From the NCBI RefSeq assembly GCF_000482705.1, contig NZ_AXWO01000001.1, forward strand, positions 1 to 64,000: 64,000 nucleotides of DNA, in the 5' to 3' direction. This DNA is from Glycomyces arizonensis DSM 44726. Lineage in GTDB: Bacteria > Actinomycetota > Actinomycetes > Mycobacteriales > Micromonosporaceae. Of the stretch, positions 1-64,000 are shown in pieces. Position 1 is the first letter of the stretch; every line of letters begins with the position of its first letter. The notes beneath the pieces are model-generated. The model was not told where the DNA came from. It did no database searches and worked only from the letters and a program-made list of their open reading frames with translations. Both the position numbers and the translations under genes were made by a program.

Positions 1-21
1 CCCCGCCTCATGCGTCCCGAC

Positions 22-1749
22 TTACGCGGGTGTGGCTCCGGAGATGGTGAGCTCGTAGGGGAACGGGTCTCCGACCCCGACCTCCCACATCGGATAGTCG
101 CGGTGCACCGACGGCGTGGCCGCCACGACGAGCATCATGTGCGTCTCGCCGCCCTGGAGGCTGAGGCTCGCCGTCTCGCCCGGCCCGAACATCCCGCTGT
201 ACCGCGCCGAGAAGTCCGGCGAGACCGCCACGAGCTGGAAGCGCCAGTCCGCGCCGGACAGGCTCGACTGCCCCTGCAACTGGACGCTGACCTGGCCGCC
301 GCTCGGGTCGAGCTGGAAGATGTTGTGCCCGTACTGGTGCGGGGCGTCGGCGTCGGCGACCCGGTACCGGCCGCCGCCGAGGCTCTGGAGATCATCGGTG
401 TGCAGCGGCGAGTAGGACCCGCCGTGCCACAGGTCCGAGCGGATCGCCTCGCCGTCGGAGAAGTCGTAGACGACCTGTCTGGCCGCGTAGTCACCGATCA
501 GGTGCGCGAACTCCTCGTGGTCGAGCCCGAGCACCCGCTTGATCGTGTCGATGGGGTGCTCGCCCTGCTCGGCCTCGTACCAGAACCGGTTGATGACCTC
601 CTGGCCGTAGGTGTCGCGGATGGTGTTGAACAGCATCCAGTCGCCGTAGTAGGTCTCCTGGGAGAGCCAGCGGTAGTGCTGGCGGTCGACGTAGTAGCCG
701 GAGCCGACGACGACCTCGGGGCGCAGCATGCGGGCCATGTAGTTGGCGTGCGCCTCCCATATGGGCCCGGCGATCGGGTTGCCGTGGCCCCAGCCGCCGC
801 CGTGGCCGTTCTCGGCGTTGATGTCGCTGGCGTAGGACTGGAGGATGTGGTTGAACTCGTGGGACTCGACCCAGTTGTCCCAGGTCTTGTCGTACGGCAG
901 GCACATGTGGCCCACGCCGATGTCGTCGGGCCCGGCCCAGTTGGCGGGCGGCAGGAAGTCACCGGACCAGGTCCCGCACAGGTACAGGTTGATGCGGTAC
1001 CGGGACCCGACGCTGTGCTCGGCGGGGTTCACCCAGCCGACGTCGTTGACGTAGAAGTCCCAGATCTCCTCCATGTGGTTCGCCACCCACTGGGGATAGT
1101 TGTCGTAGCCGCGCTGCCGCCCCCAGGCCACGGCGTCGATGGCGTCGCCCCAGCGGACGGTGAAGTTCGCGGACTCGACGAAGTTGCCGGTCTCGGCTCC
1201 GGCGTCGATGAGGAACTGGGGGACGCGGGTCTGCTTCTGCTGCTGCGGATCGCCGGTCGGGTCGTCGGTGGTGGGCTCGTCGGTGGTGGGCTCGTCCGGG
1301 TCGTCGGTGGGCGGCGTGGTGTCGCCGCCGCATTCCCGGCCGTTGACGGTGAACCCGGTGGGGTCCCCCACGGCGCCGGAGACGGTCATGCCGAACAGCT
1401 CGCGGGTCTGCCCGGCGGCTATCCGGGCGTTCCATCCGGCGTCGGAGCCGGTGAAGGTGGAGCCGGACTGGCTCCAGTCGACGTTCCAGGCGTTCTGGAC
1501 CTGGGAGCCGCCGGGGAGGTCGAACTCGACGGTCCAGCCGTCGATGCCCTCGCTTCCGGCCGTGATGGAGACGGCGGCGTTGTAGCCGGTGCCCCATTCG
1601 TCGGTGACGTGGTATTCGATCGTGTCGCAGGTGGCGGCGAGCGCCGGGTTCGCCGCCGCCACGGCCACCGTCGAGGCGGCCAGGGCGCCGCAGACTGCGG
1701 CGATGGTCCCGATGCGCCTGCGTCGGGCGCGGGTTCGCGTGACTTCCAC
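22..1749 (-). CDS. Secreted CBM2 protein with HExxH metalloprotease-like (DUF6055-type) domain
   Basis: 575 residues. I chose the GTG at 1749 because AAAGGAGA lies 7 bases upstream; an in-frame ATG at 1827 lacks such a site and would put a hairpin inside the gene. An Arg-rich stretch and hydrophobic segment ending in ANPALAA (about residue 38) form a Sec-type signal peptide. Residues about 40-138 look like a CBM2 carbohydrate-binding module, with Cys at both ends and spaced Trp. A Thr/Pro/Asp linker follows. The rest resembles DUF6055 secreted proteins and contains HEFNH at about 297-301, a match to the zincin HExxH motif, followed by EAHANYM, which could supply another ligand. Likely an extracellular, polysaccharide-bound protein; peptidase activity is inferred from the motif only. 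The DUF4349 lipoprotein gene lies 146 bases upstream on the same strand. Confidence 0.8.
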   Translation of the reverse strand: MEVTRTRARRRRIGTIAAVCGALAASTVAVAAANPALAATCDTIEYHVTDEWGTGYNAAVSITAGSEGIDGWTVEFDLPGGSQVQNAWNVDWSQSGSTFTGSDAGWNARIAAGQTRELFGMTVSGAVGDPTGFTVNGRECGGDTTPPTDDPDEPTTDEPTTDDPTGDPQQQKQTRVPQFLIDAGAETGNFVESANFTVRWGDAIDAVAWGRQRGYDNYPQWVANHMEEIWDFYVNDVGWVNPAEHSVGSRYRINLYLCGTWSGDFLPPANWAGPDDIGVGHMCLPYDKTWDNWVESHEFNHILQSYASDINAENGHGGGWGHGNPIAGPIWEAHANYMARMLRPEVVVGSGYYVDRQHYRWLSQETYYGDWMLFNTIRDTYGQEVINRFWYEAEQGEHPIDTIKRVLGLDHEEFAHLIGDYAARQVVYDFSDGEAIRSDLWHGGSYSPLHTDDLQSLGGGRYRVADADAPHQYGHNIFQLDPSGGQVSVQLQGQSSLSGADWRFQLVAVSPDFSARYSGMFGPGETASLSLQGGETHMMLVVAATPSVHRDYPMWEVGVGDPFPYELTISGATPA

Positions 1750-1765
1750 GGAACGTCTCCTTTCA

Positions 1766-1820
1766 TTTCGGACGCGCCTCGGCCAAGCCTGGCCGAAACG
1801 CGTCCGAAAACGATTTCGGA
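1766..1820 (-). promoter_or_regulatory. Nested inverted repeats upstream of the CBM2/HExxH gene
   Basis: TTTCGGACGCG (1766-1776) pairs perfectly with CGCGTCCGAAA (1799-1809). Between them lies a second perfect palindrome, TCGGCCAAGCCTGGCCGA (1779-1796). A third, TCCGAAA-ACGA-TTTCGGA, spans 1803-1820, so its left arm shares bases with the outer repeat and the two folds are mutually exclusive. The block sits just upstream of the ribosome binding site (about 1753-1760). It could be an operator, an mRNA switch or a terminator. The base sequence is directly visible; the role is inferred. Confidence 0.6.
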
Positions 1821-1895
1821 TATTCATGCGTGGAAATATTATGATCTATGCTGACCTTCCGCGGGAAGGCCGCGAACTTTCGGAAACCTCCGGCG

Positions 1896-2756
1896 CTACG
1901 CCTCGGCGCGGGCGCGGCGGCGGCGCGCGTACCACAGCGGCACGAAGATCGCGGCGAGCACGACGACCGCGAGCGGCGTGAACGGCAGCAGGATGCCCAG
2001 GACCACCGAGACGACGCGGAGGAACCCCACGACCCCGGACCACCCGGCGCCCAGGCCGTCGACGAAGCTGTCCGGCCCGGTGTACCCGGCCTCCTCGGTG
2101 TCCTCCTCGGGCGGCGAGGTGACGGTGTAGGTGATCGTGGACATCGCGATGCGCTCCTGGAGCGCGGCGAGCTGCGATTCGAGCGAGGCGAGCTCGGCCT
2201 CGCGGTCCGACAGCTCGGTCTCCAGCTCTAGGATCGCGTCGATCGAGGACGCCTCGTCGAGCAGCGCCCGGACGCGTTCGACGCTGGCGCTCTTGGTGGC
2301 GATGGTGTCCTCCAGGTCCCTGGCCTGGCCGGTGACGTCCTCGGTGTCGACAGTGCGGCCGGTCTCCTCCTCGGCGAGGGCGGCGAGCGCCTCCATCGCC
2401 TCGGCGAAGTCCGCGGAGGGGATCCGCACGGTCAGCGTGGCGCTGGCCCATTCGCCCGAGCCGTCGCGCTGGTCGGCGGTGACGACGCCGCCGTAGGACT
2501 CGGCGGTGGCCCACACCCGCTCGGCCACGGCGATCGGGTCGTCGTCGAGGGTGTCGAGCGTCGCGGTGTAGACCAGCTCGCGCTGCTCGGCGACGTCGAA
2601 CTGGGCGCCGCCCTCGGCGCCCTCTTCGGGCGCGGCGGGCGCGGCCTCGGAGTCGGCCTGTGCGACGCCCGCGCCCCCGTCATCGCCGCTCGAAGCGCAG
2701 CCGGACAGCGCGATCAAGGCGACGAGGAGTGCGGCGGGAATACTGAGGAGTTTCAT
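1896..2756 (-). CDS. DUF4349 lipoprotein
   Basis: 286 residues from ATG at 2756. A short signal peptide ends in the lipobox LSGC (Cys near residue 20), so the protein is probably lipid-anchored outside the membrane. An acidic Ala/Glu linker is followed by the DUF4349 region (about 60-240), including a coiled-coil-like stretch rich in Glu, Leu and Ala around LELETELSDREAELASLE. A hydrophobic segment (about 245-275) and a basic RRRRARAEA tail give a second membrane anchor with a cytoplasmic end. The function of DUF4349 proteins is not established; they are common single-gene envelope proteins in actinobacteria. Ribosome binding site is weak (GAGG). Confidence 0.8.
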   Translation of the reverse strand: MKLLSIPAALLVALIALSGCASSGDDGGAGVAQADSEAAPAAPEEGAEGGAQFDVAEQRELVYTATLDTLDDDPIAVAERVWATAESYGGVVTADQRDGSGEWASATLTVRIPSADFAEAMEALAALAEEETGRTVDTEDVTGQARDLEDTIATKSASVERVRALLDEASSIDAILELETELSDREAELASLESQLAALQERIAMSTITYTVTSPPEEDTEEAGYTGPDSFVDGLGAGWSGVVGFLRVVSVVLGILLPFTPLAVVVLAAIFVPLWYARRRRARAEA

Positions 2757-2975
2757 GGCATGCCTCGCAGATGTCGGGGACGCCGGGGCTGGGGACGTCC
2801 TTTGTCTCCGAGTTTGGACGCCGGGCATCGCGGAACGGTTGCGTTCGGCCATCGATGGGACGCCTTGCCATAACGAACCGGCGGCCGACACGCCGATGAG
2901 GCCGCCTCGCGACCGCCGCAACCGGCGGTACCATGAGCGCGCCTCGATGTGACGCCCTCGACGTTGGAGCCCTTC

Positions 2976-5036
2976 ATGCGCCTGTACAAGGACACCACCT
3001 ATTCCGTCCGCACCCTGGTGGACGAGATCGGGCAGGGCCGGATCGCCCTCCCCGACCTCCAGCGGCCCTTCGTCTGGTCCGCCTCCCAGGTGCGCAACCT
3101 GTTCGACTCGATGTACCGGGGCTATCCGGTGGGCTACCTGCTGTTCTGGGAGACCGGCACGGACTCCTCGCGGCGCGGCATCGGCTCGGCGGAGACCGAG
3201 AGCGCCGCGCACCTGGTCATCGACGGCCAGCAGCGCACCACGGCGCTGTTCACCGTGTTCACCGGTCAAGAGGTGCTCGGCAAGGACTACTCGCGCTCGC
3301 GCATCACGATCTCGTTCCGGCCCTCGGACGAGACCTTCGAGGTGGCCAACGCGTCCACGAGGAACAACCCGGAGTACATCGCCGACATCACCGAGGTCTT
3401 CTCCCCCGACTTCCGGGCGCACAGCTGGACGCGGGCCTTCATCGAGCGGCTCGCCCTCCACCGGTCGGTCTCGCCCAACGCCGAGGACCGGATCGCCTCG
3501 GCCATCGACCGCCTGCGGGGCCTGGACAACACCGACTTCAAGGTGATCGTGCTGTCGTCCGAGGCCGACGTGCGGGAGGTCTCGGAGATCTTCGTGCGGA
3601 TCAACTCGGCGGGGACCGAGCTCAACCAGTCGGACTTCCTGCTGACGCTCATGAGCGTGTACTGGGCGAGCGGGCGGCGCGAGCTGGAGGAGTTCTGCGA
3701 GGCGACCAGGACGCCGCGCGCCGACGGCCGGGAGTCGCCGTTCAACTGGCACCTGCACCCCAAGCCGGTGCTGCTGCTGCGGGCGGCGGTGGCGCTGGCG
3801 TTCCGGCGGGCCAGGCTGGAGAGCGTCTACAGCCTGCTGAGCGGGCGGGACGTCGAGGCGGGACCGGCACGGACGAAGCGGATCAAGGAGCAGTTCACGC
3901 AGCTGGCGAAGGCCCAGGGGGCGGTGCTGAACCTGCTGCACTGGCACGAGTTCCTGCAATGCCTGGAGCTGGCCGGGTTCCGGGGTCGGAAGATGATCAC
4001 CTCGGAGAACGCGGTGGTGTTCTCGTATGTGATGTGGCTGATCGGGAGGCTGGAGTTCGGGGTGCCGATCGACCGGCTGCGGCACCTGATCGGGCGCTGG
4101 TTCTTCATGGCGCACACGACGAGCCGCTATTCGGGCTCGTTCGAGACGCAGGTGGAGCGGGAGCTGGCGCACATCGCCGGTCTGGAGCGCGGCGATGCTG
4201 ACGGGTTCGCATCGCTGCTGTCGCGGCTCGTCGAGGACAAGCTGACGAGCGACTGGTGGTCGGTGACGCTGCCGAACGACCTGGAGTCCTCGGCGGGGAA
4301 GTCGCCGGTCTTGAGTGCCTACATCGCGGCGCTGAACATCCTGGACGCGGAGGCGCTGTTCTCGAAGGTGAAGGTGCGGTCCAGGTTGGACCCGTCGGTG
4401 ACCGTGAGAAGAGGAATCGAGCGGCACCACCTGTTCCCCAAGCACTTCCTCAAGGAGGAGCTGAAGATCAGGGACCAGCGGAGGATCAACCAGATCGCGA
4501 ACATGACGCTGGTGGAGTGGGCCGACAACATCGCGGTCTCGGACGCGCCGCCCACCGAGTACTGGCCGCAGCAGGTGGAGGCGAACCGGCTCTCGGCGGC
4601 GGACCTGGAGCGGCAGGCGTATTGGCATGCACTACCGGCGGGGTGGACCGCGATGGGGTACTCGGATTTCCTGGCGCATAGGCGAAGGCTGATGGCGCAG
4701 GTGATCAGGGACGCGTTCGAGCACTTGGCGAAGGAGGATTATGCGGCGGCGTATCCGGAGCCGGAGCGCGGCGTGGCGGCCGAGAGCCGCTCGGTGGCCG
4801 AGCTGATCGGGCTGGGCCTCTTGGAGCCGGGAGAGTCGGTGGTGAACGAGGCCGACGAAGTCCAGGCGGTGGTGCTGAGCGACGGACGCCTGGAATTCGA
4901 CGGCACCGAGTACAACACCCCGGACGACGCGGCAAGAGTGGCGGCGGGCGAGGCGAGGGACGGGTGGACGTACTGGTCGGTCGAGTCCCCAGATGATGGG
5001 GCGATGACCCTGGCGGCCCTCTCCGAAGGAAGCTGA
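2976..5036 (+). CDS. DUF262/HNH (GmrSD-type) nuclease with RAMA-like C-terminal domain
   Basis: 686 residues from ATG at 2976, which has TTGGAG 7 bases upstream; an in-frame GTG at 2949 is the alternative. DUF262 occupies the N-terminal half, with the nucleotide-binding motif DGQQRTT at 83-89. A DUF1524-type HNH region begins near 482 (RHHLFPKHFL, then INQIANMTLVEW and an Asn). The last roughly 75 residues, from about 610, resemble RAMA domains found in restriction-modification proteins (GLLEPGESV, DGRLEFDGTEYNTPDDAA, DGWTYWSV). GmrSD-family enzymes are type IV, modification-dependent, NTP-stimulated restriction endonucleases. I infer a single-chain enzyme with a RAMA module reading modified DNA. 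It lies 2.8 kb from drmC and converges with the next gene, 13 bases away. Confidence 0.8.
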   Translation: MRLYKDTTYSVRTLVDEIGQGRIALPDLQRPFVWSASQVRNLFDSMYRGYPVGYLLFWETGTDSSRRGIGSAETESAAHLVIDGQQRTTALFTVFTGQEVLGKDYSRSRITISFRPSDETFEVANASTRNNPEYIADITEVFSPDFRAHSWTRAFIERLALHRSVSPNAEDRIASAIDRLRGLDNTDFKVIVLSSEADVREVSEIFVRINSAGTELNQSDFLLTLMSVYWASGRRELEEFCEATRTPRADGRESPFNWHLHPKPVLLLRAAVALAFRRARLESVYSLLSGRDVEAGPARTKRIKEQFTQLAKAQGAVLNLLHWHEFLQCLELAGFRGRKMITSENAVVFSYVMWLIGRLEFGVPIDRLRHLIGRWFFMAHTTSRYSGSFETQVERELAHIAGLERGDADGFASLLSRLVEDKLTSDWWSVTLPNDLESSAGKSPVLSAYIAALNILDAEALFSKVKVRSRLDPSVTVRRGIERHHLFPKHFLKEELKIRDQRRINQIANMTLVEWADNIAVSDAPPTEYWPQQVEANRLSAADLERQAYWHALPAGWTAMGYSDFLAHRRRLMAQVIRDAFEHLAKEDYAAAYPEPERGVAAESRSVAELIGLGLLEPGESVVNEADEVQAVVLSDGRLEFDGTEYNTPDDAARVAAGEARDGWTYWSVESPDDGAMTLAALSEGS

Positions 5037-5049
5037 GCCGAAGGCCCCC

Positions 5050-5556
5050 TCACCGCAAGTCGTGGTACTGCTGTTCCGGCGGCAGCTCCCTCGTCTCGAC
5101 CCCCAGCTGCTCCGGCCCGTCGTCGTCCACCAGGGACACCCCTTTCGCGGTGAAGATCGTCGCCGCGAACAGGAGGACGGCGATGACGGCCACCCCTCCG
5201 GGGAACGCCAACAGGGTTATGACGACTATGACAAAGGGCCCGGAGAGGAACACCAGCGCACCGATCACCGCTGCCACGGCCACGGAGACCATGAAGCCGA
5301 GGAACGACTCCCATCGCGTGCGCCGCATCCCCGCCGGGGTGCGGACCGTGATTCGCAGCTCCCGGCCGCAGTGCCCGCATACGACGGTGTCCGTCGCCTC
5401 CAGTCCACCGCCCGTCGGCCGGTCGATCCGGTACTCGGAGTCGGAACCGAGGGCGTCCATGGCATGGCCGGTGGTGCGGAGGGAGGGGCCGGCCCTGAGA
5501 CGGGTCACGTGGCGGATCGTGAAGGAGACCGATTTCGGGGCCGGTGCACGGGACAT
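5050..5556 (-). CDS. Small zinc-ribbon membrane protein, unknown function
   Basis: 168 residues from ATG at 5556, chosen because GGAG lies 8 bases upstream; an ATG at 5583 is also in frame. A soluble N-terminus carries one CxxC pair (VVCGHCGREL, about residue 75), suggesting half a zinc ribbon. Two closely packed hydrophobic helices follow (FLGFMVSVAVAAVIGALVFL and VIVVITLLAFPGGVAVIAVL), then a short acidic tail. I do not recognise the family. It follows the UvrD-type helicase on the same strand after 69 bases and could be co-transcribed with it, so a role beside the helicase is possible but unproven. Confidence 0.6.
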   Translation of the reverse strand: MSRAPAPKSVSFTIRHVTRLRAGPSLRTTGHAMDALGSDSEYRIDRPTGGGLEATDTVVCGHCGRELRITVRTPAGMRRTRWESFLGFMVSVAVAAVIGALVFLSGPFVIVVITLLAFPGGVAVIAVLLFAATIFTAKGVSLVDDDGPEQLGVETRELPPEQQYHDLR

Positions 5557-5625
5557 GGGTCGCTCCGCGTCGAGGAATGGCACTCCATTCTATGAGGACA
5601 CTGCCACCGTTCGGCCCCGTGCGGC

Positions 5626-7755
5626 TCATCCGCCGAAGTGCAGCAGCCTCGTCGGCGCTCCGCTCCAGGTGAAGACGACTTCATCCCTCGCCCTCGTCGC
5701 GGCCACGAAGAGCAGGTTCCTGGCCTTCTCCAGCTCCAGCTCGTAGCGCTGCGGGTCGGACTCCTCCAGCTTCTTCACGTAGCTGAACGGGAACTGGTCC
5801 GCCCCTATCCCGCTGATCAGCATGAAGCGGTACTCCAGACCCTTCAAGCGGTGCATCGTGCCCACGTGGACCGCGTCCTCGCCCGGCGTCCGCTCGCGTG
5901 CCAGCTCCCTGGCCGATATGCCCTTCCCGTGCAGCGCCGCTACCACCTTCTCCACCATCGCCTTGGTCGGCACCGTCACCGCGATGCTCCCGGGCGCGTG
6001 CTCCGCGGTCCACGCCTGCACCTGCCCGGCGATCTCGGCCAGCTCCGCCGCCAGGTCCGTCTGCGGCCGGAACTGCGGCCTCGCCCCGCTCATCACCGAC
6101 CGGTACCCCGCCAGGCTGTCCCGGTCCCCGTCCAAGTCGTCGGCGTTCGCGTCGGCCGCGATCGCCAGCGCGGTCTTCAGGATCTCCCTGGTCGTCCGGT
6201 AGTTCAGCGTCAACCGCTTCGACCGGCCCCGAATGTCCACCCCGAGCTTGCCGAGCGTCACCGGCTGCCCGTAGATCCGCTGGAACGTGTCCCCGGCGAT
6301 GAACAGGTCGTCGGTGTCCTCGGGCGCCAGCGCCCGCAGCAGCTTCCAGTGCGCCGCCGTCAGGTCCTGCGCCTCGTCCACCACGATGTGCCGGTACCGG
6401 TACGGCCCCTTGACGCGGTGCTCCTCGGCCAGCGCCACCGACGCCCGCAGCTGCGGCCAGCACCACGCGTCCCCCTCGGCGAGCCGCTGGTTGAACCGCT
6501 CGACCAGGTCCCACACCCGCGCCCGCTGCAAGCGGTTGAGCCGCCTCGGGCGCCGCACGCGCCGCGCCTGGAAGTACTCGCTGCGGCTGGTGATGAGCTG
6601 CGCGCAGACGACCTCGGTCCACTCCCCGCGCAGGAACTCGGCGTCGAGCTCGCTCTCGCCCACCTCGCGGCACAGCTCCTCCCACCACTGCCACAGCTCG
6701 CGCTCGTCGAGCGGCCTCCCCAGCCGCCCGCTCTCGGAGGCGAGCCGGTAGACGACGCTGTCGAGGTGCTCGACGTCGACCCTGCGCAGCTCCTCCTCGT
6801 CGAGCAGCAGGGCGAGTTTCGCCTTGAGGTCGGCGGCGAGGTTCTTGGTGTAGGTGGTGAGCAGGATCCGCTCATCCGAGTCGAGCCGCCGCGCGAGCCT
6901 CGCGGTGCGGTGCAGGGCCACGACGGTCTTGCCGGTCCCCGGCCCGCCGCTCACCCGCGCCGGTCCCTTGTAGACGCGATCGATGACGCGCTTCTGCGTC
7001 GGGTGCGGCCACACCCGCCACGCCTCGAAGCCACTCTCCAGCATCGCCGCCACGGCCCTGTCGGAGCTGGTGACCATGCTCGCCTCGCGGCCCACGGCGG
7101 TCTCCAGGTCGCTCGTGTCGACCGGCCCGGACGCCTTGACCGGCGCGGTGATGAGCTCCTCGACCTCCTCGATCGTGAACCCGGCGTCGAGCGCCCGCAG
7201 CACCTCGGCGGTGTGGTGCGGCGCGACGGCGCAGAACGCCGCCAGCTGCCCTTCGGTGCCGATCCGCCGGATCGAGGGCATGAGCGGCTCGGCGACGCCG
7301 AGCGCGAGCAGCTCGGCGTCGGTGTACGGTTCGAACAGCCCGCCCGATGCGGCCTTCGGCTTCGCGCTCACCGCGTGCACCGGCGATGCGGCGGTGACCG
7401 CGTCGCGCACGTCGTCGTGGTCCATGACCTCCAGCGCGCCGGTCACCTTGTTCACCACCGGCTCGTACCGGTCGTCGAGCCGGTCGTAGGCCGAGCCCCG
7501 CGCCTCGACGGCGATGAGCGCGAAGTGCGCGTGCCCGACCTTGCACATGACGGCCCGGTAGTCGTCGCCGATGCGCGCCGACCACAGGCCGCGCCCGGTC
7601 TTGAGCTGCTTCAGCCGCAGCCCCGGCTGGTTCATGTTGGCGCAGAACTTGGACTGGAAGTCCGCGAACCGGTCCCGGACCTTGTGGTCGAGCTTGTCGA
7701 GGTGGCGGGCGGCGTTGCTCTGGATCGTCAGCATCGCGTTCTGGCGTTCGGCCAT
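5626..7755 (-). CDS. UvrD/Rep-type helicase with RelE/ParE-like N-terminal domain
   Basis: 709 residues from ATG at 7755, with GGGAG 8 bases upstream. The first roughly 95 residues (LKQLKTGRGLWSARIGDDYR, then a beta-rich stretch) resemble the RelE/ParE toxin fold, as in some actinobacterial UvrD-like proteins. After a linker comes a superfamily 1 helicase core: Walker A GGPGTGKT near 268-276, Walker B/motif II DEAQD near 460, GDTFQRIYG, and a C-terminal GTMHRLKGLEYRF followed by VAATRARD (motifs V/VI). It probably unwinds DNA 3'-5' using ATP. It lies 119 bases after drmC on the same strand, beyond a hairpin, so it may be an accessory of the defence locus; this link is inferred from position. 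Confidence 0.85.
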   Translation of the reverse strand: MAERQNAMLTIQSNAARHLDKLDHKVRDRFADFQSKFCANMNQPGLRLKQLKTGRGLWSARIGDDYRAVMCKVGHAHFALIAVEARGSAYDRLDDRYEPVVNKVTGALEVMDHDDVRDAVTAASPVHAVSAKPKAASGGLFEPYTDAELLALGVAEPLMPSIRRIGTEGQLAAFCAVAPHHTAEVLRALDAGFTIEEVEELITAPVKASGPVDTSDLETAVGREASMVTSSDRAVAAMLESGFEAWRVWPHPTQKRVIDRVYKGPARVSGGPGTGKTVVALHRTARLARRLDSDERILLTTYTKNLAADLKAKLALLLDEEELRRVDVEHLDSVVYRLASESGRLGRPLDERELWQWWEELCREVGESELDAEFLRGEWTEVVCAQLITSRSEYFQARRVRRPRRLNRLQRARVWDLVERFNQRLAEGDAWCWPQLRASVALAEEHRVKGPYRYRHIVVDEAQDLTAAHWKLLRALAPEDTDDLFIAGDTFQRIYGQPVTLGKLGVDIRGRSKRLTLNYRTTREILKTALAIAADANADDLDGDRDSLAGYRSVMSGARPQFRPQTDLAAELAEIAGQVQAWTAEHAPGSIAVTVPTKAMVEKVVAALHGKGISARELARERTPGEDAVHVGTMHRLKGLEYRFMLISGIGADQFPFSYVKKLEESDPQRYELELEKARNLLFVAATRARDEVVFTWSGAPTRLLHFGG

Positions 7756-7840
7756 TGGGGGCGCTCCCGGGCACGGTAGGCAGGCTGGGGAATGGGCGGG
7801 GTCGCATAGCGTACCGTGTCCGGACCCTGACCGCACGCCG

Positions 7841-7860
7841 TGTCCCTCCATTGAGGGACA
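7841..7860. other. Hairpin between drmC and the UvrD-type helicase
   Basis: TGTCCCTC-CATT-GAGGGACA is a perfect 8-bp stem with a 4-base loop, just beyond the drmC stop on the minus strand. It may end or attenuate the drmA-drmB-drmC transcript, or act as an operator for the helicase. There is no T tract. Confidence 0.4.
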
Positions 7861-7874
7861 GGTGTCCGCCCTGA

Positions 7875-8621
7875 TCAGATGCGTTCGAGTACGCCGCTTT
7901 CGACCAGCTCGCGCAGGTGTGCGGCGGTCTGCGCCGGGGCGAGTCCGCCGGTGACGAGGAGCCCGGCCTCCACATTGTGCTCCAGCCCCGAGGCGGTGAA
8001 GTTCGCGCTGGTCACCAGCAGGACTTCGCCGTCGGCGAGCGCGAGCTTGGCGTGGAGCTTCGCGTCGGCCGGGCGCAGCGCCTTGGGCCAGCTGTAGAGC
8101 CGGGCGCCCTCCAGACCGGCGAAGGCGTGCGCGGGCTCGTACCCGGCGATGGCCGACCCGGCCCCCGAGAGCGTCTCGACGGCGATCGACACGGCGACCC
8201 CGCGCCCCAGCGCCCCGCCGAGCGCCTCCAGCAGCGGCCGGTACGGCTTGGCGGCGTACGTCGACAGCCACAGCTCCCGCTCGGCCCCCTCGACGAGCCC
8301 GACGAGCGCCCTGGCGGTGTGCCGCACCGGCAAAGCGTGCTCGCGCGGCCCGGTCCACACCGCGTGGACGGCCTGCCGCCTGCGCGCGGCCCCGTCGCAC
8401 AGCCCCAGCAGGTACGCCTCGGCGCGCTCGGGCCCCCACGCGCGGGAGGCCTCGGCTATCCCGGCGATCGCCTCGGCGGCCTCGGGCCTGCCGATGCGCT
8501 CGGCGATGATCGACGGCAGCGCCCCGGCGGCGATGTCGCGCGCGCAGTCCTCCAAGGCGGCCGGTCCGATCAGGTCGACCAGCTCGCCCGCCCCGGCGCG
8601 GATCGCGGCCCTGGGGTTCAC
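7875..8621 (-). CDS. drmC: DISARM protein DrmC (PLD-like)
   Basis: 248 residues from the GTG at 8621, whose GTGA overlaps the drmB stop by four bases; a GTG two codons earlier (8627) is also possible. An alpha-helical N-terminus is followed by a phospholipase-D-like fold with a single HKD motif, HAKLALAD, then TSANFTASGLEHNVEAG, typical of PLD-superfamily proteins. DrmC is the PLD-like member of DISARM; published work on a class 2 system found it dispensable there, and its reaction is not settled. Translational coupling to drmB and co-orientation with drmA support the call strongly. Confidence 0.9.
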   Translation of the reverse strand: MNPRAAIRAGAGELVDLIGPAALEDCARDIAAGALPSIIAERIGRPEAAEAIAGIAEASRAWGPERAEAYLLGLCDGAARRRQAVHAVWTGPREHALPVRHTARALVGLVEGAERELWLSTYAAKPYRPLLEALGGALGRGVAVSIAVETLSGAGSAIAGYEPAHAFAGLEGARLYSWPKALRPADAKLHAKLALADGEVLLVTSANFTASGLEHNVEAGLLVTGGLAPAQTAAHLRELVESGVLERI

Positions 8622-10459
8622 GTCCACGGCGGCAGGAAGCTCAGGCCGTCGCCGAGGCCGACGACATAGCGGCGGTCGAGGAAGCGGTTCCCGCGCTCGC
8701 ACGTGGTCTCGGAGACGAACAGGCACGAGTGGCAGGCGGCCCCGTGCAGCGAATCGGCGGGTTCGGCGGGCAGGTGGTCGGCGCACACCGGGTCGCCCGA
8801 GCAGTGCTCGGCGTCCATCAAGGCCCGCCTGACGATGCGGGTGAGCCTGGCCGGCTCGGCGAGGCTGACGAGCCCGCCGAGGGTGCCCTCGGCGTCGGGA
8901 ACGGCGGTGTAGACGAGGATCCCGGCGCGGTCGTCGCCGTTGCTGTAGATGCGTTCGGCGAGGCTGGCCGCGTTGTAGCCGCATTCGAGGGCGATGGTGC
9001 GGATGAGCAGGTGCGAGAGGGTGTGCAGCACGACGTAGCCCATGCCGGGCCACCCGGCCATCGGGTCGAAGCCGCCTTCGAGGCGCCCCGAGTGCCGCTT
9101 CTCGCGGAACCGGCCCCACGCCCGTCGCAGCCGCTCGGCGGCCTCGGACGATTCATGCCGCCGCTCCCACTCCTTCAGCGCCTCGGCGTCGACGCGCAGG
9201 AAGATCCCCTCGCCGAAGACCTCGCTGGCCGGGACCCACGTGGGCTCGCCGCGGCTGAGCGGCGCGGTCGGCACGAGCTCGGGCTGCTCGGGGTCGGGCG
9301 CGTCGAGGCGCGTGAAGCCGTGGAAGGCCCGCACTTCGCGGAGCCGCTCGGCGCGGACGACGTCGGTGAAGTACGGCTTGAGCCGCGCGGGCACGCCGCC
9401 GGGGTCGCGGACGGCGGTGAAGTGCCGCCCGTCGTCGGGCCGCTCGGCGGTGAACGCCTTCCATTCGGGCGCGTAGAGGTCGCTCTCGGCCCCCGCGGTG
9501 CCGCCGGGCACGTGGGCGTCCAGCGCCGCGCGCAACTCGGCGGCCTCGTACGCGGCGAACGGCTTGAGTTGGGGCAGCGAGCGCATGATCGGTTCGAGCT
9601 GCTCGGCGCTCAAGGTGGCCACCGCTTCGAGGGATTCCCGGTGCTCGGCCACGAGCCCGGCGAGCGCGTCGTCGTGGTCGGGCGGCACGGACAGCACCGA
9701 GACCGTCTGCGGGAACCACAGGTTCGAGGCGCCGACGATGATCGGCCGGAGCTCCTCGCCGCAGGCGCTGTAGTCGCCCAGGTGCGGGTGGCGGCCCCGG
9801 CACACCGGCAGGTGCTCCTTGCCGCGCTCGCCCATGGCCTCGCGCAGGTTCCGCTCGGCCTTGCACGAGTCGCACTTGATGAGGACGTTGACCGCGCGGT
9901 TCCCGGCCCGGTCGAGCATCTGCAGCCGGGCGTCCTGCGCGCCGGGGCAGGTGCCGCCCTTGTGGACGAACCAGTCGTAGGGGAACTCGTCGAGGTGCCC
10001 TCTGCGGCACGCGAGCAGGAACCGCGCGGGGACGGCCTTGGCGTCGGTGCGCCCGCCGCAGTTGCGGTGCTCGAAGCGCGCGAGGTCGGGCCTGCCGCGC
10101 TTGGTGTTGACGTAGGTGAAGAACTTGCTCTCCAGCGAGGTGAGCCGGTTGCACCTGGTGCAGCGCATCCACGCGGGGAACGGCCGCACCGGCACCCCGT
10201 TCGGGGAGCGGTCGTCCTCCTCGGACAGCGGCACGAGCCGCAGCTGCGCGACCTTGCGGAGCCTGCGGCGGGTGGCCTCCAGCAGGCGCGGCTCGATGAC
10301 CTCGCGGTCGTCGTCGCGGTACTGGGGCTCCCAGTCGTCGAGCCCGCCGACGAGCGCGGCGATGTTCGGCAGGTCGATGATGGCGCCGATGCCGCCGGTG
10401 AACATGAGGTGGCTGGGCCGGGCGGTGCCGACCTCCCTGATGGGCTGCTTGGGGGCCAT
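8618..10459 (-). CDS. drmB: DISARM protein DrmB (DUF1998)
   Basis: 613 residues from ATG at 10459, two bases after the drmA stop. Cysteine pairs suited to zinc binding occur near residue 98 (CTRCNRL), further on (CDSCKAERN, with later Cys), and at the C-terminus, where the DUF1998 signature is seen (CADHLP, then ACHSCLFVSETTCERGN). In DISARM, DrmB works with the helicase DrmA; the pair is the conserved core and hinders incoming unmodified phage DNA. The two-base spacing implies tight co-translation. Length is in the usual range for DrmB. Confidence 0.93.
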   Translation of the reverse strand: MAPKQPIREVGTARPSHLMFTGGIGAIIDLPNIAALVGGLDDWEPQYRDDDREVIEPRLLEATRRRLRKVAQLRLVPLSEEDDRSPNGVPVRPFPAWMRCTRCNRLTSLESKFFTYVNTKRGRPDLARFEHRNCGGRTDAKAVPARFLLACRRGHLDEFPYDWFVHKGGTCPGAQDARLQMLDRAGNRAVNVLIKCDSCKAERNLREAMGERGKEHLPVCRGRHPHLGDYSACGEELRPIIVGASNLWFPQTVSVLSVPPDHDDALAGLVAEHRESLEAVATLSAEQLEPIMRSLPQLKPFAAYEAAELRAALDAHVPGGTAGAESDLYAPEWKAFTAERPDDGRHFTAVRDPGGVPARLKPYFTDVVRAERLREVRAFHGFTRLDAPDPEQPELVPTAPLSRGEPTWVPASEVFGEGIFLRVDAEALKEWERRHESSEAAERLRRAWGRFREKRHSGRLEGGFDPMAGWPGMGYVVLHTLSHLLIRTIALECGYNAASLAERIYSNGDDRAGILVYTAVPDAEGTLGGLVSLAEPARLTRIVRRALMDAEHCSGDPVCADHLPAEPADSLHGAACHSCLFVSETTCERGNRFLDRRYVVGLGDGLSFLPPWT

Positions 10460-10461
10460 GG

Positions 10462-13400
10462 TCAGTCACCGTCCTCGTCGGGGGTCTGCGCGGCGGTCCA
10501 GGCCGGCGGTTTGGGCGGTAGCGCGAGCAGTTCGGCGGCGGGCGGGAACAGCAGTTTCGCCTCGCCTTCGGTCTCGCGCATCGAGTTCGCGACGGTCCTG
10601 GTCCGCCATTCGGAGCCGTCGGCCGCCTCCAGCAGCCCGTTGCGGTTGGTCTGGCTCATGCCGGGCTTGTAGTGCAGGGCGCCGCGGGCCTGCTCGGTCT
10701 CCCACTCGTTGAACAGCGCCTCGGCGCGTTCGGCGAGGTAGGCGCCTTCGGCCCCGGCCACGTCCCCGGCGCGTTCGGCGAGGGTGTCGACGACGTCGCG
10801 CACGTGCCAGTCGTCGCGATCGAACCTGGCCGCGGCCGCGTTCGGCGACCAGGCGAGGTCGCCTTGGCGGATCGCGGCCACGAGGGCGCCGGTGGCGCCG
10901 CGCCAGAGCGACTGCCTGGTGAACGGCGTGACCGACAGCGCCTCGACTTGCCGATAGAAGCTGTCGTGGTAGTGGTAGAAGCCCTCGAAGTGGTCGAGGT
11001 CCCTGGGGCGCGTCCAGTTGTAGAGGGCCACGACGAGCCCGGGCCGGGCCGCGTCGCGCCCGACGCGCGAGGACGCCTGGATGTACTCGGCGGTGTTCTT
11101 CGGCTGACCGGTGACGACCATGAGCCCGAACCGCGAGACGTCAACGCCCACTTGGAGCATGGAGGTGGCCAGGACGGCGCCGGTGCGCGGCCGGTTCCGC
11201 TCGCGCTCGGCGAGCTGCTCGGCGCGCAGGTCGGCCGGGCGGCGCTCGCGCCTGGCCTCGCCCAGTTCGGCGCGCCAGCCGCGCTTGCGCGCCGTGGTGT
11301 CGCATTCGGGGTCGAAGCCGGTCTCCAGGTCCGCGAGCGTCCCGGCGATCTCCTTGGACGGGATGCGGGAGGTCAGCTCGGTGATCTTGAGGGTCTCGCC
11401 CTTGGCGAGGCGTTTGGGGAAGCCGTCGCGGGACCGGGAGGCGCGCAGCGAAACATCGTCGTCGAGATATCTCCTCATGCCAGCGAGTTCGCGGATCGCG
11501 TTGAAGTACCCCACCGGCGTCATGTACGGATCGGCGCTCGCCCCGTGCCGGTCGAACAGCGCCTGACCGGCGACGAGCAGCGTGTCCCACAGGCGGATCT
11601 CGGCCTGCTTGAGCCGCACGCCGTGCGCGCACAGCCCGAGGTAGCGCCTGCCCGGCGTCGCCTCGGTGACCGGGTCCTGCTTGGAGAAGAACGTGTCCTC
11701 GACGTCGAGCACCGGCGGCGGGAACAGCGCCACCCGCCGGTTGAAGACGCCCCGCACCTGCGCGGCCGAGCGCTTCGTGGTGGCGGTGGAGGCCACGATC
11801 TTGGGCCCGACGACGCGATCGTCGTACGGCCACTGGAGCAGGTAGTCCACCGCTGACTCGAACAGGGCGGTGCTGGTGCCCAGCGCCCCCGAGATGAGGT
11901 GCAGCTCGTCCTGGATGACGAGGTCCCACGGCCGCGGCTGCACCACCGGCTCGCTCGCCACGGCCGGTTGCCCGTTCGCGGCGTTGTGGCGGGCCGTGCA
12001 GCCGGTCTTGTCGTCGAGGTCGGGATGCCGGTAGCCGTGCCTGGGACAGCGGGAGGCGACGCGCCCGAAGAGCATTCCGGTCTCGCCCTTCCACGGCAGT
12101 TGCGCCAGCTTGTCCACGGTGGCGATGACGAAGGCGGGCAGGAGCCGGTAGACCTCCTCGTCGACGGTCACCACCGGCACGCCCTCGCCGGGCGACTCGC
12201 GCCGCGAGAACGGGCACCGGTCGGCGGCGCCGTTGTTGCGTCCGCAGTGGACCAGCACGCGCTGGCGGTGCTGGTCGACCTCGACGCAGTTGGCGTCGAA
12301 CGGCTCGCCGCACCACGGGCACGCCTGGAGTTGCAGCACGCGCGAGCCGGTGATCTGGCCGCTCGCGCGCACGTCCGCGACGTCGTCCTCGGCCTCCTTG
12401 AACGAGTTCGGCGTGACCTTCAGGCCCACCCACAGGCCGATGCGGAACGGCTCGGCCCCGAGCGCCTCAGGGTCGCCTCGGCGCAGCAGCTCGGCGGCGC
12501 ACACGAGCGCCGAGGCCCGCTGGAACTGCTGGGAGGTGAGCAGCCTGAGCGTGTAGCGCATGAACACGGCCACGCCCGCGGCGGCGTCCCTGGCGTCCTC
12601 CCCCGAGCCGGTGACGCCCTGGAAGCGGCGCATGGCGAGCGTGAACGCGGCCAGGCCGAGATACGCCTCGGTCTTGCCGCCGCCGGTGGGGAAGAACAGG
12701 AGGTCCACCAGGCCGTTGCGGGTGGCGGCACGCTCGGCGTGCCCGGGGTCGGCCAGGCTCGCGAGGTTGAGCAGCAGGAACGCGAGCTGGAACGGCCGCC
12801 ACGACGCCGCGCCCGGCCCCTTCGCCTCGATGGACGCCTTCGCGGCCGGGTAGCTCGCGCCGGTGGCGGCGCGGTGCGCGGCGATCTGCGTGTGGACGCG
12901 CTGCTCGGCCATCGCGGCCTGCGCGAACCGGAACGCCCGCAACGCGTCGGCGTGGTGCGGCGCGGCCTCGTCGGTGAGCAGCCGGACGCCCTCGGCGATG
13001 CGGTCGGCGATCGTGCGCGCCTGCTTCAGCGAGTCGGCGGCGTAGTCCCGCAGCTGCGCGGGGAGCCCGTCGATGCGCCCGGCCTGCTCGTCGAGCCAGG
13101 CGGCGTAGCCCTCGGCCAGCGGCGCGAGCCCGGCGCGCAGCGCGGCGGTGTCGGCCTCGGCGAGCGCGGCCATCGACAGCTCCAGGCCCGCCAGGTGCGG
13201 CGACGCGGTGGGCGCGGAGGTCCCGGGCACGTCGGTCACCGGGATCCACTCGGTGCGCAGCAGGTGCGCGCGCCGCTCTCCTTCGGCGACCTCGGCCTTC
13301 GCGGCCACGTTCCGGCCCGTCGCGAATTCGAGCTTGTTGCGGTAGAGCAGCCGCAGCCGCATCTCCTCGCCGTCCTCGGCGCCCGCGTCCGGCAGCTCGT

Positions 13401-14148
13401 CGGTGAGCGGGTCGTCGAACGGCAGGAAGATCGGGGAGGCGCCGTCCAGCGCCCGGACGGTGAGCCGCGGCTGGAACAGCCACGCCTCGTCGGCGTTGTG
13501 GCGCGGCTCGTGCTGGCCGTTGACGAGGCTCACGTTGACCACGGTGCGGCCGCCGCGGCGGCGGGTCTCGACGTTGAGCAGGACGCACGCCTCGTCCGCG
13601 GAGGCCCCGGTCAACGGGACGACCTGGCGGCCCTCGTCGAGCCGGATCTCCTTGGGGTGCGCGACGGGCGCGCGCTGCCACTTGCGGCGGCTCTTGCCGT
13701 CGTCGTCGGGCAGCGTGGCCTTCCGGTAGTGGCCCCATTCGGCGATGACGTGGATCGCGTCGGTCTCGGGCGCGACGGTGAAGGCCAGGCCCATGCTGGA
13801 GGCCCAGATGCGCCCGGCGTCGACCGGCGGCGTCTTGTCGGGCAGCTCGGGGTCCTCGGCCCCGGCCGCGACGCTCTGGCCGTCGTCGCCGTCGTCCAGG
13901 TCGTCGCCGCGCAGCGTCTTGGGGCCGAGCTGGCCGACGAGGTAGCGGTCGCGCGGCGAGTAGTGCTCGATGACCTCGTCCTCGGCGCCCCACGGGCCGA
14001 GCAGGTCGCGGGCGATGTAGTCGATGAGGCCGTCGCGCACCCCGAAGGAGGCGGCCTCGGCGAAGTCCTGCGGCGCGTGGAGCAGCTCGGCTGGGGTCGC
14101 GATGAGCGGGGACTGCGGGGACCTCGCGGACTGGGACGGCTCGGCCAT
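10462..14148 (-). CDS. drmA: DISARM helicase DrmA
   Basis: 1228 residues from ATG at 14148, with GGAGG a few bases upstream. An unassigned N-terminal region of about 450 residues precedes a superfamily 2 helicase core: Walker A FPTGGGKTEAYLG near 486, a DEAH-box-like QDELHLISG near 744, and the C-terminal lobe with VGVDVSRFGLMVVTGQP and YIQASSRVGR near 1022. A Cys cluster inserted between motifs I and II (CPWCGEPF, HCGRNNGAADRC, about 609-650) may bind zinc. DrmA is the DISARM helicase that with DrmB binds DNA ends or unmethylated DNA. It is first in the drmA-drmB-drmC operon here; drmMI and drmD are 8.3 kb upstream. Confidence 0.93.
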   Translation of the reverse strand: MAEPSQSARSPQSPLIATPAELLHAPQDFAEAASFGVRDGLIDYIARDLLGPWGAEDEVIEHYSPRDRYLVGQLGPKTLRGDDLDDGDDGQSVAAGAEDPELPDKTPPVDAGRIWASSMGLAFTVAPETDAIHVIAEWGHYRKATLPDDDGKSRRKWQRAPVAHPKEIRLDEGRQVVPLTGASADEACVLLNVETRRRGGRTVVNVSLVNGQHEPRHNADEAWLFQPRLTVRALDGASPIFLPFDDPLTDELPDAGAEDGEEMRLRLLYRNKLEFATGRNVAAKAEVAEGERRAHLLRTEWIPVTDVPGTSAPTASPHLAGLELSMAALAEADTAALRAGLAPLAEGYAAWLDEQAGRIDGLPAQLRDYAADSLKQARTIADRIAEGVRLLTDEAAPHHADALRAFRFAQAAMAEQRVHTQIAAHRAATGASYPAAKASIEAKGPGAASWRPFQLAFLLLNLASLADPGHAERAATRNGLVDLLFFPTGGGKTEAYLGLAAFTLAMRRFQGVTGSGEDARDAAAGVAVFMRYTLRLLTSQQFQRASALVCAAELLRRGDPEALGAEPFRIGLWVGLKVTPNSFKEAEDDVADVRASGQITGSRVLQLQACPWCGEPFDANCVEVDQHRQRVLVHCGRNNGAADRCPFSRRESPGEGVPVVTVDEEVYRLLPAFVIATVDKLAQLPWKGETGMLFGRVASRCPRHGYRHPDLDDKTGCTARHNAANGQPAVASEPVVQPRPWDLVIQDELHLISGALGTSTALFESAVDYLLQWPYDDRVVGPKIVASTATTKRSAAQVRGVFNRRVALFPPPVLDVEDTFFSKQDPVTEATPGRRYLGLCAHGVRLKQAEIRLWDTLLVAGQALFDRHGASADPYMTPVGYFNAIRELAGMRRYLDDDVSLRASRSRDGFPKRLAKGETLKITELTSRIPSKEIAGTLADLETGFDPECDTTARKRGWRAELGEARRERRPADLRAEQLAERERNRPRTGAVLATSMLQVGVDVSRFGLMVVTGQPKNTAEYIQASSRVGRDAARPGLVVALYNWTRPRDLDHFEGFYHYHDSFYRQVEALSVTPFTRQSLWRGATGALVAAIRQGDLAWSPNAAAARFDRDDWHVRDVVDTLAERAGDVAGAEGAYLAERAEALFNEWETEQARGALHYKPGMSQTNRNGLLEAADGSEWRTRTVANSMRETEGEAKLLFPPAAELLALPPKPPAWTAAQTPDEDGD

Positions 14149-14198
14149 GACCCTCCGATCTCGGCGGCAGCGGGCGGGGGTTCATTGTGCACCAAGTG

Positions 14199-14306
14199 TG
14201 TGACAAGAGCGGCGTCAGGCACGGTGAGCAGCGGCTTTGTCACGGTACGTCCGGTTGGTGCGAGAGGGAGGGGCGGGCGCGGCGGTGCTGTGGAGGCCTG
14301 TGACAA
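14199..14306 (-). promoter_or_regulatory. Three TTGTCAC motifs upstream of drmA
   Basis: TGTGACAA occurs at 14199-14206 and 14299-14306, and its complement TTGTCAC at 14237-14243, all within the 187-base gap before drmA. Recurrence of a 7-8 base word in both orientations just upstream of an operon suggests binding sites for a regulator. The spacing is not regular and no good -10/-35 pair was found. Confidence 0.35.
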
Positions 14307-14328
14307 CGGTCGGCCCACCGCCGCGCCC
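14275..14328 (-). terminator. Long GC-rich hairpin after the two small genes
   Basis: GGGCGCGGCGGTG (14275-14287) and CACCGCCGCGCCC (14316-14328) form a perfect 13-bp stem around a 28-base loop, starting 7 bases past the stop of the 99-residue gene. There is no T run. It would separate the small-gene transcript from drmA. Confidence 0.5.
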
Positions 14329-14335
14329 GGGTCTT

Positions 14336-14635
14336 TCAGGTGCTGCCGCCGTTCCGGGCCTGGCGCACCACGCCGATGGTGCTGCCGTAGATGATGCGGG
14401 CCCACGGGTCGCCCTTGGCGATCCAGCCTTCGAGCCAGGTGGACTCCGGCGGCGGGCAGAAGCGGTCCAGGCCCTCGACGGTCAGGATGCGGTACGGCTC
14501 TTGGAAGCCGTCGTCCAGCATGACGCGGACGGTCGTCGGATCGGTGGCGTCGTCTCCGATGACGATGAACTCCAGCGACTTCGCGAACCGGAAGGTCCCG
14601 AGCCGGTGGCCGGGTGTCTCATGCTCCTCGTTCAC
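14336..14635 (-). CDS. Small protein of unknown function upstream of drmA
   Basis: 99 residues starting at a GTG (14635) whose GTGA overlaps the stop of the gene before it, so the two are translationally coupled. Mixed alpha/beta composition with no signal peptide or membrane segment; motifs such as KSLEFIVIGDD and a Trp-rich C-terminal part (TWLEGWIAKGDPWARIIYG) give no family I recognise. It lies 187 bases ahead of drmA on the same strand, beyond a strong hairpin. A link to DISARM is possible only by position. Confidence 0.65.
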   Translation of the reverse strand: MNEEHETPGHRLGTFRFAKSLEFIVIGDDATDPTTVRVMLDDGFQEPYRILTVEGLDRFCPPPESTWLEGWIAKGDPWARIIYGSTIGVVRQARNGGST

Positions 14636-14940
14636 GGCAGGAGCTCCCACTGCCGGGCCGCCGCAAGGCGGGCGTCCGACCGGTACCAGAGCGCGCTGAC
14701 CTGTTCGAGCACGGTCAGGCGCGCCTCCACGTCGAGCAGGTCGGCGTGGACGGGCTCGACGCGCAGGCGCGGGTCGCGGTCGAGGCCGACCACGACGCCG
14801 AACCGGACGCACCGGCCGTTGAAGTCGATGCCGACCGCGTCCCCCAGGCGCGGCCACGAGACGGTGGCCGGGCGTCCGGCTATGTCGATCTCGCCGAGTA
14901 CGTCGTTCGTCGGTTCGGGCAGGTTCTGCTGTCGCGCCAC
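14632..14940 (-). CDS. Small protein of unknown function, first of a two-gene unit
   Basis: 102 residues from GTG at 14940, with GGAG 7 bases upstream. Predicted soluble and cytoplasmic: a beta-rich centre (GRPATVSWPRLGDAVGIDF, RFGVVVGLD) and an alpha-helical end with LLDVEARLTVLEQVSALW. Its stop overlaps the start of the 99-residue gene. A possible promoter upstream is TTGAAT, 16 bases, TATGTT (around 15040-15080 on the minus strand). I do not recognise the family. Confidence 0.65.
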   Translation of the reverse strand: MARQQNLPEPTNDVLGEIDIAGRPATVSWPRLGDAVGIDFNGRCVRFGVVVGLDRDPRLRVEPVHADLLDVEARLTVLEQVSALWYRSDARLAAARQWELLP

Positions 14941-15710
14941 GCGCGTCTCCGTTCCAGTCGTGTGTGCGGCGGGAGCGGGCTCCGCAGTGCGGCGCCGAGC
15001 GCCTCGCTCCCGCCCGCCGGTGCGCCCCACCGCGCGCCGGCCTCTTGAACATAAGGGACGACATGGTGGATTCAAAGCAGTTGAGCTGGGAATTAATTCG
15101 GCACAGACGGCCACTATGCACAGAGCGATTGCGCGAGAGCGATGCCCGGAGAAGAGACGCGGAGGAAATGCACAAAGGAGTGGCCGCAGGAGCCTGCTCC
15201 CAACGGTGTCGATGATCGACACCGCGCCTGAAGGCATTTCAGGTCCCGGCGCGCCGGGGCCCGCGGCAGGGCGCCGCCGCAAGACCGGTCCTCGACTCCA
15301 TGCCTCGGGCGCATGAGCGGGCGCCTCGAACGCTCCACCGAGGGGCATCTCCTGGCGCCCTCGGGGTGCCGCCGAAGAACCGGCTCTCGATGCCAGCACC
15401 GCGCCTCGGGCACGCTCGCCGAACCGGAGCCGAGGAGCCGTCCCCGGACGGCTCCGGAGGCGCGGGCGCGTCCCCGGTTCGACCGCCCACCGGTTCGAGA
15501 CCGAAGCCGGGTTCGGCCACGGCCCGGCGCGTCCCCGGCCCGCCCGACCATCGGGAGGAGGCCCTCCTCGGAGCCGCGGCGTCGAGGCCGAGGACCGGTT
15601 CACCGGCGGCGCCCCGCGCTTCGCGGCGAGTGCCGTCCACGGCGGGGCGCACGCATGCGGGCGCCGCCGTCCGCCCGGCGGACGGCGGCGGCGCCTCGGT
15701 CATGCGGCCG
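14941..15710. other. Non-coding stretch with clustered hairpins
   Basis: No convincing gene. Visible structure: a hairpin GGTGTCGA-TGA-TCGACACC (15205-15223), a second CCTGAA-GGCAT-TTCAGG (15227-15243), and GAGCCGTC-CCCG-GACGGCTC (about 15436-15455). Short degenerate direct repeats occur around ACCGG, CTCGA and CCTCGGGC (15285-15420). The part beside 14940 is AT-richer and likely holds the promoter of the two small genes. Open frames here have no ribosome binding site or recognisable protein. Confidence 0.5.
15663..15689 (-). terminator. Terminator-like hairpin after the 200-residue secreted protein gene
   Basis: GCCGCCGTCCGC-CCG-GCGGACGGCGGC is a perfect 12-bp stem with a 3-base loop, 22 bases past the stop at 15711 in the direction of transcription. 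No T run follows, as is usual in very GC-rich actinobacteria. Confidence 0.55.
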
Positions 15711-16313
15711 TCAGTAGGCGAGGAGCGGGGAGATGGCCTCGTCGTAGGATTCCATCGCGGTCGCTATGCCCTCGTGGTCCTCCAGAGCCTTGGTCATGAG
15801 CCGATGGCTCTCGACCAGTCGCTCGCCGACGTCCGTCAGCAGCTCGCTCTTAGCGTGCTCGCCGCTCTCCAGGTCGATCCATCCGGCGCTGTTCAGCTCG
15901 GCGTCGACCCCGTATCCCAGCTTGGCCGCGTTGTAGAGGTGCTCGGTGGCCTCGCCGAAGAGCCGCTCCGAGAGTTGGGGGTCTTCGACGGCATGGGACT
16001 CGGTGAGTGCGGCGATGCCGACGTTCCACTCCCTGAAGAAGTCGATCTGCCATTCGGGGTCGACCTTCGGGTCCCAGATGTCGAAGTACGGCCCGCACAG
16101 GGGCGGACACGGGATCACGATCTTCCTCCCGAGGTAGATCTTGGTGGGACAGTCCTCGACGATGACGAAGTCACCGTCTTCGTCCATGCCTGCGAGCGGG
16201 AGGCAGATCTCCACCCAGCCGGGCCCGGGATCGGCCTGGGCCGGGGCGGGGATCATGGCGGTGGCGCTGACGGCGAGGGCGAGCGCGAGCAGGATTCGCT
16301 TGAGGTGGCGCAT
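15711..16313 (-). CDS. Secreted helical protein, unknown family (paralogue of 32765-33385)
   Basis: 200 residues from ATG at 16313, with AAAGGAG 6 bases upstream; a further ATG at 16361 lacks a site. A Sec signal peptide (RHLKRILLALALAVS, cleavage after PAQA) is followed by a Cys-containing Pro-rich segment (CLPL, DCPTK, CPPLCGPYFD) and an alpha-helical C-terminal half. The C-terminal pattern VEDPQLSERL, LTDVGERLVESHRLM and AMESYDEA recurs with changes in the protein at 32765-33385, so the two are paralogues. Function unknown. A candidate promoter is TTGAGC, 18 bases, TACTGT just upstream on the minus strand. Confidence 0.75.
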   Translation of the reverse strand: MRHLKRILLALALAVSATAMIPAPAQADPGPGWVEICLPLAGMDEDGDFVIVEDCPTKIYLGRKIVIPCPPLCGPYFDIWDPKVDPEWQIDFFREWNVGIAALTESHAVEDPQLSERLFGEATEHLYNAAKLGYGVDAELNSAGWIDLESGEHAKSELLTDVGERLVESHRLMTKALEDHEGIATAMESYDEAISPLLAY

Positions 16314-16695
16314 GAGCGCTCCTTTCAATGGGCAAGTTCGATCTACAGTAGAACAGATCACTATGGATGCTCAAGGTCATGACCGATTGTCGACAGACGG
16401 CGATCCGCGCCGAAGCCGCACGCAACCCCGAACGCGCCCAGCGAATGCCGCATACGCTGCGGATCCACCGGCTCGACCCGGGAATGAGCGGAGCGGCGGC
16501 GCCGCCGTCGGCGAGGCCGCCTCCGGCTCCGAGTCCACCATGTACCGGCTTGCAGGCGTATCATGCCCTTTCGCGTCCGAGTACCGCCGCCGCGGCCCGG
16601 ACCCGTCGCGGACGCGGCGGGCCGGCACGGCGCGGGACTCGCGGGCGGCGCGCGCCATGGCCGGCCCGGCGGCCCCCGAATGCTAGGTTCGCCCG
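16314..16695. other. Intergenic region before the Nudix gene
   Basis: 382 bases. The end near 16314 holds the presumed promoter of the secreted protein gene, with an inverted repeat GATCT...AGATC over its -10 region. The rest is GC-rich, without a recognisable gene or strong hairpin. Confidence 0.45.
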
Positions 16696-17196
16696 ATGAG
16701 CGACGGGCCCGAGCAGGGCATCGGCACGGCCGAGCACACGCACCGGATGCCGCGCAAGCGCGCCGCCGCCGCGGTGCTCTTCACCGACGGCGCGGGCCGG
16801 GTGCTGCTGTGCGAGCCGACGTACAAGCAGGTGTGGGAGGCGCCCGGCGGCGCGGTGGAGGCCGACGAGTCGCCTCGGCGCGCGGCCGCCCGCGAGGTCG
16901 ACGAGGAGCTGGGGCTCGCGGTCGCGCCCGGTCGGCTCCTCGCCGTCGACTGGGTGCCGCCGATGGGCGGCCGGACCGAGAGCATGGTCTACGTCTTCGA
17001 CGGCGGCCGTCTCGACCCGGCTCGGGCCGAGTCGATCCGGCTGCCCGCCGACGAGCTCAGCTCTTGGGAGTGGTGCACGATCCCGCAGGCGCACGAGCGG
17101 ATGCGCCCGCTGGTGGCCCGCCGGATCGAGTCCGCGCTCGCGGCGGCCGAGACCGGCGCGACGGCGTACCTGGAGGCCGGCTACCCGGTCGGGTGA
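16696..17196 (+). CDS. Nudix hydrolase
   Basis: 166 residues. The canonical Nudix box is present: GGAVEADESPRRAAAREV followed by DEELGL, matching Gx5Ex7REUxEExGU. Such enzymes hydrolyse nucleoside diphosphates linked to another group, with Mg2+ held by the Glu residues. The substrate cannot be read from sequence. Soluble, cytoplasmic; converges with the acyl-CoA dehydrogenase-like gene 18 bases away. It lies inside the gap that separates the two DISARM blocks but on the opposite strand. Confidence 0.88.
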   Translation: MSDGPEQGIGTAEHTHRMPRKRAAAAVLFTDGAGRVLLCEPTYKQVWEAPGGAVEADESPRRAAAREVDEELGLAVAPGRLLAVDWVPPMGGRTESMVYVFDGGRLDPARAESIRLPADELSSWEWCTIPQAHERMRPLVARRIESALAAAETGATAYLEAGYPVG

Positions 17197-17214
17197 CCGG
17201 CCTCGTGCCCCGAC

Positions 17215-18492
17215 TCAGCGCGCCGGTCCCCCGTCGCGGACCGGCTCGCCGACGCGCCCGGCGAGCAGTTCCCTCCCGGCGGACCGGTAGAGGCCGTCGT
17301 GGATGCCGTCGGCGTACTGGAGCGCCGCGAGGTCGGCCCGCGCCTTCGCGATCGGGTGCGCGCGTTGGAAGCCGACGGCGCCGATCAGGGGCGCCAGCCG
17401 GTTCACCGCCCGGACCGCGGCGTCGACGCCGTGGGCCTTGCCCGCCCGCGCGGCCAGATCGGACCATGCGGCACGGTTGGACCAGATGGCACGGTCGGAC
17501 CAGGTGGCACGGTCGGACCAGGTGGCACAGTCGGAGCAGGTGGCACGGCCGGCTCGCGCGGCCGAGTCCGCCCGCACCGCGTGGAAGGCCAGCAGGGCCG
17601 CGGCGTTGATCTCGGCCCAGGACTGCCCGAGGGCGATCAGGGCGTTGTCGCGGATGCGCGGCACGCCGCCGGTGGCGCGCCGCTCGGCCAGCGTGGACCG
17701 GACCCGGTCGCAGACTCCGGCGGCGGCGCCGAGCGCGCACGCGGTGACCAGCGGCCGGAACCGCGCGAAGTGGGATCGGAAGATCGCCGTGCCGTGCTTC
17801 GGCCCGCCCTGTCCGGCCCGCCCGAGCAGGTGTGTCCGCGGGTCGAGGGCCACGCGGTCGAGGTCGAGCAGGCCCCAGCTCCAGCCGCCGAGTCCGGCCG
17901 GTTCGATCACTCGCCTTGTGAGGCCCCGGGAGTCGGCGTCGACGACGACGGCCGCGACGTCGCCGTCCGGGTCGCGCGCGAACACGACGAACGCCTCGGC
18001 TTCGGTCAGGCGGGAGACCCACCGCTTGGCGCCGCTGATCCGCCAGCGGCCGTCCGCGTCGGGGACGGCGGCGGTGGTGATCTCGCGGATGCGGGAGCCG
18101 CCGTGGGCCTCGGTGGCGGCGATGCCGACCAGTCCTCCGGCGGCCAGGCGCTCGCGCCAGTACTCGGCGAGGTCGGGCGGGGCGTGGTCGAGGATCACCT
18201 GCCCGTGCCCGGCGCCGGTGGCCTCCCTCAGGTCGAGGTCGCGGTATCCGGCGAGGAACTGGGCCGCCGCCTGCCACGGGCCGCTCGCGGCGCCTTCGGG
18301 CGGGCGGTGGCGGGCGAGTTCGCCTCGGACCCGCAGCAGCCAGGCCGAGCGGGCGGCCGGGTCGGCCGTGCCGGGGTCGGTGCGGGCGAGCGCGGCGAGG
18401 TCGGCGTCGAGCGCCTCCAGGGCGGCCCAGGAACGGCCGCTGAGGTGCGGGCCGGGGCGCAGCGCCTCCAGCCAGTCGAGCGGGGTGTTCAC
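17215..18492 (-). CDS. Acyl-CoA dehydrogenase-like flavoprotein
   Basis: 425 residues from the GTG at 18492, whose GTGA overlaps the stop of the preceding hexapeptide transferase gene. The fold follows acyl-CoA dehydrogenases: a helical N-terminus, the middle domain (GIAATEAHGGSRI, ISGAKRWVSRL, FVVFARDPDG) and a helical C-terminus (GVDAAVRAVNRLAPLIGAVGF). FAD-dependent alpha,beta-dehydrogenation of an acyl thioester is the usual reaction; the substrate is unknown. Odd feature: an in-frame run of six-residue repeats (consensus ATWSDR) at about 315-345 inserted in the C-terminal domain, encoded by an 18-bp tandem repeat. Operon with the acyltransferase suggests acyl modification of a sugar or small molecule. 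Confidence 0.8.
   Translation of the reverse strand: MNTPLDWLEALRPGPHLSGRSWAALEALDADLAALARTDPGTADPAARSAWLLRVRGELARHRPPEGAASGPWQAAAQFLAGYRDLDLREATGAGHGQVILDHAPPDLAEYWRERLAAGGLVGIAATEAHGGSRIREITTAAVPDADGRWRISGAKRWVSRLTEAEAFVVFARDPDGDVAAVVVDADSRGLTRRVIEPAGLGGWSWGLLDLDRVALDPRTHLLGRAGQGGPKHGTAIFRSHFARFRPLVTACALGAAAGVCDRVRSTLAERRATGGVPRIRDNALIALGQSWAEINAAALLAFHAVRADSAARAGRATCSDCATWSDRATWSDRAIWSNRAAWSDLAARAGKAHGVDAAVRAVNRLAPLIGAVGFQRAHPIAKARADLAALQYADGIHDGLYRSAGRELLAGRVGEPVRDGGPAR
17461..17550 (-). repeat. 18-bp tandem repeat inside the acyl-CoA dehydrogenase gene
   Basis: About five copies of GGACCAGGTGGCACGGTC (plus-strand view) with one to four changes each, encoding the hexapeptide ATWSDR and variants (AIWSNR, AAWSDL). 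Unit length is a multiple of three, so copy-number change would keep the frame. Confidence 0.85.
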
Positions 18493-19262
18493 GGCCGGCC
18501 TCCGTCCTGGACGCGGGCGGGGCTGCCGTAGGCGACGGTCCCGGGCGCGATGTCGCGCGTGACCACCGATCCGGCCCCGACGAGGGCACCGGCGCCGATG
18601 ACGGTTCCGGCGAGGAGCACCGCGCCGGTGCCGACCTTCGCTCCGGTCTCGACGCGGGGCGGGGCGAGCGGCACTTCGCGGGCCGGGTCGCGCCAGATCA
18701 GGCGCTTGTCGTTGATCGTGCGCACGCCCGCGCCGATGAACGCGCCGTCGCCGATGCGCATCTCGGCGGTCAGGTGCGAGCCGGGCGAGCAGCGCACGCC
18801 CGAGCCGATGCGGACGCCGCGCTCGACGGTGAGGTGGTGGCCGATCTGGCTGTCCTCGCCGACGGCGACGCCGGTGCGCAGCAGGGTGTGGTGGCCGATC
18901 GTGGTGCGCGGGCCGACTTCGACTCCGGCGTAGGCGATCGCCCCGGCACGCAGGACGGCACCGGCGGCGATGCGGGTGACGGCGCCCGTTCCGGGGTGGT
19001 GGGCGCGCAGGGCGTAGCCGGTCTCGGGTTCGCCGACGACGCAGCCGTGGCCGATCTCGGCTCCGGCGCCGAGTTCGGTGCCGCCGTGGAGGACGGCGAA
19101 GGCGCCGACGCGGCAGCCGCGGCCGACGACGATGCGGCGCCCGCGGCCGGTGCGGTCGGCGGGGACGAGCTGCGCGGTGGGGTGGACGTGGGCGTCGGGG
19201 GCGACCGTGACGAGTCCTTCGGCCGCGGCGGCGGCCCATCCAGGTGGCGGTTGCTGTGGCAT
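18489..19262 (-). CDS. Hexapeptide-repeat (LpxA-like) acyltransferase
   Basis: 257 residues from ATG at 19262, with AAGGA 8 bases upstream. Nearly the whole chain is left-handed beta-helix hexapeptide repeats ([LIV]Gxxxx), for example VGPRTTIGHHTLLRTGVAVG and IGAGALVGAGSVVTRDIAPG, ending in the YGSPAR motif common to sugar O/N-acyltransferases. Such trimeric enzymes transfer acetyl or acyl groups from CoA to sugars or amino sugars. It is co-transcribed with the acyl-CoA dehydrogenase-like gene by a four-base overlap. The divergent regulator at 19417 may control the pair. Confidence 0.85.
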   Translation of the reverse strand: MPQQPPPGWAAAAAEGLVTVAPDAHVHPTAQLVPADRTGRGRRIVVGRGCRVGAFAVLHGGTELGAGAEIGHGCVVGEPETGYALRAHHPGTGAVTRIAAGAVLRAGAIAYAGVEVGPRTTIGHHTLLRTGVAVGEDSQIGHHLTVERGVRIGSGVRCSPGSHLTAEMRIGDGAFIGAGVRTINDKRLIWRDPAREVPLAPPRVETGAKVGTGAVLLAGTVIGAGALVGAGSVVTRDIAPGTVAYGSPARVQDGGRP

Positions 19263-19366
19263 TGGAGGTTCCTTCGGGATCGTGGCGGGCCTCCGCTGCC
19301 CGCCTGCATCGAGTTCACCCCGCACCATGTTGATCTTCAATGGACTGTTCGGTGTCGGCAACCCGA

Positions 19367-19381
19367 TTGCACGGGTTGCAA
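19367..19381. promoter_or_regulatory. Palindrome in the divergent promoter region
   Basis: TTGCA-CGGGT-TGCAA sits between the acyltransferase (minus) and the XRE-type regulator (plus), followed by the self-complementary GTGCAC (19388-19393). The position suggests an operator for the divergent regulator; no experimental basis. Confidence 0.4.
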
Positions 19382-19416
19382 ATGGTGTGCACACTGGACG
19401 GCGGAGGCGAGCCCCC

Positions 19417-20712
19417 ATGTCCAAACCTCCACACTGGCACCGGCAGTCGCAGATCGGCGACGCCGAGATCGGTCGTGTCCTGAAAGCGGCGCGATGTTCG
19501 CTCGGGCTCGATCAGGTCGGCGCGGGGGCCCGATGCGGTTTCTCGGCCGCGACGGTCTCGCGCTGGGAGCAGGGCAAACGCAACTGGACGGTCGGCGACC
19601 TCGCACGAGTGTCGGCGGCGTTGAACGTGCCCTCATATCTGGTGGGGCTCGCCGATTCCAAATTCAGGGATTATCCCGTGGCGCAGGTTACACAACGAGC
19701 CTCCATGCGGGATGATGAGCGCATGCGACGCCGCACGTTCTTGACCGCAGGCCTGACCGCTTTCTCGGCCGCTGCGGCCGGTGGTGTGTCCGCTGACCGC
19801 AGTATCGAGCAGTCCCTGTTCGGATCCGCCGATGCGGAGCCGGTGAGCCTCACGCTGCTGACGCGGCGCGTGATCGCCGCCGAGCACGCGCTGGACTCGG
19901 CCCAGCTCGCCGAGCTCGACCGGCGCCTGCCCGCCCTGCTCGGCGTCGCGAGAGCCACATGGGACTCGCTGACGGGGACGAGCCGGGAGCACGCGGCATC
20001 CCTGTTCTCTCGCGCGCTGTCGGTGGCCTCGCATCAGCAGATACGCTGCTCGCGCGAGGCGACCGCCTCGGTGGCGGCCGATCGGGCCGCTCGCTACGCC
20101 GAACTCGCCGGTGACCCGGTGGCGGCGACCGAGGCCGCCCGGCTCCAGGCGATCGTGCTGCGGCGGACGGGCAGCCCGATCGCCGAACAGGTGATGGTCG
20201 ACGCCGCCGAACGCCTCCGCACCGAGACCTCGCTGAGGAAGCCGAACGAGGCGGGGACGTACACCAGGATTCTCGCGTCGGCGGCCTATACCGCCGCGGG
20301 GAACGACGACCGCGGCACGGCCACGGAACTACTCGCGGCGGCCGGGGAGACGCTCGACCCGCACGGCGACACACCGCAACTGACACAAGCCGGTCTCGAC
20401 GTCTTCAATCTCTCGTGCGACCGCGCGCTGGGTGACTACGGCGCGGCGCTGCACCGCGCCGCGGCGATCGATGTGGAGGCCATCCCGGACGCGAACGAAC
20501 GCGGACGGTACTGGCAGGACGTCGGCGTCGCCGCCTTCGGTCGGGGTCGGTTCGACCTGGCGGTGGAGGCTGTGGCCGAACTCGACCAGACGACGCCGCA
20601 GTACCTTCTGCACCGGCCGTGGGCTCGCAAGCTGGTGGAGGACTTGCTGCATACGCGTACCGGCGGGAACTCTCCGCTGCTGCACAGGCTGGGCGGGCAG
20701 CTCGGGATCTGA
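19417..20712 (+). CDS. XRE-family regulator with Tat-like motif and TPR-type C-terminus
   Basis: 431 residues from ATG at 19417, with GGAGG 9 bases upstream. Residues 15-80 form a helix-turn-helix of XRE type (ATVSRWEQGKRNWTVGDLAR). At 104-108 a twin-arginine-like string MRRRTFLTAG is followed by a small-residue stretch AFSAAAAGG, a feature seen in other actinobacterial regulators of this kind. The rest (about 130-431) is helical with TPR-like repeats (AARYAELAGDP, RGRFDLAVEAVAELD). Probably a cytoplasmic transcription factor sensing a peptide or metabolite; the divergent acyltransferase/dehydrogenase pair is the obvious target. Ligand unknown. Confidence 0.8.
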   Translation: MSKPPHWHRQSQIGDAEIGRVLKAARCSLGLDQVGAGARCGFSAATVSRWEQGKRNWTVGDLARVSAALNVPSYLVGLADSKFRDYPVAQVTQRASMRDDERMRRRTFLTAGLTAFSAAAAGGVSADRSIEQSLFGSADAEPVSLTLLTRRVIAAEHALDSAQLAELDRRLPALLGVARATWDSLTGTSREHAASLFSRALSVASHQQIRCSREATASVAADRAARYAELAGDPVAATEAARLQAIVLRRTGSPIAEQVMVDAAERLRTETSLRKPNEAGTYTRILASAAYTAAGNDDRGTATELLAAAGETLDPHGDTPQLTQAGLDVFNLSCDRALGDYGAALHRAAAIDVEAIPDANERGRYWQDVGVAAFGRGRFDLAVEAVAELDQTTPQYLLHRPWARKLVEDLLHTRTGGNSPLLHRLGGQLGI

Positions 20713-20851
20713 CCGGCGCTCGCGCGGCCGGGTGACACGGTGGCGAGGCGGCAAGGTAGCGAGGTGGCAAGGCGGCGAAGCGGCGAGGTCGGGATGGAGT
20801 CCGGACGAGCTGGGCTGGAGCCGAGGGGGCCGAGAAGGGCCAAGATGGGCC

Positions 20852-20910
20852 GGATGGAACTCAGGCGAAGCTCGGATAGGGCTTGGATGGAACTCGGGCG
20901 AAGCTCGGAT
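20852..20910. repeat. 26-bp direct repeat, period 33
   Basis: GGATGGAACTC(A/G)GGCGAAGCTCGGAT at 20852-20877 and 20885-20910 differ at one base. A third partial copy (GGATGGAAC) starts at 20907. Non-coding. Confidence 0.85.
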
Positions 20911-20918
20911 GGAACGGC

Positions 20919-20942
20919 CGAGGCCCGCGAGCGCGGGCCTCG
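20919..20942. terminator. Hairpin 3' of the XRE-type regulator
   Basis: CGAGGCCCGC-GAGC-GCGGGCCTCG is a perfect 10-bp stem with a 4-base loop, 207 bases past the regulator stop. No T run. It may end transcription in either direction. Confidence 0.4.
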
Positions 20943-21263
20943 ACGGCTTGGGTTGGTTCCTCCGTTGTGGTTGGCGCTTGTGATCGGCGCTTGTGGTTGG
21001 CGCGTTCGGCTCCTGCCATCGGCCGCCGGGCTGACTGCCGGTCCGACTGCCGGACTGGCTGACGGATCCGCTGCCGGACCGGCTGACCGACCGATTGCCC
21101 GGCTAACCACTCGGCCGGTTGTCTGGCCGAATGCCGGGTTGCACGCCTGGTTACATGCTCGGCGGCATGCTCGGTTGAGTACCTGGTTGAATGCCTGGCC
21201 TGGTGGCACCTGGCCGGGTGTGTCAGCACCGGTAGGTGTCGGGCCGGGAAGGTTCGACGCCGG

Positions 21264-21452
21264 TTAGCGGCGCTTCGCGTTCTCCAGCAGGGCGACGAAG
21301 TCACCCTGGGTGAGCCCGAAGATCGGGGAATCCTCGGACAGCTTGGAGTCGCGAACCTCGAACCCGGCCCCGGCGGCACGGGTTTCAACGCAGTCACTGC
21401 CTGCCTGACCGTTGCCGGAACGGCTGGACTTGCGCCACTTCGTCGTGCTCAT
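21264..21452 (-). CDS. DUF397 protein
   Basis: 62 residues beginning MSTTKWRKSSRSGNG, the hallmark start of DUF397 proteins, with a conserved Cys and the end GDFVALLENAKR. ATG at 21452 overlaps the stop of the XRE/DUF5753 gene by four bases. DUF397 proteins are small partners of XRE/DUF5753 regulators, abundant in Streptomyces and relatives (BldB-like system); they act as modulators or toxin/antitoxin-like partners depending on the case. Role here unknown. Confidence 0.92.
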   Translation of the reverse strand: MSTTKWRKSSRSGNGQAGSDCVETRAAGAGFEVRDSKLSEDSPIFGLTQGDFVALLENAKRR

Positions 21453-22270
21453 AACAGTTGGAAATCCTTCATCGGTATGGCCTTCTTGACGGACTCGTCG
21501 AAGGCGTTCTGGAACGAGGCGACCGTCTCGGCCACCTCGCAGTAACGAGCCCCTTCAAACGATTCTAGGTAGACCGTCTTGGGGAACTCACCGCCCTCGA
21601 ACTCGAAGATCCGGAAGGAGCTGCCAGCGCAGTGGAACGCTCCCGTGCTGTTGGGCACCACCAGGAAGTTGAACAGCGAGAAGTCTCGGTCGAGCTTCTT
21701 GAGGTGTTCCACCTGCTCCACCATCACCTCATGCCCGCCCATATCACGCCGCAGCGCTGCCTCGGAGGTCAGGTAGATGACCTCGGGCAGCCAGTCCCGC
21801 TCCATGAAACTGGTCTGTCGGTCGAGTCGGAATCCGGCTGCTCCGGCCGGACCCTTCCGATCGGGTGCGTTGTCGTCGGTGATGGCGTCCATGTACGCCT
21901 CAGTCTGAAACAGACCGGTGATGAGCTCGGACTCGCAGATCATGATCTTGGAGGCGGTCAGCTCCATCTGAAGGAAGGTGAAGAACGCCGAAGGAATCTT
22001 GAAGGAGTGGAAGAAGTCTGGGCTCTCCGATGACTCTGCCAACCGCACGAGGTTGGCTTGCTCTTCCGGATTGAGCCCGTAGATGCGGGCAAAGCCGAGC
22101 ATGTCAACCCAGTTCACACGACGGGCGCGGGCATGTTCCAGGTCCCGGATCTTCGAGGTGCTCATGCCGAGCTCATCAGCGGCTCGCTTGTGGGTGTACT
22201 TGGCCCGCTTGCGGTACTGAACGAGGAGTCGAGCGACTTGGATGTTGGTGAGGAAAGCCTCTGTACTCAT
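21449..22270 (-). CDS. XRE-family regulator with DUF5753 domain
   Basis: 273 residues. N-terminal helix-turn-helix (about 10-65: RLLVQYRKRAKYTHKRAADE, STSKIRDLEHAR), then DUF5753 (from about 95: ESELITGLFQTEAYMDAI, RLDRQTSFMER, EAALRRDMGG, FNFLVVPNSTGAFHCAGSSF). Forms the usual pair with the downstream DUF397 gene by a four-base overlap. Codon use looks less GC-rich than neighbours, as in the adjoining end of drmMI. Such pairs control development or antibiotic genes, or sit on mobile DNA; there is no evidence for control of DISARM beyond proximity. Confidence 0.9.
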   Translation of the reverse strand: MSTEAFLTNIQVARLLVQYRKRAKYTHKRAADELGMSTSKIRDLEHARARRVNWVDMLGFARIYGLNPEEQANLVRLAESSESPDFFHSFKIPSAFFTFLQMELTASKIMICESELITGLFQTEAYMDAITDDNAPDRKGPAGAAGFRLDRQTSFMERDWLPEVIYLTSEAALRRDMGGHEVMVEQVEHLKKLDRDFSLFNFLVVPNSTGAFHCAGSSFRIFEFEGGEFPKTVYLESFEGARYCEVAETVASFQNAFDESVKKAIPMKDFQLL

Positions 22271-22421
22271 GACACGAATGGTGACAGCACAACTACACCA
22301 AATTCAACTCTCTGATCGGTGTTTCGGCCAGCCAACGGACGTAACACGCCTACGTAACCCATTTTCTGTCGGCCATCTGACACTTGATGGGTGATGCCGG
22401 GGAAGGCGAGTATCTATCGGT

Positions 22422-25400
22422 TTAGAACAGCGAGTCCTGGCCCGGCGTCGCTGGCTTTGGCTTGGCAGCCTTGCGGGTTGCCTTCTTGGCAGTCTTCTTC
22501 TTGGCGTGAAGCCCTTGCTCGACCTCGATGGCGTAGCGGCGCTGGTTCTCTTCGAGCAGCCGATCCAGGATCTCTTGGCGCGGACCGGGTGCGATCGTGT
22601 AGCGGGTGCCCTGGCGCGTGTCGTAGTGGTCGTGAGAGAGCTCGGGGATCAAATCGTCCCAGCCGTAGCACCGGCACACCTCATCGTCGATCAGCCGGTG
22701 GATCTCCCGCAGGTTCGCAATGTCTGCATCAGAGTTGGCTTGATCATGGACCATGTTGTAGGTATCGGTGAGCCCAGCCTCCCGGGCCAGCATCAACTCC
22801 CGCCGCTCTGAGTCCAGCCGATCACCGAGCCTGCGGAGTTCCTCAGAGATCTCGGGCCGCGGGAGCGTCTCGAACACATCGGTTGGAGTGTACCGAAGGT
22901 CGCCCTTCATCGTCGATGCCCGCTGGATCGCCCACCAATAATGAGGAGCACTTGACAGGTAAGACAACAAAGCGGCATCATCCGATGCAAAGACCCCAAG
23001 CATGTGGGAGAACACCTGCCCAGTTGGAACCATGACAGGCATGACCACCTTGCTCACCAAGGTAATCACAATCACCCGATCCAACTCCGAGATCGCCTCA
23101 TATAGATCAGTGGCCGGACGCGTGAATCTCCACCATATTTCACGCCGTTGCCTGTTTGCGTTGGTTTCTCGCTCAGGCTTTACCAGCCGCACTACTTGAT
23201 CGAAACACTCTGGATAAGTTCGCGCCCGCTCTAGATCCCAATCATGGAAATTGATGACCCATCGGCTTGCTGATGCATCGGATCGTTGATTAAGATCCTG
23301 CCCATTCAAATACGGGAACAACACATCCTTGTTTCTCGAGTTTTTCGCGATCAGGTCAGTGGCCCTTTCCGGTTCCATGGTGAACCCAAGACCCAGGATA
23401 TTTGAGCCTTGGAAAGCCATACCTTGATTCGCAAACAAGCGTTCAGCGTTGCCTTGAACTCGAGACATGGGATCCAATGACGGAATCACTCCACGGACCG
23501 ACTGTCCATCAAGGCAACGATATGCCTGTTCAGACACTAGCGCTCTCGAGGTCCACACTGCGCAGTATTCCAGAGCAGCACTCTTCGAAGGCCAGCGTTC
23601 GCTCTTAACAGCCGATCGGATCGTCACGCCCGCAGAGACAATCTGGTCCAAACCGACCTCGCGGGTATCACCTTGGGCAAGAGTGTTGGTAGCAACCAAC
23701 CCCGCCTGCCCTTCGGCAGCGAGCAGATCATGCGCGCGGAGCAAGAAGTATGCAACCAGATCGGCGCTTCCACGTGCTCGACGCCCAATGAACCCGACCA
23801 GATATTCCCTGTAGGCCGTGCCAAGGCTTCCTGTAAGCCTTTGGCCCCCAAGGAACGGGGGGTTACCCACGATCGCGTCGAAGCCTCCCAACTCGAAGAC
23901 CTCTGGGAAGACCAGCCGCCAGTGGATCGGGGCTCGCTCGAACGCTCCCGCAGGCTGATCAGTCCTGAGCCATTGAGCCACCTGCCTATCGAGCTTCGCT
24001 CGGCCTTCCTCGCTCTGGTCATTACCGAGATCCGCGGCCACCAACCAAGCATTCGGGTTTCCTGCGAGCCCAGCGCCCACGAGCAAGTCTGCGTACCGAC
24101 CCGCCTCGTCGGTCAGTTCCCTCGCCCGCTCCAGCAGCTCCCGCTTCATCTCCTGGTCGGTCGCGCTCTTGTCGCCGATTTCGCCGATCGCCTTCCGCGT
24201 CTCGGCGGCCTCGGCCACCAGCTCCCGCACATGAGCCGTGTAGTCGAGGATCGTTCCCTCGTGCAGCTTCCGACCTTCGGCGGGGTCCAAGTGCATGTAC
24301 TCCAGCTGTTCAACACTGGTGATCCCGAGCAGACTGTCCCCACACACCAACCGGTCATCCAGGAACGTAAACGGCCGCTCCTTATCCATGGACACCAGCC
24401 ACAACGACAGCTTCGCCATCTCGACCGCTGCCGGGTTGATGTCGGCCCCATACAAACAGTGCTCGATAATCAGTCTGCGGGCCTCGATCAGGTTCGGGTC
24501 CTCTCGGCTCCCGTCCAACTGATCGGCCTCGGCGACCGCTCCCCTCGGATCGCCCTCGGCCTTCCACGCCTCCAGCAACCGGTCACCCAAGAACCTGCAC
24601 GCCGCCACCAGGAACGCCGCCGAACCCATCGCAATATCGGCGACCTTCAACCCCAGGATCGCCTCACTCCCCTTGAGCCGCCAAGCGTCCTCATCCGCCG
24701 TCTGCAACGGCCCCGGCTCGTACACCAGCGGCTCAAGCGCACCCTTCACCACTTCATCGGCGAGCTTCCTCGGCGTGTAGTGCGCACCCGTGTTCCCCCG
24801 CAGCTGCGACTCGGTCATATACAGCATGTCGGGCAGCACCACAGTGGCCTGTCCGCGCAGATCGGCCCGGATGATCCCGTAGAACGGCATGAGCCGCTCG
24901 ACCAACTGCGGGTCGTTCCGCGTCACCGACAGCAAGTCCCGCTCGGCCCTCTCGCGCTGTTCGGCGTCCATCGGGCCGAGCAGCTTGGCGATCGCGTTCG
25001 CCGTGCCGATACCGCTCTTCTGGTCCTTCTCGAACCGCTCGTGCACCGCAGCGGCCAGCGCCGCCACGTCCCCACCGGCGCGCTCGCGCATCGCCTCCAG
25101 CTCCCGCAGCGGGACCTCGGCCTCCTTGCTCTCGGTGCCGATGAGCCCCACCACGACCCCGTCGGCCTCGCTCGACCAGCGCCCCTCCCAGGCGAGCAGG
25201 CCCTCGTAGACGTAGCCGATCTGCTCAACATCGAGCCGGTCGAAGTTGAGCGTCCGGTATTCGCCCTTGGGCCTGCGCTTGGGGTCGGCGAGTTGGAGGC
25301 CGTTGAGCGAGCGCGGGGTCCGCTGCCGTCCGGCGCTCATCCAGACCGTGGTCACGGACTTGAGCACGTTGTGGATGGTGCGGTCGTCGATGGCGAGCGG

Positions 25401-26624
25401 CTGCTCGGCGTCGGTCATCCACGGGTACGCGCTCGGGTCGAACAGCGAGCCGCCGTAGGCCGGGATGGACAGCTCGGCGGTGTCCACTCCCCTGTGCACG
25501 GCGTTGAACAGTGCGAGGAGCCGCAGCCAGGACCGGTGGCGCTGCTCCAGGTGCGCCTCGCTGCCCTCGTCGGCGAGCCGCTGCAGCCGCTTCGCGGCTT
25601 CGGCCACCGAGTAGGACTCGGCGTAGAGCGGGTTGTCGGTCGGCAGGAGCCGCTTCTCTTCGGCGAAGAGCAGGAACACCAGGCGCATCATGACCGTGAC
25701 CGCGCCTCGGTAGACCTCGTCGGCTTCGACGAGCCTGCGGGTGCCGTCTGCGGCCTCGGTGGTGATGCCGAGCCCGTCGCGGGCCTTCTTGGCGATGTGG
25801 GCGCGGCCGATGGCCTCCACGAGCAGCTCGACGGCCCGGCGCACCTGGACGCCGAGGGTCTCGGTGAGTTCCTCTTCCTTCTCGGCCGAGTCGCGGAAGA
25901 GCTGCGGCAGTTGCCGCTCGGGCTCGTAGTCGGTGAAGCGGCGGCGGTTCAGGAGGCTGAACAGGGCGCGCAGGACGACCAGGTCGGAGGCGTCGGTGAT
26001 GGTCATCGTGTCGAAGACGCCGTAGGCGCTCGCGGCGCTGCCGCCGGAGGCCGCGGCGGGCGTGTAGACGAGGGCGAGGTATCGGCCGTCGGTGGCGATG
26101 CCGAGTTCGAGCTTGTTGTCCGCGCAGAGCCGCACGACCCGGTCGATGGGGCTGGCCGTCCACGTCTCGTCGCGCATGCGCTTGGCGGGGTGGTTGCCGG
26201 GCGGGACGATGAGGCCGACCACGCGCGCCTCGTCGCCGTTGTGGAGGACGAAGCTCGGCGCGACGGTCGCGTCGTGCTGGCCGATGTGGACCGGGCCCAC
26301 ACCGTCGACCGTTTCCTCATCGTCTTTGGGGAACCGAAGATGATCGACAACCGTCCAGCCGAGGAAGTCGGCCAGCAGGGTCTCGATCCAGGCCCGCGAG
26401 CGCTGCTCGTCGTCCGGGTGCTCGGCCCATTCGCCGTGGGCGGACCGCAGGGCCTTGCGCCGCTCGACCGGGACGGCGTCGAGGTCGGGCCAGGCGGCGG
26501 TGAGGACCGGCAGGGACAGCCAGGGTCCGTCGGTGTCGATGAGCTCGATCCAGTCCTGGTGGCCGCGGGTGCGGTCCGAGCCGGTGCGGTGGTGCTTGAA
26601 CCGGATCTGTTCGGGGCGGCTCAT
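22422..26624 (-). CDS. drmMI: DISARM class 1 adenine-specific DNA methyltransferase DrmMI
   Basis: 1400 residues from ATG at 26624, overlapping the drmD stop by four bases and preceded by AAAGGGAG. The frame stays open far upstream, but that is antisense-type read-through. Motifs: GAHYTPRKLADEVV near 612, SAM-binding DIAMGSAAFLV near 661, and the catalytic NPPF near 919 in GNPPFLGGQR, as in Eco57I/PglX-type N6-adenine methylases. The region after NPPF (about 920-1270) should contain target recognition and is visibly AT-richer than the rest. The tail is Lys/Ala-rich (KKKTAKKATRKAAKPKPA) and ends DSLF. In class 1 DISARM this enzyme marks host DNA as self. It is followed by XRE/DUF397 genes instead of drmA. 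Confidence 0.92.
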   Translation of the reverse strand: MSRPEQIRFKHHRTGSDRTRGHQDWIELIDTDGPWLSLPVLTAAWPDLDAVPVERRKALRSAHGEWAEHPDDEQRSRAWIETLLADFLGWTVVDHLRFPKDDEETVDGVGPVHIGQHDATVAPSFVLHNGDEARVVGLIVPPGNHPAKRMRDETWTASPIDRVVRLCADNKLELGIATDGRYLALVYTPAAASGGSAASAYGVFDTMTITDASDLVVLRALFSLLNRRRFTDYEPERQLPQLFRDSAEKEEELTETLGVQVRRAVELLVEAIGRAHIAKKARDGLGITTEAADGTRRLVEADEVYRGAVTVMMRLVFLLFAEEKRLLPTDNPLYAESYSVAEAAKRLQRLADEGSEAHLEQRHRSWLRLLALFNAVHRGVDTAELSIPAYGGSLFDPSAYPWMTDAEQPLAIDDRTIHNVLKSVTTVWMSAGRQRTPRSLNGLQLADPKRRPKGEYRTLNFDRLDVEQIGYVYEGLLAWEGRWSSEADGVVVGLIGTESKEAEVPLRELEAMRERAGGDVAALAAAVHERFEKDQKSGIGTANAIAKLLGPMDAEQRERAERDLLSVTRNDPQLVERLMPFYGIIRADLRGQATVVLPDMLYMTESQLRGNTGAHYTPRKLADEVVKGALEPLVYEPGPLQTADEDAWRLKGSEAILGLKVADIAMGSAAFLVAACRFLGDRLLEAWKAEGDPRGAVAEADQLDGSREDPNLIEARRLIIEHCLYGADINPAAVEMAKLSLWLVSMDKERPFTFLDDRLVCGDSLLGITSVEQLEYMHLDPAEGRKLHEGTILDYTAHVRELVAEAAETRKAIGEIGDKSATDQEMKRELLERARELTDEAGRYADLLVGAGLAGNPNAWLVAADLGNDQSEEGRAKLDRQVAQWLRTDQPAGAFERAPIHWRLVFPEVFELGGFDAIVGNPPFLGGQRLTGSLGTAYREYLVGFIGRRARGSADLVAYFLLRAHDLLAAEGQAGLVATNTLAQGDTREVGLDQIVSAGVTIRSAVKSERWPSKSAALEYCAVWTSRALVSEQAYRCLDGQSVRGVIPSLDPMSRVQGNAERLFANQGMAFQGSNILGLGFTMEPERATDLIAKNSRNKDVLFPYLNGQDLNQRSDASASRWVINFHDWDLERARTYPECFDQVVRLVKPERETNANRQRREIWWRFTRPATDLYEAISELDRVIVITLVSKVVMPVMVPTGQVFSHMLGVFASDDAALLSYLSSAPHYWWAIQRASTMKGDLRYTPTDVFETLPRPEISEELRRLGDRLDSERRELMLAREAGLTDTYNMVHDQANSDADIANLREIHRLIDDEVCRCYGWDDLIPELSHDHYDTRQGTRYTIAPGPRQEILDRLLEENQRRYAIEVEQGLHAKKKTAKKATRKAAKPKPATPGQDSLF

Positions 26625-29600
26625 CGGTTCTCCCTTTCCGGTACGACGCAGACGATCGCGAGCGGGGTGCGGTGGCCTCGCGGGTCGGCGTAGCGGGCGG
26701 CGACGGCGGCCAGTTCGCGGTCGCGCTCGGCGTCGAGCTGCGCGAGGCGCTCGTTCCAGTGGGCCTCGTCGCGGCGGGCCTGCTGGAGTTCGAGCTCGGC
26801 GAGCCCGGCCAGTTCGTCGTCGCCCGCCTTGCGGCCCTGGACGGCCGCTTCGAGAGAGGCGCGGAACTGCTCGTAGTCGGCTCGGATGCGGTCCCGCTCC
26901 TCGGTGACGCGGCGCTCCAGGAGGCGGCCGAGTGATTCGCCGCGGGCGGCGGTGCGCCACTCCAGGGCGGCCCGCAGACCCCGGTCGGCCTCGGTCCAGT
27001 GCTCGGCGAGGCGGAGGCGGGCGCCCGGCCCGGCCTCCTTGCCGCGATCGAGGGCGGCGTCGAGGATCTCGGCGGTGCGGGTGAGGTTCTCCAGGCGGCG
27101 GAAGCGGCCGGTGCCCGAGTCGAGCCAGCCGCCGACGGCCATGATCTCCTGGTGCAGCTGCGTGGAGCCCTCGCCGGTGAGGGTGTACTTGGCGTAGGCG
27201 GCGACGAAGAGGTCTTCGAGGTCGTCGGGGCCGAGGACGGCGGTGACGCGGTGGAGGTCGACGCGGTCGGAGTCGGCGGCGGCCCGCAGGAGCCGCGCGG
27301 ACATGTCGACCAGCGGGTGGGAGAGGTGGGCCAGGACGACGTCGTCGCGGCCCTGGGCCGCTTCGGGATCGAAGGTGACCGGCCGCTGGTGGGGCTCTTC
27401 GCCTCCGGGGACGAAGGGGGTGAGGAGGCCGTCGGTGGCGCGGACCCATTCGCCGGTCATGACGGGGACCGCGAACTCGCCGGGCTTGGCGGCGAGGGGC
27501 TTGAGGGGCATCTGGTGGGCCAGGTCGAGGGCGGTGTCCACGACGCGGCGGATGCGCTCGGGGTAGAGGTGGAGCTCGGCCACGCTGTTCTCGTAGGTCT
27601 CGCCGAGGCGCTCGACCTGCTCGGAGACGTTCGATGCGGCCTTCACCTCGCCGGTCCCCCGGCCGCGGGCGGCGGCGCGCTGGGCGAGGGCGTCGACGTC
27701 GGCCACGGTGGCGTCCCCGGCGAGGCGCTTCTGGAGGGCGTCGGCGAGGACGGGGTTGACCGAGCCGAGGTCGGTCTGCATCTGGCTGACCTTGACGGCC
27801 ACGCGGGCGAGGAACTCGATCTCGCCCTTGAAGGCGGAGGAGGCGCCGGTCTCGGCGGGGGTGAAGTTGTAGACCTCGGGGCGGTGGCGCTGGCCGTAGC
27901 GGTCGATGCGTCCGGCGCGCTGCTCGAGCTTGTTGGGGTTGAACGGGATGTCGTAGTTGACCAGGCGGTGGCAGTGGTTCTGGAGGTCGATGCCCTCCCC
28001 GGCGGCGTCGGTGGCGAGGAGGACGCGGAGCGGGTGCTCGCCGGGGTGGGCCTGGAAGGCGAGGCGGGTCTGCTCGCGCTCGTCGACGTCCATGCCGCCG
28101 TGGAGGAGGGCGACGCGGTCGCCGCCGAAGCCCTGCGAGGCGAGGAGTTCGTGGAGCCAGTGGAGGGTGTCGCGGTACTCGGTGAAGACCACCACCCGCT
28201 CTTCCGACCACTCGCCGTCCGGTTTGCAGGTGGCGGTGAGGAAGTCGAGGAGGGCGGCGGCCTTGGTGTCGGGGGCGGCGCGGTGCTCGGCGGCCCAGGC
28301 GTTGATCCGGGCGAGGAGGGCGTGCTCGGCGGGGTCGAGGCGCTCCTCGTAGCCGGCCGAGCGCCGCAGGCCGTCCTCTTCGTACTCGTAGAGCTCCTCG
28401 TCGTCGAGGACGGCGGTCTCGTCGAGGAAGTCGTCGTAGAAGTCGGGGACGGCGTCGCTGGGGGCGGCGGGCGCGGGCGGCAGGGCCCCGGCGTAGGCGG
28501 CGTAGGTGTTGGCGAAGGCCTGGGGGCTGGACAGGAGGCGCTTCTTGAGCAGGAGGGTGACGAGGTCGGCGGCGGCGCGTCCGCGCCTGCCCTTCGCGCG
28601 GCGGGCGCGGCGGGCCTCGGTGAACTCGCTGAAGCGCTCGTGGACGGCGAGTTCGTCGGCGGTGTAGTCCAGGGGCAGGTCGCGGACGATGCGGGAGGGG
28701 AACTCGGGGCGCCCGTCGGGGCCGGTGATGGAGGACTTGAGGCGGCGGATGACCACGTCGTTCTGGGCGGCGGGCGAGGGCGGGACGCCGCGGGCGAAGC
28801 GGGCGGGGTCGAGGATCTCCAGCAGGGCGGTGAAGGACTCGGGGTAGCCGTTGTGCGGGGTGGCCGAGAGGAACAGGCGGTGCGTGAAGTGGCGGGCGAG
28901 GGCGCGCATGGTCTTGGTCTGCTGGGAGTCCACGGCGTAGCGCTGCTTCGGGGCGGCGGGGGCGATGTGGTGGGCCTCGTCGAGGATGAGCAGGTCGAAG
29001 AAGGGGCGGGCCTCCTCGCCCGTGCCGTTGAAGTCCGTGCCGCGCAGGAGCTCGCCGAAGAGGAGGCGCTCGGCCTTGGGGCCGCGGAGCCACGGGAGGG
29101 AGACGATGGTGTGGCGGTGGACCTCGAAGGGGTTGGCGCCGTTGCCCCGCTCGCGGCGCAGGTCGGTGTAGGTCTGGGCGTTGACGATGGTGAAACGGAG
29201 GCCGAAGAGGTCGAACATCTCGTCGCGCCATTTGGTGGTGAGCCCGGCGGGGCAGACGATCATGACGCGCCCCGCGCGGTGGCGGAGCATGAGCTCGCTG
29301 GCGACGAGCCCGGCCTCGACGGTCTTGCCGAGGCCGACGTCGTCGGCGAGGAGCTGGTTGACGCGCGGGGCGGACAGGGAGCGCCAGACGGGTTCGAGCT
29401 GGTAGAGCTTGATGTCGGCGCCGGAGCGGAAGGGGGCCTGGAGGGAGCGGGTGTCGGCGCTGGTGAGGGCGGACCAGCGCATGGCGTCGAGGAAGGCGGC
29501 GAGCTGGCCGGGCCTGTCGAAGCCGTCGCCGCGGACCTCGGGGAGGCCGGAGGCGGGCAGGAGGCGGCGGCCGGGTTCGAGTTCCCAGACGAGGCGGAGG

Positions 29601-29752
29601 GTCTCGCCGAAGGCGTCGTCGGCGAGGCTGCCCAGTTCCACGATCGTGTCGGTGCCGGAGGCGTCGACGTCGGCGACGATCCAGCGCGAGTCGCGGACCT
29701 CGACCCGGTCGCCGACGGCGGGCGGCTCGTTGACTTGCGCGGTGGTGGCCAT
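26621..29752 (-). CDS. drmD: DISARM class 1 SNF2-type helicase DrmD
   Basis: 1043 residues from ATG at 29752 (GGAGAG upstream; an ATG at 29806 is less likely). SF2/SNF2 core: Walker A in LADDVGLGKTVEAGL near 136, DEAHH near 255, FLSATPHNGYPESF, and the C-terminal lobe with LLATDAAGEGIDLQNHCH and KLEQRAGRIDRYGQ near 580-617. The C-terminal part (about 800-1043) is helical and Arg/Glu-rich, coiled-coil-like. DrmD is the class 1-specific helicase, encoded next to drmMI. The ATGA overlap with drmMI means coupled translation. Confidence 0.93.
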   Translation of the reverse strand: MATTAQVNEPPAVGDRVEVRDSRWIVADVDASGTDTIVELGSLADDAFGETLRLVWELEPGRRLLPASGLPEVRGDGFDRPGQLAAFLDAMRWSALTSADTRSLQAPFRSGADIKLYQLEPVWRSLSAPRVNQLLADDVGLGKTVEAGLVASELMLRHRAGRVMIVCPAGLTTKWRDEMFDLFGLRFTIVNAQTYTDLRRERGNGANPFEVHRHTIVSLPWLRGPKAERLLFGELLRGTDFNGTGEEARPFFDLLILDEAHHIAPAAPKQRYAVDSQQTKTMRALARHFTHRLFLSATPHNGYPESFTALLEILDPARFARGVPPSPAAQNDVVIRRLKSSITGPDGRPEFPSRIVRDLPLDYTADELAVHERFSEFTEARRARRAKGRRGRAAADLVTLLLKKRLLSSPQAFANTYAAYAGALPPAPAAPSDAVPDFYDDFLDETAVLDDEELYEYEEDGLRRSAGYEERLDPAEHALLARINAWAAEHRAAPDTKAAALLDFLTATCKPDGEWSEERVVVFTEYRDTLHWLHELLASQGFGGDRVALLHGGMDVDEREQTRLAFQAHPGEHPLRVLLATDAAGEGIDLQNHCHRLVNYDIPFNPNKLEQRAGRIDRYGQRHRPEVYNFTPAETGASSAFKGEIEFLARVAVKVSQMQTDLGSVNPVLADALQKRLAGDATVADVDALAQRAAARGRGTGEVKAASNVSEQVERLGETYENSVAELHLYPERIRRVVDTALDLAHQMPLKPLAAKPGEFAVPVMTGEWVRATDGLLTPFVPGGEEPHQRPVTFDPEAAQGRDDVVLAHLSHPLVDMSARLLRAAADSDRVDLHRVTAVLGPDDLEDLFVAAYAKYTLTGEGSTQLHQEIMAVGGWLDSGTGRFRRLENLTRTAEILDAALDRGKEAGPGARLRLAEHWTEADRGLRAALEWRTAARGESLGRLLERRVTEERDRIRADYEQFRASLEAAVQGRKAGDDELAGLAELELQQARRDEAHWNERLAQLDAERDRELAAVAARYADPRGHRTPLAIVCVVPERENR

Positions 29753-29964
29753 GGGTCGACTCTCCAGCTCGGGGGACGCGGGCGCTGCGGGCGGGCGCCG
29801 TCTCACGAGGTTACCAACCCTTCGGTGATTCCAACGTGCTCAGTGGGGGCGGTGGGGTGGGGTGGCGGGGCTGTGCGGTGGCGGGGCCTGATGGCGGGGC
29901 GGGGGGCGGGGGTTTGACGGCCGCTGTGCGGTGGCGGAGCGGGGCAGGGCGGGGTGACGGGCAA

Positions 29965-29992
29965 GGCCCCGACGCGTCGCCGCGCCGGGGCC
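29965..29992 (-). terminator. Terminator-like hairpin after the LPXTG gene
   Basis: GGCCCCGACGCG-TCGC-CGCGCCGGGGCC, 12-bp arms with one mismatch and a 4-base loop, 21 bases past the stop of the LPXTG gene. It lies between that gene and drmD and should insulate them. Confidence 0.6.
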
Positions 29993-30013
29993 CTCCCCCC
30001 TGCCAGTGCCGCA

Positions 30014-31042
30014 TCACGCGGCGCGGCGGCGCCTTGCCAGGAGCAGGGCGCCGAGGCCGCCGATGATGAGCACGACTGCGGCGAGTGCGAAGTAGGTGAT
30101 CGACATGCCGGTGACCGGCAGCGAGTCGGCGTGCCCGGCGGGGGTGGTCTCCGCCTCGTCGGGTTCGGTGGCGGCCGCTGCGGGCGAGGAGCTCTCGTCG
30201 GTCTGCGGCGAGGACGATCCGTCGGACGGGTCGGTGGTCTCCTCGCCCGCCGGATCGGTGGTGTCCTCACCGTCGCCGGGGTCGGTGGTTTCCCCGGCAG
30301 GATCGGTGGTCTCCTCGCCCGGGTCCGTGGTCTCCTCTCCGGCGGGGCCGGTGGTCTCCTCGCCCGGGTCCGTGGTCTCTTCCTCGGCGGGCGTGGTCTC
30401 CTCGTCGGCCGGCGTCGTCTCCTCCTCAGCCGGGGTGGTGGTCTCTTCCTCGGCGGGGGTCGTCTCCTCCCCCGGGTCGGTGGTCTCTTCCTCAGCGGGG
30501 GTGGTCGTCTCCTCTGCCGGAGTCGTGGTCTCCTCGGCCGGGGTGGTCTCCTCCTCGGCCGGAGTCGTCTCCTCCTCCGGCGGGGCGGTGGGCTCCTCGG
30601 CCTCCTGCGCGGGGCAGGTGTGCAGGAGCTCGAATTCCGAGTGCTTCTTCGCGTTCTTCACGCTCGCGAAGGCGCCGATGAGCACCAAGCCGGGCTCGGT
30701 GGAGACGACCGCTATGTCGCCGTCGGCAACGATCGTCGCGTCGACGAGGTCCGGAAGCTGAAAGATCCACTCAGGATCAATGTAAGAGGCGATGAGCCAC
30801 TTGAACTCGGTGTTGTTGCCCACCGAGGCGGGCAGGTGGAAGACCCAGGCGTCGCGGTCCTCGGAGGGGCCGCCGTCGACGTACTCGCAGGACTGGCTCC
30901 CGAAGCTGTCGGCGTAGACGGGCACATCGGAATCGCTGAGGAAGATGGTCCTCGTCTTGGCATAGGCCGCGCCCGGGGTGGCGATGACGATCGCCGCTAC
31001 CAGTGCCGGAATCGTCCAGCCCAATAGCTTCTTGAATCGCAT
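30014..31042 (-). CDS. LPXTG cell-wall protein with Glu/Thr/Pro repeat stalk
   Basis: 342 residues from ATG at 31042, with AAGGAGA 6 bases upstream. Signal peptide (LLGWTIPALVAAIVIATPGAAYA), a small globular domain of about 120 residues with two Cys (SQSCEYVDGGP, LLHTCPAQE), then about 140 residues of low-complexity repeats of the type TTPAEEE and TTDPGEE, then LPVTG, a hydrophobic helix and RRRRAA. This is the standard class of sortase substrate; the repeat region is a wall-spanning stalk. No sortase gene is in the window. The globular domain is not recognised. Repeats are also near-identical at DNA level, so copy number may vary between strains. Confidence 0.88.
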   Translation of the reverse strand: MRFKKLLGWTIPALVAAIVIATPGAAYAKTRTIFLSDSDVPVYADSFGSQSCEYVDGGPSEDRDAWVFHLPASVGNNTEFKWLIASYIDPEWIFQLPDLVDATIVADGDIAVVSTEPGLVLIGAFASVKNAKKHSEFELLHTCPAQEAEEPTAPPEEETTPAEEETTPAEETTTPAEETTTPAEEETTDPGEETTPAEEETTTPAEEETTPADEETTPAEEETTDPGEETTGPAGEETTDPGEETTDPAGETTDPGDGEDTTDPAGEETTDPSDGSSSPQTDESSSPAAAATEPDEAETTPAGHADSLPVTGMSITYFALAAVVLIIGGLGALLLARRRRAA

Positions 31043-31396
31043 GAAAGTCTCCTTGGTCACACAGCACAGTGGCCGGTCATGGGGCGAGCGCGACGAACCG
31101 GGCGAATGGGGCCGGGGTGTGGCCGGGAAGGGCGTTGAAAGGGCTTCCGCGGTGAGTCGATCGCGCATCGCCGAGCCGGACGGCCTGGGCCGGGTGTCCC
31201 GTCAATCGGAATCGATGAATAACCACTTGCAGATTATCCGCGTTCGCGCGCAACGGTAATCGACTTAGCGGGCCGAACCCCGACCCGAAAGTACGATCAT
31301 CAAAATCCTTGATCTGGGACATGTCGCTCCACTGCGGAAAACGACGCACACCGGCCGGAATCCATGCAGACGCGAGACGCGTCCCACCTTTTAGGA
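31043..31396. other. Intergenic region upstream of the LPXTG gene
   Basis: 354 bases. Near the exonuclease end lies GACGCG-AGA-CGCGTC (about 31371-31385), a weak terminator candidate on the minus strand. An inverted repeat GATCA...TGATC (about 31296-31315) and a GATAAT -10-like box further along suggest the LPXTG promoter region. No gene seen. Confidence 0.4.
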
Positions 31397-32596
31397 TTAT
31401 TGCAGGCGTGCGAGCACGAGGTCGACGGCCTCGACGCCGACGACCGGGATGCCGTAGCGGCGGGCCTTGGTCGCCTTGCCGGACATGGAGTCGGGGTCGG
31501 CGGCGATGACGAGGCCGGTCTTCTTGGTGACCGTGCCCGACACGTGCAGCCCGGCCTCGGCCAGGCGCTCGGCCCAGTACTGCTTGGATTCGGCGAACGA
31601 GCCGGTCAGGACCACCGTGTCGCCTCGGCGCAGCGCGAACCTGCTCGGCGCGGCGACCGGCGCCTCGGCGGGCTGGAGCGCTCGGTCCACGTCCTCGGCG
31701 GTCAGCGAGAGCAGTGCCGCGACGCGCCCGAGGTCGTCCCGCTCGGCCTCGGTGACGACGCCGTCCTCCAGGGCGGCCGCGGCCAGCGCCCCAAGGTAGC
31801 CGCGGTGGAGCTCGATGGCCGCCTGGCGGGAGATGCCCATGTCGAGCGCGAGGCCCACCAGTTCGTCGGACTCGGTGGCGGAGACGTGCCGGTCGAGCAG
31901 CGCCCGGTCGAGCAGGGCCAGGTACATGTCCGCCTGGGGCGGATCCGGTACGGCGGGCAAGTGCTCCACCAGCCGCGCGAGGAAGTCGGCGCCGTCCGAG
32001 GCGCCCGCCCCGCGCCGCACCGGCTCGGCGGCGCCGATCGGGACCGCGGGCCATTCGAGCTGTGCGACGAGTGCGCGCAGGTCGTCCCAGGGCGGGACCA
32101 CGCTGGTGCTGCCGAGGTAGAAGGTCAGCAGTTCGGCCGTCGCCATGACGTCGGAGAGGGCCTCGTGGGGGCGGTCGTTGCCGATCCCGGCGGCCTCGCA
32201 GCAGTGCGCGAGCGTGCGCTGCACTCCGGGCAGGAAGTGGGAGGCCCACGACATGGTGCAGACGCCGTACTCGGAGAGCCTGGGGATCTCCAGGCCCATG
32301 CGCAGGCACTCCTGGGCGAGCATGCGGCCGTCGAAGGAGAGGTTGTGGGCCACGGGGATGCGCCCGGCGAGGCGGGCGAGGACCTCGCCGGCGATCTGGG
32401 CGAAGGTGGGGGCGCGCCTGACGTCGGCCGAGCGGATGCCGTGCAGCGGCTGCGGGCCGACGTCCCGCTGGGGGTTGACGAGGGTCGTCCACCGGTCGGT
32501 CACGTGGCCGTCGGCGTCGACGTGCGCTATCGCGACCTCGACTATTCGGTCCCTATTGTACAGACCCGTCGTCTCCAGGTCGAACACCGCATACAT
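31397..32596 (-). CDS. DEDD (DnaQ-like) 3'-5' exonuclease with C-terminal BRCT domain
   Basis: 399 residues from ATG at 32596, with GGAG upstream. Exonuclease motifs: DLETTG at 6-11, HNLSFDGRML near 90, and HEALSD (Exo III, HxxxxD). The middle is helical with a TerB-like pattern (ALEDGVVTEAERDDLGRVAA). The last 80 residues form a BRCT domain (DTVVLTGSFAESKQYWAERL, then TKKTGLVIAADPDSMSGKA), which binds DNA ends or partner proteins. Probably a cytoplasmic DNA-repair or proofreading-type nuclease. Its position beside a defence island may or may not be meaningful. Confidence 0.85.
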   Translation of the reverse strand: MYAVFDLETTGLYNRDRIVEVAIAHVDADGHVTDRWTTLVNPQRDVGPQPLHGIRSADVRRAPTFAQIAGEVLARLAGRIPVAHNLSFDGRMLAQECLRMGLEIPRLSEYGVCTMSWASHFLPGVQRTLAHCCEAAGIGNDRPHEALSDVMATAELLTFYLGSTSVVPPWDDLRALVAQLEWPAVPIGAAEPVRRGAGASDGADFLARLVEHLPAVPDPPQADMYLALLDRALLDRHVSATESDELVGLALDMGISRQAAIELHRGYLGALAAAALEDGVVTEAERDDLGRVAALLSLTAEDVDRALQPAEAPVAAPSRFALRRGDTVVLTGSFAESKQYWAERLAEAGLHVSGTVTKKTGLVIAADPDSMSGKATKARRYGIPVVGVEAVDLVLARLQ

Positions 32597-32764
32597 GACA
32601 CTCCGCCTCGTCATTGAAACAGTGGGTGACCACTCTAGCGAATCGGCAGGCCTTGAGTTGCGAGTGGGGCGGACCGCGAATTGTCGGATGGGCGGCAAAG
32701 CCTGACACCATCCACAGTGCCATGTCACCCTGTGTGAGACCACCCTTCCGAAGGAGAACGACTG

Positions 32765-33385
32765 ATGCGCCTCATCAGAAAACTCATGATCATGCTGGCG
32801 GTGGCCGCCAGCGTGTTCGTGCTCATGCCCGCCGCGGCCGCCCAGGCCGACCCCCGTTGGGTCACCGTCTGCTGGCCGATCCACGAACCGCCCTGGGTGA
32901 AATGCGTCGAATTCCCGGTTCTGATCATCGCGGAAGACCCCGAATGGCCGCCCGACATCTGCCCCGTATGCGACCTGGCTCTCGACCTGTTGGACGACAA
33001 GATCTACCCGCCGATCGACGAGCAGTTCCTCGACCTGTTCACCCAGGGCTTCGGCCTGCTCGCCAAGTCCACGCTCGTCGAGGACCCGAAGGAGGCCCTG
33101 GAGCTCAGGGGCCAGTCCGCCGACGTACTCCTGAAATCGGCCGCGGTGCTCAACGAGTACGACGTCCAGCTCGAACTCGACCGGGTCGGCGGTTACCTCC
33201 AAGAGAAGAACGAGTTCGTCGAGGTCGACAACGACCATCTGGTCTCCATGGGCAAGAACCTCGTGGAGGGCGAACGCCTGATGCAGCAGGCGGAGCTCGG
33301 GAAGGATCCCGACGCGGTCGTCGAAGAGGCGATGGCGCACTTCGACCAGGCGTACGCGGACCTGTCCGCGCTCTACGGCGGTTGA
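32765..33385 (+). CDS. Secreted helical protein, unknown family (paralogue of 15711-16313)
   Basis: 206 residues from ATG at 32765 with GAAGGAG 8 bases upstream. Signal peptide LIRKLMIMLAVAASVFVLMP with cleavage near AAAAQA. A short Cys/Pro-rich segment (VCWPIHEPPWVKCVEF, ICPVCDLALDLLD) precedes an alpha-helical domain. Shared landmarks with 15711-16313: VEDPKEALELRG, LVSMGKNLVEGERLM and AMAHFDQAYADL. Predicted exported and soluble. No known family; the cysteines could form two disulfides. Confidence 0.75.
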   Translation: MRLIRKLMIMLAVAASVFVLMPAAAAQADPRWVTVCWPIHEPPWVKCVEFPVLIIAEDPEWPPDICPVCDLALDLLDDKIYPPIDEQFLDLFTQGFGLLAKSTLVEDPKEALELRGQSADVLLKSAAVLNEYDVQLELDRVGGYLQEKNEFVEVDNDHLVSMGKNLVEGERLMQQAELGKDPDAVVEEAMAHFDQAYADLSALYGG

Positions 33386-33390
33386 CGTGC

Positions 33391-33443
33391 GGTCGGCGCC
33401 GGTCGCCGCACAGTGCTGTGTTGTGCGATGACCGGCGCCGACC
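33391..33443. terminator. Bidirectional terminator between convergent genes
   Basis: GGTCGGCGCCGGTC (33391-33404) pairs perfectly with GACCGGCGCCGACC (33430-33443), a 14-bp stem. It fills the 67-base gap between convergent stops at 33385 and 33453. No T run. Confidence 0.7.
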
Positions 33444-33452
33444 GGCGTCCTG

Positions 33453-34655
33453 TCAGGGGCCGTAGCCGAGCAGCTTGAGCCACTCGACCGTGTCCTCGGT
33501 CCACGGCAGCGGCCGCTGGTCCGCCACGTCCCCGGCCTCGTCCACGAGATACAGGGTCGCGCTCGCGCCGGTCATGCCCGTGACGAGCATCGAGCCGTCC
33601 GGCAGGAACACGACCTGGCCGATCGCCTCGTCCACCGGCAGCTCCAGCTCGTCGCCGGTCGCGGTGTCGATGTACTTCCCGCAGCGGTCGAACGACCGGA
33701 TGTCCGCGTTGTCCTTCTCCTGGATGAACAGGCAGGCTCGCGACAGGTCCGCCGAGACCGACTCCAGGCCGCGGACGTCCGGGTCGCGGGTCCACCTGGC
33801 CAGACCGGGCAGGTCGATGCGGCCCGAGCCGTCGGGGCGCACCGCCGATCCCTCGCCCACCAGGTACTGCCCGTCCGGCGTCCACACCGGCGAGCAGCCG
33901 ACGCCTTCGGGCAGCGGGAGGCGCTCGCCGGTGGTCAGGTCGAAGACGTACGACTCGGCGTCCTCGGTCGAGGCCGGTTCGGCGATGACGACCCGGTTCG
34001 AGTCCGGCGACCAGCTCGGGGGGCATTCGGGGTCGGCGGTGAAGGCCGCCAGCGGCTCGGCGTCGGGCTCGGTGAGGTCCGCATATGACCATTCGCACCA
34101 GCTCCCGCTCGCGCCGGTCCCGCTGATCAGCGCGCGTTCGCCGTTGGGGGCCGGTTCGAGCAGCGCGTCGCCCTCGCCGCCGTTGAGCGAGGTGACCACG
34201 TCGCCTTCGAGGAGGGCCGTGTAGGGGCTGTGCATCTCGCCGACGAGGAAGTAGAGGCGCTGGGGGATCGCCTCGGGCACCGGCGTCTCCGACGGTTCCA
34301 GGTCGGGCCAGGTGAAGCCCCGCTCGTCCCATTCGCTCGGGCGCATGCCGCCGCAGTCGGGGGCCTCGGGCATCGCGCCGGTCGGCTCGGCGGGCGTGGG
34401 CTCATCGGGGGTGGGCGCGTCGATCGTGGTCCGCTCCACGGCGGGCGGGGCGGGGGCGCTCCCGTCCGGCGCGATGAGCGCGGCGACGGCCACCCCGGCG
34501 ATCGCCATGCCGCACACCGCCCCGGCCGCCGCCGCGGCGAGGCGCCGCCTGCCGATGGCCTCGGCCTTGGACAGGGCGCCCTCGGTCAGGCCGCCGGGAG
34601 CGCCGCCCGCGTCGGCCGCGCGCCGTCGCAGCAGGTCGCGAAACGTCTCAGACAT
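33453..34655 (-). CDS. Membrane-anchored beta-propeller protein, probable anti-sigma partner
   Basis: 400 residues; its ATG (34655) lies inside the last codons of the sigma-factor gene, an 8-base overlap. A cytoplasmic N-terminus of about 40 residues precedes one membrane helix (LAAAAAGAVCGMAIAGVAVA), an Asp/Pro/Thr linker and a TolB-like propeller with repeats such as CPPSWSPDSNRVVI, GCSPVWTPDGQYLVG and VFLPDGSMLV. The arrangement (ECF sigma factor, then a one-helix membrane protein with an outer sensor domain) is typical of sigma/anti-sigma pairs. I see no clear zinc anti-sigma motif, so the anti-sigma role is inferred from context. Confidence 0.75.
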   Translation of the reverse strand: MSETFRDLLRRRAADAGGAPGGLTEGALSKAEAIGRRRLAAAAAGAVCGMAIAGVAVAALIAPDGSAPAPPAVERTTIDAPTPDEPTPAEPTGAMPEAPDCGGMRPSEWDERGFTWPDLEPSETPVPEAIPQRLYFLVGEMHSPYTALLEGDVVTSLNGGEGDALLEPAPNGERALISGTGASGSWCEWSYADLTEPDAEPLAAFTADPECPPSWSPDSNRVVIAEPASTEDAESYVFDLTTGERLPLPEGVGCSPVWTPDGQYLVGEGSAVRPDGSGRIDLPGLARWTRDPDVRGLESVSADLSRACLFIQEKDNADIRSFDRCGKYIDTATGDELELPVDEAIGQVVFLPDGSMLVTGMTGASATLYLVDEAGDVADQRPLPWTEDTVEWLKLLGYGP

Positions 34656-35208
34656 GGGACTCTCCTCGCGCGGTCATGGCCCCCGCGCCGGAGCGGGGCG
34701 GTTCGGCTTCGGGGAAGCGGAGTTCGGGGAAGCCGCGGCGCAGTCCCCGCAGGGCGCGCTGCGTCCGGGTGCGCAGGGTCGAAACCGGGCATCCGAGCGT
34801 GGCGGCGGCGTCGGACTCCGTCATGTCCTCGAAGTAGCGCAGCACCACCGCGGCCCGCTGCTTGGCCGGGAGCGAGAGCAGCGCGGCGTGGACGGCCAGG
34901 CGCAGGGCGACGTCCGGGTCCGCGCCGCCGGGCTCGGGCGGAGTCTCGGTGGCGGTCTCGGCGACTCTGCGTCGGCGCCAGCGGCTCACGTGCAGGTGGT
35001 ACATGGTGCGGCGGGTGTAGGCCTCGGCGTTCTGGCTGCGGTGCAGGCGCTTCCACGCGCGCCAAGTGCGCGCCAGGGCGTCCTGGACGAGGTCCTCGGC
35101 GAGCCCGCGGTCGCCGGTGAGCAGGAACGCCGAGGCCGTCAGTGCCGCCGATCGGGCCCTGACGAAATCGTCGAACTCACTCAGCGGCGGCGCGGTCGAT
35201 CCGTCCAC
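34648..35208 (-). CDS. ECF RNA polymerase sigma factor, SigE-like
   Basis: 186 residues if translation begins at GTG 35208. Region 2 is visible (AEDLVQDALARTWRAWKRL) and region 4 (LSLPAKQRAAVVLRYFEDM, ESDAAATLGCPVSTLRTRTQ), the layout of the SigE family of actinobacterial ECF factors. The start is uncertain: a better AGGAGA-ATG signal at 35236 is out of frame and opens an 18-codon reading frame that runs past the GTG. Overlaps the membrane propeller gene, its likely regulator. A conserved role is transcription in response to an envelope or extracellular signal. Confidence 0.88.
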   Translation of the reverse strand: MDGSTAPPLSEFDDFVRARSAALTASAFLLTGDRGLAEDLVQDALARTWRAWKRLHRSQNAEAYTRRTMYHLHVSRWRRRRVAETATETPPEPGGADPDVALRLAVHAALLSLPAKQRAAVVLRYFEDMTESDAAATLGCPVSTLRTRTQRALRGLRRGFPELRFPEAEPPRSGAGAMTARGESHV

Positions 35209-35331
35209 GTTCGGTATTCCGTTCGGTCGGTGGGCATGTCTCCTACTGAAGACGGAAAACCGCACGCGCGGGCGCATCGGCCGAACGGTCCATAGATGCG
35301 GTCCGAACGGCCGATGTGGAGGCCGCGGGTC

Positions 35332-35451
35332 TCAGCGGCGGCGGAACCAGCGGATGCTGCGGGGCGTGAGCAGGAGGACGAGGACCGCGATGGCCAGCGC
35401 GGGGCCGAGGAGCGTCATCGCCGTCACCAGTGGGGTGCTGTCCAGAGGCAT
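35332..35451 (-). CDS. 39-residue single-helix membrane protein
   Basis: Starts ATG at 35451, 16 bases after the stop of the Hsp70-like gene, with AGGAAGG 11 bases upstream. The chain begins MPLDSTPLVTAMTLL, has one hydrophobic helix (GPALAIAVLVLLL) and ends TPRSIRWFRRR, a positive-inside tail. Too short for family assignment. The close spacing suggests it is made together with the membrane-anchored Hsp70-like protein. Confidence 0.55.
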   Translation of the reverse strand: MPLDSTPLVTAMTLLGPALAIAVLVLLLTPRSIRWFRRR

Positions 35452-35467
35452 TGCGAAGGCCGCCTTC

Positions 35468-36949
35468 CTAACTCATGCTGACGCTGTGGTACAGCCGGAC
35501 GGTGATGAACAGGGCGCCGAGGACCTGGAGGACCGCGCAGGCCACCAGGGCCCACGGTCGGCGCACCCGCAGCAGGGGTATGGCGGCCAGCAGCGGGAGG
35601 GCGGAGACGCCCCAGAAGCGGACCGGTCCGATGGCGAGGACCCACAGCCATATGAGGGCCTGGATGCCCATGAGGGCGGCGGCCACCCACAGCGGTGCGG
35701 GCATGCCGGCGCGCTCGGGCGCGGGCCGAGTCGGTGACTGCGGCGGGGGCGGGGGCGGCGTGCGCGGGGAGGGCTGATACGGCTGCGGCGCATAGGCGGG
35801 CATCGGCGCGGCCACGGGTGGCGCCTGCCCGGGGACCGGTGCGGGCGTCTGGGCCGGTATGGGCGCGGGGGCTTGGACCGGTACCGGTCCGGGGGCCTGC
35901 GCGGCGAGGAGCGCGCCGTGGGCCACGACCTGCTCCAGGCGGTCGATGACCGTCGCCGGACGGCCCAGTTCCCGATGGATGAGCGTGGCCACCAGCGGCA
36001 TCCGGCTGGCGCCGCCGACGAGGAAGATGCCCGCGATCGCCTCGTCAGGGAGGCCGGAGGTGCGGATCACCGCCTCGACGACCTTGGGGGCGCGGGCCAG
36101 CAGGGGTCTCGTCAGTGTTTCGAGCTCGTCCCGCGTGAGGTGGACCTCGCGGTCGAGGACCGGGATGAACAGCTCGGCGGTGGACTGGCGCGACAGGCGC
36201 TCCTTCGCCTCGCGCACGTCGTCGTGGAAGCCGCGCCACTGGCGGCGCTCGGCGGCGGTGCGGGGGGTCAGGAGCCGCTGCCACTGGTCGTCGTCGCCGA
36301 GGTGGCGCAGGTGGCCGATGACGGCGTTGTCGATGTCCACGCCGCCGAGGTCGTCGATGCCGTCGACGGCGAGGACCTCGAAGCCGGTCTCGGTGCGGCG
36401 CACGACGCTCGCGTCGAAGGTGCCGCCGCCGAAGTCGTGGACGACGACCGCCGAGCCGACCGGGACCTGGTGGCCGAGCTCGGCGACGTAGTAGGCGGCG
36501 GCCGCGACCGGTTCGGGCAGCAGGGCCGGGTTCGCGAAGCCGGCCGCTCGGGCCGCGTCCTGGAGGACCAGGCGGCGGGTGGGGCCCCAGGCGGCCGGGT
36601 GGGTCAGGACCACGTCGGCCGGGGCGGCGCCGAGGACCCGCTCGGACTCGGATCGGACACGGGCGAGCACGGCGGTGAACAGGTCGCCGACGGCGATCTC
36701 GCTCTCCCCGAGCAGGACCGTGCCGTCGTCGACGCGGCGTTTGGGGTGGGGCTCGAACCGGGAGGGGTCGGTCCGGGCCGCGTCGCGGGCGTCGCGGCCG
36801 ACCAGGACCTGCCCGTCGTCGCCCGCGTACACCGCTGAGGGCAGCAGCGGGGAGCCGTCGAAGAGGACGCTCTCGACGCGGCCGTCGGGGCGGCGCAGGG
36901 CGGCCGCGGTGTGGGAGGTGCCGAAGTCGATCCCCAGGGAGGCGGACAT
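35468..36949 (-). CDS. Hsp70-family ATPase with Pro-rich linker and C-terminal membrane helices
   Basis: 493 residues. The actin-like ATPase domain is complete: phosphate-1 GIDFGTSHTAAAL (from residue 6), phosphate-2 VVHDFGGGTFDASVV near 165-180, and adenosine motif FLVGGASRMPLV near 306. There is no recognisable peptide-binding domain. Instead about 55 residues of Pro/Ala/Gln-rich linker lead to three or four hydrophobic helices (PLWVAAALMGIQALIWLW, ALVACAVLQVLGALFI). So the ATPase is tethered to the inner face of the membrane, unlike DnaK. Function unknown; comparable Hsp70-like proteins occur in actinobacteria. Flanked by a DNA-binding-like gene (45 bases upstream) and a mini membrane protein. 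Confidence 0.85.
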   Translation of the reverse strand: MSASLGIDFGTSHTAAALRRPDGRVESVLFDGSPLLPSAVYAGDDGQVLVGRDARDAARTDPSRFEPHPKRRVDDGTVLLGESEIAVGDLFTAVLARVRSESERVLGAAPADVVLTHPAAWGPTRRLVLQDAARAAGFANPALLPEPVAAAAYYVAELGHQVPVGSAVVVHDFGGGTFDASVVRRTETGFEVLAVDGIDDLGGVDIDNAVIGHLRHLGDDDQWQRLLTPRTAAERRQWRGFHDDVREAKERLSRQSTAELFIPVLDREVHLTRDELETLTRPLLARAPKVVEAVIRTSGLPDEAIAGIFLVGGASRMPLVATLIHRELGRPATVIDRLEQVVAHGALLAAQAPGPVPVQAPAPIPAQTPAPVPGQAPPVAAPMPAYAPQPYQPSPRTPPPPPPQSPTRPAPERAGMPAPLWVAAALMGIQALIWLWVLAIGPVRFWGVSALPLLAAIPLLRVRRPWALVACAVLQVLGALFITVRLYHSVSMS

Positions 36950-36994
36950 GGCTTGGAGCCTACCGTCACCGCGCCGCGGGGAGGACCGGCGCGG

Positions 36995-37792
36995 TCAGCG
37001 GTGGCGGTTCGCCACCCGCTTGCGCCGGGCCTCCACGGCCGCGTCGACGGCGGCGCCGACCGCGTCCTCGGCGGCGTCGTCAACGGCGCGCTCATCAGCG
37101 GCGCGGTCGCCCTGCGGGGCGGTCGCGGACAGGTCGCCGAGCGTGGTGCGGCGGCGTTCCAGGGAGTCCTGGAGCCAGTCGCGCCACTGCGGCGAGGCCT
37201 CGGCCTTCGCGACCGTCTCGGGCCGCCACAGGGGCATCGGGCGGTTGCGGCCGCGCGGGTGCGGGTTGCGCTGGAGGCGTTCGGGCTTGGGCAGGAAGTC
37301 GCGGATCGCCGTCTCGGTCCAGCCGCGCCTTCGCAGGAGCGGCTTGCCCACCCACAGGCCGCCGCCCGCCCGGTGGGGGCGCTTGGGCTTCGGGGGGAGT
37401 TCGGCGCCGGTGGGGCTGAGCGTCACCGGTCCGCCGCTGAGTCGGACGATGCGGGGCTGGGACGGGTCGACCTCCCACGGGGGGACGCCGGAGCGGGGCT
37501 CGCGGCGCCTGCGCCTCCCGGCGTCCTTGGGCGCCTTCCTGGTGCGGGGTTTGCGCGGTGTGACGTCGACGGTGATGAGCACCCGCGTCGGGCCGTAGTC
37601 CCGGAGGATCTCGCGCCGCTCGACCGGGGCCTTCGCGGCCTGGGCCACCTGGGCCTGAGCCGCAGCTCGGGCCATTTCAGCCTGCGCTGCCTCAACCTCG
37701 GCCGCGCCGTCGCGGCCGTTCGCGGGCGCCTCCCGCAGTGTCCGCGCCTCGGCGCCGGGCTCGCGACTTCCGGATCGGCTCTCAGCGTTCAT
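36995..37792 (-). CDS. Basic protein with excisionase-like winged-helix region
   Basis: 265 residues from ATG at 37792 (an ATG two codons earlier is also in frame). The N-terminus is Ala/Glu-rich and helical; the middle is Arg/Lys/Pro-rich. Around 150-205 the pattern LLRRRGWTETAIRDFLPKP, then NPHPRGRNRPMPLW and PETVAKAEASPQWR resembles MerR/excisionase-type helix-turn-helix proteins in which a GWT..xI..LL segment is followed by an NPxxR..xMxLY element. DNA binding is inferred. It precedes the Hsp70-like gene by 45 bases on the same strand, probably one operon. Confidence 0.6.
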   Translation of the reverse strand: MNAESRSGSREPGAEARTLREAPANGRDGAAEVEAAQAEMARAAAQAQVAQAAKAPVERREILRDYGPTRVLITVDVTPRKPRTRKAPKDAGRRRRREPRSGVPPWEVDPSQPRIVRLSGGPVTLSPTGAELPPKPKRPHRAGGGLWVGKPLLRRRGWTETAIRDFLPKPERLQRNPHPRGRNRPMPLWRPETVAKAEASPQWRDWLQDSLERRRTTLGDLSATAPQGDRAADERAVDDAAEDAVGAAVDAAVEARRKRVANRHR

Positions 37793-37947
37793 GACCATGC
37801 CCCCGTTCGGTTTTCGGTTGGACACGTAGCGTAGTCGCTTTCGACTCCCGAACGGTCGACGACACTCCACGGGTCCGGCGATTCCCCCGCGGCCGCACCC
37901 GATCCTCGGCCGCACCGACCGATCCCCCGCCGGGTCCGGCGACGGGA

Positions 37948-37975
37948 ATCGGGCGGCCTCGGTTCGCCGCCCGAT
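37948..37975. terminator. Hairpin between the esterase and DNA-binding-like genes
   Basis: ATCGGGCGGC-CTCGGTTC-GCCGCCCGAT is a perfect 10-bp stem. With the stronger hairpin at 37998-38038 it makes a double terminator-like structure in the 256-base gap. Confidence 0.5.
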
Positions 37976-37997
37976 CAGCCGACTCACCGCCGGGCAC

Positions 37998-38038
37998 GGC
38001 GACGGGCCGGAGACGCCGCGCGTCCCCGGCCCGTCGCC
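37998..38038. terminator. Strong terminator after the CE1 esterase
   Basis: GGCGACGGGCCGG (37998-38010) pairs perfectly with CCGGCCCGTCGCC (38026-38038), 13 bp, followed on the plus strand by TTTT. It begins 11 bases past the esterase stop (minus strand). Confidence 0.75.
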
Positions 38039-38048
38039 TTTTGGATCC

Positions 38049-39392
38049 CTATGCGGGGGTGCAGGTCACTTGGGGGGAGGCGCTGGAGCCGGAGCCGACG
38101 AAGCCCCAGGCGTTCATCGTCTGCCCGGCCGCGATGTCGGCGTTCCAGCCGACGTCGCCTGCCGTCACCGACGAGCCGCTGGAACTGACGTCGGCGTTCC
38201 ACGAACTCGTGATGCTCTGGCCGCTGGGCCACGTCCAGTTGAGCGTCCAGCCGCTGACCGCGCTGTCGCCCGCGGTGATGAGGACGTTGCCCTGCCAGCC
38301 CGAGCCCCAGTCGTTGACCACGTCGATCACGGCCGTGCAGCCCTCGTCGTCGGTGGGCGGCGGCGTGGTGTCGTCGTCATCGGGCGGGGTGGTGTCGTCG
38401 TCCGGCGGGTCGGTGGGGTCGGTGTCCTCGTTGAGGCCGAAGAACTCCATGACGTAGGGCGCCATGGCGCTGGTGATCACGTTGTGGCCCGCCCCGGCCA
38501 CGCTGATGGCCTCGACGGGGGCGTGGGGGCCGCTGTCGCCGTAGCGGGTGCGCGTCCAGCTCGACTGCGGGTGGTCGGTGTAGACGGGCGTCTGGCTCAC
38601 GCCTTGGACGTTCGTCCACTGCTTGATCTGCTCCTCGAAGTTCTGGTAGTCCAGGGTGTCGTCGAGGGTGCCGTGCCAGGTCTGCATGCGCGGACGCTCG
38701 CCGCTGTAGCCGGGGTAGGCGCCTCGGACCAGGTCGCCCCACTCCTGCGGGGTGTGGATGAGCTGGCCGCTGGAGCACTGGGAGTTCCACTCCGAGCCGT
38801 TGGTGGTGGCGAAGCAGGCGAAGGGGACACCGGCGAAGGCCGAGCCCGCGGCGAAGACGTCGGGGTAGTCGCCGAGGAGGACGTTGGTCATCATCGCGCC
38901 GGAGGAGACGCCGGTGGCGAAGACGCGGTCGGAGTCGATGGCGTAGTTGGACTCCACCCAGTCGATCATGGACTTGATGCTCACGGGGTCGCTGCCGCCA
39001 TTGCGGGTGAGCGCCTGCGGCGAGGAGACGTCGAAGCACTTGCTGCTGCGGGTGACCGAGGGGTAGACGACGATGTAGCCGTACTGCTCGGCGAGCCTGG
39101 CGTACTCGGTGCCGCTGTAGAAGGCCTGGGCCGAGCCGGTGCACCAGTGGATGCCCACCAGGAGCGCGGGATTCGGGTCGACGTTGTTCGGGACGTAGAC
39201 GTACATCTCGAGGTTGCCGGGGTTGCCGCCGAAGTTCGTCACCTGGGTCAGCCGGCCGGTGGGCAGGGGGCCCTGCTGGGCCTCCGCCTGGTTCGGCATC
39301 GCGAGGGCGACCAGCGCGCCCGCGACGACGAACACGGCCGTGGCCACGGCGACGAGGGCGCGCCGCGACCGGAGTCGGATCGTTGGTGTCAT
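38049..39392 (-). CDS. Secreted CE1-type esterase (PHB depolymerase/acetylxylan esterase family) with CBM2
   Basis: 447 residues from ATG at 39392 (AGGA 8 bases upstream). Signal peptide to about residue 38 (ending NQAEA). The catalytic domain is an alpha/beta hydrolase of the PHB-depolymerase/feruloyl-esterase type, with the nucleophile elbow GVSSGAMM near 159-166, HWCTGSA as oxyanion region, a TLDDTLDY acid region and GAGHN as the likely catalytic His. An Asp/Thr/Pro linker leads to a C-terminal CBM2 (CTAVIDVVNDWGSGWQGNV to PQVTCTPA). It likely removes acetyl or feruloyl groups from xylan at the fibre surface. No operon partners. Confidence 0.9.
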   Translation of the reverse strand: MTPTIRLRSRRALVAVATAVFVVAGALVALAMPNQAEAQQGPLPTGRLTQVTNFGGNPGNLEMYVYVPNNVDPNPALLVGIHWCTGSAQAFYSGTEYARLAEQYGYIVVYPSVTRSSKCFDVSSPQALTRNGGSDPVSIKSMIDWVESNYAIDSDRVFATGVSSGAMMTNVLLGDYPDVFAAGSAFAGVPFACFATTNGSEWNSQCSSGQLIHTPQEWGDLVRGAYPGYSGERPRMQTWHGTLDDTLDYQNFEEQIKQWTNVQGVSQTPVYTDHPQSSWTRTRYGDSGPHAPVEAISVAGAGHNVITSAMAPYVMEFFGLNEDTDPTDPPDDDTTPPDDDDTTPPPTDDEGCTAVIDVVNDWGSGWQGNVLITAGDSAVSGWTLNWTWPSGQSITSSWNADVSSSGSSVTAGDVGWNADIAAGQTMNAWGFVGSGSSASPQVTCTPA

Positions 39393-40087
39393 GGGGTATT
39401 CCTGTTCTGGTCGGCGACAACGGTCGTAGTAGCGCTCCCAACCACCAGACGCCTTACCGATCGCGCCGCGCGATCCGGGGTTTAGAAGGAACTGTCATGA
39501 GGGTCCAACCAGGATATATCGATTCACATCTATTAGCAACAGGCCCACTGGCCAACTGCCCGAGCCCAATCGACGGCCCGCCCGCACCCACACAGCTGCC
39601 CCGGCCGCGCGAACGCCTCGCGAATCCGCCTGCCTCACGGCGCACCCACCCTCACACGACCGCCCCACACAGCGCGAGGCACCGCGCAACGCAGCCCCGC
39701 ACCAAGCCCGGACAACATCATCCAGCACCTCCCCGCTCAGCGCGCCATCCGACTTCGCGCGACCGCCCCGCACTGCACAAGCACCGCGCAGACCGGCCCG
39801 CTCCGCGGAGCTCCCGCTCGCCCGTATGAGACCGGCCGCCGCAGTGCGAACACCGCCCACTCGGGCCGCGCGCCCGGCCGAACGACACCGCCCACGACAC
39901 CCCCGCGCGGCGCACCCACCCCTTCGCGCGATCATTCCGCGCTTCGCGGGCACCGCACGGACCTCCGCACTCCACGACGCTCCCGCTCGCCCGACCCACG
40001 CGCCCGCCCGCGCGCCCGGCCCGAAGCACCACCCAACGCCCCGCCCGCCACGGGCGATACCCTCTCGGCCCCCGACTTCCCGACTCC
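39393..40087. other. Gene-poor stretch beside the insertion sequence
   Basis: 695 bases. Very C-rich on the plus strand with loosely repeated blocks: GCACCGCRC followed about 30 bases later by GCTCCCGCTCGCCCG appears near 39779-39830 and 39948-39996, and a partial copy near 39680. No open frame here shows a ribosome binding site or known protein; the open frames are a by-product of base composition. The esterase promoter should lie near 39393-39470. Confidence 0.5.
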
Positions 40088-41008
40088 CGGAGCATTATTC
40101 AAAAGGGTTGAAGCCTTGTCGTCGGTAGATCTCCAGGCCGAGCAGGCGCAGCGGCCTGCGATAGCCGGTATCGAGGATCTTCCAGTTCACCGCGTGGGCG
40201 ATGGCCCGCTCGCCGGCCGACCGGCGGCGGTTGATCTGCCGGTTGAACCAACCCTCGGCGGCAGTGAGCGGCCGGTAGTCGGGCTTCTTGACCGGGGTGA
40301 TGATGCCGCACCCGACATAGCCCTTGTCGCCGATCAAGCCGGGACCACCCGGCTCGGCATGGGCCGCATAGCGTTTGGCGATCCCCGACTCGGTGAAGGC
40401 ACGGGCGTCATGCATCGAGCCGAGCATCGGCTCGCCGAAGTCGACCAGGTGGCCGCGCAGGTCGGCGACGGCCTGGACGTTCACCCCGCACGCGTGCCGC
40501 TTCCCCGAGAACAGGCCTTTCGTGTGGGCGCGTTCGCCGGTGGGGACGAGGAAACCGTCCACGATCAGGGTCGAGTGCGCCCGGTCGGCGGCGGCTTCGG
40601 CCTCGAGCGATTCCAGGCAGCGGCCGATCACCGGCTCCAGGATGGTGAGGTAGCGAGAGACGGTGGGCTGAGAGCAGCCGAACAGCTCGGCTTCAACCGC
40701 TTGGGAGTTGTTGCGCCGCAGGTAGAACAGGACGACCACGACCGCCATATACAGGCCCAGGGCTCTGCGGCGCCCTCTGGGTTGCTGCCAGGGGCCGATC
40801 ACGGCGCCGACCGCCGCGACCAGATCTGATAGTTGCTCGTCGTCGAGACCGGTGCAATGCTGGAAGCGAGGCGGTCGTCCTCGCGGAAGTTGTTGCGTTG
40901 CCATGCTTCAGCCATCGCACCGGACGACCGCCGTTACTGTCCGTCACCCGACTGAGCTGCGGATATTCACTCAAACGAGACCACCGGCCGAGTTCTGAAT
41001 AGCGCTCC
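40088..41008 (-). mobile_element. IS5-type insertion sequence
   Basis: Terminal inverted repeats GGAGCATTATTCAAAA (40088-40103) and, at the other end, TTCTGAATAGCGCTCC (40993-41008, complement GGAGCGCTATTCAGAA) match at 13 of 16 positions. They enclose one transposase gene whose stop codon lies inside the left repeat. Size 921 bp fits small IS5-family elements. I could not see a clear target duplication. Confidence 0.75.
40095..40904 (-). CDS. IS5-type DDE transposase (DDE_Tnp_4 type)
   Basis: 269 residues, intact. N-terminal helix-turn-helix (AVEAELFGCSQPTVSRYLTI), then the catalytic domain: LIVDGFLVPTGER carries the first Asp, LIGDKGYVG the second, and GERAIAHAVNWKIL the Glu. The LFSGKRH and GSMHDARAF motifs are typical of this group. 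It cuts and pastes its own element. Related to the transposase at 42170-43003, in opposite orientation. Confidence 0.9.
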   Translation of the reverse strand: MATQQLPRGRPPRFQHCTGLDDEQLSDLVAAVGAVIGPWQQPRGRRRALGLYMAVVVVLFYLRRNNSQAVEAELFGCSQPTVSRYLTILEPVIGRCLESLEAEAAADRAHSTLIVDGFLVPTGERAHTKGLFSGKRHACGVNVQAVADLRGHLVDFGEPMLGSMHDARAFTESGIAKRYAAHAEPGGPGLIGDKGYVGCGIITPVKKPDYRPLTAAEGWFNRQINRRRSAGERAIAHAVNWKILDTGYRRPLRLLGLEIYRRQGFNPFE

Positions 41009-41127
41009 AGGTTTCCGAGAGCGCGAACATGAGGCTCTCAGAAAGCTCCCACACCACGTCCTTCTCGCCTATCGGCTCCTCCACCTTCCTCGAAGGCTCC
41101 CGCGCGCACTCGGAAGGACTCAAAGCG

Positions 41128-41538
41128 CTAGGCGTCTGGAACGATCTTCCGCACTCCGAGACACGCGACGACCACAGGATTCTCGGCGCTCAGGAAGAGC
41201 TGGAACCAGTATCCGCCCTGGGGCCGGTCATCGACGTATCCTATCCGGAGCCGATCCTCTGGGCAATCCCTGATGCTCTCGACCGCTTCGGCGAACCCGA
41301 TCGACGGCTGCCCGTTCCTGGAAAGCAGCCGCAACCGCCGCGAGTAGATGATCAAGATCTCTGATTTGGCCACAGTCCTCGGCCAAATCTTGAAATCAAC
41401 ACCGCCCTCAACCGCTCCCCTGGCTAGATCTTCGACATCGGACGACCCACGTAGGGCATTCAGTAGATCATCGCGTTCCATTCCACGAACATCCACAGCT
41501 ATACCATCATATTCCATCATCAGCCTGTGGGCCTCCAT
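41128..41538 (-). CDS. Small protein of unknown function between two IS elements
   Basis: 136 residues if begun at ATG 41538 (start uncertain; ATGs at 41520 and 41517 follow). Soluble, mixed alpha/beta, with RRLRLLSRNGQPSIGFAEAV and GGYWFQLFLSAENPVVVACL. It overlaps the preceding gene by 32 bases. Base composition is AT-richer than the surroundings. No known family. Together with its neighbour it looks like the small downstream genes found after polymorphic toxins, but this is a guess. Confidence 0.5.
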   Translation of the reverse strand: MEAHRLMMEYDGIAVDVRGMERDDLLNALRGSSDVEDLARGAVEGGVDFKIWPRTVAKSEILIIYSRRLRLLSRNGQPSIGFAEAVESIRDCPEDRLRIGYVDDRPQGGYWFQLFLSAENPVVVACLGVRKIVPDA

Positions 41539-41917
41539 GAACCTTTATCGAGTATGGACGTATTTCTTCGTCACTCACCTCGACATCGAATCGCTTGAAG
41601 GAGAGTATCTCGACGATCGCATTCATCATCGACTCCGATACATGCCCCGCGAATCCGATCTCATCGTGGAGCAGCTCGCCTGCGAGCAGGCGGCGATTAT
41701 TACGGTCATCGAGCTCCGGACCCACATGCCAGGTTATATACACCCCGCCTGCGGCATCCTCTCCAGGGTCCACCTCTATCACGGCTCCCGGGCCTCTCTC
41801 GAGTTCAACGTCGGTGGGCACAGGCAGGCCGGCATCTTTCAGGACTCCGGACACCCTCGAAGCGATTCCCTGCCGTTTCGAAAGCTCGATCCGGTCGGCT
41901 CGTTGAAACTCTTCCAT
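41507..41917 (-). CDS. Small protein of unknown function, possible immunity-type gene
   Basis: 136 residues from ATG at 41917, with GGGAG 7 bases upstream. Acidic and soluble; a helical N-terminus (EEFQRADRIELSKRQGIASR), a beta-rich middle (GAVIEVDPGEDAAGGVYITW) and a helix (MMNAIVEILSFKRFDVEVSD). Lies 21 bases after the stop of a gene remnant on the same strand. Composition suggests horizontal transfer. Confidence 0.55.
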   Translation of the reverse strand: MEEFQRADRIELSKRQGIASRVSGVLKDAGLPVPTDVELERGPGAVIEVDPGEDAAGGVYITWHVGPELDDRNNRRLLAGELLHDEIGFAGHVSESMMNAIVEILSFKRFDVEVSDEEIRPYSIKVHGGPQADDGI

Positions 41918-41938
41918 CGTCGTATACTCCCAGAAGGA

Positions 41939-42130
41939 TCACCGCCCTCGTGCTCCGGCGATCATGCCGGACAGCAGTTGGTTCGCAGCCCTGCGCAAAT
42001 CTCGATCATCGCCCCAAGACACCGACCAGGTGAAGTTCGCACCAGGTGCAAGGTCCGTAATCGCCGAGTCCCGCAAGCCGATGCAGAAGTCTCGTTCGGG
42101 TGAGTTCGCGCCTTCCTTGTCCCGGTTACG
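41939..42130 (-). pseudogene. 3' remnant of a gene cut off at the second IS-type transposase
   Basis: The open frame ending at 41939 encodes a protein-like C-terminus (ERDFCIGLRDSAITDLAPG, then FTWSVSWGDDRDLRRAANQL) but has no start codon with a ribosome binding site, and beyond about 42130 it becomes antisense to the transposase. I read it as the end of a larger gene truncated when that element inserted. The end at 42130 is approximate. Identity unknown. Confidence 0.45.
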
Positions 42131-42169
42131 CATAGTGAGCGGCAGCGGACTCGTGGATTCCTTGAGAGT

Positions 42170-43003
42170 GTGAGCACTCAAAGCATCAAAGAGCGACCGC
42201 TGCCGCGTTTCGAGCATAGAACCGACCTGGACACCGAGCAACTGCTGCTACTGGAGCGGGAGGTCGAGGCCCGGATCGGCTCGTGGCAGCCCGACACCGG
42301 TCGACGGAAGACCCTGGAACTGTTCGACGCGATCGTGGTCTGCCTGATCTATCGGCGGCACAACACGATCCAGGCCGCGCTCGGCGAGCAATCGCGGATC
42401 TCGCAGGCGACGGTCTCGCGCTACATCGACTTCCTCGAACCGGTCATCTCCTGCTGTCTCGACTGCCTGGCCTTGGACGTGCGTGAGCAGGCCGTCCGCT
42501 CTGACCTGGTGGTCGACGGGTTTCTCATCCCCACCCGCGACCTCACCACTCCCGCAGGATTGTTCTCCGGGAAACGCCACCGGCCCGGATTGAAAGCGCA
42601 GGTCATCACCGATCTACGTGGCCGGGTGATCGACTGCGGGCAGGTCCTTCCCGGATCGGTCCATGATGCGAAGGCATTCAAGGCCTCCGGGCTGGCGAAG
42701 GCCTACGAGATTCACCTGACCGGGGAGGGCCCGAGCCTCATCGGGGATCTGGGCTACCTCGGTGTCGTTCCGTTGACCCCGTACAGGAAGCCGGAGTACC
42801 GCGACCCCACTCCCACAGAAGGCCTGTTCAACCGGCAGGTCAACCAGAGACGATGGGTCGTCGAGCAGGGCATCGCGCACCTCAGGTCCTGGAAGATCCT
42901 CACCACCGGCTACCGCCCCCCGCTTCGGAAGGCCGACCGGACACTACCGACCGTGATCAAACTCCAGATGTACCGACATCACTCAGCAGTGGCTTTTGCA
43001 TGA
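42170..43003 (+). CDS. Second IS5-type DDE transposase
   Basis: 277 residues from GTG at 42170. Helix-turn-helix (AALGEQSRISQATVSRYIDF) and catalytic motifs LVVDGFLIPTRD, LIGDLGYLG and VVEQGIAHLRSWKIL; LFSGKRH and GSVHDAKAF are also present. Same group as the transposase at 40095-40904 but clearly diverged and inverted. Ends of the element were not resolved; the right end probably lies shortly after 43003 and the left near 42130. The gene appears intact. Confidence 0.88.
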   Translation: MSTQSIKERPLPRFEHRTDLDTEQLLLLEREVEARIGSWQPDTGRRKTLELFDAIVVCLIYRRHNTIQAALGEQSRISQATVSRYIDFLEPVISCCLDCLALDVREQAVRSDLVVDGFLIPTRDLTTPAGLFSGKRHRPGLKAQVITDLRGRVIDCGQVLPGSVHDAKAFKASGLAKAYEIHLTGEGPSLIGDLGYLGVVPLTPYRKPEYRDPTPTEGLFNRQVNQRRWVVEQGIAHLRSWKILTTGYRPPLRKADRTLPTVIKLQMYRHHSAVAFA

Positions 43004-43037
43004 GCTTGCCGGGCTCCCGATTCCCGGGCGCGGGCTC

Positions 43038-43859
43038 TCAGTCGATGCGGTCGGCCCGGGCGTAGACGTTCATCGTGTCGCCCCGCAGGAACCCCACCAA
43101 GGTCAGACCCGCCTCCCCCGCCAGCTCCGCCGCCAGCGACGACGGCGCCGAGACGGCCGCGAGCGCGGGGACGCCCGCCATCACCGCCTTCTGCGCCAGC
43201 TCGAACGAGGCCCGGCCCGACACCATGAGCACAGTGCCGCGCAGGGGAAGAAGATCGGCGCGCAGCGCCCAGCCGATCACCTTGTCGACCGCGTTGTGCC
43301 GCCCCACGTCCTCCCGCGACACGATGAGCTCGCCCTCCGCCGTGAAGAGCCCGGCGGCGTGGAGGCCGCCCGTCTTGTCGAACAGCCGCTGGGCGGCCCG
43401 CAGCCTGTCAGGAAGCGCCGCAAGCAACTCGACATCAATTCGCACCGGGTCGTCCGCGACCTCCCACGCCGAGGCGGTGCGGACATCGTCGAGCGCGGTC
43501 TTGCCGCAGATGCCGCACGCCGAGGTCGTGGTGGTCTCGCGCTTGGCCGCCGGGGCGGGCGCGGCGACACCGGGAGCCAGGGCGATGTCGAGGAGGTTGT
43601 AGGTCTGCTCGCCGCGCTCATCGGTCCCGGCGCAGAACCGCATCGTCGCCAGATCCGCGGCCTTGGTGATGACGCCTTCGGAGACGAGGAACCCGGCGGC
43701 CAGATCGAAGTCGTCCCCGGGCGTCCGCATGGTCACCATCAACGACTCGCCACCGACCCGCAACTCGAGCGGTTCCTCCGCCACAAGCGTCTCGACCCGC
43801 TCCGACCGCCGCCCACCGACCACCCGCACGATCTTCTGCCGAACGGTCACACGCCCCAT
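43038..43859 (-). CDS. fdhD: Formate dehydrogenase accessory sulfurtransferase FdhD
   Basis: 273 residues from ATG at 43859, with a strong AAGGAGG 9 bases upstream. Contains the diagnostic active-site loop CGICGK (SACGICGK, near 115), LVAEEPLEL, VSREDVGRHNAVDKVIG and VSGRASFELAQKA. FdhD carries sulfur from a cysteine desulfurase to the bis-MGD molybdenum cofactor of formate dehydrogenases. The enzyme it probably serves is encoded upstream (44136-46430), the two being separated by a very AT-rich repeat block. Confidence 0.95.
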   Translation of the reverse strand: MGRVTVRQKIVRVVGGRRSERVETLVAEEPLELRVGGESLMVTMRTPGDDFDLAAGFLVSEGVITKAADLATMRFCAGTDERGEQTYNLLDIALAPGVAAPAPAAKRETTTTSACGICGKTALDDVRTASAWEVADDPVRIDVELLAALPDRLRAAQRLFDKTGGLHAAGLFTAEGELIVSREDVGRHNAVDKVIGWALRADLLPLRGTVLMVSGRASFELAQKAVMAGVPALAAVSAPSSLAAELAGEAGLTLVGFLRGDTMNVYARADRID

Positions 43860-43884
43860 AAAGGCCGTCCTCCTTCTCGCACGC

Positions 43885-44125
43885 CATAACCCTATATTAT
43901 ATATCCTATAGGATTCTAAGGTTATAGCTTATAAACTGCACGCTCCGATCTATAACCTATACCCTCACGCAAGTTATAGGCTATATCCTTACACTCCCGG
44001 TTATAACCTCATATCGGTTATAGAATATAACTTATATCCTATAATTAAACTGCGGCCGTCACCGTCCGCCCGTCGCTGTAGATTATAAGATATAACCTAC
44101 TTCCCTTATTGGTTATAACCTATAG
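43885..44125. repeat. AT-rich block of GGTTATA / TATAACC repeats between fdhF and fdhD
   Basis: About 240 bases, strikingly AT-rich in a GC-rich genome. GGTTATAACC, a perfect palindrome, occurs at 43999-44008 and 44111-44120. Single GGTTATA words occur at 43920-43926 and 44016-44022, TATAACC at 43951-43957 and 44091-44097, and many TATAGG and ATATCCT variants lie between. A short GC island (44051-44080) interrupts it. It covers the whole fdhD upstream region and so could influence fdhD transcription. The element type is not one I recognise; a related pair is at 55140-55282. Confidence 0.85.
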
Positions 44126-44135
44126 GCTCGTGCGT

Positions 44136-46430
44136 TCATGCCTGTGCGGGCTCGCTGTCGGGTTCGAGGCGCACGATGACCGACTTCGACGTCGGGGTGT
44201 TGCTGGTCTCGGCCACCGAGTCGAGCGGGACCAGCACGTTCGTCTCCGGGTAGTACGCCGCCGCGCAGCCGCGGGCGGTCGCGTAGTGGACCACCTTGAA
44301 ATGCGGGGCGCGCCGTTCGGTGCCGTCCCATTCGCTCACCAGGTCGCAGTAAGCGCCGTCGGCGAAGCCGAGTTCGGCGGCGTCCTCGGGGTGGATGAGC
44401 ACGACGCGCCTGCCGTGGCGGATGCCCCGGTAACGGTCGTCGAGCCCGTAGATGGTGGTGTTGAACTGGTCGTGGCTGCGCAGCGTCTGGAGCAGCAGCC
44501 GCCCCTCCCCCGCCTCCGGCGAGACCACCTCGTTGACGGTGAAGTTGGCCTTCCCTGTGGCCGTCGGGAAGGCGCGCTCATCGCGCGGGGCGTGCGGCAG
44601 CGCGAAGCCGCCCGCCTCGCGGGCGCGCGCGTTGTAGTCCTCGAAGCCGGGCACGACGCGCTCGATGCGGTCGCGGATCCGGTCGTAGTCGGCCGCGAAG
44701 TCCTCCCACGGGGCGCCGTCCTCCTCGCCGAGGACCCTGCGCGCCAGCCCGGACACGATCGCCACCTCCGAGCGCATCCCCTCGCCGAGCGGCGGCACCT
44801 TGCCGCTGGAGGCGTGGACGACGCCCATCGAGTCCTCGACGGTGACGAACTGCTCGCCTCCCGCCTGGAGGTCGGTGTCGGTGCGCCCCAAGGCCGGGAG
44901 GATGAGGGCGCGGGCACCGGTGACCACATGCGAGCGGTTGAGCTTGGTCGAGACGTGCACCGTCAGGCGGCAGCGGCGCATCGCCGCCTCCGTGGCCTCG
45001 GTGTCGGGCGTGGCCGCGACGAAGTTGCCGCCCATGGCGAAGAAGACCTTCACGAGGCCGTCCCGCATCGCCCTGATCGTGTCCACAGTGTCGTATCCGT
45101 GGTCGCGCGGCGGCGCGAAGTCGAACTCGGTGCCCAGCGCGTCGAGGAAGCGGTCGGGCATTCGCTCCCAGATGCCCATCGTCCTGTCCCCCTGGACGTT
45201 CGAGTGGCCGCGCACGGGGCACACCCCTGCCCCGGGCTTGCCGATGTCGCCGCGCAGCAGCAGGAAGTTCACGATCTCGCGGATGGTCGGCACGGCGTGC
45301 CGGTGCTGGGTCAGGCCCATCGCCCAGCACACGACGGTCTTCTCGGAGGCGGTGACCATCTCCAGGAGCCGTTCGATCTCGGCCGCCGTCAGGCCGGTGT
45401 GCCGCTCGGCCTCGGCCATGACCGCCGCGTCGTCGCCGCCCTCGTGGTGCGCGGCGAAGGCGTCGAAGCCGTGCGTGTACCGGTCGATGAAGTCGCGGTC
45501 GATCGCGCCGGCGCGCAGCAGCATCCGGTTGAGCGCGCTGAACAGCGCGAGGTCCCCGCCGACGCGGATCTGGAGGAACAGGTCGGTCAGCTCGGTCCCG
45601 CGCCCGGCCAGGCCGCGCGCGGTCTGCGGGTTCTTGAACCGCCGCATCCCGGTCTCGGGCAGCGGGTTGACGGTGACGATCCTCGCCCCGGCGCGCTTGG
45701 CCTTCTCCAGGGCGGTGAGCATCCGCGGGTGGTTGGTGCCGGGGTTCTGGCCCGCGACGATGATGAGGTCGGCGGCCCACAGGTCTTCGAGGAGCACACT
45801 GCCCTTGCCGATCCCGATGGTCTCGCTCAGCGCCGCGCCCGAGGACTCGTGGCACATGTTGGAGCAGTCCGGCAGGTTGTTCGTCCCGAACTTCCTGGCG
45901 AACAGCTGGTAGAGGAACGCCGCCTCGTTGCTGGTGCGCCCGGAGGTGTAGAACGCGGCCCCATTCGGGTCGTCCAGGGCGGCGAGCTCGTCGGCGATGA
46001 GGTCGAACGCCTCGTCCCACGTGACGGGCGTGTAGTGGCTCGCCCCCTCGGCGAGGTGCATCGGGTGCGTCAGGCGGCCCTGCTGGCCGAGCCAGTATCC
46101 GGACTTGTCCGCCAGGTCGTCCATCGGGTGGGCGGCGAAGAACTCGGGGCCGACGGTCAGCCTCGTGGCCTCCTCGGCGACGGCCTTCGCGCCGTTCTCG
46201 CAGAACTCGGCGGGGTGGCGGTGGCCGGGCTCGGGCCAGGCGCAGCCGGGGCAGTCGAAGCCGCCGACCTGGTTGAGGGCGCGCAGCAGCGGCAGTCCGC
46301 GCCGCACGCCGGCCTGGGAGCCGACGAACCGCAGCGAGGTGGCGACGGCCGGGATCCCGGCGGCGCGGTCCTTCGGGCGGCCGACCTCGGGCGCGTCCTG
46401 GCCGGGGTCGTCGATGGGGGCCTCGGTCAT
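44136..46430 (-). CDS. FdhF/YdeP-type molybdopterin oxidoreductase
   Basis: 764 residues. Follows the FdhF/YdeP branch of bis-MGD oxidoreductases: N-terminal GGFDCPGCAWPEP (about 57-69), a molybdopterin-binding core (GAAFYTSGRTSNEAAFLYQL, GQNPGTNHPRM, NPLPETGMRRF) and a C-terminal dinucleotide-binding domain (LQTLRSHDQFNTTIYGLDDR). NMCHESSGAAL near 193 has Cys at the usual Mo-ligand position. Such proteins are loosely called formate dehydrogenase alpha subunits; electron acceptor and true substrate are uncertain. FdhD, its sulfurating partner, is downstream on the same strand, past the AT-rich block. Confidence 0.9.
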   Translation of the reverse strand: MTEAPIDDPGQDAPEVGRPKDRAAGIPAVATSLRFVGSQAGVRRGLPLLRALNQVGGFDCPGCAWPEPGHRHPAEFCENGAKAVAEEATRLTVGPEFFAAHPMDDLADKSGYWLGQQGRLTHPMHLAEGASHYTPVTWDEAFDLIADELAALDDPNGAAFYTSGRTSNEAAFLYQLFARKFGTNNLPDCSNMCHESSGAALSETIGIGKGSVLLEDLWAADLIIVAGQNPGTNHPRMLTALEKAKRAGARIVTVNPLPETGMRRFKNPQTARGLAGRGTELTDLFLQIRVGGDLALFSALNRMLLRAGAIDRDFIDRYTHGFDAFAAHHEGGDDAAVMAEAERHTGLTAAEIERLLEMVTASEKTVVCWAMGLTQHRHAVPTIREIVNFLLLRGDIGKPGAGVCPVRGHSNVQGDRTMGIWERMPDRFLDALGTEFDFAPPRDHGYDTVDTIRAMRDGLVKVFFAMGGNFVAATPDTEATEAAMRRCRLTVHVSTKLNRSHVVTGARALILPALGRTDTDLQAGGEQFVTVEDSMGVVHASSGKVPPLGEGMRSEVAIVSGLARRVLGEEDGAPWEDFAADYDRIRDRIERVVPGFEDYNARAREAGGFALPHAPRDERAFPTATGKANFTVNEVVSPEAGEGRLLLQTLRSHDQFNTTIYGLDDRYRGIRHGRRVVLIHPEDAAELGFADGAYCDLVSEWDGTERRAPHFKVVHYATARGCAAAYYPETNVLVPLDSVAETSNTPTSKSVIVRLEPDSEPAQA

Positions 46431-46475
46431 CCGCTCAGTGTAGGGCCGGAGACGCGCCGACGGCGCCGACCTCGC

Positions 46476-46937
46476 TCAGGTCCGCACGCGCCGCGCCTCG
46501 GGGCCGGGTTCGACGCCGAGCCCGCGCAGTGCGACGGCGCGGCCGACGCGGGCGGACCAGACCGCGGCGGCGATGCGGCCGCCGCGCCAGGCCCACAGGG
46601 CGGCGCGCAGGACGCGGCCGCCGTCGAGCGGGGCGGCGGGGATGAGGTTGAAGACGGCGAGGAGGACGTTGACGCCTGCGAGGTAGCCGAGGACCGGCGT
46701 CCACGGCTCACCGAGGCCGACGGCGGCCGCGAGCCAGGTGAGCACGGCGAACGCGGCGGCCGCGAGGCGGCTCACGAGCGGCCCGGCGGCGGCGTAGACG
46801 AGCGGCGAGTGCCCGGGGTGGGCGGCGGACATGCCGGTGGACACGATGGCGACGAGCAGCGCCACGGCGCCGAGCACGCTCCAATGGAGACAGACGGAGG
46901 CGCCGACCGCGGTCCCGAGCCGCAATGTCGCCTTCAC
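46476..46937 (-). CDS. Site-2-protease-like (M50) membrane protein lacking HExxH
   Basis: 153 residues, about four hydrophobic segments. The second half of an M50 core is present: YAAAGPLVSRL and NLIPAAPLDGGRVLRA, the latter containing the conserved second zinc-ligand region (LDGG). The first half is shortened: after one helix (HWSVLGAVALLVAIVST) there is only MSAAHPGHSPLV where HExxH would be expected. So the protein is probably catalytically inactive, or a degenerate copy. Convergent or linked partners are not evident; fdhF follows 45 bases later on the same strand. Confidence 0.7.
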   Translation of the reverse strand: MKATLRLGTAVGASVCLHWSVLGAVALLVAIVSTGMSAAHPGHSPLVYAAAGPLVSRLAAAAFAVLTWLAAAVGLGEPWTPVLGYLAGVNVLLAVFNLIPAAPLDGGRVLRAALWAWRGGRIAAAVWSARVGRAVALRGLGVEPGPEARRVRT

Positions 46938-47090
46938 AATTCAGGCGTACCCGTGCACGGCACCCCTAATCCTGGGCGAATCAGCGCCATACGCAGCGGC
47001 GATGCGCCCGGGTAGGCTTTTCCCGGATTTCACCGGAGCATGGTTCACAGCGGAATCCGGCAGCAATTCGTCGGCTTGGGAAGCGGTGGC

Positions 47091-47765
47091 ATGGACGATC
47101 AGACGGACGGGTCGCCGTCGCGGACCGGGCGGCTGCACGGCCGCCTGCTCCAGATCCTGGCGCTGGTCTCGGTGCTCGCGGCACTGGCGGCCGTCTGGCA
47201 GTTCAGCCCGATGCTGCTGGGGAGCGAGGAGGAGGTGGCGGCGACGTGGCCGTGGGAGGACCCGGTGACGGTCGACTTCGGCGCCGAGCCGTCGAGCGAG
47301 GCCGCCGTGGACTCGGCGGAGGCGAGCAGCGCGAGCGTCGAGCCGTCGCCGGAGGCCGGGAGCGCGGCGGCCGAGCCGGAGAGTCCTGCTCCCTCAAGCG
47401 AACCGGTCGTCGAGGACGACGAGTCCGGCCGGGACGATGCGACCGAGGCCGAGCCGGAGCCGGAGGGGCCGGCCTGCACGGCGTCGCTGGAGCTCGTCAG
47501 CGACTGGCGGGGCGCTGTGCAGGTGTGGGTCCAGGTCGCCAACACCGGCACCGTGTCGTTCGAGCGCTGGGAGGTCACGATCGCGATCGACGGCGTCGAC
47601 CTCTACGAGCATTGGGGCATGGACCACGGCGACGGCGACCGGTACGAGAGCGAGCACTGGAACGGCGCGCTCGACCCCGGCGAGTCGGCCGACGCGGCGT
47701 TCCAGGCCGGGACCGAGCACGATGTGGCGCTGCCCGACACGGTGCCTTGCAGTGCCTTCGCGTAG
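47091..47765 (+). CDS. Membrane-anchored protein with CBM2-like domain
   Basis: 224 residues from ATG at 47091 (GGGAAG upstream; an ATG at 47040 lacks a good site). One N-terminal membrane helix (LLQILALVSVLAALAAVWQF) serves as signal anchor. A Glu/Ser/Ala/Pro linker of about 80 residues leads to a C-terminal domain with Cys at both ends (CTASLELVSDW, TVPCSAF), the Trp pattern SFERWEVTIAIDG and LDPGESADAAFQAG, similar to CBM2. No catalytic domain. It may hold a carbohydrate near the cell surface, or the CBM2 fold may serve another role. Confidence 0.7.
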   Translation: MDDQTDGSPSRTGRLHGRLLQILALVSVLAALAAVWQFSPMLLGSEEEVAATWPWEDPVTVDFGAEPSSEAAVDSAEASSASVEPSPEAGSAAAEPESPAPSSEPVVEDDESGRDDATEAEPEPEGPACTASLELVSDWRGAVQVWVQVANTGTVSFERWEVTIAIDGVDLYEHWGMDHGDGDRYESEHWNGALDPGESADAAFQAGTEHDVALPDTVPCSAFA

Positions 47766-47850
47766 GGCCGTCCGCGGCGGGTGCGTAAATCGGCGGCGCG
47801 GCCGGGCGGGGCTTCGGTACGTTGCAGGGCGTGCGGTCCCTCGGCGGGCG

Positions 47851-47907
47851 CACTGCTCGGCTGAGCACATTATTTGACGCACACTGCTCAGCGCACGTTA
47901 TTTGACG
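47851..47907 (+). promoter_or_regulatory. Promoter within a direct repeat upstream of the VOC gene
   Basis: Two copies of CACTGCTC...GCAC(A/G)TTATTTGACG lie at 47851-47879 and 47882-47907. The first contains a small palindrome TGCTC-GGCT-GAGCA. TTGACG of copy 1 (47874-47879) and GTTATT of copy 2 (47897-47902) are 17 bases apart and could be -35 and -10. The duplicated word may be a regulator site. Confidence 0.5.
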
Positions 47908-47919
47908 GGAGACTCTGAT

Positions 47920-48312
47920 ATGGCCAGCAAGTTCACCGAGCTCGCGATCGACTGCGCCGATCCGGCCGGTCTCGCCCGGTTCTGGTGCTCGGTCCTCGAC
48001 TACGAGGTGCAGGAGGAGGACGAGGACGAGGGTGTCGTCACCATCGGCTCCCGGGGGGTGCACGAGGGGAAGGGCCAGGCCGGGCCGGTGCCGCCGGTGC
48101 TGACGTTCGCGCGCGTGCCCGAGGGCAAGACGGTCAAGAACCGGTTCCACATGGACCTCAATCCGACCGACAGGGATCAGGGCGAGGAGGTCCGCCGCCT
48201 GCTCGACTTGGGCGCCAGGCGCATCGACGTCGGTCAAGGCGAGGTGGACTGGGTCGTGCTCGCCGACCCGGAGGGGAACGAGTTCTGCGTCCTGGCGGGC
48301 CGCCGCCCTTGA
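47920..48312 (+). CDS. VOC (glyoxalase/bleomycin resistance-like) protein
   Basis: 130 residues from ATG at 47920, with GGGAG 8 bases upstream. Typical of actinobacterial VOC proteins of this length: FTELAIDCADPAGLARFW at the start, NRFHMDLNPTDRDQGEEV in the middle and VLADPEGNEFCVL at the end; FHMDL and the final Glu are the usual metal-site positions. Substrate unknown; families include dioxygenases, isomerases and drug-binding proteins. Single gene. Confidence 0.88.
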   Translation: MASKFTELAIDCADPAGLARFWCSVLDYEVQEEDEDEGVVTIGSRGVHEGKGQAGPVPPVLTFARVPEGKTVKNRFHMDLNPTDRDQGEEVRRLLDLGARRIDVGQGEVDWVVLADPEGNEFCVLAGRRP

Positions 48313-48360
48313 GCTGGAGGGCGCGTGTGAGGCGGCCGCTCTGACCGCTGCCGGAGCCCC

Positions 48361-48387
48361 ACCGGCCGCGCGCATGACGCGGCCGGT
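48361..48387. terminator. Hairpin after the VOC gene
   Basis: ACCGGCCGCG-CGCATGA-CGCGGCCGGT is a perfect 10-bp stem, 48 bases past the VOC stop and before the convergent GH3 gene. The remaining bases to 48524 hold a minus-strand open frame that reads somewhat protein-like but has no start signal; possibly a gene fragment. Confidence 0.5.
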
Positions 48388-48524
48388 CGTTCGGTGAGCC
48401 GCTCGCGGAGGAACTCGGTGCTCGGGGGCCGCGCGGCCTTGGCCTGCGGCACGAGTCTCGGCATGCCGAGGAACGCGTGCCCGGCCGCCGAGGCGCTGGT
48501 CGCGATGACCGCTCGCGAACTGCG

Positions 48525-50423
48525 CTAAGGGGCCGTTTCCAGGCCGAAGCCGTAGGCGAACAGCGGGTCGTAGTCGGCGTCGCCGACGTTGACCGGCTCG
48601 TCGTCGACGGTCCTGGGCCAGCTCACCGGCAGGGTTCCGGTGTAGGGCGCCAGGCCGAACAGCGGGTCGGCGACGCCCTCGCCTTCGCTGCCGGGCAGCC
48701 AGGCGGCCACGAGCGCGTCCACGCCGTCGAGGTGGCCTTCGAGCTCCATGGGGCGGCCGGAGACGGTGATGACGACGCAGTCCATGGCGCCGCAGACGGT
48801 CTCGACCGCTTCGGCGTCCTGATCGGACAATTTCATGTCGTGGTCGTTGCCGGGGCCGACGTCGCCGACGCCTTCGGCGTAGGGGTTCTCGGCCACCACG
48901 ACGATGCCGACGTCGTAGCCGTCGAGCGGCTCGCTCGCCCTCTGGCTGTATTGGACGGTGGCGTCGGGTGCCACCTCGCCGATGCCGTCGAGGATCGTCG
49001 TCCCTTCGTCGACGGCGTTGACCGAGCCCTGCCAGGTGCCCGACCAGCCGCCGAGCTGGCGGCCGAGCGAGTCGGCGCCCGATCCGGCGACGTAGACCGA
49101 CTCGTCGCCTGAGAGCGGCAGCAGGTCGCCCTCGTTGCGCAGCAGCACCTGCGAGGCCGCGGCGGCCTCGCGGGCGACGGCCCGGTGCTCCTCGGAGCCG
49201 ACCTCGGCGGCGAGGCTCGTGTCGGCGAAGGGGTGCTCGAACAGGCCGAGGGCGAACTTCTGGGTGAGGATGCGGGCCACGGCGTCGTCGATCCGGTTCT
49301 CCGAGACGCGTCCGGCGTCCACTTCGGCCAGGAGCGTGGCGGTGAACGCCTCGTACTGGTCGGGCACCATGACCATGTCGATCCCGGCGTTGATCGCCTC
49401 GCGGACGGCCTCGGCGTAGTCGTCGCTGATCTGCGAGACACCGGCCCAGTCGGAGACGACGAAGCCCTCGAAGCCGAGTTCGCCTTTGAGGACGGTGGTG
49501 AGCAGGTACCCGTCGGCGTGGACCTTGAGCGGGCCCTCGCCGAGGTCAGTGGAGGAGAACGAGGCCATGACCGAGCCGACGCCGGCCTCGACGGCGGCCC
49601 GGAAGGGGGCGAGGTGGAGGCGGCGCAGCTCGTCCTCGCTGAGCTCGGTGACGCCCTGGTCGAGGGTGTAGGAGTCCGTCGTGGAGCTGCCGTAGGCGGT
49701 GCCGCCGTCGCCGACGTAGTGCTTGGCGGTGGCCAGGACGCTGGTGTTCGCCGAGAGGTCCTCGCCTTGGTAGCCGTGGACGACGTCGTCGGCCATCGCG
49801 GTCACGAGTTCGGGGTCCTCGCTGAAGGACTCGTAGGTGCGGCCCCAGCGGCTGTCGCGGGCGACGCACAGGCACGGGGCGAACGTCCACGGGATGCCCG
49901 CGGCGCGGGTCTCGGCGGCGGTGATCGCGGCGGTCCGCCCGGCCAGTTCCTCGTCTCCGGCGGCGCCGAGGCCGATGTTGTGGGGGAAGATCGTGGCGCC
50001 GGGGACGGCGGCGTTGCCGTGGACGGCGTCGATGCCGTAGATGATCGGGATGCCCAGGCGCGTGTCGAGGGCCTCGCGCTGGTAGCCGTCGATCATGGCG
50101 GCCCATGCCTCGGGGGTGTCGTAGAAGGCCTCGCTGCCGCCCGACAGGAGCGAACCGAGGCCGAAGTCGCCGACGTCGCCGGGCGAGTCCTGGACGGCGG
50201 GGACCTCCGCCTGGGTCATCTGGCCGACCTTCTCTTCAATGGTCATGCGGCCCAGCAGGTCGGCGACGCGGTCGGCGACGGGCAGGGAGGGGTCGAGATA
50301 GGCGGCGTCCTCCTCCGACTCGCCGGGGACGGCGAGGAGCCAGACGACGAGTGCCGCGGCGAGCACGGCGACCGATGCGATCCAGAGCCAGGGGCGGCGG
50401 ACGCGTGCGAGGGGTGAGCCCAT
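48525..50423 (-). CDS. GH3 beta-glucosidase/exo-beta-glucanase, membrane-anchored or secreted
   Basis: 632 residues from ATG at 50423, with AAGGAGA 7 bases upstream. An N-terminal hydrophobic helix (WLWIASVAVLAAALVVWLLA) without a clear cleavage site suggests a signal anchor. GH3 N-terminal barrel: RMTIEEKVGQMTQAE, YGIDAVHGN, ATAKHYVGDGGT, and the nucleophile Asp in FVVSDWAG near 322. C-terminal sandwich domain: VLLRNEGDLLPLSGDESVYV, GLAPYTGTLPVSWPRT. Such enzymes release glucose from cello- or laminari-oligosaccharides. Divergent from the GH74 xyloglucanase, which would supply oligosaccharides. Confidence 0.92.
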   Translation of the reverse strand: MGSPLARVRRPWLWIASVAVLAAALVVWLLAVPGESEEDAAYLDPSLPVADRVADLLGRMTIEEKVGQMTQAEVPAVQDSPGDVGDFGLGSLLSGGSEAFYDTPEAWAAMIDGYQREALDTRLGIPIIYGIDAVHGNAAVPGATIFPHNIGLGAAGDEELAGRTAAITAAETRAAGIPWTFAPCLCVARDSRWGRTYESFSEDPELVTAMADDVVHGYQGEDLSANTSVLATAKHYVGDGGTAYGSSTTDSYTLDQGVTELSEDELRRLHLAPFRAAVEAGVGSVMASFSSTDLGEGPLKVHADGYLLTTVLKGELGFEGFVVSDWAGVSQISDDYAEAVREAINAGIDMVMVPDQYEAFTATLLAEVDAGRVSENRIDDAVARILTQKFALGLFEHPFADTSLAAEVGSEEHRAVAREAAAASQVLLRNEGDLLPLSGDESVYVAGSGADSLGRQLGGWSGTWQGSVNAVDEGTTILDGIGEVAPDATVQYSQRASEPLDGYDVGIVVVAENPYAEGVGDVGPGNDHDMKLSDQDAEAVETVCGAMDCVVITVSGRPMELEGHLDGVDALVAAWLPGSEGEGVADPLFGLAPYTGTLPVSWPRTVDDEPVNVGDADYDPLFAYGFGLETAP

Positions 50424-50515
50424 TGCGGGTCTCCTTATGACGAACGAACCGGAACGGCCCAACCTGCTTCCCAGCCTACCGAACACGGAATCGGCGGAAG
50501 CGACCCGAACGCCCG

Positions 50516-50556
50516 TTGCAATGCGGCGGCGAACTTGTTATGTTGGGTGTCCCAAC
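50516..50556 (+). promoter_or_regulatory. Promoter and operator-like palindrome before the GH74 gene
   Basis: TTGCAA (50516-50521) and TATGTT (50539-50544) are separated by 17 bases. A palindrome GTTGGG-TGT-CCCAAC (50542-50556) overlaps the -10 box and the likely start site, a classic repressor position. Being in the divergent GH3-GH74 gap, it might act on both genes. Confidence 0.6.
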
Positions 50557-50588
50557 TAACCCCTGCGACTTCCCTCAAGGAGACCCCC

Positions 50589-52970
50589 GTGCGACGACGC
50601 ACCTTCGCAGCATCGATCGGCGCGGCCGCCGTAGCGGCCACCGCCGTCCCCGACGCGGCCTTCGCCAAGCACGACAGGCACTGCGGCGACACTTACACCT
50701 GGCGCAACGCCGCCATCAACGGCGGCGGCTTCGTGCCCGGAATCGTGTTCAACGAGACCGAGGCGGACCTGATCTACGCCCGCACCGACATCGGCGGCCT
50801 CTACCGCTGGCAGGAGGACTCGCAGACCTGGAAGCCCCTGCTCGACTGGGTCGGCTGGGACGACTGGGGCTACACCGGCGTCGTCTCCGTCGCCACCGAC
50901 CCGGTCGAACCGAATCGCGTCTACGCCGCCGTCGGCACCTACACCAACGACTGGGACCCCAACAACGGCGCCGTCCTCTACTCCGAGGACTACGGCGAGA
51001 CGTGGGGCATCGCCGAGCTCCCGTTCAAACAGGGCGGCAACATGCCCGGCCGCGGCATGGGCGAACGGCTGGTGGTGGACCCGGCCGACAACGCCGTCCT
51101 CTACCTCGGCACGCCGAGCGGCAACGGGCTGTGGCGCTCGACCGACCACGGCCGCACCTGGGCCGAAGTGGAGGCTTTCCCGAACGCGGGGAACTTCACC
51201 GTCACGCCGGGCGACCCGTACTCCGGCGACAACCAGGGCGTCGTCTGGATCGACTTCGACCAGCTCGGCGGCGCAATCTACGTCGGCGTCGCCGACCCGG
51301 CCGATCCGCTCTACGTCTCCACCGACCGCGGCGCCACCTGGGCGCCCGTCCCGGGCGCCGCCGAGGCGCTCGGGACCGCGGGCACCACGCCGACCATCCC
51401 GAAGCAGTCGGCCGTGGACCACGAGCACGGCCACCTCTACATCGTCACCTCCTGGGACCCCGGCCCCTACAACGGCGGCCCCGCCGAGGGCAACGGCGGC
51501 AAGATCATGCGCCTGGCGACCCAGACCGGCGAGTGGGCCGACGTCACCCCGCCGTACAACCCGATCGGCGCCATCCCCGGCTTCGGCGGGATCACCGTCG
51601 ACCGCCAGAACCCCGGCACTCTGATGGCCGCCACGGAGAACAACTGGTGGCCCGACGAGGTCGTCTTCCGCTCCATCGACTCCGGACAGACCTGGCAGAC
51701 CAGTTGGGACTACGCGTGGGACGCGGACTGGTCGTGGCCGCCCCAGCGCGCCGACCGGTTCGACATGGACCCCGGCACCAGCCCGTGGCTGTCCTTCGGC
51801 AACGCCGACGACGGCCCGGCCTACGCGGTCAAGCACGGCTGGATGATCGACGCGCTCGCGATCGACCCGCACGACTCCGACCGGATCATGTGGGGCACCG
51901 GCGCGACGATCTGGGGCACCGAGAACCTGACGCAGTGGGACTCCCAAGGCGCCCTGGTGGGCTGGGACAACGAGGCCGGGCACCAGATCGCGCTCCCGGT
52001 CGAGAAGTTCACCGTCGGCGTCCGCGCCGAGGGCCTGGAGGAGACGTCGATCCAGGACCTCGCCGCGCTCGGCGGGACCCTCGTCTCGGCCGTGGGCGAC
52101 CTCGGCGGGTTCGTCCACAATGATCTCGACAAGGCCGTGATGATGATCCGCCACCCGAACTGGACGTCGGGCCGCAGCGTCGACTTCGCCGCCCTCGACC
52201 CCGACTTCGTCGTCGGCTCCGGCGACGTCGAAGGGGACGTGGACGGCCACGTCGGCTTCTCGACCGACCGGGGGCGGACCTGGCAGACCACCGCGCGGCT
52301 CGACGGCGTCCCCGGCGGCGGCCACGGCGGGACCGTCGCCGTCACCGCCGACGCCGCGGCGATCCTGTGGTCCCCCAGCGACACCGACGTCACGCCGGTG
52401 CGCTCGACCGACCTCGGGCAGACGTGGACGCCGGTGGCGGGACTGCCCGCGGGCGCCAAGATCCGCGCCGACCGCGCCCGGCCGAACCGGGTCTACGCCT
52501 TCGCCGCCGGAGCCTTCTACGTCAGCGGCGACGGCGGCGCGAGCTTCGCCGACACCGGGTCGACCGGTCTGCCTGCCGAGGGCAGCGTCGACATCCGCCC
52601 GGTGCCCGGCCGCGGCGGCCACATCTGGCTCGTCGGCGGCGCCGCCGGAGGCGACTACGGCATGTGGCGCTCGAAGAACGAGGGCCGCTCCTGGAAGCGC
52701 ATCCGCGAGTTCGAGGAGGCCGACTCGGTCGGCTTCGGCAAGCCGCGCAAGCGGTCCCACTACCCGGTGGTCTACACCTCCGCGAAGTCGGACGGCGAGC
52801 GCGGCATCTGGCGCTCCGAGGACGGCGGGAACCACTGGAGCCGCGTCAACGACGACGAGCACCAGTGGGCGTGGACCGGCGGCGCCATCACCGGCGACCC
52901 CGAGGTCTACGGGCGCGTCTACCTCACCACCAACGGCCGCGGCCTGATCTACGGCGACATCGAAGACTGA
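50589..52970 (+). CDS. GH74 xyloglucanase, secreted
   Basis: 793 residues from GTG at 50589 (AAGGAGA upstream). The start MRRRTFAASIGAAAVAATAV is a short twin-arginine-like signal. The mature protein is a tandem seven-bladed beta-propeller of GH74 type: the first catalytic Asp is expected in YARTDIGGLYRW; blade repeats show STDRGATW, STDHGRTW, STDRGRTW and SKNEGRSW (BNR/sialidase-type Asp boxes); GDLGGFVHNDLD is conserved in the second half. GH74 endo-enzymes cut the beta-1,4-glucan backbone of xyloglucan. No CBM is attached. Divergent from the GH3 enzyme. Confidence 0.93.
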   Translation: MRRRTFAASIGAAAVAATAVPDAAFAKHDRHCGDTYTWRNAAINGGGFVPGIVFNETEADLIYARTDIGGLYRWQEDSQTWKPLLDWVGWDDWGYTGVVSVATDPVEPNRVYAAVGTYTNDWDPNNGAVLYSEDYGETWGIAELPFKQGGNMPGRGMGERLVVDPADNAVLYLGTPSGNGLWRSTDHGRTWAEVEAFPNAGNFTVTPGDPYSGDNQGVVWIDFDQLGGAIYVGVADPADPLYVSTDRGATWAPVPGAAEALGTAGTTPTIPKQSAVDHEHGHLYIVTSWDPGPYNGGPAEGNGGKIMRLATQTGEWADVTPPYNPIGAIPGFGGITVDRQNPGTLMAATENNWWPDEVVFRSIDSGQTWQTSWDYAWDADWSWPPQRADRFDMDPGTSPWLSFGNADDGPAYAVKHGWMIDALAIDPHDSDRIMWGTGATIWGTENLTQWDSQGALVGWDNEAGHQIALPVEKFTVGVRAEGLEETSIQDLAALGGTLVSAVGDLGGFVHNDLDKAVMMIRHPNWTSGRSVDFAALDPDFVVGSGDVEGDVDGHVGFSTDRGRTWQTTARLDGVPGGGHGGTVAVTADAAAILWSPSDTDVTPVRSTDLGQTWTPVAGLPAGAKIRADRARPNRVYAFAAGAFYVSGDGGASFADTGSTGLPAEGSVDIRPVPGRGGHIWLVGGAAGGDYGMWRSKNEGRSWKRIREFEEADSVGFGKPRKRSHYPVVYTSAKSDGERGIWRSEDGGNHWSRVNDDEHQWAWTGGAITGDPEVYGRVYLTTNGRGLIYGDIED

Positions 52971-52984
52971 ACTCGGTCAAGACA

Positions 52985-53016
52985 GGGCGCCGCACCGAGC
53001 GATCGGTGCGGCGCCC
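52985..53016 (+). terminator. Terminator hairpin after the GH74 gene
   Basis: GGGCGCCGCACCGA-GCGA-TCGGTGCGGCGCCC is a perfect 14-bp stem with a 4-base loop, 14 bases past the stop. No T run. Confidence 0.75.
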
Positions 53017-53031
53017 GCCGATAATGGTGCG

Positions 53032-53838
53032 ATGGAACCGAATCTGCGCGCGCACCTGTGCATCGAGCACGCCATGGCGTCCGACCGCCTCACCGAGGCG
53101 GACGCCGAAGCGGCGTTCCAGGCGGTGCGGCCCGTCGCCGAGCGGGCGCTCAGTGCCGCTCCTCAGCTGCTGAACCTGGCCGACCCGTTCGAAGCCGAGA
53201 CGCAGGGCGCCGTGGCCGTCTCCGGGCTGCTGTGCGTGCCGCGCGGTCAGGACGCGATCGGCACCGCCATGTTCTCAGTCCTCATCGGACGCGAGGGCGA
53301 CGCCGCCGCCTCGGCGCTGCTCCACGCCGTCGAAGTGGTGGTGAGCGGGCCTGTCCGGCGCTACGTCGGCGCCGAGATCGAACGCCTCGAACAGGCCGGG
53401 GTCCCCTGCCCGCGCTGGGAGTCGCCTTTGGAGGCGCCGGTCGAGCCGGTCACCGCCTGGACCTGCTCCCCCGTCCTCGAATCCGGGGGCGCCCCGCACT
53501 CGGTCATGGCCTTCGAGTTCCAGCGGGCGGGCGCCGCCCACGGCTTCATCGTCCACCGCGACTTCCGCGGCGACGGCTCGATCACCAAGATCGGCGCGAT
53601 CCCCGCCATCGGCTGGGACAGCTTCCGCAAGTTCCTCCTCGCCGGGGAGGCGCTCGAGGCGCCCTACGCCATCGAGGAGGTGGACTTCGAGGAGGCGATC
53701 GACCGGTTCGACGGCCCCAGGACGGCCATGTGGGCGCACCTGCGCCGCGACCCGGCCCGCTTCACCGCCGATCCCGACCTCGCCAGCGTCCCCGGCCTGA
53801 CCCTGCTCCTGGAGGCCCACATGGCCGCCGCCGTCTGA
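53032..53838 (+). CDS. Protein of unknown function
   Basis: 268 residues from ATG at 53032; only 15 bases separate it from the terminator hairpin of the GH74 gene, so its promoter must overlap that region or it is read through. Predicted soluble, with no signal peptide or membrane segment. Ala/Glu-rich helices at the N-terminus (EADAEAAFQAVRPVAERALS), a beta-rich middle (MFSVLIGREGDAAASALL, FEFQRAGAAHGFIVHRDF) and FDGPRTAMWAHLRRDPARFT near the end. No family recognised. A small open frame follows on the same strand. Confidence 0.6.
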   Translation: MEPNLRAHLCIEHAMASDRLTEADAEAAFQAVRPVAERALSAAPQLLNLADPFEAETQGAVAVSGLLCVPRGQDAIGTAMFSVLIGREGDAAASALLHAVEVVVSGPVRRYVGAEIERLEQAGVPCPRWESPLEAPVEPVTAWTCSPVLESGGAPHSVMAFEFQRAGAAHGFIVHRDFRGDGSITKIGAIPAIGWDSFRKFLLAGEALEAPYAIEEVDFEEAIDRFDGPRTAMWAHLRRDPARFTADPDLASVPGLTLLLEAHMAAAV

Positions 53839-53870
53839 CGCCGCCGGGCGCCGGGCACCCCGTCGCGCTC

Positions 53871-54113
53871 TTGAGCCCCGACATTCCTTCGGACGTCGAA
53901 GGGGCCGCGGCTCACCTCTTGCTGGACTGCGCGGACGAGGTCAGGGACCGGCGGTTGCGCGATCGCGGTTGGGACGATGCGGCGATCGCCGATGCCATGG
54001 GGAACGCGCGGCAGTACCGTCGCCTGTTCGACGCGGTGGTCCGCACCGATGACGCGGATCCGCACGGCGTCGCGGACCGGATCCTGGCGTGGGTGCGCTC
54101 CGTTCCGCGTTGA
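53871..54113 (+). CDS. Possible small helical protein, unknown function
   Basis: 80 residues if translation begins at TTG 53871; no good ribosome binding site is seen, and the start is uncertain. The sequence reads as a compact helical protein (HLLLDCADEVRDRRLRDRG, IADAMGNARQYRRLFDAVV). It follows the unknown gene at 53032-53838 after 32 bases. It may be a real small gene or the remnant of one. Confidence 0.4.
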   Translation: MSPDIPSDVEGAAAHLLLDCADEVRDRRLRDRGWDDAAIADAMGNARQYRRLFDAVVRTDDADPHGVADRILAWVRSVPR

Positions 54114-54279
54114 AGTCGTTGGCGCGCAGGCGTTCGACGGACAGGCGGGTGAACTCCGGCACCCGGCGCGAACACTCAGGCGTACCAGTGTGAGACGTGG
54201 AGTAACCTGAAGCGATGCCTCGCAGGCATGGCGGGGGTTACCCATCGGCACCCCGCATGTCCCGATAGGAACTTCGACG

Positions 54280-55107
54280 TTGACTGAAGCAACCGCAGAC
54301 TGGCCACCCCCCGGCATCGACGGCTCGACGCCCTCCTCGGCGCGGGTGTACGACGCGATCCTCGGCGGCCGCGACAATTTCAAGGCCGACCGCGAGGCCG
54401 CCGATTTCTTCCTCCGGCACGTCCCGCAGGTCAAGGAGTGCGCGCGGGAGAACCGGCGGGCACTGCACCGCGGCGTGCGGTACCTGGTGCGCGAGGCCGG
54501 CATCGACCAGATCCTCGACATCGGATGCGGCCTGCCCACCGAGCCGAACACGCACCAGATCGCCCAGGAGGTCGACCGGGACGCCCGAGTGGTCTATGTG
54601 GATAACGATCCGATGGTGCTCTCGCACGGCCGGGCCCTGCTGGCCGACGACGACACCACGAGGATCGTCACCGCCGACCTGCGCGATCCCGAAGGGATCC
54701 TCGAGCATCCCGACGTCAAGGCGTTCGTGGACTTCGACCGCCCGGTGGCCGCGGTGGTCGTGGCGACGATCGTGCAGATCAGCGACCACGAGCACCCCGA
54801 CGACCTCCTCGCGGCGCTGATGGCGCCGCTGCCGCCGGGCAGCCACCTGTTCCTCACCGTGTGGCCCGACACGGGCGAGCCGATGCAGCGGGAGCTGTCG
54901 CGCGCGTGTATGGAGACGCTCGGCACCGGCTGGATCAGGCCGGTCGAGCGGCTGCGGGGGCACTTCGCGGGGCTCGAGATGGTGCCGCCGGGCCTGGAGT
55001 ACATAGCCAGGTGGTTCCCCGAGGAGCCGGACAGGGCGGTCCCGGCCGTCGAGGACCTTGAGCCGTACCAGTTGACGCAGATGGCGGGCATCGCGAAGAA
55101 GGTCTGA
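54280..55107 (+). CDS. SAM-dependent methyltransferase, PF04672 (DUF574) type
   Basis: 275 residues from TTG at 54280 (AGGA 11 bases upstream). The start PGIDGSTPSSARVYDAILGGRDNF is cut here to its landmarks ID, PSSARVYDAILGG and RDNF, which mark this actinobacterial family. The SAM-binding motif is LDIGCGLPTEPNTHQ; VVYVDNDPMVLSHGRALL is the acidic-loop region. The family is abundant in Streptomyces and relatives, with largely unknown substrates. Convergent with the glycosyltransferase pair; an AT-rich repeat pair lies between. Confidence 0.9.
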   Translation: MTEATADWPPPGIDGSTPSSARVYDAILGGRDNFKADREAADFFLRHVPQVKECARENRRALHRGVRYLVREAGIDQILDIGCGLPTEPNTHQIAQEVDRDARVVYVDNDPMVLSHGRALLADDDTTRIVTADLRDPEGILEHPDVKAFVDFDRPVAAVVVATIVQISDHEHPDDLLAALMAPLPPGSHLFLTVWPDTGEPMQRELSRACMETLGTGWIRPVERLRGHFAGLEMVPPGLEYIARWFPEEPDRAVPAVEDLEPYQLTQMAGIAKKV

Positions 55108-55139
55108 GCCGCTTGCCCGTACGGGCGAAATCAGGCAGA

Positions 55140-55282
55140 GGTTATAGATATAAGTTATAGAGTATAAGATATAACCTTTGCCTTGTATTGCCGTTCGCTC
55201 ATGGGTGGCCAGCAGACGGGATTGGCGCTGCCGTCAGAGCATAAGGTTATATGTTATAAGATATAACCTCTGTTGTGTATTG
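55140..55282. repeat. Two AT-rich palindromic elements, GGTTATA...TATAACC
   Basis: Element 1 spans 55140-55176 and element 2 55245-55268. Each starts with GGTTATA and ends with AAGATATAACC. On the right both continue into a similar flank, CCT(T/C)TG followed by TGTATTG(C/T)CG, so the repeated unit is longer than the palindrome. The word TATAACC and its complement are the same as in the block at 43885-44125. They lie between convergent genes, so a promoter role is unlikely here. Confidence 0.85.
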
Positions 55283-55345
55283 TCGCCTGCGCGTGCGGGG
55301 TGAGTAAGCCGACCGGCGGCGATGTCGTCGCGGAGCGCTGCGCGC

Positions 55346-56506
55346 CTACCGGCGGGCGGCGAGCAGGCGCTCGAAGAGCGTCTCGTAGCGCTCGGCGACG
55401 GTCTCGGGGGCGAAGCGGCGGGCGGTCTCGCGGCCGCCGTCGGCGAGCTTGGCGCGCAGCCCCGGGTCGCCCATCAGCCGCTCCAGCGCCTCGGTGAGTG
55501 CACCGACGTCCTTGGGTGGCACCAGGAGCCCGTTGTGCCCGTCCTCGATCACCTCGAGCGGGCCGTGCGGGGCGGCGCTGGCGACGACCGGGACGCCCGC
55601 CGACATCGCCTCGCCCATGATGAGGGAGAACGACTCGTGGTGCGAGGGGACCACGGCGATCGAGGCGTCCGACCACTCGGCATCGAGCGGGACCACCGGT
55701 CCCATGAGCTCGGTGCGGCCCTCCGAGCGTGTGTCCTCGATGAGCTGCGCCAGCGCCTTGTCCTCTTTGCCTCGGCCGTAGATCCGCAGCCGCCACTCGG
55801 GGAAGCGGTCGACGGTGCGGGAGAAGCCGCGGATGAGCGTCGCGAAGCCCTTGCCGGGGGCCAGGCGCCCGGCGGCCATGACGACCGGCGCGCCGGCGCG
55901 GTCGGCCTCGACCGGCGGTATGGGGTTCGGGACGTCCGCGATCAGGCCCTTGAAGCCGGGCAGCGCCTCCCGGTAGTCCGCGGCGTCGGCCTCGGTGGCG
56001 GTGATGACGGCGTCCAGGCGCGGGAAGTCGGCCTTGATCCACTCCTTGAGCGGGTCCTTGTGGCGGCCGAACGAGGAGTGCTCCTGGGCGATCTTGACGA
56101 CGTCGGCGCGGCCGTACCTGGCCAGGTAGAGGTTGACGCTGAGGTGGGTGCCGATCAGGACGTCGGTGTCCACTCTGCGCAGGTAGCGGGCGACGCGGCG
56201 GTCGAGCAGGGCCGAGGAGGCGCCGAGGTTGTTGGCCTCCCGCTCGTCGAGGACCGAGGGCCGCTTGGCGCGCCACCGGTCGAGCGGGGACAGCTGCTCG
56301 CCGCCCTTGGCCGGTTTGCGGAGGTCCCACAGGTTCACGACGGTGATCCGGGGATCGGGTGCGAACGTCGGGGCCTGCTTGGAGCGCACGCACGCGGCGA
56401 CGGTGACGTCGTGGCCGCGGTCGGCCAGGGCCGCGGCGCTGTCGAGTGTGGCCTTGGTGGCACCGCCCAGGACACCGGCGTCCCTGACGATGAAGGTGAT
56501 GCGCAT
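55346..56506 (-). CDS. GT4-type glycosyltransferase, second of a tandem pair
   Basis: 386 residues. GT-B fold: N-terminal MRITFIVRDAGVLGGATKAT with a Gly-rich loop; C-terminal donor-binding domain with VVMAAGRLAPGKGFATLIRG and SHHESFSLIMGEAMSAGVPV, the E(x7)E motif of family GT4. Retaining transfer from a nucleotide sugar is expected; acceptor unknown. No membrane segment. Thirty-six bases follow the upstream paralogue at 56543-57712, with which it shares motifs such as DPRITVV, ADYREA and SSALLDRRV. It may have arisen by tandem duplication. Confidence 0.88.
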   Translation of the reverse strand: MRITFIVRDAGVLGGATKATLDSAAALADRGHDVTVAACVRSKQAPTFAPDPRITVVNLWDLRKPAKGGEQLSPLDRWRAKRPSVLDEREANNLGASSALLDRRVARYLRRVDTDVLIGTHLSVNLYLARYGRADVVKIAQEHSSFGRHKDPLKEWIKADFPRLDAVITATEADAADYREALPGFKGLIADVPNPIPPVEADRAGAPVVMAAGRLAPGKGFATLIRGFSRTVDRFPEWRLRIYGRGKEDKALAQLIEDTRSEGRTELMGPVVPLDAEWSDASIAVVPSHHESFSLIMGEAMSAGVPVVASAAPHGPLEVIEDGHNGLLVPPKDVGALTEALERLMGDPGLRAKLADGGRETARRFAPETVAERYETLFERLLAARR

Positions 56507-56542
56507 TGCGGCGGTTCCCGTCGTTTCTCGAAGCGGTGGACG

Positions 56543-57712
56543 TTATCTGGAGCGGTTCGCCAAGAGCCGCTCGAACAGCTCGATGTGGCGGGGGGCCACC
56601 TGGTCGGGCTCGTAGCGGCGGGCGGTCTCGCGGCCGCCGGCGCTGAGCTTGGCGCGCAGCGAGGGGTCCTCGATGAGCCTGGTGAGGGCCGCTTCGAGGG
56701 CCCGGCGGTCGCCTTTCGGGACGAACAGGCCGTTGACCTCGTCCTCGACGAGTTCGAGGGGGCCGTTGGGCACCTTGGTGCAGATGAGCGGCGCACCGGC
56801 GCCCATAGCCTCGACGATGGTGAGCCCGAACGACTCGAAGTTGGAGGCGACGACGGCGATCGCGGCCTTGGCCCATTCGGGGCCGAGCGGCGTCACGGTG
56901 CCCATGAACTCGATGCGCTCGGTCTCGCGGAGGTCCTCGGCGAGCTGCCGCAGCCGCTTCTCGTACGGCCCGTGCCCGTAGACCCGCAGCTTCCAGTCGG
57001 GGTGGTGGTCGGCGACGCGCGCGAAGGCGCGCATGAGGAGGTCGAAGCCCTTGCTCTGGTGGAGGCGCCCGCCGGCCATGATGACCTTCTCGACGTGGGC
57101 GGGCCGCTCGACCGGGCAGGCGGGGACGGAGTTGGGGATGCACTGGATGGCGCCGCGGTAGCGGGGCATGGCCTCCCGGTAGTCCTCGGCGTCGCGTTCG
57201 GTGGTGGTGACGATGGCGTCGAGGCCGCGGTACTTCGAGCGGATCCAGTCGCGCCGGTCCTTCCGGTAGAGGTTGAAGTACAGGTGCTCCTGGGCGACGC
57301 GGACCGTCCGGCGGGTGCCGAACTCGGCCATGTAGGAGTTGGCGGCGGCGCTGGTGCCGACCACGACGTCCGCGTCCGTGGTGCGCAGGTAGTCCTTGAC
57401 GCGCCTGTCCATGAGCGCGGAGCTGCCGCGGGGGGCGTTGATGTCGGCCTTCTTCAGGAAGGAGGGGCGCCCGCGCAGGGCCTGGTCCTTGCCGCCGAGG
57501 GTCTCGCCGCCGTCCTCGGGTTTCCGGACGTCGAGGAGGTCGACGAGGGTGATCCTGGGGTCGATCGCGAAGTCGGCGGTCTCCTTGTGCCGCGAGCACG
57601 ACACGATGGCGACCTCGTGCCCGAGGTCGGCGAGGGAGGTGGCCGTGTTGAGCGTGGTGCGGATGGTTCCGCCCATGCCCCATACGGTCCTGACCAGGAA
57701 ATCTATTCGCAC
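56543..57712 (-). CDS. GT4-type glycosyltransferase, first of a tandem pair
   Basis: 389 residues from GTG at 57712. Same domain plan as its neighbour: MRIDFLVRTVWGMGGTIRTT, DPRITLVDLLDVRKPE, VIMAGGRLHQSKGFDLLMRA and SNFESFGLTIVEAMGAGAPL (EX7E). Probably acts on cell-envelope polysaccharide or glycolipid. No signal or membrane segment. Likely one transcript with 55346-56506. No other polymer-export genes are nearby. Confidence 0.88.
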   Translation of the reverse strand: MRIDFLVRTVWGMGGTIRTTLNTATSLADLGHEVAIVSCSRHKETADFAIDPRITLVDLLDVRKPEDGGETLGGKDQALRGRPSFLKKADINAPRGSSALMDRRVKDYLRTTDADVVVGTSAAANSYMAEFGTRRTVRVAQEHLYFNLYRKDRRDWIRSKYRGLDAIVTTTERDAEDYREAMPRYRGAIQCIPNSVPACPVERPAHVEKVIMAGGRLHQSKGFDLLMRAFARVADHHPDWKLRVYGHGPYEKRLRQLAEDLRETERIEFMGTVTPLGPEWAKAAIAVVASNFESFGLTIVEAMGAGAPLICTKVPNGPLELVEDEVNGLFVPKGDRRALEAALTRLIEDPSLRAKLSAGGRETARRYEPDQVAPRHIELFERLLANRSR

Positions 57713-57863
57713 AACAGCCGAGGATAGCGGTGCGCGTCATGTCGCTTCAATGCGGAATGGCCCATATCTCACCATAATTCGGATACGCGTACTGGTCATC
57801 GCGCCAGCGGGGGTCACGCCTCGATCAGGTTTTCGAGCCGGGGCGGGTTCCGCATTCGACGTG

Positions 57864-57885
57864 TGACCGCTATCATTGACGGTCA
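57864..57885 (+). promoter_or_regulatory. Inverted repeat upstream of the pectate lyase gene
   Basis: TGACCG (57864-57869) and CGGTCA (57880-57885) flank a 10-base centre, followed by AT-rich CATATATATTTACATGG. The position, about 70 bases before the start, suits an operator. A clear -35/-10 pair was not found. Confidence 0.4.
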
Positions 57886-57954
57886 TATATATTTACATGG
57901 TTTTCCATAATGTGCCGGGACGGCTCCCGGCCGCCCTCCCAGAAAGGATCGACC

Positions 57955-59454
57955 ATGACAGCACGACCCCCCGGAAGCGGCTCGGCCGCCGTCCGCGCCG
58001 CCACCGGGCGCTCCAGGCGCCTCGTCTGGGCCCTCGCGACGCTCGTCGTCGCCTCGCTCGCCGCGGCCTCGCTCAGCGTCTGGCACAGCCAGAAGGCCGC
58101 CGCGTTCGAGACCGGCACCTGGTACAACATCGAGTCCCGCCACTCGGGCCTCGTCATGGGCATCCGGGCCGCCTCCACCGAGAACGGCGCCGAGCTCGTC
58201 CAGTGGGACGGCAACGGGTCCTACGACCAGCAGTACCGGTTCCTCGACTCCGGCGACGGCTACTACCGTATTCAAGCCCGGCACTCGAATAAGGTGCTCG
58301 ACGTCAAGGACTTCTCCACCTCCGCGGGCGCCACCATCCACCAGTGGGGCGACGCGAACAGCACCAACCAGCAGTGGCGCATCGAGGAGAGCGACGGCTA
58401 CCTGACCTTCATCAACCGGAACTCCGGGCTGGCGATGGACGTGTGGGAGTGGTCGACCGAGCGCGGCGGCCGCATCTCCCAGTACGCCCCCACCGGCGGC
58501 GCCAACCAGCAGTGGGAGCTCCACGAGGTCGGCGACGGCGACGATGGCGGCGGCTCCGGCGACCTGCCCGAGGGCGTCGACGAGCTCGACGGCTTCGCCG
58601 AGGGCACCACCGGCGGCCAGGGCGGCCAGACCGTCACCGCCACGGACCAGGACCAGCTCGAGGCCTACCTGTCCGCCGACGAGCCGTACGTCATCCGCGT
58701 CGACCGGGCGATCGACATCAGCCCCAAGGGCACCGAGATGGACATCGCCTCGGACAAGACCGTCGTGGGCGTCGGCACCAGCGGCGAGATCGTCGGCGGC
58801 GGCTTCTTCCTCGGCGAGGACACCGACAACGTCATCATCCGCAACCTCACCATCCGCGACACGCAGATGACCGAGGACGACCCCGACGACAAGGAGTTCG
58901 ACTACGACGGCATCCAGATGGACGGCGCGAGCAACGTGTGGATCGACCACAACGAGATCCTGCGCATGAACGACGGCCTCATCGACAGCCGCAAGGACAC
59001 CACGAACCTCACCGTCTCGTGGAACATCATCGGCCCGGGCAACAAGGCGTTCGGCATCGGCTGGACCGACAACGTCACCGCCGAGATCACGATCCACCAC
59101 AACTGGATCCACGACACCAACCAGCGCAACCCCAGCGCCGACAACATCGCGCACGCGCACCTGTACAACAACTACCTGGAGAACGTGAGCAGCTACGGCA
59201 ACTACTCGCGCGGGTACACGAAGATGGTGCTCGAGAACTCGTACTTCGAGAACGTGAACAACCCGTACTACCCGGACTCGACCGCCGAACTGGTCGAGCA
59301 CGGCAGCATCTGCGTCGACTGCTCAGGGCGGCAGGAGACCAGGGGCTCGGCGTTCGACCCGGGCGACTTCTACGACTACACGCTCAACGACGCCGAAGAC
59401 GTCCCGGCCCTGCTCGGCGAGTACGCCGGCACGCAGAGCTGGATCGACGGCTGA
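57955..59454 (+). CDS. Secreted PL1 pectate lyase with N-terminal CBM13 (ricin-type lectin)
   Basis: 499 residues from ATG at 57955 (AAGGA upstream). Signal peptide to about residue 50. Residues about 50-185 are a beta-trefoil lectin with three QxW-type repeats (DQQYRF, NQQWRI, NQQWEL). A Gly/Asp linker precedes a PL1 parallel beta-helix: VWIDHNEILRM, NDGLIDSRKDTTNLTVSWN (catalytic Asp/Ca2+ region) and ITIHHNWIHDTNQRNPS, where the Arg is the usual catalytic base, then AHLYNNYLENV. Cleaves polygalacturonate by beta-elimination with Ca2+. Complements the xyloglucan and xylan-related genes in the window. Confidence 0.93.
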   Translation: MTARPPGSGSAAVRAATGRSRRLVWALATLVVASLAAASLSVWHSQKAAAFETGTWYNIESRHSGLVMGIRAASTENGAELVQWDGNGSYDQQYRFLDSGDGYYRIQARHSNKVLDVKDFSTSAGATIHQWGDANSTNQQWRIEESDGYLTFINRNSGLAMDVWEWSTERGGRISQYAPTGGANQQWELHEVGDGDDGGGSGDLPEGVDELDGFAEGTTGGQGGQTVTATDQDQLEAYLSADEPYVIRVDRAIDISPKGTEMDIASDKTVVGVGTSGEIVGGGFFLGEDTDNVIIRNLTIRDTQMTEDDPDDKEFDYDGIQMDGASNVWIDHNEILRMNDGLIDSRKDTTNLTVSWNIIGPGNKAFGIGWTDNVTAEITIHHNWIHDTNQRNPSADNIAHAHLYNNYLENVSSYGNYSRGYTKMVLENSYFENVNNPYYPDSTAELVEHGSICVDCSGRQETRGSAFDPGDFYDYTLNDAEDVPALLGEYAGTQSWIDG

Positions 59455-59466
59455 TCGGCGCGGCGC

Positions 59467-59949
59467 TCACAGCGTCAGTGCGACGATCAGGCAGGCGAGG
59501 GCGACGGTGCACAGAACGGTGCGGATGTTGTGCCAGCGCCCCCACCTCGCCTCGTCGAAGCGCTCGCGCGCGGCCGCGACGTCGATCCGGTCGGGGTCGC
59601 CCGCGGCCTTGAGCGCGTCGTTGAGCGGGATGTTGACGCGGACGGTGAAGACGAAGGACAGCAGGTAGAGCACGAACGCCGCGGCCGTCCACAGTAGTGC
59701 GGCGCGGTGCTCGGCTCCGAGGTGGAGCAGGCCCGCGGCCGCGGTGAGCAGCAGGGCGCCGGTGAAGACCGAGACGAACGGCGGCCTGACGATCGCCCGG
59801 TCCATCGCCTGGAAGGCGGCCACGAAGGTCCGGTCGTCGGTGCGGGCCAGCCCCGGCATGACCGAGACGGCCCAGCCGAAGAAGACTCCGGCGATCAGTC
59901 CGACGCTGACCGTCGCCAGCGCCAGCGCCACCACTCGAAGCGTCTCCAT
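59467..59949 (-). CDS. DUF1772 four-helix membrane protein
   Basis: 160 residues from ATG at 59949, with GAGGA upstream. Four hydrophobic helices with the family pattern FFGWAVSVMPGLARTDDRTF, then FTVRVNIPLNDAL and ARWGRWHNIRT. DUF1772 (anthrone oxygenase-like) proteins are membrane proteins, some implicated in polyketide oxidation; function here is not known. Ends 12 bases from the convergent pectate lyase. A short-chain dehydrogenase gene precedes it by 98 bases on the same strand. Confidence 0.85.
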   Translation of the reverse strand: METLRVVALALATVSVGLIAGVFFGWAVSVMPGLARTDDRTFVAAFQAMDRAIVRPPFVSVFTGALLLTAAAGLLHLGAEHRAALLWTAAAFVLYLLSFVFTVRVNIPLNDALKAAGDPDRIDVAAARERFDEARWGRWHNIRTVLCTVALACLIVALTL

Positions 59950-60047
59950 TGCGGTGTCCTCTCGTCAATGTCCGTCGGTGCAGGGTTGTCGGGGCAGGGC
60001 CGCCGGTGCGGTCGCGTCCATCATGGCAGCGGGGTCCGACAGCCGCT

Positions 60048-60902
60048 CTAGCGGCCGATCGAGATGCCGGTGAGGGCCTCCGAGCGCTCCCAGAGCCGCT
60101 TGGCGAGCTCGCCGTCGTTGGCTTGGGGGTTCTTGGGAGCCTCGCGTTCGAGGCGGTGGAAGTAGGCGCCGTTGACGGCGTGCGGGTCGGCGAGGGCGGC
60201 GAGGTGGACGAGCGGCTCGGCGCCCTGGTCGGGCGTGGCGAAGAGGCGCTTGGCGAGCCTGGTGCGCATGAGGCGGCGCGTCACCGGGTTGTCGCGGGCG
60301 ACCTCGGTGGCGACCGCGCCGGGGTGGAAGGCGGTGGCGGTGATGCCGGTGCCCGCCGTGCGGTGGGCGAGTTCGCGGGTGAACAGGACGGTGGCGAGCT
60401 TGGAGGCGGCATAGGCGGCCGCGATGCTGTACCGGCGCCGTTCGCCGTCGAGGTCGTCGAGCTCGATGCGCCCGGCGCGGTAGGCCATGGAGCCGGTCGA
60501 GACGACGCGGGCCTCGGGGGCCTCGGCCAGGCGGTCGAGCAGGAGCCCGGTGAGCAGGAACGGCGCGAGGTGGTTGACCTGGAAGGTCGTCTCGTGGCCG
60601 TCGGCGGTGGTCCTGCGGCTGGTGAACAGGCCGCCCGCGTTGTTGGCGAGGACGTCGATCCGCTCGTAGGAGGCGAGCAGTTCGCGCGCGAGGGCGCGGA
60701 CGTCGTCGAGGCGCGCGAAGTCGGCGAGGTGGGCCCGGGCGCCGATCGACTCGGCCACGGCGGCGGTCCGCTCCGGCGAGCGCCCGACGACGGCGACGGT
60801 GGCGCCGAGGGCGGCGAGGCGCCGGGCCGCGGCCGCGCCGATTCCGGCGCTGGCCCCGGTCACCACGATGGTCTTGCCCGACAGGTCGACTGCTGCGGTC
60901 AT
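60048..60902 (-). CDS. Short-chain dehydrogenase/reductase
   Basis: 284 residues from ATG at 60902, with GGAG 8 bases upstream (ATG at 60911 also possible). Rossmann fold with TGASAGIG at 15-22, NNAGG near 85, the active-site YAASK near 163 and a Ser (STGSMAYR) before it. Resembles the retinol dehydrogenase/WWOX-like subgroup often annotated only as SDR. NAD(P)-dependent oxidoreduction of an unknown alcohol or ketone. Same strand as the DUF1772 gene. Confidence 0.9.
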   Translation of the reverse strand: MTAAVDLSGKTIVVTGASAGIGAAAARRLAALGATVAVVGRSPERTAAVAESIGARAHLADFARLDDVRALARELLASYERIDVLANNAGGLFTSRRTTADGHETTFQVNHLAPFLLTGLLLDRLAEAPEARVVSTGSMAYRAGRIELDDLDGERRRYSIAAAYAASKLATVLFTRELAHRTAGTGITATAFHPGAVATEVARDNPVTRRLMRTRLAKRLFATPDQGAEPLVHLAALADPHAVNGAYFHRLEREAPKNPQANDGELAKRLWERSEALTGISIGR

Positions 60903-60973
60903 GGCATCCACTCCATGGATTCGACGCTACGTGCAGTCGGCGGCGATTTGGCCCCAATCGGCGCGGAGGCCGG

Positions 60974-61792
60974 TCACCGGCGCGGGTCGCGGCATTCGAG
61001 GATGCCGGTGTGGACGGTCATTCGGAACAGGTCCTCGGTGGCGAAGTGGCGTTCCAGGTCGGCCTCGATATGGGCCATCACGCGCTCGAAGTCGCCCGGC
61101 TCCATGTCGACGAACGAGGCCGTGGAACGGAAGGCCGCCACCAGCGGGCCGGGTTCGGGCAGCTCGATGACGCCCGGGAGGTCGTGCAGCCGCACCGAGG
61201 CGAAGCGCTCGGACAGCATCGCCTGCGCCGTTTCCTGGGAGAAGTGGTCCAGGACGACGCGGTACGGACCTTCCGACTCGGCGCCGAGCGCCTCGCGGGT
61301 CGCCTGGCGCCAGAGCGCGGCGTACTCGGGCCGGTCGTCGGAGGCGAGCGTGGAGGTGAACAGCGTGCCGCCCGGGGCGAGGACGCGTTCGAGCTCGTCG
61401 AGGGCGGTCTGGAGGTCGGGCACGTGGTAGAGCATGTGCATCGCCAGGACCGCGTCGGCCGAGCCGGACTCGAACGGCAGATCGCACACGTCGGCCAGGA
61501 CGGTCGGCTTGGGGAGGGCATCGAGCATGCCAGGCGAGAGGTCGACGCCGATCACCTCGGCGCCGGGGAACGCCTCCCGAAGGCGGCTGAGGTACCTGCC
61601 GCTGCCGCAGCCGACGTCGAGGATGCGCTTCGGTTCGGCGCCGATGCGGTCGATGACCATGCCCGGCATGTCGACCTGTGGGCGCCGGTAGGAGAAGATT
61701 CCCTCCCGAGCCTTGAGGTTCCCCGATCCCTCCCGGTAGTTCTCGCCGGACTGGAACCGCCGCTTCGTGTCCTGTTCCCGCTGATCGCTCAT
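60974..61792 (-). CDS. Class I SAM-dependent methyltransferase
   Basis: 272 residues from ATG at 61792, with AGGAG close upstream. Motif I ILDVGCGSGRYLSRL at about 57-71, acidic loop EVIGVDLSPGML, and DAVLAMHMLYHVPDLQTALD typical of ubiE/methyltransf_11-type enzymes. Substrate unknown. Cytoplasmic. Lies 71 bases upstream of the short-chain dehydrogenase gene on the same strand and could share its transcript. Confidence 0.9.
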   Translation of the reverse strand: MSDQREQDTKRRFQSGENYREGSGNLKAREGIFSYRRPQVDMPGMVIDRIGAEPKRILDVGCGSGRYLSRLREAFPGAEVIGVDLSPGMLDALPKPTVLADVCDLPFESGSADAVLAMHMLYHVPDLQTALDELERVLAPGGTLFTSTLASDDRPEYAALWRQATREALGAESEGPYRVVLDHFSQETAQAMLSERFASVRLHDLPGVIELPEPGPLVAAFRSTASFVDMEPGDFERVMAHIEADLERHFATEDLFRMTVHTGILECRDPRR

Positions 61793-61884
61793 CGCGCTCC
61801 TCGCCGCTCGGTGCTCGACCCGCCGGGCGGCGGGTCGGGCCTCACAGGCTAGCGGACGATCCGCATTGGAGGGAATGACGATCG

Positions 61885-63444
61885 TCACTGCAACCGTTCG
61901 AACAGTTCGCGCAGGTCCTTGGGCGAGTATGAGACGTTCTGCTTGTTCTCGAAGCCGCCGTAGAAGGTCAGGTAGTACGGGCATTCCCCGCCGAGCTCGA
62001 CCGAGTAGCGCTCGATCCGCTCGCCGGTCTTGAGCTCGTAGGCCTCGACGGTGAACTCGTTGGCGTAGAAGCGGACCGACCCGAGGTAGTCGCCGGTGCC
62101 GACCTCCTCGTACTCGCAGGACTCGATGAAGCTGCCGCGCTCGGGCCCCTCGACGCAGACGACCAGCACCGTCTCGTCGACGGCGTTGGTCGTCCAGGAG
62201 CCGGGGAGGTCGGCCTCGCTGTCGAGGCCGAACAGCCACATCGGGTTCGTCCCGCCCTCGTCGTAGGGCTCGGCGGCCCGGTAGGGGGCCGGGGAGCCGC
62301 AGTAGTCGCCGCCCGAGAGGAGGCCCGAGACGTGCTCGCGCTCGATCGCGGTCTCCACCTGCTCGAGCTCGGCCGCCGCCTCGGGGGCGAGCTCGTGATC
62401 GGGGAAGTCGGCGAGGAACTGCCCGTACAGGTCCTGCGCGGCGTCGAGCATGCCTCCTTCGAACTGCTCACGCGCGCAGCCCAGCAGCACCGGCGGGACC
62501 TGGTCGCCCACGGCGGCCACGGGCTCGTCGAGCTCGGGGTGTCCCCAGTGCTCGTTGAACAGCCAGTCGTGGACGGCCTTGACCTCGCACGCTTCTTCGG
62601 CTTGGTGGTCGGCGAGGTTCTCCAGGAAGCCCTCGACGACCTCGCGCGCGGCCGCCGACTGGTCCGGCGAGGCGTCCAGGGTCGATGCCAGCACGTCGAA
62701 GGCGGATCGCACGATGCCGATGCTCCACTCGTTCAGCGGCGCCAGAGCGCCCCGCAGGAGCCGGTCGGCCCGGGCGGGCCCGGCGCCCTCCCACAGTGCC
62801 CCAGGCTGCTCCATGTAGGACTGGAGGGTCTCGGCGGACTCGAGGGGGTCGTCCCTGTCGAAGGCGGCCAGCAGGAGCTCGCACGCCTCGTCGTTCTCGG
62901 CGGCGGCGCGCACCACCGCCGCGTCGGCCACGCGGTGCGTCGCGTCCAGGCTCGCCGTGGCGGCCGTCGCGCCCTCGCAGTCGCCGTCGCGGTGCGCCGC
63001 CTCGGCGGCCTCCATGATCTGCGCGCCGTCGAAGCGGATCCCGACGACGGCCATCGCCATCAGGCATACCACCGCTCCGGCGAAGACGCGGCCGCGCCGC
63101 CGCGCCTCGGGTTCGTGGAGGTCGACCAGCGGCGCTTCGGGAGCCCGCCCGCGCTCCGGCCGGACGAGCCAGAACGTGTGCAGCATCGTCGCGATCCACC
63201 AGGCCGCCAAGACGATCCGCCACCACGGGCTCTGCGGGGAGGCCGCGACGAAGGCGACGAGCCAGATCGTCACCACCAGCGTCATGGCGGCCGCTCTCCT
63301 GCGGCCCAGCAGCAGATAGCCGATGCCCAGCAGCGTGGCGTTCCCGATCAGCGCCGCGAAGGGGTCGCCGTGGAGCTCGCGGCGGCGCTTCGGTTTCGGC
63401 GGCTCGAAGTAGTGCGGATCTTCCAGGGAGGCATGGGGGTACAT
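61885..63444 (-). CDS. Multi-TM protein with TPR-like external domain, unknown
   Basis: 519 residues from ATG at 63444 (AGGAG upstream). Cytoplasmic basic N-terminus (EPPKPKRRRELHGDPFAAL), three or four membrane helices between about 30 and 135, then a large acidic domain. The first half of that domain is helical, with TPR-like repeats (AAEAAHRDGDCEGATAATAS, MLDAAQDLYGQFLADFPDHE); the last 150 residues are beta-rich with Cys (CGSPAPYRA, VVCVEGPERG, SCEYEEVGTG). No family recognised. Probably displayed outside the membrane. Confidence 0.7.
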   Translation of the reverse strand: MYPHASLEDPHYFEPPKPKRRRELHGDPFAALIGNATLLGIGYLLLGRRRAAAMTLVVTIWLVAFVAASPQSPWWRIVLAAWWIATMLHTFWLVRPERGRAPEAPLVDLHEPEARRRGRVFAGAVVCLMAMAVVGIRFDGAQIMEAAEAAHRDGDCEGATAATASLDATHRVADAAVVRAAAENDEACELLLAAFDRDDPLESAETLQSYMEQPGALWEGAGPARADRLLRGALAPLNEWSIGIVRSAFDVLASTLDASPDQSAAAREVVEGFLENLADHQAEEACEVKAVHDWLFNEHWGHPELDEPVAAVGDQVPPVLLGCAREQFEGGMLDAAQDLYGQFLADFPDHELAPEAAAELEQVETAIEREHVSGLLSGGDYCGSPAPYRAAEPYDEGGTNPMWLFGLDSEADLPGSWTTNAVDETVLVVCVEGPERGSFIESCEYEEVGTGDYLGSVRFYANEFTVEAYELKTGERIERYSVELGGECPYYLTFYGGFENKQNVSYSPKDLRELFERLQ

Positions 63445-63617
63445 GGCGGCGCTCCTATGTGCGGGCTCGACGAGAAGTGAAGCACGGATCATCCGGGACC
63501 GGTCCCGCGATACGGGCGCGAGGGCGCCGCCGCGGCGTTCGGCCGCGGTCGCCGCAGCCGGTGAGGCCGCGTACGCTCTAAGCGACCAGCCGGCGCCGTT
63601 CAGAAAAGAGGCCTCTC

Positions 63618-64000
63618 ATGCCCATGCTCGAAATCCGCCGGCACAGCAAGCGCGACGGCGCCGAGGCAGTGCACCTCTCGCAGGCCGGCATCGAGCTCGC
63701 GCGCTGGGCCGGAACGCTGATGGGGCCCTTCGAGGTCGTGGCCGCCAGCGTCGCGCCGCGCACGCGCGAGACGGCGATCGCGATGGGCTTCGCCGTCAGC
63801 GTCGAGCTGCCCACGCTCAAGAACGTCAGCGAGTTCATGGTCGAGTCGCAGCGGGCCGCGCACGATGTGGGCGAGCCGTTCACCCGTCTGGCGCGGCTGG
63901 TCAACGGCCGAGGGGCGGTGCACGACTACTCGCACGCGACGGCGGCGCAGTGGCGGCATCTGATGGCGCCGCTCGGGCCGGGCGACGCCGGGTTGGTCAT
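63618..64000 (+). CDS. Histidine phosphatase family protein (partial, runs off the window)
   Basis: 127 residues visible from ATG at 63618 (AGAGG upstream); the frame is open at the window end. MPMLEIRRHSKRDG has the RHG-like motif RRH, the phospho-acceptor His, and APRTRETAIAMG is the usual second Arg/Glu block of the family. Phosphoglycerate-mutase-like phosphatases dephosphorylate sugars, proteins or nucleotides. Divergent from the multi-TM gene at 63444. Confidence 0.82.
   Translation, partial: MPMLEIRRHSKRDGAEAVHLSQAGIELARWAGTLMGPFEVVAASVAPRTRETAIAMGFAVSVELPTLKNVSEFMVESQRAAHDVGEPFTRLARLVNGRGAVHDYSHATAAQWRHLMAPLGPGDAGLV

Follow-up and report, generated by a model that had tools for sequence, protein, structure and literature searches.

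Does the class 1 DISARM locus of Glycomyces arizonensis DSM 44726, whose genes lie in two separate blocks, represent one defence system, and what does the DNA between the blocks do? The locus lies in the first 64,000 nucleotides of contig NZ_AXWO01000001.1, the whole stretch analysed here (the window). A sequence-only reading had proposed a class 1 DISARM whose two blocks lie about 8.3 kb apart, split by insertion or holding new accessory genes. The class assignment was confirmed: all five proteins, DrmD and DrmMI included, matched PADLOC profiles, in the claimed order and on the claimed strand (Table 1). The core genes drmA, drmB and drmC and the class 1 genes drmD and drmMI were all present, and the DrmD and DrmMI profiles were matched nearly end to end. 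Each of the five genes is full-length with an open reading frame, and all lie on the minus strand; the coordinates give the order drmD-drmMI-drmA-drmB-drmC on that single strand. This is the canonical class 1 order and agrees with the 27 contiguous loci described below. The proteins keep motifs that we take to be catalytic. The distance between drmMI and drmA was 8274 bp, with nine genes in it, and the locus is not the contiguous operon of class 1 DISARM. Contiguity was not taken as defining class 1, because 40 of the 67 resolved relatives are also non-contiguous.

Table 1. Features of the DISARM locus and its surroundings in the window (gene calls from a home-made finder).
Feature	Position	Strand	Evidence
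drmD, SNF2-type helicase	26621..29752	-	PADLOC DrmD, 1272.6 bits
drmMI, adenine methylase	22422..26624	-	PADLOC DrmMI, 1622.1 bits, profile covered nearly whole
drmA, SF2 helicase	10462..14148	-	PADLOC DrmA, 913 bits
drmB	8618..10459	-	PADLOC DrmB, 247 bits
drmC, phospholipase-D-type nuclease	7875..8627	-	PADLOC DrmC, 283.5 bits, profile run on longer ORF
UvrD-like helicase, repeated DISARM neighbour	5626..7755	-	Pfam UvrD; close to DISARM in other loci
GmrSD_N + RAMA protein (PADLOC HEC-05), repeated DISARM neighbour	2976..5036	+	Pfam
Block TGGTAACCTCGTGA upstream of drmD	29803..29816	-	Alignment; four Glycomyces loci keep most of it
Direct repeat TTACG-N8-TTACG upstream of whiJ, candidate operator	22340..22357	-	1 window match, 0.44 expected, at most 1 mismatch
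whiJ-like regulator (XRE HTH_31 + DUF5753)	21449..22270	-	Pfam; 152 bp past drmMI
bldB-like DUF397 protein	21264..21452	-	Pfam DUF397; overlaps whiJ end by 4 bases
Passenger block, 6.06 kb	15124..21183	.	In L059: short bldB-s2 intergenic region
XRE-family regulator, passenger	19417..20712	+	Pfam HTH_3/HTH_31 on longer ORF; gene call
Hexapeptide-repeat transferase, passenger	18489..19262	-	Pfam Hexapep
Acyl-CoA dehydrogenase, passenger	17215..18492	-	Pfam Acyl-CoA_dh_M and _1
Nudix hydrolase, passenger, common to G163 relic locus	16696..17196	+	Pfam NUDIX; 88% DNA identity in G163
Signal-peptide-like protein, passenger	15711..16313	-	Gene call
Conserved non-coding block upstream of s2	14941..15124	-	Alignment of six cassette copies
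s2, 102 aa	14632..14940	-	No Pfam match
s1, 99 aa, overlaps s2	14336..14635	-	No Pfam match

The gap is made up of layers. A WhiJ-BldB pair, recognised in Pfam by an XRE helix-turn-helix plus DUF5753 adjoining DUF397, follows drmMI, the small genes s2 and s1 precede drmA, and 6.06 kb of passengers lie in the middle. Several DUF397/XRE pairs had been claimed; one pair is present, and the second XRE gene has no DUF397 partner. The HMM search of the window gave no match to an AbaA-like HATPase gene. The s2 and s1 families comprised 14 and 11 proteins, respectively, including the window's own, and the named organisms were all Glycomyces. Strict DISARM specificity of s1 and s2 was rejected, as they are also found beside other systems and as relics. 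The signal-peptide-like passenger has an approximately 31% identical relative at 32765-33385 in the window. Flanking the gap, no convincing repeats were found of the kind that would bound an inserted or invertible segment.

Three non-coding elements accompany these genes. TTACG-N7/8-TTACG, a candidate site at which WhiJ may bind close to its own promoter, precedes whiJ in all four aligned Glycomyces cassette copies. The block upstream of s2 may be the promoter of the second half. The block upstream of drmD, with its sole window match at up to two mismatches (0.51 expected), appears to resemble an extended -10 element.

The window and locus L059 were alike in drmD-drmMI, whiJ-bldB, s2-s1 and drmA at 71-82% DNA identity, and whiJ and bldB of the L059 DISARM copy were 82% and 86% identical to those of the window, respectively. 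Window 21183-15124 had no counterpart in L059, where the flanking matches stop at 16897 and 17082. Glycomyces sp. L485 keeps DISARM, whiJ-bldB and s2-s1 without the 6 kb passengers. Insertion and accessory genes each explain a part of the gap: the stretch with the Nudix, acyl-CoA dehydrogenase, XRE and secreted-protein genes is passenger DNA, missing from strain L485, and whiJ-bldB and s2-s1 accompany DISARM in two Glycomyces genomes. Other arrangements exist as well. Two Glycomyces DISARM loci with gaps of 8-12 kb (L029 and L030) showed neither whiJ-bldB nor s2-s1 in the parts examined. In G248, a distant s2 (41%) was found with no whiJ match, and in G283 a homologue of the GmrSD_N + RAMA protein, 53-54% identical, sits between drmMI and drmA.

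The split is a common state and not the one-off event that the sequence-only reading had implied. Among 80 loci of the nearest DrmMI relatives, 27 were contiguous, 40 were split, with gaps of up to 35 kb, and 13 could not be resolved; among the 32 class 1 loci of an evenly drawn order sample that lay on a single contig, 12 were split (hand tally). The relative loci were the best 79 of 527 candidates and therefore cannot be read as an unbiased census; in several cases two of them share a genome, some fall in genomes also used elsewhere in the analysis, and the counts ignore relatedness. Intergene distances past the 10 kb flank were taken from separate longer-range measurements. Split loci were seen in many genera, and the nearest-relative loci were split almost only at the drmMI/drmA junction. 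A drmD-drmMI gap above 300 bp occurred in 1 of 61 loci, and distances above 600 bp in 0 of 40 for drmA-drmB and 0 of 34 for drmB-drmC.

Streptomyces species carry many copies of whiJ, bldB and abaA, whose roles are mostly unexplained. Genes like WhiJ, BldB and/or AbaA were present in 27 of the 40 split gaps (whiJ in 25, bldB in 23, abaA in 19) and none of the three in 13, with the first 10 kb examined in the 15 longest gaps. Profiles trained on gap genes might have favoured gaps, and this was tested: a WhiJ model built from nine paralogues elsewhere hardly shifted the counts (11 of the 20 translated were dropped as too short or not open). This model found whiJ in 25 of the 40 split gaps (0.098 per kb); of the 72 stretches scanned ahead of drmD, 7 had it (0.017 per kb). 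As genome background, 18 genomes totalling about 137 Mb gave 512 matches to DUF5753 (hand sum); the window genome had 12. The recurrence of the same type of gene-regulator pair suggests that the gap serves as a control slot rather than being mere random damage. In a tree of 54 rows (11 of them from elsewhere; six gap copies shorter than 230 aa omitted), well-supported branches required the gap label to change at least seven times, implying that recruitment happened several times.

A second recurrent element is the palindrome TGTGAAC-N3-GTTCACA, which was found at both DISARM halves in Streptomyces, one Frankia and one Actinomadura. At up to three mismatches, 39 of 72 loci had it ahead of drmD, against 0.58 expected. 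Ahead of drmA it was present in 17 of 33 split loci, against 0.23 expected, and in 0 of 27 contiguous loci. Both operators were carried by 15 loci, 13 of them Streptomycetaceae. Three Glycomyces loci, the window among them, were tested at both genes, and none had the palindrome before drmD or drmA. WhiJ is probably not its binder, because these Glycomyces loci lack the operator and it is also present in loci without WhiJ. A near match in the window, at 22102-22118 inside whiJ, was put down to chance, being not conserved in L059, L174 and L175. A divergent regulator beside the drmD operator was considered and rejected; the neighbours inspected, judged by eye, were for the most part secreted proteins, membrane proteins or enzymes of other kinds, with no clear regulators among these.

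Taken together, we believe that the window probably holds a two-unit class 1 DISARM with an internal slot that takes regulators and accessory defence genes, putatively gated by WhiJ-BldB. Unit 1 would be drmD-drmMI-whiJ-bldB, with drmD as its putative first gene, and unit 2 would be s2-s1-drmA-drmB-drmC-uvrD. Two transcripts are plausible in the window; in other genera the operator is common to both halves. The stretch between the units may be a slot common to many actinomycete DISARM loci and repeatedly refilled. Its inner edges would hold regulators and small partners, which also occur with DISARM in another Glycomyces, and its middle would take passengers. As in known DISARM, DrmMI would mark self DNA and DrmD, DrmA, DrmB and DrmC would restrict unmodified DNA. 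By analogy with WhiJ9-BldB regulation in Streptomyces venezuelae (part of PMC10294661), WhiJ may act as a DNA-binding activator of one or both units, with BldB as its antagonist.

The gap could instead be only a recombination hotspot, in which the drmMI 3' end recombines through exchange of recognition domains, any DNA lands there, and WhiJ-BldB is a mobile or addictive pair without a regulatory role. The target-recognition region lies in the 3' part of drmMI (about 22424-24040, GC 50-64% in 400-base bins), and the identity between the window and L059 drmMI breaks at 24064/24038. The low GC was rejected as a sign of recent insertion, because contiguous loci dip likewise. In four same-genus genomes, DrmMI was 93-100% identical as far as residue ~900; over residues 900 to 1200, identity was 34-76% in 17 of the 18 pairwise windows of 100 residues, as a hotspot would predict. 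The diversity of the passengers fits it too, as do the abundance of XRE-DUF397 pairs, proposed in the portions of the literature consulted to be toxin-antitoxin pairs, and the spare inverted DrmMI recognition domains at the drmMI/drmA junction in G169, G282 and L088. These inverted domains also suggest that DISARM self-marking is switchable. However, in most Streptomyces gaps the regulators are fixed in place and orientation while the adjoining cargo varies. The Streptomyces DISARM WhiJ proteins of one large group are orthologues: copies in six further genomes are 81-90% identical, and most of the remaining copies reach 46% at most. In two Streptomyces, G422 and G425, the protein most similar to the DISARM WhiJ of S. 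bungoensis lies away from DISARM. Moreover, Nocardiopsis-type contiguous loci carry the trio upstream of drmD instead, and paralogous Glycomyces cassettes adjoin other defence systems. We consider it unlikely that a hotspot is the whole explanation.

It is far less likely still that the split is a step in DISARM loss and that the system is inactive in this strain. Cassette relics without DISARM do occupy the same chromosomal site in G163 and G436:C38, and the G163 relic shares the passenger-block junctions of the window. The two genes bounding this site are 41.4 kb apart in the window vs 24.4, 8.6 and 3.3 kb in G163, G436 and G429, respectively. Yet all five Drm genes are full-length and open with their presumed catalytic motifs, and split loci occur in many genera. 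The 8.3 kb gap, together with drmMI genes that lack drmA in the expected place (L071 and L089), might also point to an orphan drmD-drmMI modification pair adjoining an orphan drmABC. This was largely refuted and is extremely improbable: order and strand are canonical in the window, and both blocks kept the same order and strand in all 40 split loci. The two-system case as earlier worded, a second drmA set beside another drmMI, was not found in that form, because DrmMI matched only once in the genome at E<=1e-100.

The two-unit reading departs from known class 1 DISARM, which the window resembles in all five proteins, order and orientation, in its two blocks 8.27 kb apart, its regulators and small genes at the inner edges and its passengers; 27 of the 67 resolved relatives are contiguous. 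With the split form, detection rules that demand adjacency may overlook DISARM in Streptomyces and its relatives or report it in fragments, because the drm genes are not adjacent and the blocks may lie up to 35 kb apart. The operator before both halves offers a concrete DNA site for finding a DISARM regulator. In addition, the repeated and positionally consistent link with DISARM leads to the hypothesis that some whiJ, bldB and abaA copies control phage defence. We put forward only tentatively, as possible but somewhat short of an even chance, that some WhiJ-BldB(-AbaA) paralogues are dedicated phage-defence switches and that DISARM in these bacteria is a two-unit regulon around an internal control slot, which lineages have filled time and again with WhiJ-BldB modules of their own and with other defence genes, an operator common to both halves synchronising them.

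As far as the parts of PMC10294661 used here describe them, the Streptomyces WhiJ-BldB-AbaA modules share with the window an XRE-DUF5753 gene beside DUF397 and direct repeats upstream of whiJ, and in other lineages a nearby HATPase gene. The window pair differs in that it is embedded in DISARM and no AbaA-like gene was found. Such a partner does not seem to be required, because in these parts an AbaA-like gene lies near only five of ten S. venezuelae bldB paralogues. DISARM is named zero times in the main text of that paper. In the portion of the open-licence PMC literature consulted, no description was found of a split but intact DISARM accompanied by WhiJ-BldB, of operators at DISARM or of DrmMI domains in inverted orientation. 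The available sections of PMC7365801 describe a Cutibacterium acnes DISARM that is similarly interrupted by defence cargo, a 32.5 kb defence island that splits it; its drmMI is in three pieces, whereas the window genes are intact and the gap falls between two of them.

Contig C3 of the same genome carries a second DrmA/DrmB pair, approximately 17 kb from a different DrmMI-like methylase. A second cassette copy on C3 comes after a DruE/DpdJ-like helicase, a DpdE/DrmD-like helicase and a DrmMI-like methylase. This helicase-helicase-methylase order is like that of ARMADA type I in the sections of PMC12458937 consulted, a resemblance of gene order only, and the locus is separate from the window DISARM.

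The sequence-only reading had described a class 1 DISARM system divided into a drmD-drmMI block and a drmA-drmB-drmC block, and the profile search bore this out: all five Drm proteins are complete and match their PADLOC families strongly. In the window, drmD and drmMI share a 4-base overlap, drmA, drmB and drmC are similarly tightly packed, and the distance from drmMI to drmA is 8274 bp. According to Pfam and the gene calls, the gap holds, from the drmMI side, an XRE/DUF5753 gene (WhiJ-like), a DUF397 gene (BldB-like), an XRE gene on the plus strand, a hexapeptide transferase, an acyl-CoA dehydrogenase, a Nudix hydrolase, a signal-peptide-like protein, and the small genes s2 and s1. The assembly comprises 49 contigs totalling 5.05 Mb, with the window as the opening 64 kb of contig C1, and the closest named DrmMI relatives are also from Glycomyces. 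Related signal-peptide-like proteins, about 31% identical, are encoded upstream of drmD (32765-33385) and in the gap (15711-16313).

Coordinates of the DISARM genes in the window and of features at related loci
Feature	Position	Strand	Remark
DrmD	26621-29752	minus	strong PADLOC family match, complete
DrmMI	22422-26624	minus	strong PADLOC family match, complete
DrmA	10462-14148	minus	strong PADLOC family match, complete
DrmB	8618-10459	minus	strong PADLOC family match, complete
DrmC	7875-8627	minus	strong PADLOC family match, complete
~1990-aa MTES_1575 helicase, drmA side	L114:2943-8792 and relatives		eight Streptomyces gaps
Inverted second recognition region	L021:7785-10309		recombinase 10368-11669
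Inverted second recognition region	L022:8762-11423		recombinase 11451-12713
Inverted second recognition region	L088:13172-14999		S. calidiresistens; 246 bp repeat, 98.8%

The split had been regarded as a local event; comparison of the drmMI-drmA junction in relatives showed instead that it recurs as a variant form of class 1 DISARM and is no local accident. Among the 79 nearest DrmMI loci (best of 527 candidates) and the window, 27 were contiguous (600 bp or less), 40 were split, and 13 had no assignable state (contig ends, drmA on another contig, orphan or tandem drmMI). Seven splits measured 0.6-2.5 kb, 18 measured 2.5-10 kb, and 15 were above 10 kb, with a maximum of 35.0 kb. The second sample, an even draw of 397 genomes across the order, contained 37 with a DrmMI match at E<=1e-100. 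Whole drmMI and drmA shared a contig in 32 of these, lying more than about 1 kb apart in 12 and contiguous in 20 (hand tally); the remaining five had contig-end breaks or no drmA there. Where the other junctions were visible, drmD-drmMI exceeded 300 bp in 1 of 61 loci, and neither drmA-drmB (0/40) nor drmB-drmC (0/34) exceeded 600 bp. The split is thus common and specific to the drmMI/drmA junction. Two whole or partial drmMI genes occur in the stretches L065, L064, L102, L056 and L015 (L062), the second copy in L065 being inverted. At L023:8088-9497 (G151), a piece of drmMI recognition region beside a drmD-like start looks like the remnant of a lost DISARM.

The DISARM of Glycomyces sp. L485 (locus L059) has the same order as the window, with identities of 82% for drmD-drmMI (72% in the recognition part), 82% for whiJ-bldB (window 22382-21192), 71% for s2-s1 (window 15123-14302) and 79% for drmA. 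The 6.06 kb of the window from about 21183 to 15124 have no counterpart in L485, which carries its own extra DNA: 1.47 kb with a PIN-domain gene (Pfam) ahead of whiJ, and 3.0 kb ahead of drmA. Because the blocks match in order and the extra DNA differs, whiJ-bldB and s2-s1 (together, the cassette) have been kept with DISARM in two genomes while the passengers differ. The gaps of two more Glycomyces loci, L029 (8.3 kb) and L030 (12.2 kb), are filled with other genes common to both. Neither whiJ-bldB nor s2-s1 was found in the whole L029 gap or in the L030 gap apart from its last 2.2 kb, so the cassette is optional even inside the genus.

Clustering of 403 called gap genes from both samples, with some genomes counted twice, gave XRE-DUF5753 (37 loci), DUF397 (23) and HATPase_c_2 (21; Pfam checked on two members) as the three broadest families. 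These are the WhiJ, BldB and AbaA families treated in an excerpt of PMC10294661. With profiles made from the clustered families, at least one of the trio was found in 27 of the 40 split gaps (whiJ 25, bldB 23, abaA 19), namely in 26 of 33 gaps above 2.5 kb versus 1 of 7 smaller ones; for the 15 gaps above 10 kb, these counts cover the first 10 kb. The density of whiJ was 0.100 per kb in the gap versus 0.016 per kb upstream of drmD. A control model from nine paralogues located elsewhere gave similar values (25/40 split gaps; 0.098 versus 0.017 per kb). As a rough yardstick only, a different model gave 512 DUF5753 matches across 18 genomes totalling about 137 Mb, or about 0.004 per kb (hand sums). 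Seven loci have whiJ upstream of drmD, all but one of them contiguous loci of Nocardiopsis and Streptomonospora.

The usual Streptomyces layout is drmMI(+) bldB(-) whiJ(-) abaA(+). Among the matches listed for the S. bungoensis WhiJ, gap orthologues were 81-90% identical in six further genomes and 65% in a seventh, and the remaining copies were mostly at or below 46%. Exceptions outside DISARM were copies in G412 (56%) and G414 (69%, in two pieces), and in G422 and G425 the top listed match lay away from DISARM. In a WhiJ tree of 54 sequences, with 11 background paralogues, gap copies made up all 13 rows of one Streptomycetaceae clade and all 6 of one Thermomonosporaceae clade. The tree requires the gap label to change at least seven times across well-supported branches, so the slot was filled repeatedly and its contents were then passed on by descent.

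When Streptomyces upstream regions were aligned, an operator, TGTGAAC-N3-GTTCACA, emerged ahead of both drmD and drmA. Allowing at most 2 mismatches in its 14 defined positions, 48 sites occurred in 2.44 Mb of loci, overlapping same-genome stretches included, versus 2 in one shuffle; all operator counts ignore relatedness, and the shuffles preserve only base composition. The operator stood upstream of drmD in 39 of 72 loci at up to 3 mismatches (0.58 expected from shuffles) and in 31 of 72 at up to 2 (0.02 expected), at a median distance of 146 bp. Upstream of drmA, at up to 3 mismatches, 17 of 33 split loci carried it (0.23 expected), as against none of 27 contiguous ones (0.2 expected). Both sites were found in 15 of the 31 split loci with both regions, drmD only in 3, drmA only in 2, and neither in 11. 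The double-operator loci comprise 13 from Streptomycetaceae, one from Frankia (L095) and one from Actinomadura (L046). The operator also occurs in loci without WhiJ, and WhiJ is therefore unlikely to be its binder. It was not found before drmD or drmA in the window, L059 or L029; a one-mismatch copy inside whiJ (window 22102-22118) was rejected, as it is not conserved in relatives. Glycomyces has two candidate elements of its own: a TGGTAACCTCGTGA block lies ahead of drmD, and a direct repeat, TTACG-N7/8-TTACG, precedes whiJ in the four cassette copies that were aligned; the counts of both inside the window were not above chance. Serine/threonine-kinase-like genes, recognized by eye, lie directly upstream of drmD in Streptomyces (L073:5027-6553, L077:5296-6558). 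In L073, L081 and L097, the operator precedes another kinase-like gene at the left end of the locus, several kb farther upstream.

Gene content, order, recurrence, orthology and the operator pairs of other genera were observed directly, and the regulatory role of WhiJ-BldB in the window DISARM is putative. We believe that drmD-drmMI-whiJ-bldB and s2-s1-drmABC-uvrD would form separate transcripts in the window, and that WhiJ-BldB may gate both units, by analogy with WhiJ9 and BldB at iosA. DrmMI would mark self and DrmABD would restrict the rest, as an excerpt of PMC9142583 describes for DISARM.

Eight Streptomyces gaps (18-35 kb) share a drmA-side set around a variable middle. With domains assigned from one member each, the set consists of a ~1990-aa helicase with an MTES_1575 nuclease domain (8/8), a UvrD protein (8/8), a GmrSD-type protein (7/8) and a 279-aa protein (5/8). 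In the window, a UvrD protein 34% identical to that of Streptomyces directly follows drmC, with a GmrSD_N-RAMA protein beside it. At other loci, UvrD relatives adjoin DISARM following drmC, preceding drmD or inside the gap. In the order-wide sample, UvrD occurred in 78 of 397 genomes, and by hand comparison 12 of the 37 DrmMI genomes had it no farther than about 30 kb from class 1 DISARM.

DrmMI of four same-genus genomes (L010, L011, L012, L014) is 93-100% identical up to about residue 900, and over residues 900-1200 identity was 34-76% in 17 of 18 pairwise windows and 97% in one. This pattern indicates that recognition domains have been exchanged between these genomes. In G169 and G282 (L021, L022), drmMI is followed by a second recognition region in inverted orientation, accompanied by inverted repeats of 541 nt (95%) and 374 nt (97%) and an adjoining serine recombinase; no relative of this recombinase was found in the L088 stretch examined. 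The inverted regions suggest a candidate invertible (phase-variable) DISARM specificity, which may help explain the open drmMI/drmA junction. A DDE transposase with 29-nt inverted ends (L022:7284-8726) breaks drmMI near residue 943.

A comparison of 22 genomes from the genus located whiJ copies with 75% identity or more at six places, spread over 4 genomes; two of these copies are fragments. Each place also has s2 on the same stretch, with passengers intervening between s2 and whiJ in the window and G163; G248 holds a seventh, divergent s2. G163 is collinear with the window site, retaining the GmrSD gene (90% DNA identity), s1-s2, Nudix, bldB and the 3' half of whiJ, and drmABC-uvrD and drmD-drmMI are missing there. 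In G436, s1-s2-bldB and a whiJ fragment stand among the same flanking genes on C38, and its intact DISARM is on C23. A pair of flanking genes, one on either side of the site, is separated by 41.4 kb in the window, by 24.4 kb in G163, by 8.6 kb in G436 and by 3.3 kb in G429. Of the remaining 18 genomes, 12 have the pair on separate contigs, and in 6 one member was not detected. Our interpretation is that DISARM was lost repeatedly from one site and left the cassette behind, although the cassette may instead have arrived ahead of DISARM.

Contig C3 of the window's own genome (L174, L173) carries a second DISARM/ARMADA-like locus with a paralogous cassette. There, whiJ (80%)-bldB-s2-s1 begins 190 bp after a DrmMI-like/IIG methylase, upstream of which lie a DpdE-like helicase (1264 bits) and a DruE/DpdJ-like helicase. 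These helicases and the methylase resemble ARMADA type I as outlined in an excerpt of PMC12458937. Farther along are DrmA- and DrmB-matching genes, a methylase and a UvrD helicase (by tblastn). The cassette of G428 (L175:970-18947, contig C21) is bordered on one side by the JetB-JetC-JetD genes of a Wadjet type II set, and on the other by a PD-T4-6-like kinase and type I restriction genes.
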